From: Lophium mytilinum
Taxonomy: Eukaryota > Ascomycota > Dothideomycetes > Mytilinidiales > Mytilinidiaceae
DNA length: 64,000 bases
Assembly (NCBI GenBank): GCA_010093605.1
Contig: MU004181.1
Span: forward strand, 558,001 to 622,000
Direction: 5' to 3'
In this document: piece by piece, positions 1 through 64,000 of the stretch
Position numbering within the stretch: the first letter of the stretch is position 1
Layout of the letters: each line of letters opens with the position of its first letter
Notes under the pieces: generated by a model
The model's input: only the letters and a program-made list of their open reading frames with translations
Told to the model about the DNA's origin: nothing
Databases searched by the model: none
Position numbers and translations under genes: made by a program

Positions 1-1220
1 GCGGAAGTCCTTTAGGATGTCGGTGAGAGGTGTCTCCGGCATGGTGATTTGCAAGAGATTGTCGCAGAGGGGGATCTAGATTACGTTAATTATCGTCGAA
101 GAGGTCGGAATAATGCATATGGTTAGTGAAACGAACCATGCTATCATTGGCCCCAGATTCGCCACGAAACTCCATCGGTTCGTCGCGGACACCTTCATAT
201 ACCACGCCCTTCGGAAACATGGACTGGTTCTGAATACCGAAGATGAAAGTGCGGAAGGAGGTGTAGCTGCCTGGTTTACTCTTGTTCCACATTACTAGAC
301 ACATGTCAGTATTCTCTCATTAACCCATTATTAACTACCAGCGAAAGCAATCGGAACGTACTATTCATCACCTCATTTATCTCCGTCAACGAGGCCACAA
401 TCTCCCGAAACGCTTCATTAAACGCTTCCCGGTTCTTCGTTAAACACGCGTTCAACGAATCGACAGTTCCTCGCACCAGCTTCGGCGAGTTCTTGACCAT
501 AGCAATATGCACAAGGACAAAACCCGCCTCAGACGACGTGGGATCCAGCCCCTTCTCGAACGCGCGAACGAGTCTCAGATTATCATAATCCAAGCCCGCT
601 TTCGGGTTCTCAAGACGGTAGTTGTATAGCGCATACGAGCCTGCATACTCCATGAACGGCTTGAAGCCCGCACTGCACACCCGTTAGTCACGTGATCAAC
701 CAACATCCAAGTCAAATCTCAAGCGAAAGGAGGGACAAAGAACCTGGGGACGACAACAATACAAAAGAACATACATCTCAGCAACCTTCACGATCGGCAA
801 ACTGATCGCGGCGGGCAACACCTGCCGCCCTAATCCGTACTCCTCGCCCCGCATGAACCGCAGATGGCATGGCTCGAGCAGGTACGCCGATGCGAGGAAA
901 GAGTAGTCGCGGTATAACGCGTTCATTAGCGGGAGATCGGCGCGGTACTTCTCAATCGCGTTGCTCAGGTCTGGTAACTCATCGCGGACTGCTGCACCCA
1001 GGGCGCCGGTTGCTAGTAAACCTGGTGAGCCGGATGCAGTCACGATAGGCATGCGGGTCAAGAGGGATTCGAGGGGGGCGAACTCGGTGGGGAGGTGGAC
1101 AATGGGGTCGGCGCGGGGGAGGAAGCCGCGCGAGGTGGAGACCATGAAGGCGGGGAGGGTGGTGTCTTTGGGACGGGGGTCCGTCATGACATTGAAGTCG
1201 AAGGTGGGTAGGGGTGCCAT
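1..1220 (-). CDS. bna2: Indoleamine 2,3-dioxygenase (3' end cut by window edge)
   Basis: Heme dioxygenase that opens the indole ring of L-tryptophan to N-formylkynurenine, first step of the kynurenine route to NAD in fungi. Exons read as complement(1..75, 137..294, 362..672, 775..1220); introns are 61, 67 and 102 bp, with donors GTTCGT, GTACGT and GTATGT. The spliced protein shows the family's RGFLP near the N-terminus, then NALYRDYSFLASAYLLEP, LPAAISLPIVKVAE, FMEYAGSYALYNYRL, FRTFIFGIQNQSMFP and FRGESGAND, with the reading continuing in frame across every junction. The start is the ATG at 1218-1220. The region expected to hold the proximal heme histidine lies outside the window, so integrity at the 3' end is unknown. 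Family assignment is firm; the yeast-style symbol is given by analogy. Confidence 0.93.
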
Positions 1221-4134
1221 GGTCGATGAAGCCTTGGAGGAGTGTGAGTGATGGAAGTCAATGACACCAAGGTGTAGAGAGACAAGCTGGCAGTGAGGTA
1301 CGTACGAGTCTTCAAGAAGCAGATGGCTGCCCGGTATGTTTCAGCGATGTATTAACCCTTCAATTGCAAAGATAATCTCAAAATGGTTCCCAGAGATAGC
1401 TCAGTTGATGACAAAGGCTCTTCGCTTCTTTCAAAGTATTTTCGAAACTTGGTGGTGGCGGCTCAACCACGAACAATTTTCTGCTTATATGGCGAGGCCG
1501 GATCCGTTCCGGCCTCCTGATAGCAATAATTCCGGCCTCACCCTCCACGAGGAAAAATTGTCCTAATTCGTACGTAATAACCTCATCATGCGCCCTGAAG
1601 CTTGACTAACAGTATCCACACCGTTGATGGGATAATTGAGACCCCGCTCGCGATGAGGTATGTGTTGTTGTCGTCGTTGAGGCCCCTGGGGGGTGGATGG
1701 GAGTGCCAAGACTTGGGTTTGGTCACGATTTTATTTCATACAAATGTATTCCTCAAATGATCTGAATCTTCTCCGCGTCTCTAATGGTTTTCAAGATCAT
1801 CTGTAGACTTTTTTGGTGGTGTTGGCGTTGTCGTCGCTCTCATCGCCGTCGGTCGTCGTCGTGAGGCTTGAGGCGTTCCTCGTTATCAGCAGGCCGGTGG
1901 TACGCTAACGACGAACCACACCGCCGATTCTTAGCTCCCGCTTTTACGGCACGAAGGATTCTAGACCAATCGTTACCAAAGGGCGGAAGCTGACGTGTGC
2001 GGCCCAGGGTTTTGTGGAGGTGGATACAAAGACGGGGTGCTCGCCGGTGTCGGAAATTTTGTAAAAGCATCTACTTTCGCCTTGTTATACTTATCTTTTC
2101 GATACCAACTGCAAACTTAAATGAGTATGATGAGAACCATGCTCTTCGTCTTCAGTGCGTAAGCTGCATATGAACCAGTGCCGAGGATAGATAAAAAGCG
2201 GCGCGTAAAGAACTCGTCACACTATCAAAGTAAAGGTCGTCTGCTTAACTTTCCCATGTATGCATCAGGCAACAGTTACCAAAGCAGCTATGATGACGCT
2301 ACCGATCCAACGAAGGCTTTCCATTTCTCATCTTTTGAGTCCTGTCCCGAATTACTTTCGTTCTCTCCTTTCATATTCACGCTTTGAGGACAGGTTACGT
2401 CAACCACCTTGAACAAATTGAACATTTCGAACAGCTCGTTGAGCTTCCGCAGACTTGACATCAATCATCTTCATCACTTCCGACGTGTTAAGGGCATTTT
2501 AGGTATTAGTGTTACCCTGCAGGTGCGAAAATAATATTGTAAGATTTATACTTCTTCTTATACATCCGACTCTCTGACTCTCACACATTTACTACTACAT
2601 ACTTTGCTCTATTCTCCAATACTATCTAGCGATCTCTTATATTTTTATACGCGTCCGCAGCGGCGATAGCAAAGCTATCACTATTACAATCCAGCCGATT
2701 GTAACACGACTCGGCGCAGGTTGTTCTCGTTCTGTGGAGCTCCTTGGACAGCATTGAAACACTTCGGGTTTTCAACACACACTACAATGTCAGGCTTTGT
2801 ATATTTCACACCGCTTTTGAGACCTGCTATAGATGACACCTAACGGTGCCGTTGATCTGCCAAACACCACGTTTCTGGGCCCTGTATTACATCTCCCAGA
2901 CTGATCCCGTCCTCCATAGCTACCATGTTCATCTGTGCACGCGGCATTAACAATGCGCACGGTTCCCCCACACTCTTTCGAAATCCTAGATAAGATAGAT
3001 TCCCATGATTCTAAGTAACGGAAAAAAAACTCCAGGCCAACTTGGCTGGCACCAAAGACCGTTCCAAAAGCTCCGTTTAGATTACCCCCGTTTTTGCGCC
3101 TCTGGATTCGTACGAGGCCATTACTGTTCCACTGTTCTGTCCGTCCCTAGCTACAGTATATATCCACACGCCGTTAGCAGTGTCTGCAGTACCTGAACAC
3201 ACTTTCGAACACCATGAAGTGAACAGACTCTCGACATTTTGATACATCGAAAAAATCGCCCGACCACTACAGCCACTACTATATGCTGTTACGAAAGCTT
3301 CATCACTACATCGTTCATCTGTATCCATTTCTTTGATAACGTTTTCAGTGCCTCAATAGACTTTGATTGTTTTGGAAAGCATATAATCTCATCGTGTTTT
3401 AGAATCGAGAAATTCACTAGGCCAACTCATCGGGTGCCATCAGTCACTGCAAAAGCTACAGTGTCACCCTTGTTCTTTAGTTCAAAATATGTACGAGACC
3501 GCTTTAGCCACATCGAGATTACTTCTAAATGCGCTTGGAACGACTGGATTCGAAGCACAACATTTCAAAGTAACGTTTTCATCGTGCTCAGCACTCCCGG
3601 TTTCTCAGCACCGGTCCTTCAGCCTCGCAACGTTTCAATTACCTGTAACAGTCATTTGCTACCATGAAGGATGACAGGCGGTCGCACTATGCTTTCCATG
3701 AAACAGCCTATAAGCTTCAAATTCCACCCATCCTCGCCTTTAATACAAACGGAAGCACGAATCAGGGGCTTCGAAATGCAGAGTTTGACACACCAGAACC
3801 TCGCGAATGTTCCCTCGAAGATGGAATAAGCGAGCACCTCTCGCTACAGCACTGTAACTGTGCAGTGGTAGTGAAGGTGGACAAGTTTCGGCGCTAGCTG
3901 TCAGCACGTGACGCCCACTCCATAACTTATGTTCTGCTTCACGACTTCACGTTCTGTCTTCAAATTCACACCATCGAACGCCTCATCAAACGCTGTAAGT
4001 CACCATCATCGCTATCCATATCATCTCCTTGCCCATCCCCTGCTACTGTAGGACGATCTTCAAGTCGGCCATGCCTAGCACAAGTCTCAGATATGCTAAT
4101 ATATAATCTAGACTGTAAAGCGTCTTGTACAGCG
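1221..4134. other. Long stretch without a supported gene
   Basis: About 2.9 kb between the IDO gene and the next convincing ORF. Only short ORFs with no recognisable domain occur. It is visibly richer in A/T than the flanking genes. On the minus strand at about 3250-3560, a short stretch reads like protein in one frame (VAFAVTDGT, then VGLVNFSILKHDEI) but is broken by stops and has no conserved start. A decayed gene or mobile element is possible, but I cannot name it. Confidence 0.4.
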
Positions 4135-5052
4135 ATGTCTTCCTCAAACCGCCGAAGCTTGTTTTCGCTGCCCAACTCGCCCTTCGTCGAGAACTACCCC
4201 GACGACGACGCCAAAGCCTCCACCAACCCCCCGACCTCACCATCACTGCTACACTCCACCACCACCTCGCCTCCAATTGCTGCTGCTGTCAGCTCCACCA
4301 CCCAGACCAGCACTCAGACGTTCACCAGCGCCGCCACAATGCCCACGGCCGCTCAGCTCTTCGCCGCAACAATGCCACCTCAGTATCACGAGCACGGCAC
4401 CCTCTTCACCCTCCGCGGCTACGCCTACTGGCGCAAGCCACGCTCCGGCCACTCCAACGCCCGCTGCCTCGACGCTTCCGCCTCACAATTCATCAACACG
4501 GACGTCGTCAAAGCGATGATCAAGTGCGAGCGAACCGAACACATCCTCTTCGCGACCTCACCATCCGCCGGCCGCCTCGTCACCTCGCTCGAGCTCTTCC
4601 GCAACGGCAACCGCAACGTCAACGCCGTCACCAACGCCACCCAGATGGTGGACCTGAGCGCAGAGACCGACCGCGTTCTCAGAGACGGGGACGCGGAGGT
4701 CGTCTGGAGCCAGATGCTGGAGGAGTGCCGCGGGGAGTGGGGGTACCAGCGCGTGACGGTAGTGGAGGGGTGGGAGTTCAGGGAGTTCGCGAAGAAGGGG
4801 AAGGATTGCCCGATTCGGGAAGGGTGGATGCCGCTGAAGGTCAAGCAGTGGGACGACGAGGACGACGAAGATGAAGAAGAAGAGGAAGATTCGGACGGAG
4901 AGCTGGGGACGTACCGCTTCGACGCCGGGGGACTAGAGGAGCTGGAGGGGGAGACGATGGTGGAGGGAGGGGAGGAGGAGGCCGCCGAGGGTGCCGAGGA
5001 GGGCGGAGAGGAGGAGAAAGACGAGTATGTAGTGGAGCCCATTCAGGAGTAG
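4135..5052 (+). CDS. Hypothetical protein with Ser/Thr-rich N-terminus and long acidic tail
   Basis: Single-exon ORF of 305 residues from the ATG at 4135; an in-frame ATG at 4093 would add 14 residues. I do not recognise the family. About 85 Ser/Thr/Pro-rich residues are followed by a compact middle (near YHEHGTLFTLRGYAYWRKP, then a charged, Trp-containing part up to GWMPLKVKQWDDE). The last 70 or so residues are almost all Asp, Glu and Gly, which suggests a disordered tail. The G/C-rich third positions and the sharp fall in coding signal on both sides support a real gene. The opposite strand also stays open here (Ser-rich), which is a mirror of the acidic repeats. Function unknown; the acidic tail alone does not show nuclear or chromatin function. 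Confidence 0.7.
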   Translation: MSSSNRRSLFSLPNSPFVENYPDDDAKASTNPPTSPSLLHSTTTSPPIAAAVSSTTQTSTQTFTSAATMPTAAQLFAATMPPQYHEHGTLFTLRGYAYWRKPRSGHSNARCLDASASQFINTDVVKAMIKCERTEHILFATSPSAGRLVTSLELFRNGNRNVNAVTNATQMVDLSAETDRVLRDGDAEVVWSQMLEECRGEWGYQRVTVVEGWEFREFAKKGKDCPIREGWMPLKVKQWDDEDDEDEEEEEDSDGELGTYRFDAGGLEELEGETMVEGGEEEAAEGAEEGGEEEKDEYVVEPIQE

Positions 5053-6134
5053 GAGGAGATACCTTGGCTGGTTGGGGGCGATATGGGACAGGCGGAAAAG
5101 TTTTGTGGGTTTAGATACCAATTCAGGCCTACCCGCTGGAGGGTTTTTGGCCGCCTAAAGACTCATCATGGAGAGTCTGAGGCACTATGATGCGAGAATC
5201 CAATCTTGGTTCTCTTACGATTTCATTTTTTAAATGACTGTGATTGGCTGATGTATTTGTTTTACCAACGTTTGTCACGGAAATTACAGGTAAGTTCTAA
5301 TTTGTACTTGTTTCATTTACTAACTTCTCTCAGGATTGTAGCGTCTGGAGCCTGCCACTATAGCTACTCCAAATACATCACAATGCTACTTTCTAAACGC
5401 TCCATATTTCAATACGTCGACGTTCATCGTTTTGAATAGTGTATACCGCCGCACAAGGTCCTCTAGCGGGTCCAAAAGAACTGCACATGATGTAATGTCC
5501 GTGAGGCTTCATATCGTAGCACGTAGACATATAAGGCTTTGAACAATGTTCACCGTCGTTTGAGGGGCTCTGAGATGCTGATAGATATAGCATCTCGATG
5601 TCACGTTCCGTAAGCCCCATATCTTACGAGGCCCAAACTCTACGTTTTGATCAGCTTATGGTCCCGTCTGAAGCCCTCTGAGTAGCTCTCGAAATTGAAC
5701 CCAGATGTCGTGTTGCAGGTACCCTATATCTGACTGTTCAGATATCTAGCGTTCTGAACAACATATACCGGCGCCTGAGGTCCGCTAAGACCCCGTAAGT
5801 TCGCATCTAAGATGCTACGCTGAACAGACTTCAAATCTTCACTTGTTGAAACCATATCAGTTGGAAAGCATATGCCGGCGTTTGGAGTCCGCCAATAGGG
5901 GCGATGAGATCTAAGGTTTTGGACTGTGGATGAATTCTAGGTACGAAGGCTCCTTGCTCTGGGAATATCTACGGAAGAAGCTGATCAAGTGCCAATAGCC
6001 CAATTCCTTTGAAGGACGCCCATTATTTCGGCATTGGTATCTTTGTTCCCATACCCTACATAGTCGCTCAACAGCATATAAGCCTGAGCTACCGAGTGTA
6101 CCTCGTCCTCATCTCGCCTCATTACAGTCATTCT
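5053..6134. other. Intergenic region with degenerate repeats
   Basis: No supported gene. At least three diverged copies of a short block occur (see the repeat entry at 5425-5915). The right end is the 3' flank of the minus-strand F-box gene A. Confidence 0.5.
5425..5915. repeat. Three diverged copies of a short repeat block
   Basis: Blocks near 5428-5475, 5748-5797 and 5857-5905 share a pattern of GTTxTGAAxA, then TATACCG-CGC, then AGGTCC-CTA. The best preserved parts are TATACCGGCGCCTGAGGTCC at about 5764 and CATATGCCGGCGTTTGGAGT at about 5868. Spacing is irregular (about 320 and 110 bp), so this is not a microsatellite. A decayed tandem or mobile repeat is likely; identity unknown. Confidence 0.45.
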
Positions 6135-7703
6135 CTACGCCTCCTCGGTGAAGTACGTCTTCGGGTTTGGACCAAACTTGATGAAGTCTCGGAGGTACTT
6201 TACACCAGCCTTTACATCGCCGTCTTCAAAGCTCCAGCCGGTAAGGTCGCGATTCCCTGTATATCCAGCGTTGGCTCGAAACTCCGATGTTATCTCAGTC
6301 CGAAAGGCAGACCACTCTCCAGGTGCCCAATTCTTTGCAATCTTGTTCCACTCCGCGAGGGTTGACTCTGCCCCTCCGTAATCTTCGAATAGAACGCATC
6401 GATTCTCCAACATCGGTGCTCGAATAAAGAGCTTCTTCAGATTTGGGCTTTCATGAAGGATTCCCAGAATAGGATCCCAATCACGCCTGTCAAAGGTTCG
6501 ATCCACGAGGTTGACGCTCTCCAGACGCACCTTCGTCAAGGTATGTCTGTTGAACACCATCAGGTTGATGAGATTGAGATTTGACATGGTAACAGCGTCG
6601 AGTTCAAGTGTGGCTAGGCGTAGATTTTGTTTCTTCATAAACGACGGTGTGCCCATGCACAGCAAGCTGATAGGGCGTTCAATGCTGGGACGCCAGTAAC
6701 CCAGGTTCCCGATATCTTTCAGGTAGCAGGGAATCATGTACCCTTCTGCATGCCGCTCACTGATCGAAAGGGTTGGAATGGACTCCGCCACTGACTCGAG
6801 TAGAGATCGGAGAAAGTTGAGCTGGTATTGTTCTTTTTGCGACTTGTTCAAGCTTCCAAGGCGGAGCAGCACATTTACTTGCTCCAGCTTGGTGAAGGTG
6901 GCGTTGTGTCGAGTGTTGACAAAGTCTATGACAAACTCCAGTGGAACTCCAAAGTTGTACGCAAGAAATCTGAAGTTGCCGGCGGTCTTAGGAATTTCGC
7001 CTGTCAGTGACCATACAGCATCCAAGAAGAGTTGGAAGTGCACGCATTTTCGAAGATTAGTTGCGGCACACTTGTTGCAGCCTGAAGGACCTACGAATTG
7101 GGCAATCTTTGTGTCCATCTTGTGTTGCAGCCTAGGCGATATGTGATCTTTGATCTCGATGGTCTTCAAGTTGCGGAACTGCAGAAGGGATATCCAAAGC
7201 ATGGCCATATCTATGCCCTGTGCCTGTGTATTGATGGTCGGGTCGACGAAGTGTTTCCACCATTGTCTACGCTCAGAGCGGTGGGTATACTGTCGTTTCC
7301 GGTCGTCGAGGCCCTTGTTCCGGTAATCGTGAGTGAAGCTTCCATGTCCTGAAGTGTTGATGTCGATGGTGCCCGGGTACATGACTGCACTGTTTGCCAA
7401 AAGAGTGAGTTCGTCCATGTGGATCGTGATCTTTACGACACGTCGGGCTACATTCTCGTGACTAGAGAGGTCGATGAGGCGATTTAGGCCAACCCTTGAC
7501 TGGTTCGTCAAAGAGACTCGGATTTTTTTAAAAGCACGGTTCTCTAAGTGGTAGGCTGACTTTTCCGCCATGTCTTGACAACTGCTTCGAAGGGAGAGCA
7601 CATCTTCGAGAGGAAGCTTTTGGCAGATAGTGTCAATAAGCTCCGAAGGCAATGCGAGAATCGGAGACTCCGAGGGCTTTTCGAGTATATTAGGAGGCGC
7701 CAT
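6135..7703 (-). CDS. F-box protein A (substrate-adaptor candidate)
   Basis: Intronless, 522 residues, ATG at 7701-7703. An F-box lies at residues about 16-60 (LALPSELIDTICQKLPLEDV...SLRSSCQDM). The family block SRVGLNRLIDLSSHENVARR, a variable leucine-rich middle and a candidate zinc site follow. The zinc site is C209-x2-C212-x7-C220-x-H222 and is followed by a hydrophobic helix (FQLFLDAV). The tail carries NRDLTGWSFEDGDVKAGVKYL. F-box domains bind Skp1 and bring substrates to SCF ubiquitin ligases; the substrate here is unknown. It is divergently paired with F-box gene B across about 385 bp and belongs to the paralogous family found through the window. The domain call rests on the motif and on agreement with ten paralogues here. 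Confidence 0.85.
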   Translation of the reverse strand: MAPPNILEKPSESPILALPSELIDTICQKLPLEDVLSLRSSCQDMAEKSAYHLENRAFKKIRVSLTNQSRVGLNRLIDLSSHENVARRVVKITIHMDELTLLANSAVMYPGTIDINTSGHGSFTHDYRNKGLDDRKRQYTHRSERRQWWKHFVDPTINTQAQGIDMAMLWISLLQFRNLKTIEIKDHISPRLQHKMDTKIAQFVGPSGCNKCAATNLRKCVHFQLFLDAVWSLTGEIPKTAGNFRFLAYNFGVPLEFVIDFVNTRHNATFTKLEQVNVLLRLGSLNKSQKEQYQLNFLRSLLESVAESIPTLSISERHAEGYMIPCYLKDIGNLGYWRPSIERPISLLCMGTPSFMKKQNLRLATLELDAVTMSNLNLINLMVFNRHTLTKVRLESVNLVDRTFDRRDWDPILGILHESPNLKKLFIRAPMLENRCVLFEDYGGAESTLAEWNKIAKNWAPGEWSAFRTEITSEFRANAGYTGNRDLTGWSFEDGDVKAGVKYLRDFIKFGPNPKTYFTEEA

Positions 7704-8088
7704 CTGATTGCTGGAAGTAGCGGATGCGGCTACAGTGTTGGGTTAGCGATTGTGAAGGGGTGGAGCTGGCGGTAGAGTTGCGTTGTGGTGGGATGTAGGC
7801 ACAACAAGCTGCGTGGGAAGGTTTGGGGAGTTGAATGTCGACTATTTAAGTTTAGGGGGACACGCGACCCTCAATGCAAATGCCGTGAATCACTTCTCGT
7901 GGAAGAGCAATCGCTTTCACCACCATGAAATTCACTATGCGCGTCCGCATCTATAATTTTCTTTCTCTCATTGTGCAACAACTTCTCTACCACTCGACCC
8001 ACCCGTCTCTCGTTCTGTGCCTCCACCACCGACAGCGAGCCTCCATCGTCCGACGCCGCGTCAACTCTGCAACCTGCAGACTCGAGTC
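7704..8088. promoter_or_regulatory. Shared divergent promoter region of F-box genes A and B
   Basis: About 385 bp separate the ATGs of the divergent genes A and B. Regulatory sequence for both must lie here or in the 5' leaders. I see no clear palindrome or named factor site, so co-regulation is only an inference from geometry. Confidence 0.4.
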
Positions 8089-9771
8089 ATGTCACTCTTC
8101 AGCTCTCAAGATGCCACGACTTCGGCAATTCCGATTCCAATAATGCAACCAGTTGGAAACACCTCTGATACGCCCGCTTCACTGAGTCCAAGGAAGCGAA
8201 AGCGCGACTCAAGCGATTTCCAAGAGGAAAATAAACGCCCTCCGCCGGCACTTCGTCGCACAAATTCCGTGGCAGATTCCAATTCTTCCAGCGGACCTCG
8301 AATTACTGCCTCTACCTCCAATGAGCGAACTTCTCTTGGCAATCTTCCTGCCGAACTTGTCGACTCGATTTGCCAGCATCTCGACGAAGATTCGCTATTG
8401 CAGCTACGCCTTGCCTCCAGGGACATGTACCGAAAGTCACTATATCAGACGTCTCACAAGGCCTTCCGTGAGGTTCGTGTGGTCTTCGGGGAGGCCTCTA
8501 GGGCTGGCTTGAATGGGTTTATCGATATGGTGACGCATCATCCTCATCTGACACAGTACACCGAGAAGGTGGTGATCGCCACCAGCGATGCCTTCTTTGT
8601 TGGAGACATGGACCTCGATCCTCCCTCAGAGGCCCGCAATAACCGGCCTCTTGCGTCCCATGAAGGCGACTGGCTCAAGCACTTCAACTACCCCAAGCTG
8701 CACTGGACGGAACGAGGTGTCGACATTGCAATGCTCTTGGTAACCCTTGCAAAGCTACCCAACGTGCACACGGTCAAGGTCAGTGATAAACCAGGGTTCA
8801 AACCAGGAGTAAGCGGCATGAGGCGAGATGTCGTCGACTTCGTCAACGCGAGTTGGTGCAAACAATGCCAGACCGCGGACATGTCTAAATGCCACCACCT
8901 CGCAATCTTCGAGGAAGCACTACGCCTAGTAATCGATTGCACCCGTACCTCCTTCGATGCTGACGATGACGGCGCCCAAATCTACCAGTCATTACTTGAA
9001 GACTTCAAAATTCCAGACAAAGCGTCCATATATGGTTCGTGGCAGCCGTACAACTTGAACTATCCGTCCCTGAGAAACATCCTCTTCAACATTGGACATC
9101 TACACCCCGGAAGTTCTGCAAAACCTGGACGCCATAGCTTGTTCTCGCGACTAGTTGAGGCAGCACCAAATCTCCAGAATGTTCAAATCAGCGGCAGGAA
9201 GAAGCACTTGTGGAGAGACCTACACCAGTCTCAACTGAGGTTGAACTACGAATGGCTCAACTTCGACACGACGTCTATGTTCTGCCAGCTCGAAACACTA
9301 GATCTTCGCACCGTTGTGCTAGACACCCAGCAGCTGTCAAACCTACTGACGAGTCAGCAGGCAACGCTTACTCGTGTCCGCTTGCAAGGGGTTGATCTCG
9401 GGTCAGAAGGGGACTGGGAAAAGATTATCAAGGACCTTCAGGCGATGCCCAAACTCGAGAGGTTGTTTCTTCGGGGACTTGAGTGCGATAATACTTTTGC
9501 TTGGTTTGACGACTTCGAAGAAATAGCGAGGAACCCAGGCTTCGAAGCTTACAATTCTCAAATCGCAATTGAGACGAATCAGAGTACTCCGTGGAGCATG
9601 TGGGGATACTGGATGTACCCTCGATCAAGCTCGGAGCGTCCTGGACAACAGCCTTATGGCAGACAGCTCACCAACTTTGTTGGGTGGCTGTTCAAGGGGC
9701 GTCTTGAAATTGAGACAGGCTTGAAATATCTGAGCGAGCACATCCAGATGATTACGCCGGTGTCTACGTAG
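8089..9771 (+). CDS. F-box protein B (substrate-adaptor candidate)
   Basis: Intronless. The likely start is the ATG at 8089, giving 560 residues; an upstream in-frame ATG at 8017 adds 24 Pro/Arg-rich residues that look like leader. A disordered N-terminus with a basic patch (SPRKRKR) may hold a nuclear localisation signal. The F-box follows at about residues 84-125 (LGNLPAELVDSICQHL), then SRAGLNGFIDMV, then a candidate zinc site C257-x2-C260-x7-C268-x-H270. The middle is leucine-rich with LRR-like spacing (LETLDLRTVVLDTQQLSNLL). The tail has the weaker family motif FVGWLFKG...TGLKYL. It forms a divergent pair with A, and a copy of the dispersed repeat R begins 97 bp past its stop. Confidence 0.85.
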   Translation: MSLFSSQDATTSAIPIPIMQPVGNTSDTPASLSPRKRKRDSSDFQEENKRPPPALRRTNSVADSNSSSGPRITASTSNERTSLGNLPAELVDSICQHLDEDSLLQLRLASRDMYRKSLYQTSHKAFREVRVVFGEASRAGLNGFIDMVTHHPHLTQYTEKVVIATSDAFFVGDMDLDPPSEARNNRPLASHEGDWLKHFNYPKLHWTERGVDIAMLLVTLAKLPNVHTVKVSDKPGFKPGVSGMRRDVVDFVNASWCKQCQTADMSKCHHLAIFEEALRLVIDCTRTSFDADDDGAQIYQSLLEDFKIPDKASIYGSWQPYNLNYPSLRNILFNIGHLHPGSSAKPGRHSLFSRLVEAAPNLQNVQISGRKKHLWRDLHQSQLRLNYEWLNFDTTSMFCQLETLDLRTVVLDTQQLSNLLTSQQATLTRVRLQGVDLGSEGDWEKIIKDLQAMPKLERLFLRGLECDNTFAWFDDFEEIARNPGFEAYNSQIAIETNQSTPWSMWGYWMYPRSSSERPGQQPYGRQLTNFVGWLFKGRLEIETGLKYLSEHIQMITPVST

Positions 9772-9867
9772 GCGTCCCCCGAGAGCTACAAATTGGGGTA
9801 AGAATGGGTACACTACTAGGCCATAACTCTACGCACACAGATCTGTCACTGCTTAGTTTCAATGCTG

Positions 9868-10035
9868 CTCACTCGACACCGCTGTAAGGGTAGCCTGGCT
9901 GCTAAGCAGCTGATTAGTCAAGAGCCTGTCTGATCTGCAGTTGCTGAAGATCGACATCGCCCTTGGGTCCTTGAAATCCATGGAGGCGCCCCAAGCAGTG
10001 GCGAACTAGTGTGCCCGACTCATGGTCTATCACTA
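9868..10035 (-). repeat. Dispersed repeat R, copy 1
   Basis: Read on the minus strand, it aligns over about 170 bp with the copies at 39.7, 45.0, 54.3 and 56.3 kb. Shared blocks in order are GGGCACACTAGTTCG, AAGGGCGATGTCGA, CTCTTGACTAATCAGCTGCT, AGCCAGGCTACCC and GTGTCGAGTGAGCA. It lies 97 bp beyond the stop of F-box gene B, in the same relative orientation as the copy behind gene G. No ORF. Family unknown. Confidence 0.7.
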
Positions 10036-10302
10036 TACGAGAAATTACTTCAGCTAGTTTATTGTGAATCCAATCCCGGGTTTTAGAACTTAGATACCCC
10101 CAGGGCCTTGTGAGATTTAGGATACTACACATTACCTATGTCTATTGTAAAATCATTTCATGCATTCTTACTAAGTGATGAACGGAAAGCAATCGTTGTG
10201 AAGTTGAAAAAAGCACTCTCATTTGGGACATCATTTTTGAATCTCTTCGATAGTGGATCACTACATCAGTAACGCAGCGGTCAGTAGCCGATGGTCGGTC
10301 CT

Positions 10303-10494
10303 CTAAGCCGCAAGCATAGTGACCGAAGCGTAGTACTCCATGTGGTCTAGTAGGAATTGCAAACCCACCTCAACCACCTCTCTATCCTTAAGTTTCCACC
10401 CGCTTGCATTATTATCTCCTCGCGGGGGTTTGCTTATCATCGCCAACCATTCCAGAAGGGTCATATTTCCACCGCTCCACCAGAAGTGCCTCAA
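10303..10494 (-). pseudogene. C-terminal relic of an F-box gene related to gene F
   Basis: The minus-strand reading (63 codons before the stop) closely matches the last part of F-box protein F: LLEWLAMISKPPRGDNNASG against LVEWLAIVNRPPGGDDDASG, then GWKLKDRE, GLQFLLDHMEYY and a similar end. An in-frame TGA lies directly before it and no F-box is found upstream, so only the tail survives. This is direct evidence that a gene close to F once stood here, about 32 kb from F. The open frame is a remnant, not a likely gene. Confidence 0.75.
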
Positions 10495-10535
10495 TCAGGC
10501 GACTACCCTCTAGGTGTCATGCCAAGTTCTAGAAC

Positions 10536-10630
10536 GCTCAATCTGAGCTTGCTCTTGACTCAAATATGTCCTCAAGACGGGGCCGCCCCTGACAGTGGCG
10601 TCCAGCTTGCAGAAGTGACACTCGAGCAGT
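10536..10630 (+). repeat. Dispersed repeat R, diverged partial copy
   Basis: It contains TTGCTCTTGACTCAAAT, GGGGCCGCCCCTGACAGTGG and a GAGCAGTG-like end, in the order seen in better copies of R. The match is weaker than at the other sites, so homology is probable rather than certain. It lies downstream of minus-strand gene D. Confidence 0.4.
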
Positions 10631-11146
10631 GTTATCCGTTTGCCCGAACTCATGGCCTTATACTGTAAGGTTCCTACAACTAGAGGCGGTCCGGTACGCG
10701 TTCTGCACCTCTAAATAAGTAGCATTCCTAAATCAATAAGGCGGGCAGCTTTCAAAAGGCTGAGGCCTGATCGACAGAGTGAGGAAGGATATATTAGCGG
10801 GATGAAGGCTTTATAATATCAAGAGGCTCTCCAGTGTGCTGTCTACATACTCAATCAGTGACCTTGAGTGATCGTATTCGAGAGGTATACAAAAATGGGT
10901 CTTTAGGACACTGTACATCACCTAATTAGACACGATGACTAAGGTCACGGTAGGAAGACGTTGAGTGTAAGCTTTTTGTATTTGTTGACAAAAAGAGTAA
11001 GTAGAAGATGTCAAACGCGACGCTTCGAGGGAAGACAGCGTTGATAATTCTTCGCCCTTTAAGTACCAAAGATGACCACCAGATATACCAGCGTTCTACG
11101 CAGGTCGCTAGATATAACCGTTCATTAGAGCCCTATTCCTCAAAGT

Positions 11147-13162
11147 CTAGACACGAAAGAAATGCGCATTAAGCACCAGAAACTTCACCCCATACTCAAC
11201 ATCAGGACCACAAAACCTCCAACCCACCAAGTCTCTATTCACCTCCTGGTGTGGCGCGTCTTGCCCTATTTGTCGCCACGTCCGGAACCTTCCGCCCCGG
11301 AACCGGGCCGCCTTAAGTTCAGCTTCGGAAACATCGTCACCAAATACTACCATTCCCCACCAACCGTTGGGCGCCGAGGACAGTGTAGGTGCATGAATGA
11401 AAAGTTCCTCGAGGGGCGCTTTGCTGGTCAACAGGGTACTGAGTACTGGGCTCCATGCATCGTATTGGCACACAAGGCAGACACCTTTGAGGTGGACTGT
11501 TGATAGCGTAGTAGCGTAGCGTTTGAAAAGATTGTTCAAGTCCAATGCGCTGAGCTTGAAGTCCTGTAGCAAGAGTGTTGAAAGGCTGTCACTGGCTAGA
11601 CGAGATGCCACTGGGCCGCAAAGCCTATGGGTCTTTGAGGGGAAATGTGTTCCATCTGCGCCATCGATAGACAGAGTGTGCAGGACTGTGGAAGCACCAA
11701 AGAGTTTCAAGATGAAGTTGTGGATCGTGGCTAAGCCATCATTTGGCAACATATCATCCGAACCTTTGTGGTGGCTAATCTTGTAAACAATTTCGAGTAG
11801 GCCGTCCAGTGTAAACTTCCTGGGAAAGGAATTGTCGGAACATCTAGTGATATATCCAACCGTTGTGAGAGGAAGTTGATAAACACCCATCGACCATATG
11901 AGATCAGATTTGGATTGGGCGAGCAGATCCAGGGCTCCTAGAAAGACCTGGAAGTGGATGCACTTTCCCCAGGTTCTATCCTGGAAGGGAGGCTGATTGC
12001 ATATACCGCAGTGCCTCGTCGTGATGGAGTACGGTGTGTAGTCGCCCACCGGTTTCCCAGCTTCTCCCGCCCTGGAGTTCTCCGTGATGTTCTTGTATAG
12101 TCGTGTCGCCCTCGAGAGCCTATCATTGTCTGTGCTCGGATAAGGACCGCTATCACGACCAAGGTTTCTTAAAGCCCTAACGGCGCTCCATGGCTTTTCC
12201 ACAGCTTTTTTAGCTTCTTGGAGATTCTTCCAGGCTCGAGCGTGTTGAACAGGGATCCAGGGAGATGGAAGATCCACCAGTTCGATGGTTTCCAGCGCCG
12301 GCAGCATACTGAGGCAAACAAGGACTATTGCAAGATCCACAGCGCGCTGATCCATCTGCATACTCGGGTTGTTGAAGTGCTGAGTCCAAAGACCTTCCTC
12401 GAAGGCAAGCGATGGATCTCCAAAGTAGTACTGGAAAGGAGCGATTATTTCGCCCCGAAGAAACGTGGAGTCTTGTACTTGAATTGTGACCTTTCGGACT
12501 CGGGCTGCGAACTTCTGGTGCCCTGCGAGTCCAACAAGCGAGTTGAGCCCCGCGCGAGAGTTCGAGGCCAAAGCGAGAGTCTTGTTAGGCATGTGGAAGT
12601 TGTTTAGGCGATACAACGTCTTCTGGTGGATGTCCTTGCAGGTCGATCGGAACTCCAGAAAGTCACTCCGACTCAGGTGCTGGGAGATGAGATCTACTAT
12701 CTCCCCGGGGCAATCTTCGAGCCACAATCGTCACACATAGGTATGGACCGCAATGTCATGGGGACGCTTGGGGATGAGCCATCCAGAAGTTTGGTCAAGA
12801 AATGGTTGACGCAATTTTGAATAGAAGCCGAGGTGTATCTCCAAAGGGGTCGATTCGCTCACTGGCAGAGACTTGGGCGGCTTCTGCGGCGGTTGCGTGC
12901 GAGCTATGCGTTGATCCAGCAAAATGCAGCTCCCATCAACCCAATACGCAACGAATATTCGGTCGTATCCGTAACCCCGATCACTACCGAGTTCAGGACG
13001 GGCAATCCTCTCTCCCGGATGGACTCTGAGGCTCGATAAACCCGCCAAAGGAATGTTCTCCGTCTGCAAGTGCGAAAAGCGTCCATCAGGGCTGCCCTCT
13101 CGTAAATCAGATAGACGGAAGCCAGGACGATTTCCTGGGCGTGGGAATTGATTAGGGTTCAT
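11147..13162 (-). CDS. F-box protein D, reading broken by an in-frame TGA or spliced around it
   Basis: From the ATG at 13160-13162 the frame runs 143 codons to a TGA at 12731-12733, then continues in the same frame for 527 residues to 11147. The downstream part has no ATG before its F-box (CPGEIVDLISQHLSRSDFLE). It carries the family block SRAGLNSLVGLAGHQKFAAR, a candidate zinc site C-x2-C-x12-C-x-H (Cys codons at 12008-12010 and 11999-12001), an LRR-like middle, FGDDVSEAEL and the tail NRDLVGWRFCGPDVEYGVKF. A possible intron, 12715-12808 (weak donor GTCAAC, acceptor CGAAG), would skip the TGA and join in frame to CPGEI. Without it the gene is a nonsense pseudogene. The N-terminal 140 residues resemble nothing I know. 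Confidence 0.65.
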
Positions 13163-13523
13163 GACTTTATTGATTGGAGTGCGGTCCTGGTGGTGGGGTG
13201 GTGTTGTGGATGATATGGTGTGGTTCAAAGTAGGAGAGTTGCCTCGACTGAGCTGTAAATAGCGGTCTGCTCTTGGTGAATGAACACTGCCCAGGCATTG
13301 AATCACGCCAAGCCCTGCATAGTGAAGGACGACTCCTCTGACCACCGGGCGCCGTACCAGAGCACTTCCTATTTCGACGAGAATGCCAGGTCACCCGGAC
13401 ATTCACGACGTCATTCGCGAGGATGGGCGTAGGACAGGAATGAAAGAATCTAAAATGGAATAATTACTAAATTGGGTATCAAACCTCGTCTCTTCCCTAC
13501 CTAGTTTCTAGGCACCGTTCACA
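13163..13523. other. Spacer between F-box gene D and irs4
   Basis: About 360 bp, the 5' flank of D and 3' flank of irs4. An in-frame extension of D's N-terminal ORF reaches 13345, but the better start is at 13162. Nothing else seen. Confidence 0.4.
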
Positions 13524-15590
13524 TTACCCTTTCCCTACCTTGACTCTCACACCAGCCCCCCGCACACTGCCCCACACACTTTCGGTAACCCGGGGCGGGA
13601 GCTTCCGCCCCTTGAGCATCTGATCCACCAACCACAAGCCGACCACGAACTCCTCCCTCCGCAACCTCGCTAGTCCCCTCGAGTCAACCAGGTTCCATAC
13701 TTCTTCAAGTACATGTTCTGGCAAACGGCTGCGAGCCCACACATCTCTTACAACAAGGGCGTGCACATCCCACCCTGGATCAAATTCCGCATCAACTCGG
13801 TTTGGAGATGGCGATTTCGACGTACCCGGCACAACGTATAGGCCCTTGTTCGCAGCCCAAACGCCTTCATACCGCTTTCGCTCACGTTCGGTAATGACAT
13901 CGCGCCAACGTTTGCGGTCACCCTCGTGATGCTTGTTCGGGTGCTTGCGGCCCATGCCGAGGACACGTTTGCCCTTGCGCTTATAGCGCTCGTCAGAGTC
14001 TTCGCTTTCAGAAGATGTAGATTCTTTGCGCATAGTGGTACGCAGCTTGCCTGGTCCAGGCTTAGATTTCGTCGGCGATGGCGAGCGGGAACTGTGGAAG
14101 GGGTGGTGGTGGTGCTTCTTGGGTGGCTGGTTGCGAATGGGCAGGGGTGGAAGGGGAGACCGAGCGGGTGCGGGAGAAGCATTGCGTGAGGAGGCAAGGG
14201 CGGCGCCGACCATAGCATTGGCGAGGGAGTCACCGGTTATATGGGGCGTCATCTGGCGAAGAGATGCACGCTGGTAGTTAGAGTGGTACATGGACGATCC
14301 GGAGGGCTGAGAAGTGAGGGCTGCAGCAGCGCGCGGGGGCGGAAAATTCTCAGGTGGTGTGGCCAGACGGCCAACCTGAGCTGCTGTGTTGGATTGTGAC
14401 AATATTTTAGGATGGAGAGATTTTGAACTTGACTCTGATTTGCTATCGGGTTTACGAGTTCCCGATCGACGCGGTGGTGGAAGGCTGGGCTTCGATTTCA
14501 AATCTGCTTGTGTTTCTGGCGCTGATGTGAAAGAAGTAGGAGATGAATCATTCTCGTCGTTCCCATCCATAGACGCTGATCGTGGCCTCGAATAACGGTT
14601 TTCGTCATCAAGAGAGCCAGTCCGAGGCTTGGAAGAATAATTCGAGTTGACTTCTTGCGATTTTGGTCGAGACCTTCGAGGAGCAGGTGGCTTCGGGCGT
14701 TCTACGGCCGGCTTGATGGTAGTCAATTCGGGCAGCTTTGGTTTTGGTCTAGCAGCCATATTGCTTGCAGATGGAATACTGTGGCGCTCTGCGGAAGGGG
14801 CAGTTTGGTCTGGCACCGCAAATGCAATGGGTCTTTGCGGCTTTGGCGACTTGACTGGCGGTGGTGCACCTCGAGACTTGAGAACAGAGGCGGTGCTCGA
14901 CGGAGTGGTCGGAGTTTTAGCGCGTGCTTGCTCGAATATTTGGACTAGCGAATTAGTAGGCATTATAGGGGTATTATCTGTCGCCTTCGCCTGCTCTAAG
15001 TTCCGTCCTGAATTCTGGAGCGCGGGTATGCTCGACTCATGGCTGTCGTGCCTGGGCTGAGGCTGAGGCTTGCCAGCTGACAGACTCAGCCGTGTCTTGG
15101 CATCCCCGATTGTTCCGGGGGGAGGCAGCCTATCCTCCTGTTCCGTATCTCTAGGCGTCGGCAGCGGGAAATACGAATGGGTAAGATCGGGCTTTGATTT
15201 TGAGGGGGTGCCAGGGGTGCTCCGTGCCGCGGCGAGTTTCGCGGCGATATTCGAGGGTGACGCTGTTCGATTGGAGTGAAGGTCGGCTGGGACCTCCAGA
15301 ATGCTGGAGCCATTCGACTTTGCAGACCACGGCAAGGGAGATGGTTGCGACTGATAGCTGCCTCCCGTCCATTGCTTTTGTATTGGCGAGGACTGGTGTG
15401 ATGCTCCTGCTCTTGTTGCAGCCGTCAATGCCCCATTCCCACCCCCAGTATAGGTCTGGCCGATCGGCTTCGGCTTGACGGGAGGCTTGGAAAAGGCAGA
15501 AGACGCGCCGAGGAGAGCAGCGTCACGGACATTATACTGGGTGCCGCCGGGGCTGGGAGTGGGTCGAGGGGGTGGCCGGTTGTAGCTCAT
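13524..15590 (-). CDS. irs4: EH-domain protein of the Irs4/Tax4 type
   Basis: Intronless, 688 residues from the ATG at 15588-15590; the frame stays open upstream only to a GTG. A long Pro/Ser/Lys-rich disordered region (residues about 1-560) is followed by a basic stretch ([20 protein letters not shown]). A C-terminal EH-like domain follows, with [53 protein letters not shown] and [17 protein letters not shown]. That layout is typical of fungal Irs4/Tax4 proteins. In yeast they bind the Inp51 phosphatase, affect PI(4,5)P2 levels and cell-wall signalling, and influence rDNA silencing. It is divergent from lig4 across 384 bp. The family call is good; the exact paralogue is inferred. Confidence 0.82.
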
Positions 15591-15974
15591 GGATGCATGA
15601 GGCTGCGCCAGGAGTCGAAGGAGAGCGGCGGGAAGGGTCGGAAGCACTCATGTGAAATGTGCGGGTGCAACTGTAGAAGTATAGGACCAAACAAAGACAG
15701 GATGAGAAGAAAGAAGACGGAGAGAACGAGCGGTGGGAGTGAATGGGTATTGTTGTTGACGTTGAATCGACGTTGACCAAGAGGATTCGCGGATGACAGC
15801 TCCACTGAAGCTAGGCCGCATCCGGAGCCGTGCTATTTTGGACCATCCGGCCGAATCTCGGCACTTGGATAGAATCACATGACTGCGCAAAAGCGTGTTC
15901 CGGCTGCTGCCTTCGCGTCTTCTCATCCGTCATTCACACCTCCATGCCAATATACCACCAGCACCGTTCTCACC
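15591..15974. promoter_or_regulatory. Divergent promoter region of irs4 and lig4
   Basis: 384 bp separate the two proposed ATGs. The lig4 start has a good context (CACCATGG). No specific factor site is claimed. Confidence 0.4.
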
Positions 15975-18900
15975 ATGGCGGACACTGAGATGCCAGATGC
16001 GGATGCTATTGAAGAGCAGAGGTTGCAATATGCCCCCGGACAGGTGACCGCCGAAGAGCTGGATTCGAAGTATCCCAATCGCCCAATTAATACTCGCAAA
16101 ACACTTCCCTTTCATCAATTGTTCACTACTCTGTTCAATCCTCTCAATGATGCCCGCACCAAGCCTGGATCTGCTCCAATTGCATCCCGCCGGAAGGTCG
16201 GCCCGCATGGCCAGACCAAGATGACACCACATGAAGCTCGGCGAAATATCATTGAACGGTTCATTGATAATTGGAGAAAGGAAGTTGGCAACGATGTCTA
16301 CCCAGCCCTCCGTCTCATTGTACCAGAGAAAGACCGTGACCGCGCTATGTACGGTCTAAAAGAGAAAGCGATTGCCAAGCTTCTTGTCCGGACTATGAAG
16401 ATTGACGCAAAGTCTGAAGACGCCGACAAAATGCTCAATTGGAAGCTCCCTGGCCATAAGTGGTCCAATGCCTCCGCTGGGGATTTTGCTGGTCGGTGTT
16501 TTGAAGTCATCTCCAAGCGCCCCTTGCGTACTACCATTGGAAATATGAGCATCGCCGAGGTCAATGCGGATTTGGACCGACTGTCTCTCGCGTCCAAGGA
16601 AGAGGACCAGCTTCCCATATTCAAGAGGTTCTATCAGCGCATGAACCCAGAAGAGTTGATGTGGCTCATACGTATCATCCTCCGACAAATGAAGATTGGT
16701 GCTACCGAGAAGACTATCTTTGATATCTGGCACCCGGATGCTGATGCCTTGTATAACGTGTCATCTAACCTTAGGCGGGTCTGCTGGGAATTATGGGATC
16801 CCGAAACTCGTCTCTTGGGCGAGGATACTGGGGTGGCTCTGATGCAATGTTTCCAGCCCCAGTTGGCCGCTTTCCAGATGAAGTCGTTTGATCAAATGGT
16901 CAAGAAGATGAAAGGAACCGAAGACGATGATTCTTTCTGGATCGAGGAGAAGCTGGATGGCGAGCGCATGCAATTGCATATGGTGGAAGACGACAGCGTG
17001 CTTGGTGGAAAGCGCTTCAAGTTCTGGTCCCGAAAGGCCAAGGACTACACGTATCTCTATGGAAGCAGCTTTGACCCCGACGAAGAATGTGCGCTCACTC
17101 GATTCATCAAAGATGCCTTTGGCGATAACGTTCGAAACATTATATTGGACGGCGAAATGATTACTTGGGACATGGAGCTAGACAAGATCGTAGGCTTTGG
17201 GACTCTCAAGACAGCCGCTTTGTCGGAGCAAAAGAATCGCTTCTCCAGCAGTACCGGTCAACGGCCTCTATACCGAGTTTTTGATTGCCTCTACCTCAAT
17301 GATCGACCTATTACGCAGTTCACTCTTCGTGACCGTCGGAGGGCTCTCGAAGCTAGTCTCACCCCTGTCCACCGTCGCATTGAGGTTCACCCATACGCCG
17401 AAGCACACTCGCCCGAGGATATTGATCCGGCTTTGCGAAAGGTGGTTGAGGCCGCTTCCGAAGGATTGGTCCTCAAGAATCCACGCTCCGCCTATCGCCT
17501 GAACGATCGCAATGACGACTGGATCAAGGTCAAGCCCGAGTACATGACCGAGTTCGGTGAAGCCCTTGATTGCATTGTCATAGGTGGCTACTATGGATCT
17601 GGTCATCGAGGCGGCGGGCTGTCTAGCTTCATGTGTGGTCTTCGGGTGGATCAGGAGCAAATCGACCGAGGCGCAGATCCTATGAAGTGCTATTCCTTCT
17701 TCAAGGTTGGCGGTGGCTTCACGAAAGATGATTACAACAAGATCAAACATCTCACAGACGGCAAATGGATTGATTGGGATGCGAGGAATCCTCCGACCGA
17801 CTTCATCGAGCTTGGCGGTCATGCCGAAAATAAACAGTACGAGCGCCCCGATGTCTGGATTAAACCAAACGACTCGGTGGTTATTGCGGTCAAGGCTGCA
17901 TCTGTTGGGGCCAGTGATCAGTTCCGATTGGGCATGACGTTGCGATTTCCGCGATACAAGCGACTGAGGCCTGATAAAGACTGGAAATCCGCACTTTCCA
18001 TCAAAGAGTTCACCACTTTGCAGAGGAATGTGCAGCAAGAGCACCAAGAGAAGGAGAAGGAATTCGAGGTCGACCAACGAAGGAAGAAGGCCAAAACGAC
18101 GAAGAAAACATTGATCATTTCTGGTTCTGACACTGTCAGGATGCCGTATGGAGGACCCGAAACGAAGATATTCGAGGGTCTGAGTTTTTGTACGTACTTT
18201 TCCCTCACATGCAGCTCCGCGCTAATCGTTGCAGACATCATGACCGAAGCATTAAAACCTCAAAAGACATCGAAGGCCGAGCTCGAGCAGATGGTGAAGA
18301 ACAACGGCGGGAAAATCGTGCAAAAAGAAACCGCTGCAAAGGATCTCGTCATCATCGCGGACCGAAATCTCGTCAAAGTCACCGTGCTCGAGAAGCATGG
18401 CAAGTACAATCTCATCCGCCCGATCTGGATTTTCGATTGCATCAAACAAGCAGAAATTGACTCCGGCCGGGCAAGTTTGCTGCTGCCTTTCGAACCCAAC
18501 CGCCATATGCTCTTCCTGAAGCCTGACGAGCAGTTTCAGGTGGAAGAAAATGTGGATGAGTATGGCGATAGCTATGCGAGGGACATCACAGTCGACGAGC
18601 TCAAGCAGCTCTTCAGCAACATGCCGACGAAATTTGAGGAGACTGCGTTCAACCCGGAACGGTTCCTTGACCAAAGCGAGGATCATGATCTTAACATCAC
18701 TACGCTTCCTGGCTACTTGTTCCGGGGACTGACCGTCTATTTCGACAAACCATCGCAGCGGAATGGCGGAGCTGTACAGTCTCCAAAGGATCTAACCCTT
18801 GATCTTGCGGCCTACAGCATCCGCGCCGGAGCTGGAAAAATTTCGGAAGCTTTAAGCGACAAGGAAATTACCCATGTCGTTATAGGGAATGATACGAGTC

Positions 18901-19028
18901 GGCTGGCTCAGATTATGGAGGCCATCGCGCAGAGGGCTAGGCTGCCTAGGGTTGTGAACGTGGAGTGGGTTCAGGTTAGCTGGGCAGAGCGGACGTTGGT
19001 GGATGAGGAACGATTTGGTGTCCTTTAA
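15975..19028 (+). CDS. lig4: DNA ligase IV (ATP-dependent, non-homologous end joining)
   Basis: Seals double-strand breaks in the nucleus together with the Xrcc4/Lif1 partner. The start chosen is the ATG at 15975; an upstream ATG at 15879 adds 32 residues unlike the family. The exons are 15975..18189 and 18235..19028, giving 1002 residues. The 45-bp intron (GTACGT...TTGCAG) is a multiple of three and stop-free, so the unspliced frame is open too. Splicing restores GLSFYIMTEALKP at the start of BRCT1. Motifs in order: DNA-binding helical region; nucleotidyl motif EEKLDGERM with Lys326 as the AMP acceptor; FWSRKAKDYTYLYG; IILDGEMITWD; YRVFDCLYLN; EGLVLKNP; DWIKVKPEY. Tandem BRCT domains sit at about 720-815 and 890-1002, with a charged linker where the partner binds in this family. 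Everything looks intact. Confidence 0.96.
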   Translation: MADTEMPDADAIEEQRLQYAPGQVTAEELDSKYPNRPINTRKTLPFHQLFTTLFNPLNDARTKPGSAPIASRRKVGPHGQTKMTPHEARRNIIERFIDNWRKEVGNDVYPALRLIVPEKDRDRAMYGLKEKAIAKLLVRTMKIDAKSEDADKMLNWKLPGHKWSNASAGDFAGRCFEVISKRPLRTTIGNMSIAEVNADLDRLSLASKEEDQLPIFKRFYQRMNPEELMWLIRIILRQMKIGATEKTIFDIWHPDADALYNVSSNLRRVCWELWDPETRLLGEDTGVALMQCFQPQLAAFQMKSFDQMVKKMKGTEDDDSFWIEEKLDGERMQLHMVEDDSVLGGKRFKFWSRKAKDYTYLYGSSFDPDEECALTRFIKDAFGDNVRNIILDGEMITWDMELDKIVGFGTLKTAALSEQKNRFSSSTGQRPLYRVFDCLYLNDRPITQFTLRDRRRALEASLTPVHRRIEVHPYAEAHSPEDIDPALRKVVEAASEGLVLKNPRSAYRLNDRNDDWIKVKPEYMTEFGEALDCIVIGGYYGSGHRGGGLSSFMCGLRVDQEQIDRGADPMKCYSFFKVGGGFTKDDYNKIKHLTDGKWIDWDARNPPTDFIELGGHAENKQYERPDVWIKPNDSVVIAVKAASVGASDQFRLGMTLRFPRYKRLRPDKDWKSALSIKEFTTLQRNVQQEHQEKEKEFEVDQRRKKAKTTKKTLIISGSDTVRMPYGGPETKIFEGLSFCTYFSLTCSSALIVADIMTEALKPQKTSKAELEQMVKNNGGKIVQKETAAKDLVIIADRNLVKVTVLEKHGKYNLIRPIWIFDCIKQAEIDSGRASLLLPFEPNRHMLFLKPDEQFQVEENVDEYGDSYARDITVDELKQLFSNMPTKFEETAFNPERFLDQSEDHDLNITTLPGYLFRGLTVYFDKPSQRNGGAVQSPKDLTLDLAAYSIRAGAGKISEALSDKEITHVVIGNDTSRLAQIMEAIAQRARLPRVVNVEWVQVSWAERTLVDEERFGVL

Positions 19029-19962
19029 GCATTATCTTGCCATGACGCGATGGTTAGCAGTGGCGAACTTGATTCATATGGGAACGGACAGAGGAACGCG
19101 GTGTAGGCGTATCAGTGCAAGATTGTAGGTACAGGTATTGCCGAAGGGAACATAATCTTGGAGATCTGCCCGGCGGATCTGAGAAATTCAAATCAAAATA
19201 CGAAAGCGTACGCCGCAAGGGCAATCGAGGGGGTAGATACATTGCCTGTCAACTATACTACTGGTCATGCTATTGCTACCTATTGGATGCTCACCGATTT
19301 TATCAAGGTCAGGAGGCATAGGTCATGCCCATGATAATCCTTTTGATTCGCATTGAAGCCTCATCCTCAGTCACTACTTCTCCTTTTTCTATTGTCACCT
19401 GCAGCCAACTAGGTGCATCTGCCGTGCCACATCCCCTTTGAACGTCGAACAATGATATTGTTCTCATTCATTCTCATCCTCTGGGGCGAAAATATCACTA
19501 GCTGCCTTCCTCTTCAGCCATGGGAAATCAGCAATAGGCGCTTCCAATTACATGTCTAGACTGCAGGCTGGTCCCCCAGCTTGGCCTGCATAGTTATATC
19601 GCTTCTCGCCGCAATCACTCATATGGCGGTGAAACCCTCTCCAGCTCGTCAAACTCGCTCTCGCTTACGAATACCTCTCCAATGGAAATGGCACTCCCAC
19701 ATACATAGCTTCACGGGGTATATGTACGATAAGCGACAACACTGGTTGTGGTGCTCCTCGGGGGAAATACCATTTGAGGGTTCTTTCTTCTTGGTTCTAG
19801 GATTTCTTTCAGCGATCCATCGCAGCTGTATCCAAAAAAGTTTCCTTTATCCCACAACCGCAATTTCGGGTTTTATCAACTTTCCACGAATGTTCGGGAA
19901 ATCGATATCATACATTTTCACTTTAAACAATCAATAAGTTGGAGGAGCTGGTTGAAATCGGG
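19029..19962. other. Intergenic region downstream of lig4
   Basis: About 930 bp. One 118-codon frame (19581-19937) is open but has no domain or good composition, so I do not call it. No repeat or RNA gene seen. Confidence 0.4.
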
Positions 19963-20529
19963 ATGATCATGCGTACCGCAATCCAACCACCTCCCCGCGA
20001 AATCAAGCCGTTCCTACTACCACCAGTCACTATACGCACAACCACCAACATCCTCGCAACAACAACCCCACAAATAACTCCTACTACCCCTAACTCACCC
20101 ATCCCCCCCTCATCAACAGACTTATGGAGTCCCCAATCCCCACAGCATCCCCCTCGGACGCGGAGGCGGTGGAGCGCGACAAAGGCAACGAAGATCCCAA
20201 GCGGCGTTTACATAGATAAACGCAATCGATATGCGGTTTGGAGGGCGCATATTGAGCGAAGATCCGGTAGGGTCAGAGAGGGCGGTATCATGAACATGGT
20301 AAAGCGCATTGGCTCAGTGTCTTCTAAAGCTGTGAGGTTTGCGTTTAAGGTAGGAACCGTGTTGGCGGTGGGCGTTACCCTCGTGGAGAGACGGCATCGG
20401 CTTGAGGAGACGGCGTGGGAGTATGGGTGGTTGGTGCTTTTGGCGCCGCCGAGGTGGGGGGAGGGTGAGGAGGGTGGGGGAAGGAGGTATGAAGGGGGGG
20501 GAGGGATGAGGTATGAGCCAGGGCTGTAG
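19963..20529 (+). CDS. Small hypothetical protein, weakly supported
   Basis: 188 codons from the ATG at 19963 (alternative ATG at 19969). The N-terminal half is Thr/Pro-rich and low in complexity. The middle (GVYIDKRNRYAVWRAHIERR, then MVKRIGSVSSKAVRFAFKVG) reads as ordinary basic amphipathic protein with a short hydrophobic run. The end is Gly/Glu/Arg-rich. I recognise no domain. It faces the convergent copper transporter gene 236 bp away. It may be a real small gene or chance. Confidence 0.35.
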   Translation: MIMRTAIQPPPREIKPFLLPPVTIRTTTNILATTTPQITPTTPNSPIPPSSTDLWSPQSPQHPPRTRRRWSATKATKIPSGVYIDKRNRYAVWRAHIERRSGRVREGGIMNMVKRIGSVSSKAVRFAFKVGTVLAVGVTLVERRHRLEETAWEYGWLVLLAPPRWGEGEEGGGRRYEGGGGMRYEPGL

Positions 20530-20765
20530 ATTTTTTAGGAAAGAGAGGTAGCGTTTCGTGGGGTGGGGATGTGTGAACTCTTCCACCATGGCGTGCGGTG
20601 CCTCAAACAGATTTTAGATACTCGATGTTAGATGAAATTTTGACATTTCGTCCACCCACTACCCTCGCCCGACTACCTCAAACAACGGTGGCCAATTTAT
20701 ATGTCTCTTATCCCCAGCTCGTCCACCTCCTCCGCACACCAAACCCGCATGCGCCCCCCATCCCC

Positions 20766-21489
20766 TCAACCACAGCACACCGTAACCTCCTCCTCCACCC
20801 CCTCCCCCCCCGCCCTCACCGTCTCCCAACCAAACACAAAGCTGCCCAAAAACGCCCCAACAAAAATACAGATAATAATATACCCATTAAAGTACATCGC
20901 CAACAGCATCACAAAGTACGCAATAGCGAACTGCACCATATGCAACCCCGCCTTGACAGCCTGCTGCCCGACACTCGGCCGAAAGCTCCTCTCCCGCCCA
21001 CTGGTGCTGATCAGCGCCGAGCGCACTCCAGGGGCTTTGTTGGCAGCGGTGGCAGGGTTGCTAGGTGCAGTCGAGGTGAGGGAGGCGAGGTGCGCGCGCA
21101 GGATGTAGCGGTCGTATTCCTTGGCGAAGCGGCGGAAGAACTCGAGGGTCATGACGAGGAGGATCACGCCGATGCAGGAGCCGGCGAACATGCCGTGGGA
21201 GGTTATGTGCCAGGAGCTGGCGATGAAGCCTGGGGCTGTTAGAGAAGCTTCGTGTGAGGCTGAGAGGAGAGACGGGGAGAGGGGGCGTACAGGAGTCGAT
21301 GGTGTACCAGTTCCACAGCATCTGGGGGGTGTTAGCTTGGGAGGATGGATTCTGGGGGAGGGAGGTAAGTACGGAGATTTTGCAGCTGTCGCCCATGCTC
21401 ATGCTCATGGTGGCAGTGCTGGTGGCTGCGGCGGCGGTGCCGGTTGCGGAGGCCATGCTCATAGCCATAGTGGAAGTTCCCATGTCCAT
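20766..21489 (-). CDS. ctr3: Ctr3-type copper transporter
   Basis: Three-exon gene, complement(20766..21235, 21291..21321, 21373..21489), 205 residues. The introns of 55 and 51 bp have donors GTACGC and GTACTT; the 51-bp one is stop-free and a multiple of three. Ctr proteins form trimers that take up Cu(I) at the plasma membrane or release it from the vacuole. The N-terminus is Met/Ser-rich (MSMSMGDSCKIS). MLWNWYTIDSSPGF follows, then a first membrane segment (GMFAGSCIGVILLVMTLEFF) and a basic loop. The last segments carry the Cu-selectivity M-x3-M (MLLAM) and the packing motif G-x3-G (GAFLG). The CKISMLWNWYTID signature fits the Ctr3 branch rather than Ctr1. Intact. Confidence 0.92.
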
Positions 21490-22388
21490 GATGGCGGTGG
21501 GTTGAGTGGTTGACTTTGGTGGTGGTGTTAGGAATGGAGGCTGAGTGTGAAAGGCAGAAGGGAGAGAAAAGGCGAGAGGTAAATTTATAAGTGCTGGTGG
21601 GAGCTGAAGTTACGGGTTACCTTGGTACTGTGCTCAATATAAGCTTTTGCGATCCGTGGATGTCGGCTCATCGCGCGAGTTTGAGCATATTGGAGTACCC
21701 CGGTCACCTCATCCAATTTTGGATTGTCTTTGGCGATAACACACGCCATTGACGCGGAAATTAGAGGGAGCCCATATAAAGATAAAGCTTGCTACATCTT
21801 ATAAGGATGATCCTATCGGATATAAAGTGGAAGTCTAAAACTGTTTGAGGTGGTTAGAGAGCTACTAGCCTTGTCAGAGCTGTCGTCTTACGGTTACTGA
21901 TTACGTATCGGGGAGCGCTCAACAGTGATGGGTAAGCGTACAAAGGTCTAGATATAATGTGCATCAGACGTATATGATATTGCAAAGTAGATTAATCGGT
22001 GCGTGGGTAGTCACATATAACGAGGGACGAAGGAGGTAGTGTCACATTGGCGAAATCGGGTGTGAGGCGCCGTCGACCAATGGCCACGTATGATATATTG
22101 TCTTACAAAAAATGATTCTTGGTATTAGTCCATATTTCCAGCGGAGAACAGGTCGAATTTCCTTGGTCGTGAGGTTTGGAATGATTCGTATGCGGGTGAG
22201 CATGTTTTCGGCCTCGGCTGGCAGGGGTCGTGCAGCAATTGTGTCCACGAATCAAAAAGAAGAGTGGAATCATCGAGTCGTCGCAAAGGAAAAAAACTTG
22301 GGCAATGGACGACTAGAAAAGGGGTTCACGAGCATGAAAGAAAGAGTTTCTAGACACTGACATTACCGTTAGTGGAGTTCCGACCATG

Positions 22389-22399
22389 GGTCACGTGAC
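22389..22399. promoter_or_regulatory. GGTCACGTGAC E-box palindrome
   Basis: A CACGTG core in an extended palindrome. The identical 11-mer occurs at 24825-24835, on the other side of the HET gene. CACGTG cores are bound by basic helix-loop-helix factors such as Cbf1-like proteins. It lies 3' of the HET gene and about 900 bp from ctr3, so the target is unclear. Confidence 0.35.
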
Positions 22400-22452
22400 T
22401 CAACTCATCCCTTGGCACAAAGCTCTACACTATACCACGTCGTGCATCTGTG

Positions 22453-22485
22453 TCGAGGCGCCTAACGCTGTCTGAGGCGCCTCGA
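22453..22485. repeat. Perfect 11-bp inverted repeat with 11-bp spacer
   Basis: The arms TCGAGGCGCCT (22453-22463) and AGGCGCCTCGA (22475-22485) are exact reverse complements separated by 11 bp, one helical turn centre to centre plus one. Each arm itself contains the palindrome AGGCGCCT. This could be a two-site operator for a dimeric factor or a DNA/RNA hairpin. It is not in a gene. Confidence 0.6.
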
Positions 22486-22759
22486 TATACTTTCGCTACT
22501 CCGACTTTACCATTTAAACAGCTGGTAAATAGCCTGGGGCACCTCAGATGGCGGCAGAGCGGCTTTGGGGCTAACTGATAACAAATTCTCGCTCCTTCGA
22601 TCTGTCCGTTTGATATTCGCTCCGGAGATGACCTGGGATGTATCCTGGCCCGACAAACTCAAGGCGTGAGCCGTCTTGCCTCATCACCATTGGAAGATCG
22701 ACCTCGGGCAAGATCAGAGCAACGACATCGCCAACCCGAGCTCCGGCATCGCAGATGCC

Positions 22760-24403
22760 CTAAATACCGTTCTCGGCAACAAAAAAGCACCGTCCACCCC
22801 TCATGACCGCATCAACATGGTGCAGTAGTGTTAGGCAGTATGCCAAAATCCGTTCCTCTGCATCAATAATGAGAGAAAAGGAGTCGGAGGGAACAGGAGA
22901 GCGCTCCATGAGTACCTCGAACTCTTCAGGATAGCTGGTACCATCTCCAAATTTCTGATCCATTGCTAAAAGGTTCCACACTGACTTGCTGTCTAGGAAG
23001 GGCACTGTTTCCTTTACCTTCTGATCAATTTCCCGAACAAAAGCTAAACTCTCTTTCGCATGCTCGTATACACGGTACGGCATCAATGAGCAGAGGGTTT
23101 CAAAATTCCGAATGATGATATTCTCTACCTTCAACCCATCGAGAGTACGTGGGCCGGCCCTTGAAAGGTCTCTAGGAGCATACGGAACGATGGTGTGGAG
23201 TGTCCCTAGCGATTGGCCCCGGATATTCAAGCATGATTTATCCACCGAAAGACCGGCAAAAGCCGCTTCTTGCTGGGAACGGCTCGTCGCAAATGAAGAA
23301 TATGGAACCACAGGAAGAAGAAACCCTGTTTTGTCGGAAAAATCGGGAACCCATGAGGGCAGCGACGAAGTTTGGCGGGTTCTTTTGCCTCCAAGGGGGA
23401 AGCGGGTTAGTGAATGCCAATCATTCCCTTGGGTCAGCATATATGTCATGGCGTCTTGGTAAACCTCTTCGAATGGTAGACTGTAGTCAACAGTTATAGC
23501 TTCGCGACGTCTCTTCGATGCTAGTCCGAGTACCCCGTAAATTGCATCCCGTGGATCTGTCACCTCGCTGCGTTTTGTGAAGGCCAACAGAGAACTGAGA
23601 GATCCCGATGGCTTATATAGCCCATCAGACCAAAAGTCCTTGCGCATGTCGTCAACAAAGGAAATCTGTAGCCTATCAAGCAATTCGCTCTCCAAGGCTA
23701 GTAAATTTACTTTCAGTACTTTTTCTCTTCGTCCGGAACGACGGCTTTTGTCGCGGAATACGTTGGACAATGAGGCGGACTTCGTTGCAGCAAAGAACTT
23801 GTCCCAAGGTACCCGGGTAAGGCCTGAGGCGACGTACACAGTTTTCGCAAGTACCACTTCTTGAATGACCCAAGTTCTCTGGAACCATTTTCGCAAAAGC
23901 AAGTGGCTGAGGGCTAATTTGATTTCAAGTTGACCAAGAGCCTTCACATCGTCCCTCAATATTGCTTTCAGAGCAATATCGCTATCGTTTTCCGGTGGTC
24001 CAAGCCAAGCGACAGTAGCATCAGCTTGCGAGTGGATTTGCTCCATCATGGAGACCTGGGAGCTTCGCTCGGCCGAGTCGGCTTGGTTAATGCAGATAGC
24101 ATCGATCCATATCGTGGGCGGTCGATCCCGGATCTGGCCTCGTTGACATGCCATAGCCTCGCATAGACTGGCGGTGATGGTCATGGTGCGCTCGTTGACA
24201 GTGATGTCCCGCTTTTCTTGTGTAGGCGGTCCCCAGACGTATGATAACGCGATCTCAAGCTGTACATCGGAAGGTATTGCATCTAGGGACATATGCTGCA
24301 TTGTACATCGCACAGCACTAAACTCCTCGCCAGCGCGTTGTGGAAGTAGCGTAAGAACTCTGATATGTCCTGGCTCTAATGGTAGATATTCGTAGGGATC
24401 CAT
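22760..24403 (-). CDS. HET-domain protein (heterokaryon-incompatibility type)
   Basis: Intronless, 547 residues, ATG at 24401-24403. The HET domain spans about residues 48-200, with its three conserved blocks: IALSYVWGPP, then RPPTIWIDAICINQ with D/E-rich flanks, then ADATVAWLGPPENDSD. The C-terminal 300 residues hold the usual region after HET (RSEVTDPRDAIYGVLGLAS, then VDYSLPFEEVYQDAMTYML) and no repeat or NACHT domain. HET proteins drive cell death after fusion of unlike strains or, for many, have unknown roles. Nothing here identifies a partner gene. A possible HET-like relic sits just upstream. Intact frame. Confidence 0.93.
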   Translation of the reverse strand: MDPYEYLPLEPGHIRVLTLLPQRAGEEFSAVRCTMQHMSLDAIPSDVQLEIALSYVWGPPTQEKRDITVNERTMTITASLCEAMACQRGQIRDRPPTIWIDAICINQADSAERSSQVSMMEQIHSQADATVAWLGPPENDSDIALKAILRDDVKALGQLEIKLALSHLLLRKWFQRTWVIQEVVLAKTVYVASGLTRVPWDKFFAATKSASLSNVFRDKSRRSGRREKVLKVNLLALESELLDRLQISFVDDMRKDFWSDGLYKPSGSLSSLLAFTKRSEVTDPRDAIYGVLGLASKRRREAITVDYSLPFEEVYQDAMTYMLTQGNDWHSLTRFPLGGKRTRQTSSLPSWVPDFSDKTGFLLPVVPYSSFATSRSQQEAAFAGLSVDKSCLNIRGQSLGTLHTIVPYAPRDLSRAGPRTLDGLKVENIIIRNFETLCSLMPYRVYEHAKESLAFVREIDQKVKETVPFLDSKSVWNLLAMDQKFGDGTSYPEEFEVLMERSPVPSDSFSLIIDAEERILAYCLTLLHHVDAVMRGGRCFFVAENGI

Positions 24404-24419
24404 GTGGTCGTCTTGCTGC

Positions 24420-24727
24420 TGCTGTCAAATCGCAAAGTCTGTAGATCCGAGCGGCGAAGATTGACGAGGCTTTGGTGATGATGAGCCTTGAGGGTAACTC
24501 GGCGAGCGTGTCAAAGACGATTGCTGTTGACTTCTGCCCAGATGTCTCCAAATCAGAGAGAGGGTATCATAAGAAGGAAGCTGGTTTGTAATGGAGCGGC
24601 ATCTAACAAGTTCGAAGCTTCTGAACTCACATCGGCATGAGGCTGCAAGATGAAGTGGATGCCAAGACCCTAGTGCAGGCTGAAGGCCTGAGGCCTCTAA
24701 AAAGGTGTAAGATACAAATCCTAGCAA
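24420..24727 (-). pseudogene. Possible decayed HET-domain fragment upstream of the HET gene
   Basis: The minus-strand frame reads CRCEFRSFELVRC then LPSYDTLSLIW, close to the start of a HET domain (normally ending YxALSYxWG). The resemblance then ends in that frame. A second frame nearby gives LVNLRRSDLQTLRF then TTTWI, like the next HET blocks. This suggests a broken tandem copy, but the match is short and judged by eye. Confidence 0.35.
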
Positions 24728-25622
24728 AGGACCATATTCACCAAGCAGTAGGCTCTAGCAACCCAGCCGTCTTCGGCGATGATGGAGAGCGAGAGGTCCC
24801 ACGTAGAGTAAGTTCGGTGGTTTTGGTCACGTGACGTAAAGGCAGACAGGGTTTTTGGAGATATTATTCCGAAGCGGTATGTTGTGTAGCTGGCTTTGGC
24901 TCCTCCATGAAATCAATCTGAAAAAACTCTTGGAGAAAGCAAATGAGGTTGTAATGATAGACTTGGCGGCTCGAGAAGGGTCGCCTTAAGACCGTAGAAA
25001 GCGGAGCGGAGTCTCTCTCTCTGTGGCAGAATCCGGCAGCGAGACCGTTCACTGGTCGGTAAGCATGGGAAAGGGAAGGCATCTTCGAAGATTGGGACCG
25101 TGATTCGATGGATTGCTGGATGCGGGTCTGTATAGACGTTGTGGTGTTGAGGAATTGGTACCTCGCGGGTGCAGGGGCAGGCGAGACGGGAGCTGGCTGG
25201 CACGCTGGGAAGGCTTGGGTGCGTGCGTGGGAATCTGACGTGCATCGACAAACTTACGACCCTCTGCACACCACGATAGCCCATATTAATTCGCCGTCTG
25301 CTCGAGTGCCCGCCAGCAATTGCGCAACTATCTTCACCTTCCTTGTCCGCTCTGGCATCTCTGCGCCGCGTCCCGCATCCAGCTCCTCCGGCGCTGCCGC
25401 CCTGCCGCTATCTCCATAGCCATCCACCCATCCCAACAAGGGCCTCGACGAACCTCCCGCGCTCTTCCACTCGCCACTCTATGGCTCCATAGTCGACCGC
25501 AATGTGCGCCATATCGCCCGAGTCGCCCTGACGATCCGAGTCTGTTCCTCTGGAAAACACCCATGCCGTCGCGCGCAATCTCGAACCTCGCAGCTATCAC
25601 AGCCCATGGCGACTGACCGAAC
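24728..25622. other. 5' flank of fmp27
   Basis: About 900 bp with no supported gene; open frames on the minus strand at 25.3-25.9 kb are shadows. It holds the second GGTCACGTGAC at 24825-24835. Promoter and leader of fmp27 must lie here. Confidence 0.4.
24825..24835. promoter_or_regulatory. GGTCACGTGAC E-box palindrome (second copy)
   Basis: Same 11-mer as at 22389-22399. It lies about 420 bp upstream of the HET gene ATG and about 790 bp upstream of fmp27. A role for either gene is inference only. Confidence 0.35.
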
Positions 25623-28600
25623 ATGGGTCTGCCGTCTCTGTCCTTCGTCGCGGGGCTGCTCCTGCTGGCCTACCTCTCCTCCTTCGTCCTCTTTGCCTTC
25701 ATACGCGTCGTCACCGGCGTCTCCATCCAGCGATTGGGCTACGCCGGCCTGCGACGTATTGCCTTCACCCCCAAGGACGGCCTCCGCATCGAGCTTCGCG
25801 GCATCAAGCTGACCCTCCACCGACCGACCTTTGCACAACCGACATGGCTCAGCGTCGTCTTGACCGAGCTGAAAGTCACCGTGGACTTGAGAACATTGGG
25901 GGAGAAGCCTAGAAAGCGGCACAACGGCTGGACCCATTGGTCCAATGGCTCTACGGAGAAGGACGCTGGAAACATTTCGTCCGAACCCTCCACGGAGGAA
26001 GACACCCAGGATGACACCGGGGAGTTAGACAGTCAGAGGAGCAGGACCTGGGAGACTTTGACCAAGGCCAAGGAGCGGATAAAGCGCCTTCACCGGAAGA
26101 TCAAATGGATACGCCTGGTTGATTTGGTCGCGTCGACCTCTACCCTCGCTATCGTCGACGTGGGGTCTATACAGGTTGGGAACTTCACAATGGCAGTGGA
26201 CACGCGCCGCAAGACGGTGGACCGGACTCGTCTTTTCCAACACCGCAAGTCTGGCACCAAAGGCCAAAGCCCCGCCGAGTGGATTTTTACCGTTCGGAGC
26301 ATTCTGTTTACCCCGGAAGGCAAAGACTCGACCGAGATCCTGGATCATTGCACCCTCAACGTCCACGGCCTGTTATACCAAGAGCTCGACGGTCTCCGAG
26401 ATGCCTCCATCGCCCTGAAGCTAGGCCGCCTCAGTCTCCCGTACGATGACATCAAAAACAGCATGGATCGGGCCAAGACCTGCCGTATAAATCACAGACA
26501 TACGCAGTCTCTCGAGCCCGACATCTCCTTTGTCGATGTCATGGAAGAGCTGGACCAGCCCGGAAGTCGCGAGGAAAACATCGTCCGCACTGTTTCTGAT
26601 TCTAAGGAGTTTGCGGCCTCAATTCTTCGCGGCATCCAGGAAATCCAGTTTGCTGTGAGCTTCTTCGGCTTGACCAAAGAAATCCAGCCGCTCCAATGCG
26701 ACGACGATTCCCCCATGTGGATGAACATCTCCATGAAGGAAGTTGGCATGGACCTGTTGCGCCTTGATCCTCGAAGCCCAGCCCATTTGATGTATTTTTC
26801 CCGCGACGACATCGCTCACCAGGCTCTCATTGCCGCTATTTCTATCTCGGTTGGCATCGATGATGGAAAGCATCCCGAACGCCTGCTGTACGTGCCCATG
26901 GCAACCACCACCGTTAATACCACGCTACCCTCCAAGACGCTTCAATTCTCAAATGATAAGAACGTTGCCGAAAGGAATACCAACATCCTCTTTGCTAACC
27001 TCGTCGTAACTTCGCCTTCTTTCGACTTTGACCCGAAACACCTTCCCCTCCTTACCACATTCCTGCATGGGTCGAAACATCCATCGAAGCCTCCTGCGCG
27101 GCACCACAAGCGGCACCTCTTTTCTCGTCTTCTCCCAAAAGCTAACATCAAGATTTCCATTCATGAACCTGTGATTCGTGTTACGCTCCCACCAATGGAA
27201 CCGGAAAAGAAGGGCACCGAGGAATTTGATCTCTTGATCTTTGCCATGTCTTCGGCGTCTCTCGACGTCGAGTCATCCCATTCGGCAGATGGAGACCTCC
27301 ATTACTCGCTCCTATCCACCTTCCGGGTCAATTCAAACCAGTTATACTATCAGACCGCTTGCAGCGAGAAGCATAACCTCCTCCTGATTGACGGTCTTGA
27401 GCTGAAACTTCAGCTCAGTGCATCCCCTGAGGTTGTGGTAGTGATAAATGGCAACCTTCAAACCTTCTCGCTTTACATGGTAAGGCCAGAGATTAGCGAA
27501 GGCCTTCATCAAATTGTTGCCCAACTCCAAAGCGATATGGTTCGGAAACGAAGGGCGCAAATCCGGCCCAAGCAAGGAAACTTCCTGCGCAGATGGCCTG
27601 CCTGGCTTCTCCACGCGAGCTTCCAAGGCTCAGATTTCAACTTCGAGGTAGCTGGTGTGGACCCAGAAGTCTCCAAGCATGCACGAGGTTTCGCCCTGCA
27701 CCTCGAATCATGGACTGCAGAGTACAAGCAAAACAAAGCAGACGACACCGATGCTCGACCCCAGAGACGACGCGCCCCGAGCCGTACCATCAATCGAGAC
27801 GACTATCTGCTGAGACCGTCAGCACCTTCGTCACCTCGCAGGAAGGTTGGCGACAGCACCGACGGTAGGCGTCTTGCTCTGCATTGGCATGGTTTAGAAG
27901 GCTTTGTCATGGAGGGGGCAGATACCTGGGAATCAGAACCATTCCTTTCGTTACCTCGAATTGAGGTTGCATTTACGACATCGACTGATAAACAAGGCCC
28001 TGTGTTCCATGTGAACTCCTTCGCCAAAAGTCTTTACCTTCACTACTCACTCTATCGGCATTTCTCTATAGGGGTGGCCAGTCTTGTGCTTCGGAGGACC
28101 TTCTTTCGCCAACCAGCACACTCAAATGGGGTGCCAACTACCCCGGCCGCAGTCAGGCATCTTGCTGTGCCATCGATCGATGGCGACGAGGTTGATCCAG
28201 CCACTGGCAAGAGGCCCGAAATTGTCGCCTTGGATTTCAAGGCCACGTTTGTCCAAGTCAAGGCCGACATGCCCTCTGATCCGCCACTCATGCTTCATAT
28301 CCATGGCCTCGAAACAGGTAGACACCGATGGGCGAGTCCGTTCTTCCGATCACGTCTTGTGCGACTCTACACCGAAACTCCAAACATCAAGAAGGTGTGG
28401 AGCCGCTTCGTGAGTATCAAGACACTGAGATTAGATTACCGGCAACAAAAGCGTAAATACGGCACCACTGTATCAGAGGACAAGTCGTTCGATATCGTTA
28501 CCGATGCAATCCGACTGGCAGTCCCACATCAGCTGGTACTCCACAAGGTATTCGACAATATCACTAATATTGTAAAAACAACCGAACAGCTTCACCATCG

Positions 28601-31600
28601 TTTCCTGACGGGTAACAACGACTATACGCTTGACAAGCCTCCACAAGGTCCTAAGCATGTGCCGAGAGTCTCACTTCGAAGCCAAGCCCTTCTTTTCGAG
28701 ATTGAGGACGGTTCGTTCGACTGGAAACTAGGAGTCATCTACCGACTCGGGCTGCTAGAGCAGAAGCAAAGACTCGCTAGAGAAGAAGCCTTCTGCTTGA
28801 AGCTGAAGAAACTCCAAGCAGAGGATGAAAGATCAGAGAATTCTCGACGTCGAGCAAAGTCGGCCCATCAAGCCCGTGGGAGGAGCAAGCTTCGGAAAGA
28901 AAAAGAATCGACCGTCCGCCACCAAAGCGAAGGTCGTCGTAGCGACCGCGAATCGCCGGAAGAATCTAAAGGAAAGGATCGATTCATGCGCTACAACAAC
29001 GAAGGCCTTTCTGGACTCTCCGGCACGTCCAAAACTACGGCCCAGCACGCACGAGAAAAGCTAGATCACTTGAACGCCCAGACATGGAAGAAGAGGGTTG
29101 ACCATGGTATGAGCAGCCAAAACAGGGCTATGCAAGATATCCGTTCCATCTTTTGGGGTCTGGACGAACTGCCCGACGATATCGAGCAAAAGGAAACTAT
29201 CATGGCTATACCTCAGCGCCCCGCTTTGATGGCACTCGTCATCAGCGACATAGATATCACGCTCGACAAACCTTCCTTTCCCGTACAGGACTACCCTAAG
29301 TTTCTGAATAGGATCGGAAAGGGGATGCCATTCGACATGCAGTACTCGCTCCTCATACCAACCCACGTAAAGATCAACATGGGGGAGGCACGGGTGTCGC
29401 TGAGAGATTACCCGTTGCCATTCCTGCATGTTCCCGCCATTCGTTCCGGACAGTCTCCGAGGTTGCCGAGCTTGTCTATGGAAACAGACTTCGTCATCGC
29501 AGAAGAATATAGGGATGTTGAATCCTCTCGAACCTTGCGGATAGTGGTTGTCCCTCCGGAAAAGAACGATGCTGGCCAAGAAACGGGTGGCTTTGCGGTC
29601 GATGTTAGGCGTACTGTGGCCCCCGTGAAAACATACTCCGACATGAAAATCGAAATCAACTCCGGCTATCCTACCCGTATTACGTGGGGCACGTCATATC
29701 AGCCAGCAATCCAAGACATGATGCAAGTCATTGAAGGGTTCACCAAACAAGCGATTGACCCCTCGGAGCGAGTCGGCTTTTGGGATAAAATTAGGCTGAC
29801 ATTCCATTCACGTATGAATGTGGCCTGGAAAGGAGATGGTGACGTTCACCTCATATTGAAGGGTATACTTCGTCTTCGTAGTGCTCGATGATATGCTAAC
29901 CAATTTTAAAGGCTCTCGAGATCCCTATTCGGTCACAGGACAAGGCGCTGGCTTTGTCATGTGTTGGCAGAACGATGTTCGCTGGAGCATATGCCAGGAT
30001 CCAGATCCGAGGAACTTCATGATCGTCAACAGTGGCGCCTACATTCTGGCCATTCCTGATTTAGGCCATTATGCCAGGCAAGAAGCCAGCGTGGATGCCC
30101 AGAGTTCCGAAAGCGCCTCGAGCATTTCAAGCTATAAGCAGAATGCTGTCTTCAGGAAAACTATCATGAAGCTAAGTGGGAATGTCCGCTGGATGTCGGG
30201 CCTTGTTTTCGAGAGAAACGTGGACGAGGGAGGGCGATCATTCGATTTCATACCACACTATGAAGTGATGCTAAAGCATCCCGATTATGCGAAGCCATCG
30301 AACGGAAAGGTAAGTCCTGCTTGTTTATTCTCAATTTTGATGCATACTCATCTGACCCAGGTATACGATGCCTTCCGGGGATTCCGCAGCCATCACATCC
30401 ACATGTCTGTGGCGGTGTCAGCTCCACAAGATCGCGAATGGACCGTGTCAAACCTTGAGCCATCCAAGAACTACAACAGCGTGCATCTAACCCCTCGGTT
30501 CTTCACCCACTTCTTCAGCTGGTGGTCTATGTTCTCTGGTGTCATGTCGCTGCCTATCCGCCAAGGCAAACTCTGGCCAGGCGTCGAAAAGTCCAGCAAG
30601 AAGTTTGGTCGGCATCTCGCTACCATCAAGTACAGTCTCTTGCTGTCTCCCTTGTACATGAGCCATATCTACAAGCACAAGGATGCCGAAGACTATGGCT
30701 CGGGTGTTGTATCAGCGACAGGACTGAAAGTGCGTCTTGATAGCTTCATGCTCGATCTTCATCAACGTCGTGAAGAGTTTCGCACCCAAGTCGAAGCGCC
30801 GAAAGACCAGGAAAACTTGAATCAGAACCAGACCACTGGAATGAGGATAAATCAAGCTCAACTGGACTTTATCTCGGCTGACGTGAGAGCCGTATCGGCC
30901 AGTATCAGCGGTACCAACAACTCCGATTTGGAAACGGCTACCGAAGAGATGCTTGTCTCATACCAAGACGCTCACCCTAGCGCGGATCTTGCCAAGTTCA
31001 CTATTCCTGATAATGATTGGGGTTGGGTTGATATGGACGATTTCGTAGAGCTTGGTTGGATACTACCGGCAGACCGAAACCCGGAAACGAAAATTCTGCC
31101 TCTTGCATTTGCACCACGGTTCACATACTTTCGTCAAACAGACCACCAAGACCACATCTCCGGCGACATACATCGGTCCAGTCCTTTCGGTAATGAACCC
31201 AGTCATCACTGCGTGATGTCGGCAAGAAATGACCCTCGAAGGGTACAGTGCGGCCTCATCGAACTGCGGCTGAAAAAGGTCAACGAGCAAATCGAAAGCA
31301 ATCAGCGCGCCATTGGCGAGCAAGAACTAAGAATCGTCAAAGAGCCTGAGGAGAAACAAGAAGAAGCACGACGACGTCTCACTCTCTTGCGCGAACACAA
31401 CGCCACCCTCCAAAGAAAACAAGCGCTGTTGCAGTCGATGTATGACAGCCTTGTTCAACGACTCCAAGAAAACGACCTGCGAGCAACTCCCCGTGCTAGA
31501 GAGGACACGGGAGAGGAAGAATTCTATGAGGCCCGAGAAGATTACTACGATATGGACCCAGACGCCAAAGGGCTGGACTCCGCTCCATTGGCAGATTATA

Positions 31601-34600
31601 TCAGTGACTTCAACAACAGGTTCATTATCCACAATGCCCACCTGAAATGGAGCAACTCCCTTCGAAACATAATCTTACGATACATCCACCAAGTCAGTCA
31701 GCGAAGAGGGTTCGTGTACTACATGTCTAGAAGAGCTGTTAAGTTCATACTCGACATCGTAGAGGAGCAGAAGAAGTTCAATCAACCAGCAGGGGCACCC
31801 ACGACTCCTGGCACTACTTCCAGTTTCACTCTATCTCCCCAGGAGGACGACGACCTCAACGTCCAGGATCGCGTTGACCAGCTCCTTCAAGATGGCAAAA
31901 AGTTTGTCTCCGCGAATGACCCAGTCACTGCAGAAGGTAGTAAACCATCCGGTGGCGGGGGCAATATGGGGGATGATATTGCACTTGAATTTACTGCACA
32001 GAATACGTACCACGTTCGTCTCATCGCCCCTCAAATTCAACTCCAGAGCGAGAAGAACACAAAATCCGCCGTGCTAGTCACCGCCAAAGGAATGCAATTG
32101 AAGGTCATCCAGATCATGGACAAGGACCGAGTTACGGACGACGTCAGCGGGCTCGTACAGCGCCGTTTCTCGGCAGCCATGGATAGCTTGCAGATCTTTG
32201 TCACGAATGCGAAGACCTTCACCACCGAGGACCTCCACATGTACTCCGGCAGCACATACGGTACTCCAGCTGGGTCGTCCTGGCCACCATGGGTTCCCTT
32301 CGAAGTCATGTTCGAATTCAACACTAACCCATACGGCTTTCAAAGAGTTGTCCAAAGGACATCCGCAAGTATGCGGTTCGACAAGTACAACACTCTGCGT
32401 CTCAAGTACAACGACGATGTCTCAGGGAGTGATAACGGCCCTACGAGGAGTCCAGACACACTCGAACAGCGCATCGATCATCTCTGGATTGACTTTCCAC
32501 ACGTGCGTGCGCTATGCAACTCCACACAGTATTATGCCATGTATATCATTGTTCTTGATCTGCTCCTCTACAGTGAACCTCTGGAAAAGACGAGAAGCGA
32601 GCGGCTAGAAAAGATCATGCTTGCCTCAGACTTCAGCGATCTCAAGGGAGCGCCCGAGATGGTTATCAGTCTGCAAGAGAGAATTCGGCAGCTCGAGGAA
32701 ATCAAGATGCATTTCCAGGTGAACGAGAAGTACCTGGATCGACAAGGGTGGAAAGATCGCATCACCATGGAAGCCGATCTAGCGGTATGCGAGGACGAGC
32801 TTTTCTTCATGATGAAAGCCATCACGACTTCCCAGCGAAAGATGGATGATCGAAGTCAAGGCAAGCAGTCCAATGGCCTCCTGCGGTGGTACATTTCAGC
32901 TTCCGAGATTGTCTGGCACCTTATCAAGGAGAATCAGGAGTCTCTTGCGGAGTTTCAGCTAAAGAACGCCCTCTACGATCGAACCGATAACAACGACGGC
33001 TCCAATCTCAATTCCATGGAGATCGAACGAATTCATGGCCTCAACCTCCTCTCATATGCGCTTTACCCCGAGATGATTGCGCCATACATCGACAACAACA
33101 GACCGTTTGCCGAAGGCCGCGATACCAAGATGTTACGAGTACATTGGCTCATGCTCGAGGCTATTGCTGGCATACCCGTCATGGACCATTTCGAAGTCAA
33201 TCTGTTCCCTCTAAAGTTGCAGCTTGAGCACGAGATTGGCAAAAAGCTCTTCGAGTACATCTTTCCCGGCAGCAAGAACGATGCCTCGCCGTTCCTAGTA
33301 AAGCATATGTTACCCGCACAAGAAGAAGGTGATGAGACTGAGGTCGAAAGTGGTACGCCTTCACAGCGTTCAACAACAAGTTCGCAAACCCTCGGCTCCG
33401 ACCTCACGAAGAACGGTGACGACGGCGCGGGGTCTTTACAGCTACGCCTTCAACCAACATTGAACCTCGAACCATCCAGGCCGAAAACAGCAAAATCAAC
33501 CTTCTCTCGACCAAAGTCATCTGGCCACGGCGCCCGCCCTAATCCCCATCACCTCCGTCTTTTCAGAGAAAGCACGCGCACTGGCTCGTCAATGAACCTG
33601 AGCAAATCCCTGCACCCCAACCGCGACATGTCTTCGGATGCGGTATCGCTAGCCTCTCGCCCAGGCAGCATTCGCAGCAACTCAAACATGTCAGTTGCCA
33701 CAAACTCCGAATCCGACCACGCCCCCAAACGCTTCACGCTGCACCGCACCACCACGGCCGCCAGCAAAACCGCCAGCAGCAAAGACAAAGCCGCCCGCTC
33801 GGACGACATAACACAAATGATGGAGCGCGCGTCTTCATACATGACACTCGCCTACGTCAAGATCCCCAGCATGGTGCTCTGCCTGTCGTACAAGGGCAAA
33901 GGCCAGCGCAACTTTGAAGACGTCCACGACCTCGTGTTCCGCATGCCGACCCTCGAATACCGCAACAAGACCTGGTCGAACCTCGACCTCGCCCTGCAAC
34001 TCAAGAAAGACGTCATCCGCGCCCTCATCTCGCACACCGGCGCGATTATCGGCAATAAGTTCAGCCGCCATCAACCCACCCGCCAGCAGCAGAGCCGCCT
34101 CCGCCAGATCGCGAACAGCAGCACCCTCCTCAGCACCTCGCCGGACCTGTCTGGTAATTCGGAGAGCAACTCCATGCTCGACGACGGCAGTGACGCTAGC
34201 GGCGAGACCAACGGCCTGCGCCGCAGCTTCACCTCCGGCCGCGGCAGCGTCAAGAGCCAGCCCGCCAGCCAGGCCGAGAGCTACGACTCTTCCGCGCACA
34301 ACGTCGCGTGGCGGCCTGGCTCCAGCCGCAGCGTCAACGCACTCGGCATCGAAGCCGAGGGCCGCAACTTCGCGGACGAGCTGGGGCGGGTCGACCAGAC
34401 GGAGCCGGAGCGCGCGGGCGTGCGGGGGAGCTTGAGCAGGCATCTTACGGGGATGGGCATGGGCGGGACGAGCCGGATCAGGAGTATGAGTGTGAAGAGC
34501 GGTGGGACGGCGGGGACGAGGGAGGAGGGAGGGGGTGATGAGAGTGAGGATACGTGAGTGACAGCCGGTTTGGACACGTGTGTGGGAGATGGCTAATGTG

Positions 34601-34676
34601 TGGTAGGCTTAAGCAGAAATCGAGGATTTTGCTGGGGAAGTTGGTGCATGGGTTGCCGGGGCATGGGCACTCGTAG
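25623..34676 (+). CDS. fmp27: Fmp27/Hobbit-family bridge-like lipid-transfer protein
   Basis: Four exons, join(25623..29862, 29912..30309, 30361..34553, 34607..34676), 2966 residues; introns are 49, 51 and 53 bp. A membrane segment at residues about 7-29 (FVAGLLLLAYLSSFVLFAFI) anchors the protein, in this family to the ER. A very long beta-rich groove (RBG repeats) then moves lipid at contact sites. The GFWDK domain is clear near residue 1385 (RVGFWDKIRLTFHSRMNVAW). A coiled-coil-like charged stretch lies near 31.3-31.5 kb and a Ser-rich disordered tail at the end. The last 23 residues come from a small exon (LKQKSRILLGKLVHG) recovered by splicing. The 51-bp intron is stop-free and in frame. 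It is related to yeast Fmp27 (Hob1), Ypr117w (Hob2), plant SABRE and animal BLTP2. Confidence 0.93.
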
Positions 34677-36000
34677 CATGGGGGGAGGGGGGTAATTTCT
34701 AATCTTCTTTGTTTGTGTAAAGAGCGGGTCTGTGATGTGCATTTCTCGGCGCTTTGTTGGGGGCATTGGTGGGCGGGCGGGTGTGTGGCGCGCGTGTGGG
34801 TGGCTTTTCTGGCATGATATGGTATGGGTGTGGAGAGGGTATATACGGTCGGATCAAACCTTGAGAGGATGCACGGCTTCTGTCATGGGGCTGCGCGAGA
34901 TCCAGCACCCATCTGTGCGCTAGGAATGTAGGATTTTCATTTGTCTATTTCCGATATCTCGAAGAGCGGATCCTGTTGTGCTTTGTTGGGGGCGGAGCTG
35001 GGAAGGTCGGTGAGCCTGTCTGTTGTCACTATCGTCGAATCATCGAATCTCATAAACTTCTTTTTGACTTTGCACGCGGGGCCCCTGTGGGGTTTTATTA
35101 CAGTCAAATGTGGTGGAACTGTTGATGTGTTACGGAGGAGGCTGCCTTGTGAATGGTAGGGGTCGCTGCGAGCTCGGGAGCTCTTGACGGAAAGGCGTTA
35201 GCGAAAAATGGGGATGCGGATGCAAAAGGGGTGTATGGCACGACGGGATTGTAAGCCTAGCTTGCTTTGTGGCAACCCTTCCTCTTGCAATCACTGACGA
35301 TTGCCCTATTAGTCTGATCGAACGGATTAAGAATTTAGACGGTAGGAAAGACGCGAGGGGCTGATTGGAGGAATAAGTTGTAGGTTCAGGTTTGTTGCGT
35401 GTTACCCCTTAGCCTCTCAGTCTCTATTCCTTCCTGTAATTAGATTAATTCAAACTAGTCGGAGTGTGGATGGTAGGTACTTATTCATAATAGTTCAGGG
35501 GTGTGTATCGAACAGATTGTGGCTGTCCAAATTCTTTCAGTCACGTTGCGGCGTCTTACATTCAATGGGACCGAGGATCGCACCAATGGATCGGCTGCCA
35601 GGTGTCGCGGTGACGAACCGTGGTTCACAGGACCAAGATCCTTCAGTGATAAAATTTCACCATTTAATCTTTAAATAGCACAAGCTGAGTGAAAGTTAGT
35701 CAAACTGTTTCTCGTCGTTTTTAGGGGTACAATAGAGTGAAAGGTCCACTCATTCATCTTGAGTAGAACTCGGTTGCTACTTCCATCAATACGGTCGCCT
35801 GTGGCCTTCACCCAACCACGCCGCGAGATCCACCCAGCGCTGCTCAGCCTGCACTCAACCTTGGATTGGACAGGCAGTGCCAACAAGCACCTTACTTTCT
35901 TCACTATCAAGCACCGTAGACCCTGGTTCATCACACCACCACCTCAACCACGGCTCCAGCAACACACAACTGTGGAACCACTGCACGACTCACCGCCAAC
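34677..36000. other. Intergenic region between fmp27 and the RGG-tailed gene
   Basis: About 1.3 kb with no domain-bearing ORF, no repeat R and no RNA gene recognised. The first 250 bp are G-rich on the plus strand. Confidence 0.4.
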
Positions 36001-36990
36001 ATGTCTACTCCTCGACCCAGCGGCTGCCCCCTACTGTCTCTCAGTCCTATGCTCGCCGCCTACACTTCAAGATTCGACACCTCCGCCAACAAGGCCTCGG
36101 AGCGGATGACTGGCGATTCCCCCTCTGACACCACCATCCTCGATAACACTACTGCCCGCTTGACGTGGATCTTTAACGCCCAAATGCATATGAGTGGCTA
36201 CGAGCCGGTAAAAGGGTTCTACTACGACGTCAAGGTCGAGACTAACTGGGTCGAACGCGAGTTGGAGGCGCCACTCTTCTCAACCCCGACCCCACTGTCC
36301 TACGACCCCGACTGGAGCCTACCCGCGGCGGCAGAGGTACAGCAGACCGCTTGGGGGGCGAGGGCCATCATAACGGTAGATATACCCACGGAAGACATGA
36401 TGGACCAAAGCCGGTGGGTCGAGGAGGGCCTGATGGTCAACAGGGGCAGGGTGGTGGAGCAGTGCTGGGAGGAGGAGCTGAGGGGCTGGGAGGACCTGCT
36501 GGCGACGCCCCAGACAACCACGAATACTACGGAAACCCGCGACGCCCGCACCGACTCTGCTCACCTGCCGGGCCAGCAGAAGGCTACTTGCACTGTCCCA
36601 GGCCCCGCGTACGGCTTCCCGATCGGCTTCAGACCTGGTGAAGTCACCATCGGCGTGCTTGGGGGACAGGAGGTGGTGCGGGGGCAGAGGTACCTGGCGC
36701 CGTGGCAGCCGGTCGGCTTCCAGAGTAAGCGTGAGGCTCTGAAGGCGATGTACATCATGGCCCTGTATCAAGAGCACTTGTTGGCCGAACAGGAGGCGGT
36801 GGAGGCGGTGGTGAGGGAAGCAGAGGCGGAGAAGGAGCGGAAGAAGGAGCGGGACAACAAGCTTGCGCGAGACGCTAGGAAGAGGGCCCACGAGCAGGGT
36901 GCGACTGGGGAGAGGGGTGGGAGGGGTGGACGTGGTGGCCGGGGTAGGAGGGGTGGAAGGCGTGGTAGGGGCGAGGGAAGGGGCACGTAG
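36001..36990 (+). CDS. Hypothetical protein with Arg/Gly-rich C-terminus
   Basis: Single-exon ORF of 329 residues from the ATG at 36001. I do not recognise the globular part (residues about 45-240, e.g. LTWIFNAQMHMSGYEPVKGF and YGFPIGFRPGEVTIGVLGG). A Glu/Lys/Arg-rich helix, likely a coiled coil, follows (about 255-295, EAEAEKERKKERDNKLARDA). The last 30 residues are repeated RGG/GRG. RGG tails often bind RNA or become arginine-methylated, but here that is inference from composition. Codon third positions are G/C-rich, like a real gene. It may be lineage-restricted. Confidence 0.65.
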   Translation: MSTPRPSGCPLLSLSPMLAAYTSRFDTSANKASERMTGDSPSDTTILDNTTARLTWIFNAQMHMSGYEPVKGFYYDVKVETNWVERELEAPLFSTPTPLSYDPDWSLPAAAEVQQTAWGARAIITVDIPTEDMMDQSRWVEEGLMVNRGRVVEQCWEEELRGWEDLLATPQTTTNTTETRDARTDSAHLPGQQKATCTVPGPAYGFPIGFRPGEVTIGVLGGQEVVRGQRYLAPWQPVGFQSKREALKAMYIMALYQEHLLAEQEAVEAVVREAEAEKERKKERDNKLARDARKRAHEQGATGERGGRGGRGGRGRRGGRRGRGEGRGT

Positions 36991-37602
36991 GGGGCGGGGG
37001 TCGACCGAGTGCGCGCTTTTGCTGCGATTATAGAGCCCAAGAAGGCTTTTCATAGCTCTTTTGCCAGTCGGGCGTAATGACACTCTTTGTTGTACTTCTG
37101 CAAATAGTGTATCGCTTGCTGTTGACAGTTCTTTTGCCAGTTGTGCATCATGTGACTTTTACGTGCTTTTCTGCCAATGATAAACTCGTATTTGCTATTT
37201 TTTTGAAGGCTTCATATCATAATAGGCCACCCCATGCCCAATCACTCTAGTTTGACACTCCTTGTCACAGTTCAAAACCATTGAATTGGACCGGGGTACT
37301 AAGTTGCCGCATGCGCTTGATTCGCAGCAATTTGAGTATGGTTTTGGGTGTATATCTATCCTGTTGAGTCTAGCTGGGTCCAATCAGCCAACTGAACCTC
37401 ACGAATTCAATTCCGGATCGTGTAGATTGACCCGTGTATTCATGTGACTCGTGCGCCCGAATGTCGGTCGAGGAGTGGTGGTTGAAGCGGGTCTGTGGCG
37501 CAGGCTGGCAGGGGTATCGGCACAGCCGCAGCTTGGCGCCTCGACCTCAAAACCTTTCGTCCCGTCTGCATCCGCCTACATCAATGCCAGCATCTTTATT
37601 CC
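36991..37602. other. Intergenic region with a short direct repeat
   Basis: About 610 bp upstream of atg22. TCTTTTGCCAGT occurs exactly at 37057-37068 and 37130-37141, inside a more diverged 26-bp match. Otherwise nothing seen. Confidence 0.4.
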
Positions 37603-39571
37603 ATGTCTTTCAGCGAAGATGAAAGGCCGCGGCGGCCAGCGCGGTATGAGGGAGAAGACACCAGCGTGACGAGCAAGATTGAGCTGCGCGGATGGTACAC
37701 ATACGCAGTCGCCGCGGAGGTCTTCGCCGTCTGCGGCACCGGTACGTTCGTTGTTGGGCCTACCGGATCGTCCGGAATAGCCTCATTGACAGTCAGCTAG
37801 GCTCCTTTCTTCCCGTCACGATGGAGCAACTTGCTCGAGAGGGAGGAGTGCTTTGGTCTGATCGAAACGCGTCGTGCGTGACTAAGGCCACCGACAGCAG
37901 TGCTGCGAGTCCACCTTCTCGATTTGCGGCGAGAGACTCGAACAACCAATGTGTTGTTACTATCCTTGGTTCCGAAGTTACGTCTTCCAGCTTTGTCATG
38001 TACACTTTTTCCATTGCCGTTCTGGTGCAAGCGCTTGCCATGATATCCTTTAGCTCGTTTGCAGATCATGGTATGTTGAGCACCACTCCAAACTTCTTTC
38101 CGCCCTCTTTAAACCCTCCGCCTCAGGGCCGTATCGCAAAAGAATGCTCCTCGCGTTTGGTTTTACTGGCGGCGTTACAAGCATGCTATTCCTATTCATG
38201 GTATCCAATACCCTCGTCCTAGCGTCCTTTCTAGTCGTGATAGGCATAACCTGCCTCGGGTCATCGTTTACATTACTGAACTCTTTTCTACCGCTTCTCG
38301 CCTCTAACCATCCTCTCGTGAGAGGTCGGAGGTCATCAGATGTAGCCTTGGAATCATTGCCTTCGAATGAAGGCCGTTCACGGTCCGGCGGCCGTCACGG
38401 AGGTCCACGCAGGTCGGTCTCAAACGAAAGCAACGCCTACTCGACGAAGAAGGCATCCCTAGAACTTCAACTCTCCGGCCAGATCTCCTCCAAGGGGGTA
38501 GGAATTGGATACATTGCCGCCGTTTTCGTCCAATGTCTCAGCATTGGGCTGCTATTTGGACTATCGAAAACGTCTCTCGCTGCTTCCTCAACTACCATAC
38601 TTCTTAGGATGGTTCTATTCTTGGTAGGGGCTTGGTGGTTTGGGTTTACTATTCCTACGGCATACTGGCTTCGCTCCCGTCCTGGTCCGCCTTTGGAGGC
38701 TGCTGTGGCGGGGCGCGGAGTAACCGGCCGATCGACTTTCGCATATGTAGGCTTTGCCTGGCTGTCTGTCTGGCGGACCTTCCGAGAGGCAATACGACTT
38801 CGGCAGGTACTCCTGTTTCTCATTGCATGGTTTCTGCTCTCTGACGCCGTGGCCACCGTCTCTGCCACGGCTATCCTGTTCGCGAGGACTGAGCTTCACA
38901 TGAGCACTGTGGAGGTAGCCATACTTTCCATTACCTCAACCTCTTCTGGCATCCTCGGGGCATTCAGTTGGCCAAAGCTATCTCGAAGATTCGGCCTTCA
39001 AACCAATCACACCATCATCGCCTGCACAATTCTCATGGAGATCATTCCTCTCTACGGGCTCTCAGGATACCTTCCATTCATCCAGAAGCTAGGGGTCGGG
39101 GGCTTTCAAAACTCATGGGAGATTTTTCCTCTTGGCGTTATACATGGGTTCGTGATGGGTGGACTGTCATCCTACTGTCGGTCCTTCTTCGGTCTTCTCA
39201 TACCGCCAGGCAGAGAGGCAGCATTCTACGCACTCTATGCGGTCACCGACAAGGGCAGCTCGGCGGTTGGCCCCGCGGTCGTAGGGAAGATCGTGGACTC
39301 GTTTGGCACTATCCGCCCCGCATTCGTGTTCCTGGCAATCTTAGTCCTCCTTCCAAGTCCACTGATATGGATGATTGATGTTGAGAAGGGCCGGGCGGAT
39401 GCTATGAGGTCTTCCAGGGCCAACAAAAGCCAGGGCGGCGACTACAGCGGCTTGCAAAACGATGTTGACGAGTGGGAGCTGTCCGAAGCCGATTCAAAGG
39501 ACGAAGATGATGATGACGACGCTTATGAAGGAGAATTTCTGGAAGCAGCACGATTGATGAAGCGAACTTAG
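37603..39571 (+). CDS. atg22: Atg22, vacuolar amino-acid efflux transporter
   Basis: Exons 37603..37741, 37801..38070 and 38127..39571 (617 residues); introns are 59 and 56 bp with donors GTACGT and GTATGT. Atg22 is a major-facilitator protein of the vacuole membrane that exports amino acids from degraded autophagic bodies. The N-terminal signature ELRGWYTYAVAAEVFAVCGTG and the following SFLPVTMEQLAREGGVL are typical. Residues 110-590 hold about 11-12 membrane segments, with a long hydrophilic loop after the fourth (Arg/Ser-rich near 38.33-38.45 kb). YALYAVTDKGSSAVGPAVVG near the end is a conserved block. The C-terminal tail is acidic. Intact. It is the last conserved gene before the large adaptor cluster. 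Confidence 0.93.
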
Positions 39572-40564
39572 TAAGTAGACCCCCGAACTTCAATTGCGTG
39601 AGTTGTGGATCGTCACTGTGTACATAGCATTAGATCACGAATTAGCCTTGAAAGGCTTTCAATCCCGAATTTGTTCTATATGCAGTGACAGGCCATAAGG
39701 TCTTTGCATACCCGTTCCTGCTGCTTGGGGTACTCCACATGAGTTTCGAAAGTCTAGGCGCGATGTCAAATCCCAAGCAGTGTAGATCAGAATGTTCCTT
39801 GACTCATTAGCGACTGACTAGCTGGGCTACCCCTCTCAGTAGTGAACAGTGAGCAAGAGCGGAGCTTAGCAGTGATGATATTCGTGTGCTCGGAATTATG
39901 GCCAAGTACTGTAGACTGCTGATAGTCATGCTGAACGTGTCAGGTATCGATTCGTCTTGTGTGTTATCGACCTTCTCGCCAGATATGTTCTAAGAATCGG
40001 CCATCAATGCGATTGATGATTAGACAGCTTACTAACTACGCTGCCTGTCGCTACGCCTCAAATGCGTCTTTGAGGCGCAGAAATCGATTTGCCATTTTCA
40101 TCCCTATCCAACTCGACGCAGCAATTTGGGCAGCACCTACATAGCCGATGCAGGAGGTGACAAGCGAGACTCTTGTGAGATGATGTTGGAGGTGCTGTGG
40201 TTATGATTGGAGTTATTGGCTATGGATGTGATTATGGCGAGCACAGCCGTTTGACACGCGAGCTTGAGGCAATTATCACAGGATGTTGTTAGGTCTCTGC
40301 CAAATGCTTTCAAACATTGGGCTTCTCTGAAGATTGCTGCTTTCCACATAGTTTGGGTGGAGGTTACCAAGCAGGGTACATCCCCTTTTCTTCAAGCTTT
40401 GCTTGGATCACTGATGTTGTAATAGGTGCTTCCATCTATGGAGTAAAAATTAGGCTACTTCTTGACTGGCTAGCTGACTGCTATCTGAACCACTCCTCCA
40501 AGAGGTATCAATCTATCAAGAGCACAGCCAAAGCGACAGCATATGCGCTCTTCTAACCTTCGAC
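39572..40564. other. Intergenic region at the left border of the large adaptor cluster
   Basis: About 1 kb between atg22 and F-box gene E. It holds a copy of repeat R (39682-39862). No gene called. Confidence 0.5.
39682..39862 (+). repeat. Dispersed repeat R, copy 2
   Basis: It matches the 45.0-kb copy from its left end (GCAGTGACAGGC, then TAAGG) and all copies through GCGATGTC, AAGCAGTG, CTTGACTCATTAGCGACTGA, GCTGGGCTACCCC and CAGTGAGCAAGAGCGG. It lies 700 bp beyond the 3' end of minus-strand gene E, in the same relative orientation as the copies behind B and G. Confidence 0.65.
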
Positions 40565-42178
40565 CTAGATGTGGAGCCAATTTTTCGTAGCAACCCACAT
40601 ATCTTTCAGCATAGCATTCAACGCTTGTTTGACCTCGCCCAGCCCTGTGACTTTCCGTCCTATCCCATTGCTGTTATCGTCCGTTGTACCAGCTCTCGAT
40701 AGCAAATCCACAATACTCAAATATTCTCTGGTGTCCTCATCGACGTCGAAGAGAATGATCTCACCAGTGCCTGGGCGCCGCCCGGGCGTGTATGGAGACG
40801 CCTCGGCCTGGACCAGTGCAAAAACAAAGATTTTCTTCAGCCTCAACATCGATTGAAGCTCATTTAGGATAACCATCCATCCTTTATCCTCCACTGTACT
40901 CTTCAAGACGACGTTCCCCGGGACCAGGATCCCGTCGTGTGTATGCACCGGGTGTGGCCTCAAAGCAGGGTCGGTCAAGATCAATTTCTCAAAGATGACT
41001 TCTTCCAAGCAACGCGCATGGCGACGTAGGAACCCAGCCAGGTCAGTTTTGTCAACAGTCATGTCGTGAAGGTGAATGGTCTTGAGCGCTGGAAGCTGAA
41101 GTCGAGTGAAGAGGCCGCTAACACACTCTATAGGCATGTGCGAGAAGTTGTAGCTAATATTTAGATGCTCAAGTTTTGTGGTGGCAAGGATGATGCGCGT
41201 GAAAATGTCCACGTCGAAGTACGGCTCCAACTTGATTGATAACTCTTCATTTCGCCAAAGTTCGGTCTGAGATGGTCCCCGCCAATCTTTCTGGTACCCT
41301 CGGCGGGCAATGTCCACTGTGAGCTTGCGTAGGTCTGAGAGTACAATATGGTACACCTGGAACTCAGTGGCGGGGAAGTGCAGAAATGCGTCAATATGAC
41401 TACTTTGCAGGTCCTTGAGGGTTAGAGCAAGCGTGGTTGGTTGCTTTTTGGCCTTCAGAAGGGCATCGAAAGCCATCGTGAGCTCGTGTAGGTGCATACA
41501 TTGCTTTGCTTCAGACTTCCGTCCTAGACGGTAGCAGGTGCGGCAATTCCAGCCCTTCATAGAGTATGTGGTCAAATTCCGACCGAAAGGAAAAAGTAGC
41601 TTTTCCCACGTTTCCGGGCGGTATTCCAGTATTTTGGGGCTGTCGTCAATACAGACCGACTCAAGGGCGGGTAAGAGGGTGAGAAGCTCGGCCATTGCCT
41701 CGGTGTGTGTCCCCGAGATATAGCTCGAAACCAGATCGTACTCATAGCGCCGTAGGTCCTCCCCTTCAATCTTCGACGATGCTCGGGCCTCTCTAGCCCT
41801 CCTGCGCTCCCTGCGTGACTGGAAAGGCTCGAGTACGGCCTCTGCTTTATAGATATGCTCCACCATTTCGTAGCTTACGTGACCAATGGTAATCTTTTTC
41901 ACATGAGACGCGAGTTCCTTGGACTTGAACACCTCAACAGAAGACGTAATAGTGTTCTTCCCAAAGACTCCTTTCCACTCACAGGCGTACCGTGTTGCAA
42001 ACGCGTGGAGGGACTTGTTGTACATATCTTGACATGTTGAGCGCAGGGCGAGTAACGAGGTCCTCCCATTCCCATCTTCTGATGATTCGAAGAGGAACTT
42101 CGAGATTTTGTCGATGATCTCGGGCGGGCAAGTCAGCAGTGGCGGCTGCCCCTCGGGGGCGCTTGGAAGCGATTTCAT
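40565..42178 (-). CDS. F-box protein E (substrate-adaptor candidate)
   Basis: Intronless, 537 residues, ATG at 42176-42178. The F-box is at about residues 14-60 (LLTCPPEIIDKISKFLFE), with a family-atypical insertion before LALRSTCQDMYNKSLH. Next come ELASHVKKITIGHVSYEM, shared with F rather than with the SRAGL members, and a candidate zinc site C212-x2-C215-x11-C227-x-H229. The middle has LRR-like segments (LEHLNISYNF, LPALKTIHLHDM). The C-terminus has IILFDVDEDTREYL but lacks the GWxFxG motif of other members. With F it forms a subgroup, and the two genes are divergent across about 745 bp, which suggests an inverted duplication. Confidence 0.8.
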   Translation of the reverse strand: MKSLPSAPEGQPPLLTCPPEIIDKISKFLFESSEDGNGRTSLLALRSTCQDMYNKSLHAFATRYACEWKGVFGKNTITSSVEVFKSKELASHVKKITIGHVSYEMVEHIYKAEAVLEPFQSRRERRRAREARASSKIEGEDLRRYEYDLVSSYISGTHTEAMAELLTLLPALESVCIDDSPKILEYRPETWEKLLFPFGRNLTTYSMKGWNCRTCYRLGRKSEAKQCMHLHELTMAFDALLKAKKQPTTLALTLKDLQSSHIDAFLHFPATEFQVYHIVLSDLRKLTVDIARRGYQKDWRGPSQTELWRNEELSIKLEPYFDVDIFTRIILATTKLEHLNISYNFSHMPIECVSGLFTRLQLPALKTIHLHDMTVDKTDLAGFLRRHARCLEEVIFEKLILTDPALRPHPVHTHDGILVPGNVVLKSTVEDKGWMVILNELQSMLRLKKIFVFALVQAEASPYTPGRRPGTGEIILFDVDEDTREYLSIVDLLSRAGTTDDNSNGIGRKVTGLGEVKQALNAMLKDMWVATKNWLHI

Positions 42179-42922
42179 AGGGTGAACTTTGAGAGATCGA
42201 TCGGATCTGGAAATAGCTTCTCTGCGATAGATTATGCAGTGGGCGGACAGTCCAGCTTTTGTAGAGGAGTGTTGCCTAGTGATCGCGGGGCAAATTGCAC
42301 TGATTACACCAAATCTCGGTAGACTGCAGTAGTTCTAGTTACACCACGTCTTCACGAGCCACGCGGGGCATGAGAGAAGTGGCACTCTGTTTTATCTTCT
42401 GTACACCTGTCTGCCGCTGTCTGTGGTACTTCGATGTTTTTTTTGAACTAGAAACGAGGAAGAAATTATGAATTTTGGGCTACGTGACATCCTGTTAAAG
42501 TACACCATGTAGTGGCAGACAGGTGCACCTAATTGGCCATAAGAAAACGTGAGAGTAGCAACAGTAAGTCGCATTCTACAGATCCGTGAGGTATGTCAAC
42601 CATTTTTACGCTTGTATAGCACCGTTTGAAATCCTCCAGTATGCTATTGCTATTCATGAAATACTAGCTTTGGCAAGCCTGATAGCTCTCCGGGCCACCT
42701 CAGCCGGTATTGAACCGCTGGAATGTGCCACGCTTTTCCTGTCTAGCGTGCGAGCTTCAAGCTAGCTGTTGTCTGAGTAGCCGGATAGATTCACCACAAT
42801 ATCACGATGCCGCGACGATAAACATTCATGGCAGTACATTCACCATATGTAGCGTGATATATCTAGAAAGCACGTTCAGCTTCAGTTCTTTACAAAGACC
42901 ACAACCTACCTACCACACCGGC
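42179..42922. promoter_or_regulatory. Divergent promoter region of F-box genes E and F
   Basis: About 745 bp between the ATGs of E and F. No named factor site can be claimed. The frame of F is open upstream to 42710, but the composition of that part is non-coding-like. Confidence 0.35.
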
Positions 42923-44539
42923 ATGTCCCTACAAGAAACCAGCCCCACCATGTCTACCTCTGTTAACAACATCGTCCGTATGCGTAAACACAAACCTAGT
43001 CTAAAGCTTTCGGCGGAAACACCACCATACGCGCCACCCCTACTTCGCCTTCCGGAGGAAATTGTTGAAAATATTGCTCGAAAGCTCTTCCTTTACCCCA
43101 TTTACCAAGCCGACGACGAGGACCGCAAGAAGGCCGGGGCAAAAGCGCTCTTCGCGCTCCGATTGACCTCCAAGGACTTGTATTGGAAGACTTATTACCT
43201 CTTCGGTAGACGCTTCTTCTCGTCAGGAACGCAAGTACTATTCGGCAGACATAGCCTCCATGATGGTGGCTTATCTTTGGACTACAACCGGGAATTCATC
43301 AAATTGTCGAAACATCAAGAACTTGCCAGCTTCGTTCGGAGCATCACCATCGGCCACGTGAACTTCGGACTGCCAGAGGAGTATTACGGGAAAGATTACC
43401 GCAAGAAAGCGTGGTTCAAAAAAGCACTTTATTGGGTCAAAGGCGATATGTCGCACCATTTCGCGAAGATCAAGAAAGAGCTCAAGTTATCCGATACGAA
43501 GTCTTTAGTCACAGCCATGGCACGCTTCCCGAATCTCGAAAAGATCGAGTTCAGCGACGAGCCGATATTCCACGGGGCGAAAAAGCGCTGGGTACGATTA
43601 GTTGCACCTCGCGGTGACAATGCAGCTCAAAATTGGTGCCCAACATGCAGTACACTACCGCTAGCAAGCGTTCGGACCCATGCGATCACGTCGATCATAT
43701 CTGCGCTGGCAACGGCAGGCATCAAGCCTCGAATCCTGGGCTTATACCCGTGTCTGCGACGGAAGCTTCGACGCTACCTGCAGAAGTTCCCCAACATCGA
43801 ATTTAAGGGGATAGCGGAGTTTTTTTCAGAAGTACGCGATTTGCAGATCAGCGTCTTCGACTGCAATTGCGACTATGATGCAAAGCTCTGCTGCGGATAT
43901 ACCAAGGGGCCGCCCTCTAGCTCGACGTCCGACTTCTTTGTACGATTGCTCCAGTCAACACCTCGCCTCGATAGGTTGTACATCTGCCACAACATCACGA
44001 ATGCGCCAACTCCATCAATCCAGAAGATGGTGGCCGCAGAGGTTCACATGCCGAAGCTCCAAACCCTTCACCTAGAACAACTTGGCGCGCATGCCGAGGA
44101 CCTTGTAATGCTGTTGAGGAGACACTCCGAGACCCTCGTAAAGGTGGAGGTGAATGCTGTCATCCTGACTCAAGGAACCTGGCAGGAGGTTCTTGAGGAA
44201 CTTCAAAGCTGTCCTCAGCTCATCGACTTTCGAATTGTTGCCCCTACCGAGGGTCAATTCATTCCAGGCAAGCTCCCAGACCTCGAGACGAAGCAGAGCA
44301 ACGTAAAGGGGCGTGTGCTTCTCTTCGGCGACAACGAGCCAAGGAAACAGGCATTCGCTCGGTGGAGCGATGCATCTATGCACCTTGTAGAATGGTTGGC
44401 GATTGTGAATAGGCCTCCGGGAGGAGACGACGATGCAAGCGGCTGGAAATTCAGGGGTAGGGAGGGGGTTGAGTCAGGTTTGCAATTTCTGCTAGAACAC
44501 ATGGAGTATTACATGTCCGTCTCTATTCCTAGGGTCTAG
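42923..44539 (+). CDS. F-box protein F (substrate-adaptor candidate)
   Basis: Intronless, 538 residues from the ATG at 42923; later ATGs at 42950 and 42977 are possible. The F-box begins near residue 36 (LLRLPEEIVENIARKLFL), with an inserted acidic/basic loop before LFALRLTSKDLYWKTYYLF. ELASFVRSITIGHVNFGL is shared with E. The zinc site is incomplete: C239-x2-C242 remains but the C-x-H half is replaced. The LRR-like middle (LDRLYICHNITN, LQTLHLEQLGAHAEDLVMLL) leads to VLLFGDNEPRKQ and the tail SGWKFRGREGVESGLQFL. The last 60 residues are nearly matched by the relic at 10303-10494, so F-like genes were once also in the first sub-cluster. Confidence 0.83.
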   Translation: MSLQETSPTMSTSVNNIVRMRKHKPSLKLSAETPPYAPPLLRLPEEIVENIARKLFLYPIYQADDEDRKKAGAKALFALRLTSKDLYWKTYYLFGRRFFSSGTQVLFGRHSLHDGGLSLDYNREFIKLSKHQELASFVRSITIGHVNFGLPEEYYGKDYRKKAWFKKALYWVKGDMSHHFAKIKKELKLSDTKSLVTAMARFPNLEKIEFSDEPIFHGAKKRWVRLVAPRGDNAAQNWCPTCSTLPLASVRTHAITSIISALATAGIKPRILGLYPCLRRKLRRYLQKFPNIEFKGIAEFFSEVRDLQISVFDCNCDYDAKLCCGYTKGPPSSSTSDFFVRLLQSTPRLDRLYICHNITNAPTPSIQKMVAAEVHMPKLQTLHLEQLGAHAEDLVMLLRRHSETLVKVEVNAVILTQGTWQEVLEELQSCPQLIDFRIVAPTEGQFIPGKLPDLETKQSNVKGRVLLFGDNEPRKQAFARWSDASMHLVEWLAIVNRPPGGDDDASGWKFRGREGVESGLQFLLEHMEYYMSVSIPRV

Positions 44540-45373
44540 AAGATCGGCCAGCACCAATTGACCGCTGCGTTGCGAACTCTTCCCTCTGCTACCGTCTGTG
44601 AGATATCGGGGCTTATTGTTGGTACACGTTGGTAACAAGGTCCTACCAGAGAGTTGCCAAATCGCTAATATCTCCGCTACTATAGTCACGGCAGAAGGAG
44701 CTATAGTCCATGTACGTGATTCATTGGATGATGAGGATATAGGAAAGAGAGACTTCTGGAGGAAGGTGAGGCTATAAACAAGAGGTACCGTGCGCCTGTC
44801 TGCCCTAGCCTTCACCACTGCTTTCTGACAAGCATCTCGTGTCTTGTTATTTCGTTCTTCATCTCGTGGGTCTCAGCTCATTAATCATTGTTTCTCGTGG
44901 CATAGCGATCGTAGATATATTAGCTAGGATGCAAGGGAAATTATATGCTCAACTTGATCTAATTTTGCCGGCTTACCTTACAGTGACAGGCTGTAAGGCT
45001 GTGTACACCTGTTTCCTATGGCTGGGGTTACCGCACATAAGGTTTTAAGAACTTAAGCGCTATTCCGAGGTTTGAGCAGTGCATATTGATGTTTGTCTTG
45101 GCTGATTGCCCGCTCAGCAGCTATCCCCAACAGTGGGGTCGAGTGACCAAGTCGGAGCCCAGCTGCAATCAGTTCGTGTACCCAGGCTGTGCATGGTAGT
45201 TGGCAATTACAACGCATAGATGCGGCTTTTCTATATCCTAGAAAGGTGAATACTGACACGAGGTCGCGAGACCATGTGGCTTGTGCCCGTCATATCAAAA
45301 TCTTCGAAGCAGAACAACGCCTCCACGCCCCGCATACCGGCTAAATTATAGATACCAGGACCCATCAAACAGC
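44540..45373. other. Intergenic region between F and BTB1
   Basis: About 830 bp. It holds repeat R (44980-45158). No gene called. Confidence 0.45.
44980..45158 (+). repeat. Dispersed repeat R, copy 3
   Basis: ACAGTGACAGGCTGTAAGG at the left end is shared with the 39.7-kb copy. Further right, TCCGAGGTTTGAGCAGTGCA, CTTGGCTGATTGCCCGCTCA, AGCTATCCCCAACAGTGGGG and TCGAGTGACCAAGTCGG follow in the common order. Non-coding; family unknown. Confidence 0.65.
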
Positions 45374-46290
45374 ATGGGGGAGCTTCACGCACAGTCAGTC
45401 GTTACACTTTCTGTATTGATTTCTTGAAGCAAGATACCTAACCTAGATACGCAGATTCTCCCCAGACGCGGAGTTCTCCGACGTCGTCATTCGCGTTCAC
45501 CACCCCCCGATTACCTTGCCTGAGGGGACGCTGTTCACCGATTACAGACTCCACTGCGTGATCCTGAGCAGGCATTCTCGATTCTTCCAACGGATCCTTA
45601 CCGGCCCCTGTAGAACTGCTTTTCAAGGTTGCTGTGGCAGAGGTCCACGACCTGCACACGATCTCAAGGTACGCCTGTTGCCTCTCTCCCCTCGCAGTGT
45701 CGGAGAAGAAACCTAAAATACTAGAATAGGACGCCACTACCCCTACCAACGTTATCGAAATCCACGAAGAAAAACCTGTCTACTTTGACGCCATGATCCA
45801 GCACATGTACGAAGGCTCTTACAAACTCTGCGAAGCCCAGAGCGGAGCCGAGGAGATCCAGACCGTTGTGACACACGTGGGAATATATAAAACGGCACAG
45901 AAGTACGACAACATTGGCCTCCAATCATTCAGCGTCCAGGCCGTAACCGAGCTTCTGGCAGAGCTCGCGTCTTCTTCCAAAGCCAATCCATATGCAAGCG
46001 ATTGTGTCTATGAGATGGTCGCGATCAAAGCCGCCTGCGAGAAATTCTACAACATGGCGACTAAGACGAAATCAGCCATGGGTCGAGTCATCGCAAGCCC
46101 ATGCTGCGCTTGCGACGACTTGGTTGGAGCTCTGGAGTTCGAAGAAATGCTGAAGGAGAAACCCACTCTCGCTGTCGACATATTGCTTCACATCAATACC
46201 ACAAAGCCATCTTGTCAGGAGATCCAGCGCCGCTTCAAGGCAGTCACAGTGAGAGAGGTGTTAAAGGAGCCCCTCTCGAGAAAGATCTGA
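45374..46290 (+). CDS. BTB/POZ-domain protein 1
   Basis: Predicted exons 45374..45393, 45455..45668 and 45730..46290 (264 residues). Intron 1 has donor GTCAGT and branch CTAAC; intron 2 has donor GTACGC and acceptor AATAG. The BTB fold starts at FSPDAEFSDVVIRVHHPP, then RLHCVILSRHSRFFQRILTG, then NVIEIHEEKPVYFDAMIQHM with YEGSY. A helical region follows (IYKTAQKYDNIGLQSFSVQA), as in fungal BTB proteins without a second domain. BTB proteins can dimerise and bind cullin-3, presenting substrates for ubiquitination. The piece between the second and third BTB strands (around 45630-45668) is unusual, so the second junction is the least certain part. Confidence 0.7.
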
Positions 46291-46731
46291 GGGGGGAGTC
46301 AGGAATTTGTTGAAGGAGGACGTCTCTACTCGAATCAAGATACACTGGAATACTACTGGCAAGTGTAGCTTGAATGATAGGGTTGATGGAGGGACAATGG
46401 ACGAGGCTTCTTTCTGGAACTCTTTTCGATTTCAGTCTAGCTTGATAATGAACGAAGTGCCTTTCACTAATAAGATTCATGTTAAAATATCCGCGTATAT
46501 CAAAGCTAATGCAGTCAGGTGTTTATTCTAAATATAGGCGTTGAGCGAGGAGTTTTTATCAACCAGAATCCTTCGAAGTGAGTCTGAGCTTGGACTTTCG
46601 TTCGTCTGGTTATTTGTGAAGACCAATTTCATTTATCTTTACCGGGAACCTAAGGTTATTCCTCAGCGTAATGTAGAGTGTAGCGTCTTCACTCGGCCGG
46701 CGTGGTCCCGAGCTTAGGTAGTATCGTCTTC
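46291..46731. other. Spacer between convergent BTB1 and BTB2
   Basis: About 440 bp, 3' flanks of both genes. Nothing recognised. Confidence 0.4.
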
Positions 46732-47496
46732 TTATAAAATCTTAGACCTCCTCGTTCTGCCTCTTATCTGCTTTGGCTCAGGAATAAGTGCGAAAATAAC
46801 ATTAAGCGACAGTATATTCGATGTCTTACAGAGATCAATGATCACCTGATGATCCTGTTGTCCCGGACTTTGTGTCACGATCTCCTTCGCAATCGCACGG
46901 CCCATTTCCGACCCAATCTCATTGACACCTCGTCCAGGATAGTGTATGCCAACAGCAATCTCTAGTGCTTCTCGTATCCACGTTTCGCGGACTTTCTTTT
47001 TCGTTGCCGCAGAATTGCTTGGAATATCGCGCCAAGTCGTGAAGAGATGGGCGAATGCTTGGATCGCGCGCTCAGACAGTGCGGGAAGTCCATAATCTTC
47101 CGCGAGCTGATGCACTATGATGTGTTGCCTAGGAAAAGTGTCGGTGCTGAGACTGTGGAGAACTGCGCGGTGGTCGCTCTCGTAGTCGTATTCCAAGGTG
47201 TAGCAAAACTGCAGCATCTTCTTGAAACACTCTGAATCCTTCACAAACACGTTGATAACGTTCACATCTTCCTGCTATGCCAATCCGTGTTAGTTGTGGG
47301 AGTATTCGATTCCAGTTTTCCGCTTTCGACGTACCCTCAAAGCGTGTTGCCGGAACCAAGAAGAGTGAAGACAGAGGAGAACCATGTGAGCTTTGATATC
47401 TTCTATGGGACAGCCGGGGACATGAAGCCGTAGAGTCACGTCGGAGAGCTCGGGGTTATCGTATTGTCTATTCGTGTCAGTCAAAGAGTTTTCCAT
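46732..47496 (-). CDS. BTB/POZ-domain protein 2
   Basis: Exons complement(46732..47274, 47335..47496), 234 residues. The frame is open to a GTG at 47520, but the first ATG is at 47494-47496. The 60-bp intron has donor GTACGT, an ACTAAC branch and acceptor CATAG. The BTB domain covers residues about 15-90: NPELSDVTLRLHVPG, then AHMVLLCLHSSWFRQHAL, then NVINVFVKDSECFKKMLQFC and YTLEYD. A helical C-terminal half follows (HQLAEDYGLPALSERAIQAF), where BACK-like helices would be expected. Probable cullin-3 adaptor; substrate unknown. It shares the layout of BTB1 and BTB3 but is strongly diverged from them. Confidence 0.8.
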
Positions 47497-48596
47497 GTGC
47501 ACTGTCTCAATACGCGCCACTTCTGCAGACGGGCTTTACGGCAATGTGTTCGTCATCTTGCCTCTTAGCGTGGCCGAGTTGTTTCGAAGAACAAGCTGTC
47601 GCAGACCGAAGCTGAATGAGTAGGCGAAGAAGAACAGATCTGAAAAGTAATAGAGTCATCAGCAAGCTTTTGAACCCAGTTTGTAAAGTTTCTGGCACAA
47701 AGTGGTTTCTTCTTGCAGATTCAGAACACCTAGGAACTATCTGGAAGCGTCAAACTTGTGCGGCCCTTCCTTGATATGAGTTTACAATCCGTATCAAGAC
47801 CATACGGAAGGGTGGAGAATAAGTGGAACTTCATTCGCTGGTATAATATCGCACTAATCTAGTAATTTGTGAAATTGGTCAAGATACAAAGCAGGAGCTT
47901 AGTTTATGAATGTTCCAGACTCACTTAGAACCGCTTCGCCGAAGCTACCTGCCCAACTCCCTACTGATCTGATCTATCCGTAGTCCATATTCTATGACGA
48001 CCATGAGATACCCAATACGACCTTTCATACTTGGAAATTACATTTTTCACCTTGGAGGAATGGTGTTTGGTAATCCAACGTCGAATCATCATCATAAAAG
48101 AGTATTAAAATTCGAGATAAGGGATTGCTTTAGTCCATGGATTAGCTGTACCGTAACTCCGTCCTCTAGCTTTATAGTAGTTCGTTATGTAGGGTTTCAC
48201 CTTTCTCTTGCGTGTAACGGATTGCTCGTAGCATCTTGCGAACACCACTCCAGCCTTGGGAAAGCGACTGTCCTACTGAGAGGTCATGTTTGAGCTACAT
48301 TGATGAATAAAGTATGCATTCAGTCACTATACGATCAACCGATGCCTAGGAAGAGAGAGTATCTTCAGCAACGTCGGACTTCGCAATCTCACAGATGACA
48401 AGGCGATGTTTTGACTTGAAAGCGACATATAGTGAGGCAAAGGGTATTCATATTGCTATTTAATGTGCTACATTACATGGTAGGCCTTGAATGCGCAGCA
48501 TCACTCGAATACTAATCAACCTACACATTCAGTGCTGTATAGGTCGCCGGGATTACTAGAATAGGTTACGCTTCGTGCATGAACTGTGCCAGAAAG
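47497..48596. other. Intergenic region between BTB2 and BTB3
   Basis: About 1.1 kb, 5' flank of BTB2 and 3' flank of BTB3. One 99-codon frame at 47994-48293 has no domain and is not called. A/T-rich; nothing else recognised. Confidence 0.4.
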
Positions 48597-49378
48597 CTAT
48601 TCATGTGGGCTCTGGAAGAGCTTTCCACGGGCTGCTTGCACGAGAACGTGTACCGCAAAGATTGGAAACGCGCAGCCACATTCCTCGAATTGAGCAGTCC
48701 CAGTCAAATCAGCGTGAAGAACGACTCTAGCAAGCATCATACCAAGCTCAGAGTCTTTCTCGATCTTGCCTTTGTAGACATAGTGAATCAAGCTCCATAA
48801 TGTATGAACCGTGTTACGGCTCTCCCAATCCTCTTCTTTGGCGTCCTTGATCGGTCTAAGAAGAACGCCAGCCGCGGTTTCGGATGCGTGCAGAGCCTGG
48901 GAATGAAGCGGTGCCATTCCATATTTCTCGGCAGTCTCGATGATGGCGACTAAGCGGACTAGGTTGGGGTAGGGGTTTTTGTCTGTGGGGCAACAGAAAT
49001 AGTGCGTGTAGTCCTGGCCTAAGTGGTAGATGCAGCGGAGAATCGTTTCAAAGATGGCAGGCGTGTCGCCGTAGAGGTCAATGATGGTGGCGCTTTTGTT
49101 TGCTTCCTTCGAAACGCGCTTGTTAGCTTCTTAGCTGAGTAGTTGAGGGGGTGAGCATATACCTTCTCGGAGATTTTAGCCTCGAACCAAGTAGACTCCC
49201 GGCAGAGGATGATCTTGTGCGCATGGAAATCCATCTGGCCATGTTTGTCGTGCAGGCGGAGCGTGATATCCGAGAAACGAGGGTCGTTGAAGTATCTGGG
49301 GAAGTTAGCATTGTAAGAGAGCTTTCAGGATGCATCGCATGTCGCGCAGACTTACGTGGGTTTGCCTTCGAAGTCCAT
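48597..49378 (-). CDS. BTB/POZ-domain protein 3
   Basis: Exons complement(48597..49106, 49163..49295, 49356..49378), 221 residues. The introns are 60 and 56 bp, with donors GTAAGT and GTATAT and acceptors CCCAG and CGAAG. The first exon is only 23 nt (MDFEGKPT). The BTB domain reads YFNDPRFSDITLRLHDKHG, then FHAHKIILCRESTWFEAKI, then ATIIDLYGDTPAIFETILRC and IYHLGQDY. NLVRLVAIIETAEKYGMAPL and more helices follow, as in related fungal proteins. The exon pattern (tiny first exon, then the BTB core) resembles BTB1. Probable cullin-3 adaptor by family. Confidence 0.8.
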
Positions 49379-50517
49379 GATGGTGGTGATAGTCAGTGGG
49401 TTGCTGAAAACTGGGTTTCGGATGCTCACACAGGGGGGTTTAAGTAGAATTTTTGAACGGATGTCAAATGCCTGGTCACCTGGCGCAGGGCGGCTGAAGT
49501 GGGGACGCCACACTCAGATGCAATTCACCGTGTCATACAGATGTGATGTATCATTCCGCGCAAGGGAGATTGGGGGAGGATGCGAAGAACTTTTCGGAAA
49601 GAGCGGTGCGATACCAGCTAGACTCGGCGTGTAAAGAGAAGCGTTCGACGGAATAGGAGGACACCGCGTAGTCATGATCGACGTGGAAGAATTCGATAGA
49701 CTTCCCAGCGTCCTCAATGTTCCTATGAGACAATGAGGTCAGCTTTTTGCTGAACCGTCCTCGCGGCTCCAATGACCTTCGAGCAAACTCGGCTTACTGG
49801 GCATTGAGGGCTAGCTTTTTCATCTCCGCAAGCTCCATGACAGCGAGAGTTGAGACAGCCTGCGGGCCGGGAACTGCGGTGTTGTAGTCACGATGAAATT
49901 GTCGGAATGTAAGGTCAAGTTGCTACGCGGTATATCATACACTAAGACGGCACGATGAAAAACCATTCAGCCCCCTTCGCTCGAACACTGAGTTTGGCAG
50001 TGAATATGTTGCTTCTGGGAGAACTGCAATTACGGTCCACTTATTCTAGCTTCAACCTTGGATGGACATCCGGAGAGATCCCGAACAGGACTACCCGCAT
50101 AAGATGCTGGGATTGAAGAGATGAAGAGATATGACATCACAGACACGCTGTGCTCATGGTTTAAATTGCTGCCGTCGTGGACACGGCATGTAAACTGTGA
50201 GGTAATTGACATTAGATGGTGTGAGCGCGGTCTACGGAAATCAGTCCTGCAGTGCCAAGTCTGGAAATTTCGCTTCCTCAAGATTCCAAAAAGCTGGTAT
50301 TCCACAACATGTCAGGTCTTTCGGAGACTTTCTAGACTAGTCGCGTGTTTGAAGTCCTTTGATACTGCTACGCCAAGCAAACCAGAGGGTTTACATAACT
50401 TTGGTGTGGCCCACTTGCTCAAACGTCCTCCTAACATCACAGTCTCCTAAGCATCAACACGAGTCATTTCTACTTCCTTAAAGGGCTGGTCAGAACTCAA
50501 AACACTTTATCTACAAC
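49379..50517. other. Intergenic region between BTB3 and BTB4
   Basis: About 1.1 kb. It holds the truncated BTB-like ORF at 49551-49838. Nothing else recognised. Confidence 0.4.
49551..49838 (-). pseudogene. Truncated BTB-like ORF
   Basis: Splicing complement(49551..49722, 49798..49838) with donor GTAAGC and acceptor CATAG gives 70 residues. They end soon after FFHVDHDYAVSSYSVERFSL and HAESSWYRTAL, which resembles the start of a BTB domain (first strands, then the helix with SxWFxxAL). The rest of the domain is missing. It lies in the BTB array on the same strand as BTB2 and BTB3. Likely a decayed copy; the match is short. Confidence 0.4.
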
Positions 50518-51836
50518 ATGACCTCCCGAAAGCGAGAGGGATCGCCCATAGAGCAGCAAGGCTCTATAAAGCGGCGTCAGCATGGCATCGATACGAAGAT
50601 GGAAAATCCCGACCTTCCACTTGGAAAAAAGATGAGTGTGAAAATTGATGAGCTGACAAAATTGTTGCGTACTCAGCATACGCGCCGGCAGGACGAGCTT
50701 CAGGCCATCAAGAATTCCTTGGCTTTGTGAGTCCAGCTTTAAGGGCAGATACGGCTGCCTTCCATAAACCGCTACAAGGCTGACACCGAACAGATACTAC
50801 AACGAAACCGAGCTCTCTGACGTCGAAATACGTCTTCTTGATGTTCGTGGTGATGTGATTGAAGGCTCTCGGTATCGAGCGCACCGTTTAGTTCTGCATC
50901 AGTCGCTCGTCTTCGGGGAGTTGCTCTTTGCTCAGGAGCGACATCGGGTCCCAACAGACTTGTCTCGCGTATAGTTATCTTGGCTTGACGATGTTGAGAG
51001 GAAACTTACTTTAGTCATAGGAACCTTACGTTGAATCCATTCTACGCGTACCAGAGCAATCTCTCAGAGACATCGAACAATTCTTCCAGAGCACGGCAAA
51101 CGATCCCAGTGCGCAGACTGATCGAACCGAAGACACGATTAGAGCTTGGCTCAAGCTATATGCCGACCACGTGGTGCAGAACGAGTCACAGTAGACACCG
51201 AGCATGGATCCTATGCGTGGAGTTGTGGTAAAAAAGACTGTGGAGAACGACGTGACAGTTCTCAACATACAGGGTGTAGGAAAGGACGGTTTCGAAGAAG
51301 TATTGCGGCTCCTCTATGATAGCATACATGACTCAAAGGATCCCGAAATTTCCGACGAGGACGGACTTACGAACGAATTCCAGCGGAGTATGAACAAAGC
51401 AATCGTAGCAACGAAGTTTCAAGTCCATGCTCTGCAAGTTGCTTGCAGCGAGCGCCTCAAGAATGCTGCGACAAAATCTATGGAACGTGCAAACGGGATT
51501 CACCAACCAGACAAGATGGACGAATTTCACACCGCTCTCAGCACTGCGATATGTTTGTACTATTCCAATGCACCAGCCTCATCTCCACACGACCCGATCG
51601 GCCGTACGATCAGTGACCTCGTGACAATCGATGCGAAGGAATTTCTCAAGACAGAAGACTTCAAGGAACTTGTCGCGATGTTTCCTGACTTCAAAAGTCA
51701 TATGAAAATTACAGGAATTAAAGTCGGTCTTACGTCCGAGTTTACATTAGTGGAGCAGCCGCCCATCCAAAATATGTCAACAGGCGAGGCGACAGCAGAT
51801 ACCAAGTCAGCGCCGGGAGGTTTATTGGGCACCTAA
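50518..51836 (+). CDS. BTB/POZ-domain protein 4, with an in-frame TAG
   Basis: Exon 1, 50518..50726, encodes a basic, helical N-terminus. Exon 2 from 50794 carries the BTB start (YYNETELSDVEIRLLDVRGD, then RYRAHRLVLHQSLVFGELLF) and ends at 50968 (donor GTATAG) or 50947 (donor GTCCCA). A third exon from 51021 is open to a TAG at 51192-51194, and the same frame continues to 51836. It gives the expected BTB end (VTVLNIQGVGKDGFEEVLRL, then LYDS) and helices. Acceptor CAGTAG at 51194 could remove the stop: intron 51048-51194, or one long intron from 50969. Both donors are weak. Otherwise the gene is broken by one nonsense codon. BTB membership is clear; integrity is not. Confidence 0.6.
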
Positions 51837-52661
51837 CGTAACCTTCGGTCAACTACGAGGTCTCTGAAACCGAAGGGGCGACGTCGTAAGAACTGGTGAT
51901 TTGCAGAAGTCTGGTCATCCGACATTTCTCCTTCCATGATTTGCTTGGAGCTGAGCCACATTCTGTACATAGAGATACCTAAGTAGAACTATTTCATATC
52001 TTGAAAACTGTGATGTTTAGAGCCTTGTCGTTTTTAGCTCGCTTGTACTAGTTCAATCCACTCAAAGAATACTAGCTTTCCGTAGACCATGGGATGACTA
52101 TGTCATAAGTTTGGGCACATGAATCTCTATCTGCTTCGACCCTGTTGCTGCTCAATCGACACCACTGTAAAGACTCCTCCAGCTGTCCCGTATTACCTTC
52201 GCCAATAGGCAGTCCAATCTCCACTACATTGGTCTTCATAATCCTTTTTGAATTCAAACCCCTATCGATTTACCCCAAGCAGTTGCAAGCAGTGTCAAGA
52301 TTTATGTCTCGGTGCTGCAGTAATGAGTGGATGTGAGGAACGCCCGACTTTCACTTTCTCACAGGCTAGTCACATGATTTAGACCCGGCTCGGCGTCGCT
52401 CCGACCAAGGAAGTGATTCACTCTTGATAATCTGTGGTGGTGATTGATTTCAAACTCTGCGGTCTATATCAACACCTACAATCTGCATGCGACACACTAC
52501 CCCTCTACCAATCGCGTTCTCCGAGTCACACACCCCAGAACTCGTACCCACCAGATTTTCGGTACACGCAAATTCCCTTCGACCCTACCAAAGAGTGCCC
52601 CCAGGTCAAATTTCAGCTACAACCACTCCCTAACCACACCTTCCCTGCGATACACTGCATT
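51837..52661. other. Intergenic region between BTB4 and G
   Basis: About 825 bp. A partial R-like piece lies at 52130-52185. The frame of G is open upstream to 52434, but that part is leader-like. Confidence 0.4.
52130..52185 (-). repeat. Dispersed repeat R, partial copy
   Basis: On the minus strand, TTTACAGTGGTGTCGATTGA with GCAGCAACAG matches the end of R (copy 1: TTACAGCGGTGTCGAGTGAG). Only this end is preserved. It lies 300 bp past the BTB4 stop. Confidence 0.45.
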
Positions 52662-54188
52662 ATGTCATTCAGCAATACAGGCGGGGGAAAGCGAGCGGAG
52701 GCTTTCGACAAAACGGATATATCGACGGCAGCCCCGAGGAAGCGAATTAAGAATGAAAATGAACGAGCGGAGGAAAAGACGCCATGCCATGGAGGCGCTA
52801 CACTCCTCGACTTCCCTGCCGAAATCATCGATCATATCGCCCAATTCCTACCGCGAAACAGCTTCCTCGCTCTTCGAGCCACCTGCACCGATCTGCAGCA
52901 GAAGACGGACTATCACTTCTCGCGGCGTCATCTGAAAGAGAAGCACGTTGTGCTGAAATTTAACAGGTCACGTGCAGGCCTACTTGCGCTCGTCGAACTC
53001 GCTAGCAACGCGTCCTTTGCAAATTGTGTCCAAAAGGTAGTCATTGGCATGGACTGCGGGTACTATCCGTACGCTGTCCATCGTATCACCCCTCATTCTT
53101 ACAGGTACAATACCGGAAAATTAGGCTGGCCGGCTTACTTCCTTGATCCTCCGCTTGAGCAATCGAGAAGCGACGGAGGTGTCGCGGTCGCGATGAGTGT
53201 CTTATTCGCGTCTCTTGCGGCATTGCCTTCCCTCGAAGTTCTCGAATTCGTTGATGCGCCTGACAACGCAGAGGGCACCCTCCTACCAGCCCAAGACATC
53301 CTTCACTCCCAGCGAGCGAAACCATTCGTTGACCTGTCGTGGTGCAACCGCTGCAAGAAGCCTTCCGTCTTTGGTCAATGTGTCCACAAGACCATGCTTT
53401 GCAAAGCCGTGGCCCATATGACAGAGTTCAGAGTAGATCTACCCGATCACACACACGCCCTAGGGCTTTCAAGTCTCTTGCCAGACATCAAAGCCACTTG
53501 GCCTGGCGAGCACGGGAGACGTCTTGAATTAGACTTACTGCGTGAAATCCACTTCTCCGGTGAGCACGACTCGTTGTATCAGTACGATCGGTACTACTGG
53601 AGCCTGTGGCAGGATCTCTTCAATTACTCACCACAGCTCGAACATCTCAACCTGAATGGAAGCATGATCCCATCTTCCAGATTATGGGACCAATGCTGGT
53701 CTTCAGTCAACCTTCCATCTGGCTTATTGACATCATTGTCACTTCATGGCCTCAACATCTCCTCAAACAAGTTAGCCGCCTTGTTTCAGCAGAACGGCGC
53801 CTCGCTACACCACGTCAGCTTAGATGGTGTCATGCTCACTCGAACGACTTTTCCCTATCAATTTCCACCTATAGATGTTTTCCTTAACGTACTAGCTCAA
53901 TACGCGGAAAAGTTAAAGTACATCTTCATTCGCGCGATCTTCCACAAGAACCGACCTTATCTCTTTGGTGACGAAACCTCGTCGGAAAGACTGCAAGCCT
54001 ACCTCTCTCATGAAAGCAAGCGGGTTAGGGATGAGAACTTTTCAATTTGGCGCTTCTCCGGCCCAAATGCTCAAGCCACGAGCAACTCCCGGGATCTGAC
54101 CGGGTGGAAGTTCGAGGGCGAAGAGGTGGAAGCGGGGCTTGTATTCCTGCGTGACAATGCGCGGCTTGCGCCTGATAATTGGCTCTAA
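52662..54188 (+). CDS. F-box protein G (substrate-adaptor candidate)
   Basis: Intronless, 508 residues from the ATG at 52662. The longer frame from 52434 is unlikely coding. A basic patch (APRKRIKNENERAEEK) comes first, then the F-box at about residues 46-90 (LLDFPAEIIDHIAQFLPRNS, then FLALRATCTDLQQKTDYHF). SRAGLLALVELASNASFANC and a complete candidate zinc site C228-x2-C231-x8-C240-x-H242 follow. The middle is LRR-like (LEHLNLNGSM, LTSLSLHGLNISSNKLAALF). The end has PYLFGDETSSERL and SRDLTGWKFEGEEVEAGLVF. It is closest to H, I and J by the LPRNSFLALRxTCxDL block. Convergent with H; a repeat R copy lies 111 bp past its stop. Confidence 0.87.
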   Translation: MSFSNTGGGKRAEAFDKTDISTAAPRKRIKNENERAEEKTPCHGGATLLDFPAEIIDHIAQFLPRNSFLALRATCTDLQQKTDYHFSRRHLKEKHVVLKFNRSRAGLLALVELASNASFANCVQKVVIGMDCGYYPYAVHRITPHSYRYNTGKLGWPAYFLDPPLEQSRSDGGVAVAMSVLFASLAALPSLEVLEFVDAPDNAEGTLLPAQDILHSQRAKPFVDLSWCNRCKKPSVFGQCVHKTMLCKAVAHMTEFRVDLPDHTHALGLSSLLPDIKATWPGEHGRRLELDLLREIHFSGEHDSLYQYDRYYWSLWQDLFNYSPQLEHLNLNGSMIPSSRLWDQCWSSVNLPSGLLTSLSLHGLNISSNKLAALFQQNGASLHHVSLDGVMLTRTTFPYQFPPIDVFLNVLAQYAEKLKYIFIRAIFHKNRPYLFGDETSSERLQAYLSHESKRVRDENFSIWRFSGPNAQATSNSRDLTGWKFEGEEVEAGLVFLRDNARLAPDNWL

Positions 54189-54640
54189 TTGGGAGTAGTA
54201 TTGAGCGGAGAGAATGGAGAATTTGCTTAAATGACTTTGAGTGGGTGTAGGAAGTTGATAGATCACGATCCGAACAACGAATTATCATGGCTTGCCTCCG
54301 ATCTTGCTCGCTCGATGCCACTGTGAAAGGTAGCCCGGCTATTCAGTCGCTAGTTAGTCAAAGGGCAGTCTCATTGACACTGCTTAAAACTCGACGTCGT
54401 CCTTGGGATATTGAAAATCTGTGAGGATACACCAAGTGGTGGCGAAGAATTGTGGCCAGCCCTACGATCTATCCCTGTACTAATGAACTCAGACTAGAGA
54501 ATATATCACTATTGCCGACTCATCAGCGGGCTCAGCGTAGTGACTGATGATGTTATGATCTATCATGCCAAATCCAGTCTATGCATAATCTAGCGCTCGC
54601 AAGCTTCTTCTCTAGTACATGATTCACCGTAATTCCTAGC
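54189..54640. other. Spacer between convergent G and H
   Basis: About 450 bp, mostly occupied by repeat R (54299-54480). Nothing else recognised. Confidence 0.5.
54299..54480 (-). repeat. Dispersed repeat R, copy 4
   Basis: On the minus strand: CCAAGGACGACGTCGAG, TTTTAAGCAGTGTCAATGAG, CTTTGACTAACTAGCGACTG, AGCCGGGCTACCTTTCACAG and CGAGCGAGCAAGATCGG. It aligns with the copies at 9.9, 39.7, 45.0 and 56.3 kb over its full length. It sits between the 3' ends of G and H. Confidence 0.7.
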
Positions 54641-55955
54641 CTACATGAGCATCTCGTCCATATTACTCAATAAGAATTCAATACCCGGCCGCACGTCCTC
54701 TCCTTCAAACCTCCATCCACTCTTCAGTCCTACCGCGACTTCGGCATGCTTCCACGTCTCCCAATTGTCCTCAGGCCGGCTTATGAAGAATGGAAGCACG
54801 TAGAGAGACTCCAACTTCGTACATTCGAGCATTGAGGACAGCACAGCGGAATTATGATCGCTTGAAGAGTTCCTGAAAAAGACGCATTCTAAAGAAATAT
54901 GCAGCAAAGAGTCCTTGCAATGCCGTAATAGGCGACAAAAATCGTTCTGTCCCACACGGAAACCATTGAGCGTAAGCGTTGTGAGCCTGTTTGTAGCATA
55001 ATGATGGTTCGGGATGGGGTACCATGTAGTAACATCGACCTCGAAGACCCTGCTTCTTCCTACGGGGTTGGCATTGGCGTTGAAGCTTTCTAGCTTTGAG
55101 GCAAATTGTAGGACGTAGTTGCAAAGGTCTTTTAGCGGCTTGTTGTCCTCGTTGTTGTCAGATCCGATCAATGGTGACTTTGGCGAGGCGTGAAATCGTA
55201 TCTCCCGTAAAGAAGGTAAGCGGTTCAGGTCTGGTATCTCCGCTAAAGCTCTGCTTGGTATGACGTTCTCAAAGCCGAAAGCCCTACTGGTCGTTGAGAA
55301 GAATTCAGAACCTCCCGCAAACCGGCATATTGCTCTGCAGAGGGTCGTAAAATGAAGACACTGGCCAAATACCGGAGGCTTCTGGCACCTGTGGCATAAC
55401 CAGGTATCTCCTACTCCCACTCGACCGTAGCTCTTATTGCCTAGGATAGTCCGATTCTTAGCGGGCACTTGCTTGATCTCAAGTGATTCCAAACGCTGGT
55501 AGATCCTCCAGAGCTACGAAAAGCATGAACATGATCACGCTAAACGAAGCGGCCCATGACTGCGTCCTATCGGGGTCTTCAAGGTACTGGGTCCAATCAA
55601 TCTTCAAGACTCTGGGATAAAAGACAACGCGAGTCTCGTCGTCGGCTTCGAGTTCCAGTACCACCTTTCGAGTATGCGGCGCAAAGCTGTAGTTCGCTAG
55701 TTCAATGAGAGATTGCAGACCAGCCCGAGACTTGGTGGGAAACGAGACCCGCTTCTCTGCAAGATGGCCACGTTCGAAGTGATAGTTGGCCCTTTGCTGC
55801 AGGGCTTTGCAGGTGGCACGGAAAGGTAAGAAGGAATTTCGAGAGAGGAATTGGGAGATGAGGTCGATGATCTCTCCTGGGCAATCGAGGATATGGGTAT
55901 TGCTTGACAGAAGCTCGTGTGGAAGCTCTGATATATGCTCCGCCATCCCTGACAT
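54641..55955 (-). pseudogene. F-box gene H, one-base frameshift
   Basis: From the ATG at 55953-55955 the reading gives an F-box (HILDCPGEIIDLISQFLSRN, then SFLPFRATCKALQQRANYHF), SRAGLQSLIELANYSFAPHT, and ends VALEDLPAFGIT-stop. The other frame continues at once with LESLEIKQVPAKNRTI, then a complete zinc site (CHRC-x8-C-x-H, reading CHRCQKPPVFGQCLH), an LRR-like middle and the tail SGWRFEGEDVRPGIEFL down to 54641. The break is one extra T on the coding strand (an A in the plus-strand run at 55491-55493). Without it the frame reads DLPALESLEI, matching paralogue G (LPSLEVLEF). Everything else looks intact, so the lesion is recent, or a sequencing error. Without the shift it would encode about 435 residues. 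Confidence 0.85.
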
Positions 55956-57122
55956 GTTCCCCTGTGTTTGGTTTCTCTGCCAGAGCGTAACAGAACGCGT
56001 GGGTGGTGGGGGGGGTGTAGTGAAAGGCCAGTGGACGAGTTTTGGCCAAGGGGAGATCTTCAGTTATGACGTAAGGCTTGTCATAGTATGTTTATCCATT
56101 CACGACGGAGAAAATCTTCGGTTCACTTCCAGGATTCTAAAGCTATCGACCGGTATCGTCTCAATCTTCAACTACCAAGGTGAATTCCCGTCCACTACTC
56201 CGCATATGGACCTACATGTAGAATTTTTCAAAGGCTAAGAAGCTATACTGACCACAAGTCTAGGCACACTAGCTCGATACCGCATGGGGTTCCGGGTTCC
56301 CCCACAGGATTGTGAAGATCCAAGGGTGATGTCGAGGTTCAAGCAGTGCAAATTGGCATACCTCTTGACTAATTGGCTGCTCGATAGCCAGGCTACCCCC
56401 GACAGTGGTGCCGAGTGAGCAAATTGGAGCCAAGCTTCAATGAGTCTATGTGCGCAGACTGGTGGCTTAGTACTGTAACTCGTCCACCCTTAACGCTGAA
56501 GCGGGATGACCATGGTACCACATGTCACCCAGTGTCTGAATGAAGTTGAGAAATGAGGTCTTACAAATTCCGCAACATGTAGCCTAGATAGACGGTGGTA
56601 AACGGTATATTTACCCTTTGAAATAGACGTGAGTAGACTTTAGCGAGACTGCTATAGAATCATTTCAAATAAATTCATCATTACAACATAGAGAAGTTAT
56701 CTATCAGGAGATGCTAAGAATTTCTCGAATTGCGCTTAGGGCATTATATAATTATATACTATCCCAGGCTAGCGTAGCTACACATACGCTATCACGTATG
56801 CTCTATATACTTGATATGAAGTTCTACTTCTGGAGAATAGAGTCATGATGGCCAGAAATCACGAGAGGATATTCGCGGTCCAAAAAGGCCGACGCCAGGT
56901 TGATTGCGGCAGAAATTGTAGGTTACGATTTATTAAGTGAGCTAAAAGCGGTCCGTGCTCATCACGCACCTGTCCTCCTACTGGTCTCCAGCAGGCCCTC
57001 CATCCTCCTCCACCCTCCTCACTCCTCACCCAACCTTCACCATCCACATCTCTTAAGCTTACTTCTATAACTATCGGTGAGGCCAACTGCCAGGCTTCTT
57101 CACCTCTTCCGCCTTCGACACC
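55956..57122. other. Intergenic region between H and I
   Basis: About 1.17 kb, holding repeat R (56251-56430). The part from 56.5 to 56.85 kb is A/T-rich. ORFs seen on the minus strand at 56.86-57.26 kb mirror gene I. Confidence 0.45.
56251..56430 (+). repeat. Dispersed repeat R, copy 5
   Basis: Best reference copy: TAGGCACACTAGCTCGATAC, CCAAGGGTGATGTCGAGG, TTCAAGCAGTGCAAATTGGC, CTCTTGACTAATTGGCTGCT, AGCCAGGCTACCCCCGACAG, TGGTGCCGAGTGAGC. It has the same order and spacing as the other copies. No ORF and no clear terminal inverted repeat by eye. Confidence 0.7.
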
Positions 57123-58490
57123 ATGCCCATAGTCAACTGCCCTAGCGAGATTGTGGATCTCATCGCACAATTCCTGCCTCGTAACAGCTTTCTGGCTCTG
57201 CGACGCACATGCAAAGATCTGCACAAGAAATGCGAATATCATCTCACAACGAGACATCTAAAGCAGAAACGCGTCATCCTCGCAAAGCAGACGAACGCCG
57301 GCTTGGACTCTCTCATTGGCCTTGCGCATCATGAATTATACGCGGCCCGTGTGCAAAAGATCGCTCTTGAGTTAGAAGCATACCACCTTCTTCCGGTCAG
57401 CAATGAGGACTGCGCCTGCTGGGAACCGGCACCAAAGACGCCAACAATACGAAGTCGAAGGCTCGACATCGCCATACTCCTATCGTCGCTTATGGAATTC
57501 CCGAATCTGCAGGTCTTGGAAGCAGTGAATAGATTCTCAGACTCTGCTATCTCGACTGGCCAAACCAATAAGACGTCCTTCACTGAATGGCTATCTACTG
57601 CCGCCTATATCGATAAAAATCCTTCTAGACTACCTCTGAGGCGTGGTACGCACCTCGCCACGCTTTACAACGCCCTCATAGCACTAGCAGGCACCAGTGA
57701 GAACCTGGGCCGGATAGCGGTGGACCATGGCGTCTCTTCCACTAGACTTTCCGCGCTGGCACAGGACAGAGCTGCATACAATCAAGCGTCACCTATGATT
57801 TATGGTCCATCCAATGGCATCTGCTTCAGCTCGCTGCAAGAGATCACGATCCAGGCCAACCAGGCAATGATATATCACAACGCCTGCCACGAGATGAATT
57901 TCCTCGAATACCTCCTCCGCACCGCCCCGCGATTGGAAAAGCTAGTTCTGAACGGCGGTTATATCGTCAACAACGAAATAACCAAAATATGCTATGATAC
58001 AATCATGGAATCTATCGAATGGAACCCAGAAATGTCTGTCTGGGCATCAGAATGCCTCACGTCGCTCAATCTCGGGAATCTGAAGATTTGGAGGCTGGAA
58101 GACTTGTTTACAAGGTATAATGGCACGCTTCGACATGTGATGCTACATGGTTTGGAGCTTGTTAACGCGTCAATGAGCTTCGTTGCACTCGAAGACTGTG
58201 CGGAGCTTGAGTCGCTGGCTGTTCACGCTATTTGTGATCTCGATCTCTACTTCGCCATCTATCCTTGGGCCTTTGGAGACGGCGAATCGCTGCAAGAGCT
58301 GAGGCAGCTCTTTTATTTGAAGACGAGGACCTTCTGGGAGGCTCAGCAGATGTGGGCGGAGGCCAAGGTGCCGGACGGCACAGATCCAGACGGCGATCAG
58401 GACATGACAGGATGGAGATTCGAAGGATCGGGCGTCATGGAGGGAGTTAGGTTCCTCGCGGCCAACGGGAAGAAGGTGTATGGGTACTGA
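57123..58490 (+). CDS. F-box protein I (substrate-adaptor candidate, no zinc site)
   Basis: Intronless, 455 residues, ATG at 57123. The F-box is right at the N-terminus (VNCPSEIVDLIAQFLPRNSF, then LALRRTCKDLHKKCEYHL). NAGLDSLIGLAHHELYAARV follows. The C-x2-C...C-x-H site is absent. In its place is a helical stretch (HLATLYNALIALAGTSENLG) that K also has. The LRR-like middle is LEKLVLNGGYIV, LTSLNLGNLKIWRLEDLF. The end has PWAFGDGESLQELRQLF and QDMTGWRFEGSGVMEGVRFL. I and K form a subgroup that has lost or never had the cysteines. Confidence 0.85.
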   Translation: MPIVNCPSEIVDLIAQFLPRNSFLALRRTCKDLHKKCEYHLTTRHLKQKRVILAKQTNAGLDSLIGLAHHELYAARVQKIALELEAYHLLPVSNEDCACWEPAPKTPTIRSRRLDIAILLSSLMEFPNLQVLEAVNRFSDSAISTGQTNKTSFTEWLSTAAYIDKNPSRLPLRRGTHLATLYNALIALAGTSENLGRIAVDHGVSSTRLSALAQDRAAYNQASPMIYGPSNGICFSSLQEITIQANQAMIYHNACHEMNFLEYLLRTAPRLEKLVLNGGYIVNNEITKICYDTIMESIEWNPEMSVWASECLTSLNLGNLKIWRLEDLFTRYNGTLRHVMLHGLELVNASMSFVALEDCAELESLAVHAICDLDLYFAIYPWAFGDGESLQELRQLFYLKTRTFWEAQQMWAEAKVPDGTDPDGDQDMTGWRFEGSGVMEGVRFLAANGKKVYGY

Positions 58491-58852
58491 ATGGATAAGT
58501 GGTAAAGTACACTCTCGGTAGAAGATAGCTAATTGGTTCACACGGGTCGAATCAGTCTTGGAAGGCTGTACTGTCACTAAGCTTCAGCAGACAGCTTGGA
58601 ACAGATATCGTAGCATTAATGTCCATGAAATGTTGGAAGGGCCACTCCATGCAAACCACAATGCAACAGAAACTTGTGTCATTGTTCAAAAAGGTAGAAA
58701 AAACTCTCCATGTAGAACAATTTGTCCTTGATTACCACTCGCTCTCTTGAAACAAACATGGGGAAAGCTCATTCGTTATGTGCCTCCCCGGGCATGATCT
58801 GCTAAGAGCAGGAAGCAAACCCGAAGAAGAGAAACCTTCAATCACAGCAAGC
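58491..58852. other. Spacer between convergent I and J
   Basis: About 360 bp, 3' flanks of both genes. No repeat R found. Confidence 0.4.
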
Positions 58853-60844
58853 CTATACATCCCAAGTTCGTGCCCGATCCCACAGGAATGCCGCTCCCGG
58901 ACCCGCAGCATCACCCTCGAACTTCCAGCCTACCACATCCCTATTCCGCTCTGGGTCGGGAACCTTCGGATGCTCGGTGAGCCGCCATTTTTCGAAAGAT
59001 TGCGCGTCTGTCGGCGCGAAGCCAATGAGGAACTTGCGCAACTCGAGAACCGACTCATCGTCGCCGAAAACGATGGGAATGTGATGAGGTATGAAGGCAT
59101 GGAGTCTGAAAATAGCACGAACGAAGAGATAGTCGAGGCTTTCGCACTGCATAAGCGCCCGTACAATTCTCATTGGAGCGTTTGTCATAATGCCTTCCAA
59201 GGTGATCTTGCGGAGAGTGCTCTTGTATCGGTCGATGAGCTTGGATGTAGATATCGAATCAACGCAAAGATAGCCCAGCGTCAGCGAGGTCAGCTGCTTT
59301 GTCGCGAAAGACTGCAGATCTGGATGCCAGCGACCATAGTCTATGTAGACATTGGGGTTCCGAAAGCGGTCACAGTCACCGTTTAAGGTGATGGACTCCA
59401 ACTTGGGCGCTGAGCGGAACACGTAGTTCCAGAAACTCCATTTGTGTTTCCTATTGTAAAGAGAGACTGGGTTTCCTCGGAGTTGGACCCTGCGCAGAGA
59501 ATGAAGCGGATGAGGGAGAAGGGGATCGACGTCTTCGTCATCTACGATTGGGATCGCCCCGAGACGTTGACCAAGTGATAGAGTCCTCTGAACGGGCGGA
59601 ATTGGTCCATTGGTAACCTGGGTGTCTAGGGGAGGCCCGTTTGGTACCACATCCAGAATAAGTCCTTGGAGTGCCTTGCTAAGCATCGTCAGATGGACGC
59701 AACGTCCCACTGTTGCAGATTGCCTGCAGCGATGGCAGCGCTTGTTGTTCATGAATGGAACCGCTCCACCTGTTTCGAATAGCGGATGCCGATCAAGTAA
59801 ATCCTTAGGTTGTTCGTCGGTAATTTCGATGGTCTCTAGTTCTGGTAATGCTGCGAGAGAGGCAATGAAAAGACCGAAATCTACGGTATACTTACTCACT
59901 ACTAGCATTCCAAGGTCCAACATGGCGTCATGGAAGTATAAGTCTGGGCAAATGGACTCGCATTGGCGGGTAGGCCCGTTGCGTAGACTGCAGACGATAA
60001 ATGCTTTGAGGTTCCCGCATTCAACAACCACCTTGCGAACACGCTTTGCGAAGCTAGATTGGCTGGCGATTTCGACGAGGGAGTGAAGGCCTGCACGGGA
60101 GCGATCAAGCGCAAGCCGCTTCTCCTGACCGTGGCGTTGCTCGAAGTGATAGGTTGTCTTCTCCTTCATGTCGTTGCAGGTACCTCGAAGGGCCAGGAAG
60201 CTGTTGCGAGGCAGGCATTGGGCAATAATGTCGATAATCTCGCCAGGACATTCGAGGAGACCGGCCGGTGGGCTCGGAGATACTTGAGGAAGATCACCGC
60301 GTTTTGTGACCTCGAAGGAGCCGGGAATTTGCATTGCTTCGAAGATCTCCCTAAGCTCATCGAGGATTGGCTTCGTCGTAGCTACGCTTCGGGGCTTCTT
60401 TTGGGCTGGTTCTCCTCTGTCTTTTGGCATGTCTCCCACGCTGTACATGGGCCTGAATTCACTAGTCCAAGGTAGAGTATCAGGATCTGGGACGGTCAAA
60501 TAGCTCCGATATCCGGTACCAGCCATCTGTGGTGGACGAGGCCAGTAATATGACGCACGGGGGATTGAGTGTACTGGCATTGCTGGGCGCGTTCGCCAAT
60601 CCGGGGGAGGTCGCATGCTGAGGGGGAGTAATACACGGCGTCCAGCCTTTCGAGTTGATGCGGCCGCGTTTGCTTCGGTAGCTTCTTGATAGTTTCGGCC
60701 TTCAACGTCCAAGTGCGCGTCGTTTAACCTCCTCTTGGAATCTTCGACGAGAGTTTCCTTGACATTTTCATCCAAAATCTTGGTTGAATAAGCACGATGA
60801 GGTGGGCCATCGTCAAGAGGATCAAGGTGTTGAGGGAGTGACAT
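58853..60844 (-). CDS. F-box protein J (substrate-adaptor candidate, long N-terminus)
   Basis: Intronless, 663 residues from the ATG at 60842-60844. The frame is open to 61054, but that adds leader-like sequence. About 190 residues of Pro/Arg-rich, probably disordered N-terminus are followed by the F-box near residues 196-240 (LLECPGEIIDIIAQCLPRNS, then FLALRGTCNDMKEKTTYHF). SRAGLHSLVEIASQSSFAKR and a complete zinc site C370-x2-C373-x8-C382-x-H384 follow. The middle is LRR-like (LESITLNGDCDRF, LTSLTLGYLCVDSISTSKLI), with PIVFGDDESVLELRKFL and NRDVVGWKFEGDAAGPGAAF at the end. It is the longest member and is divergent from K. Confidence 0.86.
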   Translation of the reverse strand: MSLPQHLDPLDDGPPHRAYSTKILDENVKETLVEDSKRRLNDAHLDVEGRNYQEATEANAAASTRKAGRRVLLPLSMRPPPDWRTRPAMPVHSIPRASYYWPRPPQMAGTGYRSYLTVPDPDTLPWTSEFRPMYSVGDMPKDRGEPAQKKPRSVATTKPILDELREIFEAMQIPGSFEVTKRGDLPQVSPSPPAGLLECPGEIIDIIAQCLPRNSFLALRGTCNDMKEKTTYHFEQRHGQEKRLALDRSRAGLHSLVEIASQSSFAKRVRKVVVECGNLKAFIVCSLRNGPTRQCESICPDLYFHDAMLDLGMLVVSKYTVDFGLFIASLAALPELETIEITDEQPKDLLDRHPLFETGGAVPFMNNKRCHRCRQSATVGRCVHLTMLSKALQGLILDVVPNGPPLDTQVTNGPIPPVQRTLSLGQRLGAIPIVDDEDVDPLLPHPLHSLRRVQLRGNPVSLYNRKHKWSFWNYVFRSAPKLESITLNGDCDRFRNPNVYIDYGRWHPDLQSFATKQLTSLTLGYLCVDSISTSKLIDRYKSTLRKITLEGIMTNAPMRIVRALMQCESLDYLFVRAIFRLHAFIPHHIPIVFGDDESVLELRKFLIGFAPTDAQSFEKWRLTEHPKVPDPERNRDVVGWKFEGDAAGPGAAFLWDRARTWDV

Positions 60845-61226
60845 GGTGTGGTGTTGAGGATTTGGGTGGTGGGGCTTGTGGAGAGAGGGATGCAGGTTGG
60901 GAGAAAGAATCGGCAGGGCTTTTATACGCGAGCATTGACCGGAATTTTCCAAGGCGAGTTGGTGAATGATCTTAACAATGTAAACCGGATCAGCTGGGCA
61001 CAGTGGTAGGTAGGTCACACTATGATAGAACACATTCACCAAGATTCTAAACAATATGCACTATATTCTGATCACATGAACACCCTCGTACTAGTAGTTC
61101 CCCCAGCTCCAGTTCCTTCATTACGTGACAACCACCAACCCTCTATCTAACCGCCCACCACATCTCCAGCCACTTCTTGAAGCTTTTCCAATTTATCTCC
61201 AACCCTCGAGTCATCACTATCCAGCC
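60845..61226. promoter_or_regulatory. Divergent promoter region of F-box genes J and K
   Basis: About 380 bp between the ATGs, a spacing close to that of the A/B pair (385 bp). A TTTTATA stretch lies about 75 bp upstream of the J ATG. No factor site claimed. Confidence 0.4.
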
Positions 61227-62639
61227 ATGTCTTCTTCTGGTTCCAACGAGATGGCACTGAACGCTGGTCATAAGAAGGCGGGTTCCATCCCAGAGCAACC
61301 GGGCCGGTCACTACATCCTCCATCAGTGAATCCGATACTGAGTATTCCGGCGGAACTCATCGATATGATCGACCAACACCTACCACGCAATTCCTTTCTT
61401 GCCCTCCGACAAACTTGCAAAGATTTGATGCAGGAGACAGATTATCATCTGACTGAAAGGGTTCTTAAAGAAAAACGGATCATCTTCGCCAAGAGCTCTC
61501 GTGCCGGACTGCACTCTCTTGCCAATTTCTGCAACCACCCTCCATACGCCAATCGCGCCGAAAAGGTGGTAATTGCCCTCGAAGCATCATTCCTAGCATT
61601 AGCTACCGACAGCCTCGAGGACGAGCGTAATCGGCATCCCGAGTCCAGCAAACTGTTGGACAGGCAACGCATCGCAGACCTCGGCCTTATTATGGCTTCG
61701 CTTAGTGCCTTACCAGCTCTCGATACCGTCGAAGTCGTCGACGCACACGCTAGTACCTCTAATACGTTTGGAAGCCCTAGCAAGCGACTGTTCAGCGCAT
61801 CTGAGCAAGCAACATACACCAACATGCTCCACAAAGGCCTCGTGGCATTAGCAATAGGCCAAACACACCTCCAAGAGCTAGCCCGGCTCTTCAACGTCCC
61901 CCTCCCCACATTGGTCGCTCTAGTCCAGGATTGGGATAACTACGGAAACGCGAGGCCCTGGGATCCCCGAGGATACTCTTCCCTCAAGTCACTCCGCACG
62001 CTGAAGATCCACGCGGACCCATACATGCTGTACCACGATTACAATTACGACTTCAACCTCCCCGAGCTTCTCATGGCCTCAGCCCCAGCGCTCGAGAGAC
62101 TCGATGTCAACGGGGGCTGCCTCGTGTACGAACACGAGACAGCCATTGTCCCGTTCTGGACAGTGGCTAAGATGATGGACTTGGGCCCTCAGTGCATGAG
62201 GTCGGTGACGCTCCGCAATGTGCGTATCAGCAACTTATGCCCGCCGTTCGGTACCTGGCTTGGTGGTACGATGCGTCAGCTCACCCTTGAGGGTGTCGCG
62301 ATAGAGAGGGGCGCGAGGATCGCTTTAGAAATGTTAGCGACGTATCCGAGTCTGACGTCTATTTCTGTGCGCGCAATCTTCGATGTCGATCAGCGTAGCG
62401 GAACGTGGCCGTGGGTGTTTGGGACGATAGATGAAGAGATGCTGTTGCGGGATTTCTTCTTCTTGGGGGCGCGGACTATGGAAGAGGGGCGCGAGATGTG
62501 GCGGAAGAGAGAGATAAAGGTGGATGATGTTCCTGGCTCTGAGTACAATCGCGACTTGGTCGGATGGAAGTTCGAGGGGGAGGGTGTAGCGGCAGGGGTG
62601 AAGTTCTTAGCAGAGAACGGTCGGAGACTGCAGAGGTAG
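61227..62639 (+). CDS. F-box protein K (substrate-adaptor candidate, no zinc site)
   Basis: Intronless, 470 residues from the ATG at 61227; the longer frame from 61125 looks like leader. The F-box is at about residues 33-75 (ILSIPAELIDMIDQHLPRNS, then FLALRQTCKDLMQETDYHL). SRAGLHSLANFCNHPPYANR follows, then, as in I, no Cys cluster but a helical segment (LHKGLVALAIGQTHLQELAR). Other features are LKTLKIH-like repeats, LERLDVNGGCLVYEHETAIV, PWVFGTIDEEMLLRDF and the tail NRDLVGWKFEGEGVAAGVKF. Closest paralogue I. It ends the adaptor array on the right. Confidence 0.87.
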   Translation: MSSSGSNEMALNAGHKKAGSIPEQPGRSLHPPSVNPILSIPAELIDMIDQHLPRNSFLALRQTCKDLMQETDYHLTERVLKEKRIIFAKSSRAGLHSLANFCNHPPYANRAEKVVIALEASFLALATDSLEDERNRHPESSKLLDRQRIADLGLIMASLSALPALDTVEVVDAHASTSNTFGSPSKRLFSASEQATYTNMLHKGLVALAIGQTHLQELARLFNVPLPTLVALVQDWDNYGNARPWDPRGYSSLKSLRTLKIHADPYMLYHDYNYDFNLPELLMASAPALERLDVNGGCLVYEHETAIVPFWTVAKMMDLGPQCMRSVTLRNVRISNLCPPFGTWLGGTMRQLTLEGVAIERGARIALEMLATYPSLTSISVRAIFDVDQRSGTWPWVFGTIDEEMLLRDFFFLGARTMEEGREMWRKREIKVDDVPGSEYNRDLVGWKFEGEGVAAGVKFLAENGRRLQR

Positions 62640-64000
62640 GTGCCTGCAGGGTGGCAGAATCGGCGAGGGTAAATGGTGTTTCTTCCATTTACACTTCGAA
62701 GTGAGCGTTCCCACCCAGTCCCATCAGTCGGCCTCTCGAAATTTTTTATGATTCTTGAATGAGTAGCTAATAAGCCTAGACTCGGTCAGATATCCTCCTA
62801 GCTTCCGAATTCTAAGCAGCGTTACTTGTTAGTTCTTTTTGGCCATCAACGAAGTATCGAGGTACAATACGTGAATTCCAAACGAGCCAATGTCATACCT
62901 AAGTGCGTCAAAATTATAGGCTTTTTGCGAGTCCCTACGTCTAGGCGTACGCATACATCACCACTTGAATACTACTCTCAAGCTGTATAACTTTCTCAAC
63001 AGTAGCCCCTCAGTCAGGGGACGAGCCAGTGAAAAGGCGATTCAGTTTCGGATGCTAGAAAGTTGACATCGTACCGCACTCTTGAGTCCTATAGTAGTCG
63101 CGAATCAGTGCAGCAGATACTAAGGCTCTACTCTGTCAATTTTCAGGAGGTAGTGAAGCTTATTGTAAAAGGATAGATTGTAAGGACGGCGTGTGGCTCG
63201 AAAATCAACATACTCCATTCCCGTTACTTATGAATCAGTTTGCAAACTAGACTCCACTTTCAGGCATACATAGCCTAGCCGCTAAGAAGGCAGCCTATCA
63301 TAGATAAATCAAGGTCCGCATTTCAGAAGCAGACATAATGACTGGATGCTAAGATATCGCAGAGTGGCCAATAATCCGTCCGGACGACGGGTTTTGTTTG
63401 TGACATTTACATCTCCAGTTACTTCAGATCCAGTTACTTCAGACTCACCTTCAGGGAGGGCTTAGGAGCGATATCAACGTACCACCTGACTTCTTCGTTG
63501 ACCTCTCCTTTTCCTCTATACCCTCATCACCTCTCCCGAATTCAACAGGTACAGAGCTACTTTATCGCTTGCTACGAGACTTAACCCCAATCCCACTCCG
63601 AATCCTCCAATAAGCCCATTGAATCAACCCGTATACCCCCGCCGACCTGGCCCCCGAAATTAACTTACGCCTCCTACTACTATCTCTCTTTACACAGTAT
63701 TCAAACACAAGCTCCACACGCTCTCGGTCTGTTAGCTTCTACTTATAGCTATCAAAAGCACTATCCTATGACTATATACCATTCCCAAACTTCATTCTCC
63801 TCTTTTACTTTACCCCCTAACAAACTCCAACCTTTCCCCTTCTCACAACCCACTCTACGCGAGCTCCTAACCCCAATCTCATCCCTAGTCCCAGAACCAG
63901 CCCCCTCACCATCCTCCACGTCTCCACCGCCCCTCCCCCCTGCTCTCTCTCCACAATATACCCACATTTTAACCGCTCAACGCCCTCCAAGTAACCCACC
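62640..64000. other. Right-end region without a supported gene
   Basis: About 1.36 kb. The last 500 bp are pyrimidine-rich on the plus strand, which creates open frames on the minus strand (63761-63999) that I do not believe. No full R copy seen. Confidence 0.4.

Follow-up and report, generated by a model that had tools for sequence, protein, structure and literature searches.

F-box proteins serve cullin-1 (SCF) ligases and BTB proteins serve cullin-3 ligases. Expanded families of both are known and have mostly been handled one family at a time. Human FBXL17 recognizes BTB domains in dimerization quality control, and Thomas (2006) reportedly described a MATH-BTB expansion in Caenorhabditis parallel to that of the F-box genes. 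In the parts of two reports consulted here, Caenorhabditis F-box genes are described as undergoing tandem duplication and turnover and as clustered on chromosome arms (PMC10015627, PMC12062965). For the Parachlamydiaceae, the consulted part of a further report describes both F-box and BTB genes as expanded, in tandem arrays, by birth and death (PMC4209131), and for fungi NLR-based allorecognition has been described, again as far as the consulted part of the source goes (PMC9262711). Among the open-licence papers listed for this question, none showed, by title or abstract start, a fungal locus in which F-box and BTB (and NLR) genes are mixed.

In the window (the whole stretch of 64,000 nucleotides analysed), the array at 40.5–62.7 kb contains seven F-box/leucine-rich-repeat (LRR) genes, one of them broken, four short BTB genes and one BTB-like fragment. 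It is located at about 598–621 kb of the contig containing the window (C1; 3,848,845 bases) and is internal to this contig. Its members are:

40565..42178, minus strand: A, divergent member of the F-box/LRR family, 537 aa in one uninterrupted frame; its F-box contains an insert
42923..44539, plus strand: B, F-box/LRR family, 538 aa, head to head with A; no Pfam match
45374..46290, plus strand: C, short BTB protein, 264 aa, three exons by eye; BTB 24.3 bits
46732..47496, minus strand: D, short BTB protein, 234 aa, two exons by eye; BTB 31.8 bits
48597..49378, minus strand: E, short BTB protein, 225 aa, three exons by eye; BTB 43.5 bits
49551..49793, minus strand: F, BTB-like fragment, resemblance by eye only; no Pfam match
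50518..51836, plus strand: G, divergent BTB-like gene, uncertain model; BTB 16.6 bits, below the cut-off
52662..54188, plus strand: H, F-box/LRR family, 508 aa; F-box 16.8 bits at full length, 20.9 bits as isolated segment
54641..55955, minus strand: I, F-box/LRR family, broken, its two pieces overlapping but read in different frames; the 5′ piece has F-box 13.8 bits
57123..58490, plus strand: J, F-box/LRR family, 455 aa, sister of L; F-box 17.2 bits
58853..60844, minus strand: K, F-box/LRR family, 663 aa; no full-length Pfam match
61227..62639, plus strand: L, F-box/LRR family, 470 aa, head to head with K; F-box 12.6 bits

A preliminary description had listed seven F-box genes, four BTB genes and a fragment side by side with no other recognisable gene between them. 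The open frames were confirmed, the gene at 54641–55955 being split over two frames, but the full-length F-box scores and that of G were below the Pfam cut-offs and F was without a match. As to other genes, no Pfam match at E ≤ 0.01 was obtained in 10 further ORFs of at least 80 aa (seven in the array gaps and three just outside the array), the scan covering these 10 chosen from the ORF list rather than every small ORF. Chance ORFs were ruled out, the frames being long, free of introns and alignable over their whole length. A misjoin of unlinked contigs as the origin of the array, named in the preliminary description as a possible assembly collapse, is scarcely credible: the array lies within a 3.85-Mb contig, N letters are absent from the 104 kb around it, the two families interleave on both strands, and a relic of B type (see below) connects the left part of the locus with the right part.

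Whether the first family carries F-box domains was checked with Pfam HMMs, for which the F-box cut-off is 20.5 bits. At full length none of the eight array ORFs scanned exceeded it (best score 17.2 bits); four (H, the 5′ piece of I, J, and L) matched F-box at E ≤ 1, and the other four (A, B, K, plus I in its 3′ piece) showed no F-box match at this level. However, 11 of 12 isolated F-box segments (A and B omitted, four from other loci included) matched PF00646 at E ≤ 0.1, and the segment of H exceeded the cut-off. Profile comparison of the F-box segments (hhalign) gave 89.5%. Against an F-box, the segment profile alone matched no PDB chain at E ≤ 1. With the whole-family profile, LRR proteins led the PDB matches. 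Only H and A were modelled, with middling confidence; the predicted fold of H has F-box-like helices at residues 53–90 followed by an LRR-like solenoid, and that of A has N-terminal helices followed by a similar solenoid. The LRR solenoid after the F-box is supported by the PDB profile search and by the VIA-align rows for both models. Isolated segments, profile comparison and the two predicted folds support the presence of an F-box in the proteins of this family. The assignment of A and B is based on whole-length homology and the model of A; the family HMM score of A (419 bits) is that of a member of the HMM training set. NCBIfam gave no match for five proteins, and a C-terminal GWxF motif is common to members of the F-box family.

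For the BTB genes, C, D, E, and G were scored as spliced proteins, and three of five candidates (C, D, and E) passed the Pfam BTB cut-off of 20.5 bits, whereas G and F did not. The model of G includes an in-frame TAG, which only a longer intron would remove; the pieces of G scored 34.4 and 22.7 bits against a BTB profile of the locus built without G. The only relative of D at E ≤ 0.01, apart from itself, was E. The C-terminal region of the BTB proteins matches no recognised domain. Spliced C, D, and E showed no Pfam domain besides BTB at E ≤ 1, and G showed, beyond its sub-threshold BTB, only a sub-threshold DUF6284 match (12.6 bits; cut-off 27.4). Since no substrate domain was recognised in these proteins, the role of cullin-3 adaptors earlier proposed for them is unsupported.

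The locus extends beyond the array. The preliminary description had placed its start at 40.5 kb, but three more family members were found at 6135–12730, separated from the right part by genes of other kinds, and a weak relative lies left of the window:

6135..7703, minus strand: M1, F-box/LRR family; F-box 17.6 bits
8089..9771, plus strand: M2, F-box/LRR family, head to head with M1; F-box-like 15.1 bits
10306..10494, minus strand: relic (63 codons) of a C-terminus of B type; 61% identity to B over 56 aa
11147..12730, minus strand: M3, F-box/LRR family; F-box 13.5 bits
C1:551011–552555, left of the window: R, weak relative, 49.8 bits

A second mixture of F-box and BTB genes was found on the same contig, at C1:33.6–66 kb. 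The genome-wide best relative of C is located there at C1:39171–39890 (C′; 125.7 bits) and that of E at C1:40843–41325 (E′, 40.8–41.5 kb; 103.2 bits). Beside C′ and E′, at C1:34–36 kb, are the F-box genes that are the genome-wide best relatives of M3 (151.6 and 129.7 bits). Because the best relatives of C, E, and M3 share this locus, two BTB lineages, and probably one F-box lineage, appear to have been together before the loci separated, and joint duplication, not a chance meeting, seems to have brought about the association of the two kinds. The domain calls and the mixture of two adaptor classes hold, and that the families belong together is better supported than was known from the first array alone. 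Recent duplication was rejected, the longer alignments of F-box members being about 21–36% identical and the C–C′ and E–E′ pairs 36–37%. A repeat search found only three short repeat families of 41–58 bases. Repeat-induced mutation was likewise rejected as the cause of decay, as the RIP composite index was −0.30 to −0.74 across the bins at 40–62 kb and slightly positive (0.03) only in the bin at 62–64 kb.

Near both mixed loci we found NLR-type ORFs. Three adjoining ORFs at C1:20.6–23.7 kb matched PigL_N (37.8 bits), NPHP3_N (127.8 bits), and Ank_2 (133.6 bits). At C1:630–642 kb, NPHP3_N (67.4 bits) and Ank (100.5 bits) were above the cut-off and PigL_N (17.3 and 26.6 bits) below it (27.2). 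These flanking genes, outside the array, show the fungal NLR layout of N-terminal domain, NACHT-type NTPase, and repeats. A HET gene is also present in the window; it means little, because the genome contains at least 152 HET matches (150 of 274 candidates scored), and it was rejected as a sign of non-self control. DUF7730 was rejected as a supporting sign as well (99 matches in the genome).

We consider it somewhat probable that an old block of mixed gene content, growing and decaying by duplication near NLR genes, exists in two copies, of which the array is one and the locus at C1:33.6–66 kb the other. Observed are the gene content, the two loci, the best relatives of separate lineages at the other locus, broken members at each locus, and, in 7 of 7 pairs, a protein more conserved than third codon positions. 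Such a block would comprise F-box proteins of FBXL architecture, with an LRR substrate domain, and short BTB proteins. The former may serve SCF (Skp1-cullin-1) ubiquitin ligases as substrate receptors, with solenoids that have perhaps diverged towards different and probably changing target proteins; the BTB proteins could be partners or clients in the F-box pathway. Use in non-self recognition or stress would be the likeliest reason for turnover. A less probable but substantial alternative, raised in the preliminary description as simple accumulation of duplicates, is neutral accumulation: a duplication-prone compartment gathers members of several large families with fast turnover (F-box, BTB, NLR, DUF7730), and after a single copying of a segment one copy lost its ordinary genes, the remainder having no joint function. 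Turnover of several families without joint function is ordinary, the second locus is at most 66 kb from the contig end, where the first 5 kb have 24% GC, broken or shortened members occur at both loci (I; P2 and P3), and a DUF7730 array is also present on C1 at 369–388 kb. However, the protein conservation in all seven pairs and the convergence of the best matches of separate lineages on one second locus, despite deep divergence, argue against it. Besides, no pairs within 20 kb were found among the F-box and BTB matches listed elsewhere in the genome. With 150 of 186 candidates scored, the F-box matches listed are a minimum, and the array's own F-box genes are not among them. As co-location of F-box, BTB, and NLR genes was at or below expectation among the listed genes, a general clustering tendency is not seen and was rejected.

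The preliminary description had suggested a diversity store for non-self control; of this, the related NLR genes near both loci give circumstantial support and the HET gene none. A self/non-self module, in which NLRs guard, or are regulated by, the adjoining F-box/LRR and BTB proteins and allelic mismatch leads to cell death, as with NLRs in fungal allorecognition, is unlikely. It would agree with the best match of the receptor at C1:21 kb being at C1:640 kb, among 44 matches listed (itself included), and with four of six NPHP3_N matches on C1 (21, 632, 637, and 640 kb) lying within 20 kb of either mixed locus; of the other two, the match at 535 kb is some 15 kb away from R and that at 1869 kb is weak. 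However, the NLR-bearing flanks were chosen after the fact, the nearest NLR ORFs are about 10 kb outside the adaptor genes, and across the genome the listed F-box or BTB genes are about as close to NLRs as expected. Distinctly unlikely is that the F-box/LRR proteins recognise the BTB domains of adjoining genes as FBXL17 does, the neighbours co-evolving as pairs and therefore being inherited together. The two classes do adjoin, but the fold does not single out FBXL17: in the model comparison for H it is level with FBXL2, KDM2B, and SKP2, whose clients are others, and in that for A it is outranked by RanGAP; moreover, the F-box site on C2 is without a BTB neighbour. More doubtful still is a co-inherited module that would combine both, in which NLRs, FBXL-type proteins, and short BTB proteins stay together and are duplicated jointly because the F-box proteins control the stability of the adjoining BTB proteins, in the manner of FBXL17, and the NLRs sense the state of the pair. 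If true, ubiquitin-ligase adaptors and fungal innate immunity would be connected through the organisation of the genome.

The two related mixed loci, with no co-location among the other listed genes, offer a natural test of joint selection on both adaptor classes. If the linkage holds in other fungi, it would provide a small defined gene set for testing ubiquitin-based non-self recognition, and for testing whether FBXL-type ligases police BTB proteins outside animals.

Compared with the FBXL proteins (SKP2, FBXL2, FBXL17, and yeast Grr1), the F-box proteins of the array are similar in the predicted helices at the place of the F-box and the alternating strand/helix solenoid (H and A models), but their full-length scores are below the Pfam F-box cut-off, they share the additional GWxF motif, and their Skp1 binding is putative. 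With SCF-FBXL17 the array shares an F-box/LRR class beside a BTB class and a fold match among the best, although other FBXL proteins match equally well and the pairing in the array is putative. The F-box genes of Caenorhabditis resemble the array in tandem duplication and turnover, as far as the consulted parts of the sources go; in the array, however, the classes are interleaved within 22 kb and occur together at two loci, and the BTB proteins showed no recognisable MATH domain. In the Parachlamydiaceae, according to the consulted part of that source, both adaptor classes are likewise expanded in tandem arrays, but the genes are bacterial, and the Protochlamydia family PEX1 joins BTB to LRR whereas the array joins F-box to LRR. 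Fungal NLR (STAND) allorecognition genes have their likeness in the PigL_N, NPHP3_N, and ankyrin ORFs near both mixed loci, which lie outside the array proper at 40.5–62.7 kb.

Seven F-box-type genes (A, B, H, I, J, K, and L) and four BTB-type genes (C, D, E, and G) were found at 40.5–62.7 kb of the window, and the F-box member described as frameshifted was identified as gene I, which lies in two frames. The gene set of the preliminary description was present, with corrections to its domain support and to the extent of the array. F was a short BTB-like fragment by eye only, and ten more ORFs, of which seven occupy gaps of the array and three flank it, had no Pfam match. The genome comprises 43.18 Mb in 24 contigs, with the window located in C1 (3,848,845 bases), and across the array both the base composition (47–52% GC) and the repeat-induced mutation indices were ordinary.

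The array had been said to start at 40.5 kb, but three further F-box family members (M1, M2, and M3) aligning end to end with those of the array were present at 6.1–12.7 kb, and next to them a B-type gene has left a relic of 63 codons. Separating this left group from the array are a copper transporter, a heterokaryon incompatibility (HET) gene, an ATG22-type transporter and two long genes which by eye we take to resemble DNA ligase IV and FMP27. Near the window edge, an ORF at 699–1340 (−) showed a partial indoleamine 2,3-dioxygenase match (26 bits, just at the cut-off). Five head-to-head F-box pairs, one of them at a second locus, had start codons 299–1168 bases apart and may share promoters. 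The pairs, R and the HET gene are placed as follows:

C1:551011–552555, left of the window: R, a weak relative of the F-box family (49.8 bits), no Pfam match
Window 6135–9771: M1/M2 pair, head to head
Window 22760–24424 (−): HET gene (100 bits), one of at least 152 HET matches genome-wide, an abundance that suggests a filamentous fungus
Window 40565–44539: A/B pair, head to head
Window 54641–58490: I/J pair, head to head
Window 58853–62639: K/L pair, head to head
C1:33632–36833: P1/P2 pair, head to head, at the second locus

At full length, four of eight ORFs gave a Pfam F-box match at E ≤ 1 and none reached the cut-off. Despite these weak scores, three lines of evidence supported the F-box domain: matches of 11 of 12 isolated segments, a profile comparison with seven F-box segments from the same genome (89.5%, E 2e-6), and the predicted models of H and A (pLDDT 66.7 and 63.4), in both of which N-terminal helices lead into a strand/helix solenoid; a profile search of the segments alone against PDB gave no match. 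After splicing, the proteins of C, D, and E scored above the Pfam BTB cut-off and that of G below it; F had no match. By eye, C, E, and G each have an intron of the same phase at a similar position ahead of the first BTB strand. The proteins of C, D, E, and G are short and carry no recognised partner domain; possible roles are those of Cul3 adaptors with an unrecognised tail, dimerising regulators, or clients.

Genome searches, performed one-way with window genes as queries, revealed a second mixed locus on the same contig. Relatives of H were found in the window, at C1:34–38 kb and at C2:53.6–59 kb, with three isolated matches on C17, C10, and C11. Relatives of E were found at C1:39–41.5 kb, next to the C1 relatives of H, followed by D and, on C13, two weak matches; the best match of C was at C1:39.2 kb, and D matched only itself and E. 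Within C1:33.6–66.5 kb, profile searches showed three F-box genes, of which P1 is whole, P2 has a frame that ends before the C-terminal part and P3 is broken into pieces, together with five BTB genes (C′, E′, X, Y, and Z) and one fragment. The sister pairs C–C′ and E–E′ were well supported, also after four rows were dropped from the tree. M3 had its best genome matches in the F-box genes of the second locus and formed a clade with them (support 92/91) that was not resolved in the reduced tree. These pairs and matches indicate that two lineages of BTB genes, and probably one of F-box genes, stood together before the loci separated.

An ORF-by-ORF comparison (ORFs ≥70 aa, E ≤ 1e-4) of C1:1–70 kb and 538–642 kb showed only F-box, BTB, immune-type receptor (NLR) and DUF7730 genes common to both, whereas a partial control, C2:34–74 kb, had only F-box genes in common with either region. 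This C2 stretch holds a third site of the array's F-box family (C2:53538–59117), and its 40 kb contained no BTB relatives. DUF7730 match arrays were found on C1 at 10.4–16.0 kb, near the second locus, and at 369–388 kb. The contig end (C1:1–5000) has 24% GC, unlike the rest, and the first 10 kb contained no telomere repeat runs (TTAGGG 0, CCCTAA 1). Another BTB group, at C11:70–74 kb and C8:1856–1859 kb, some members split over exons, carries C-terminal paired CxxC motifs that appear zinc-ribbon-like by eye; the three rows used formed a separate clade in the full and reduced trees.

Among the 78 F-box and 63 BTB Pfam matches listed, which are lower bounds and lack the array's own F-box genes, 0 pairs were observed within 20 kb (2.6 expected from cluster counts), 1 within 30 kb (3.8) and 5 within 50 kb (6.2), which argues against a general tendency of the two classes to co-locate. 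PigL_N, NPHP3_N and ankyrin ORFs were present at C1:20.6–23.7 kb and C1:630–642 kb, and among the matches listed the receptor of the former had its best match at C1:640 kb (179 bits; next C22, 145.9). NPHP3_N had 70 genome matches, six on C1 (at 21, 535, 632, 637, and 640 kb, with a weak one at 1869 kb). These flanks were picked after the fact, some 10 kb separates the adaptor genes from the closest receptor ORFs, and genome-wide the listed F-box or BTB genes were no closer to NLRs than expected. Immediately left of the NLR ORFs, an ORF at C1:628183–629334 weakly matched a PGAP1-like hydrolase (17.5 bits, below the cut-off of 24.3) and could be part of an NLR-type architecture.

FBXL17 clients include BTB domains, and FBXL17 ranked near the top of the fold matches for both H and A, as would fit F-box/LRR proteins acting on the neighbouring BTB proteins. 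However, FBXL2, KDM2B, SKP2 and RanGAP scored equal or higher, and Foldseek's own ranking placed NLRP and TIR1 chains first, at low TM; because other folds tie with or outrank FBXL17, we keep this possible ligase–client relation as a rival explanation. In PMC7729025 and PMC13117327, F-box/LRR proteins are SCF substrate receptors in which the F-box binds Skp1 and the LRR surface binds the client; the array members would be putative receptors of this kind for different clients. Protein was conserved over third codon positions in seven of the seven pairs compared, which were drawn from nine F-box genes. Roughly two thirds of residues, or more, differ between members, as expected for receptors of different clients, and the broken or shortened state of I, P2, and P3 fits a birth-and-death process.

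The interleaving of the two adaptor classes is probably old and copied as a block. On the evidence of this single genome, it may serve a function or be a side effect of a region prone to duplication. A partial survey of open-licence literature found no report of a twinned fungal locus that mixes F-box and BTB genes. For Dothideomycetes, the families reported as contracted in cold-loving species include an F-box family and NACHT families, and a BTB family appears in a table of expanded families (PMC11412873); one expression table for nematode-trapping fungi includes F-box, BTB and NACHT genes (PMC3828140). F-box clusters with high turnover are known in Caenorhabditis, and expansions of both F-box and BTB genes in Parachlamydiaceae.
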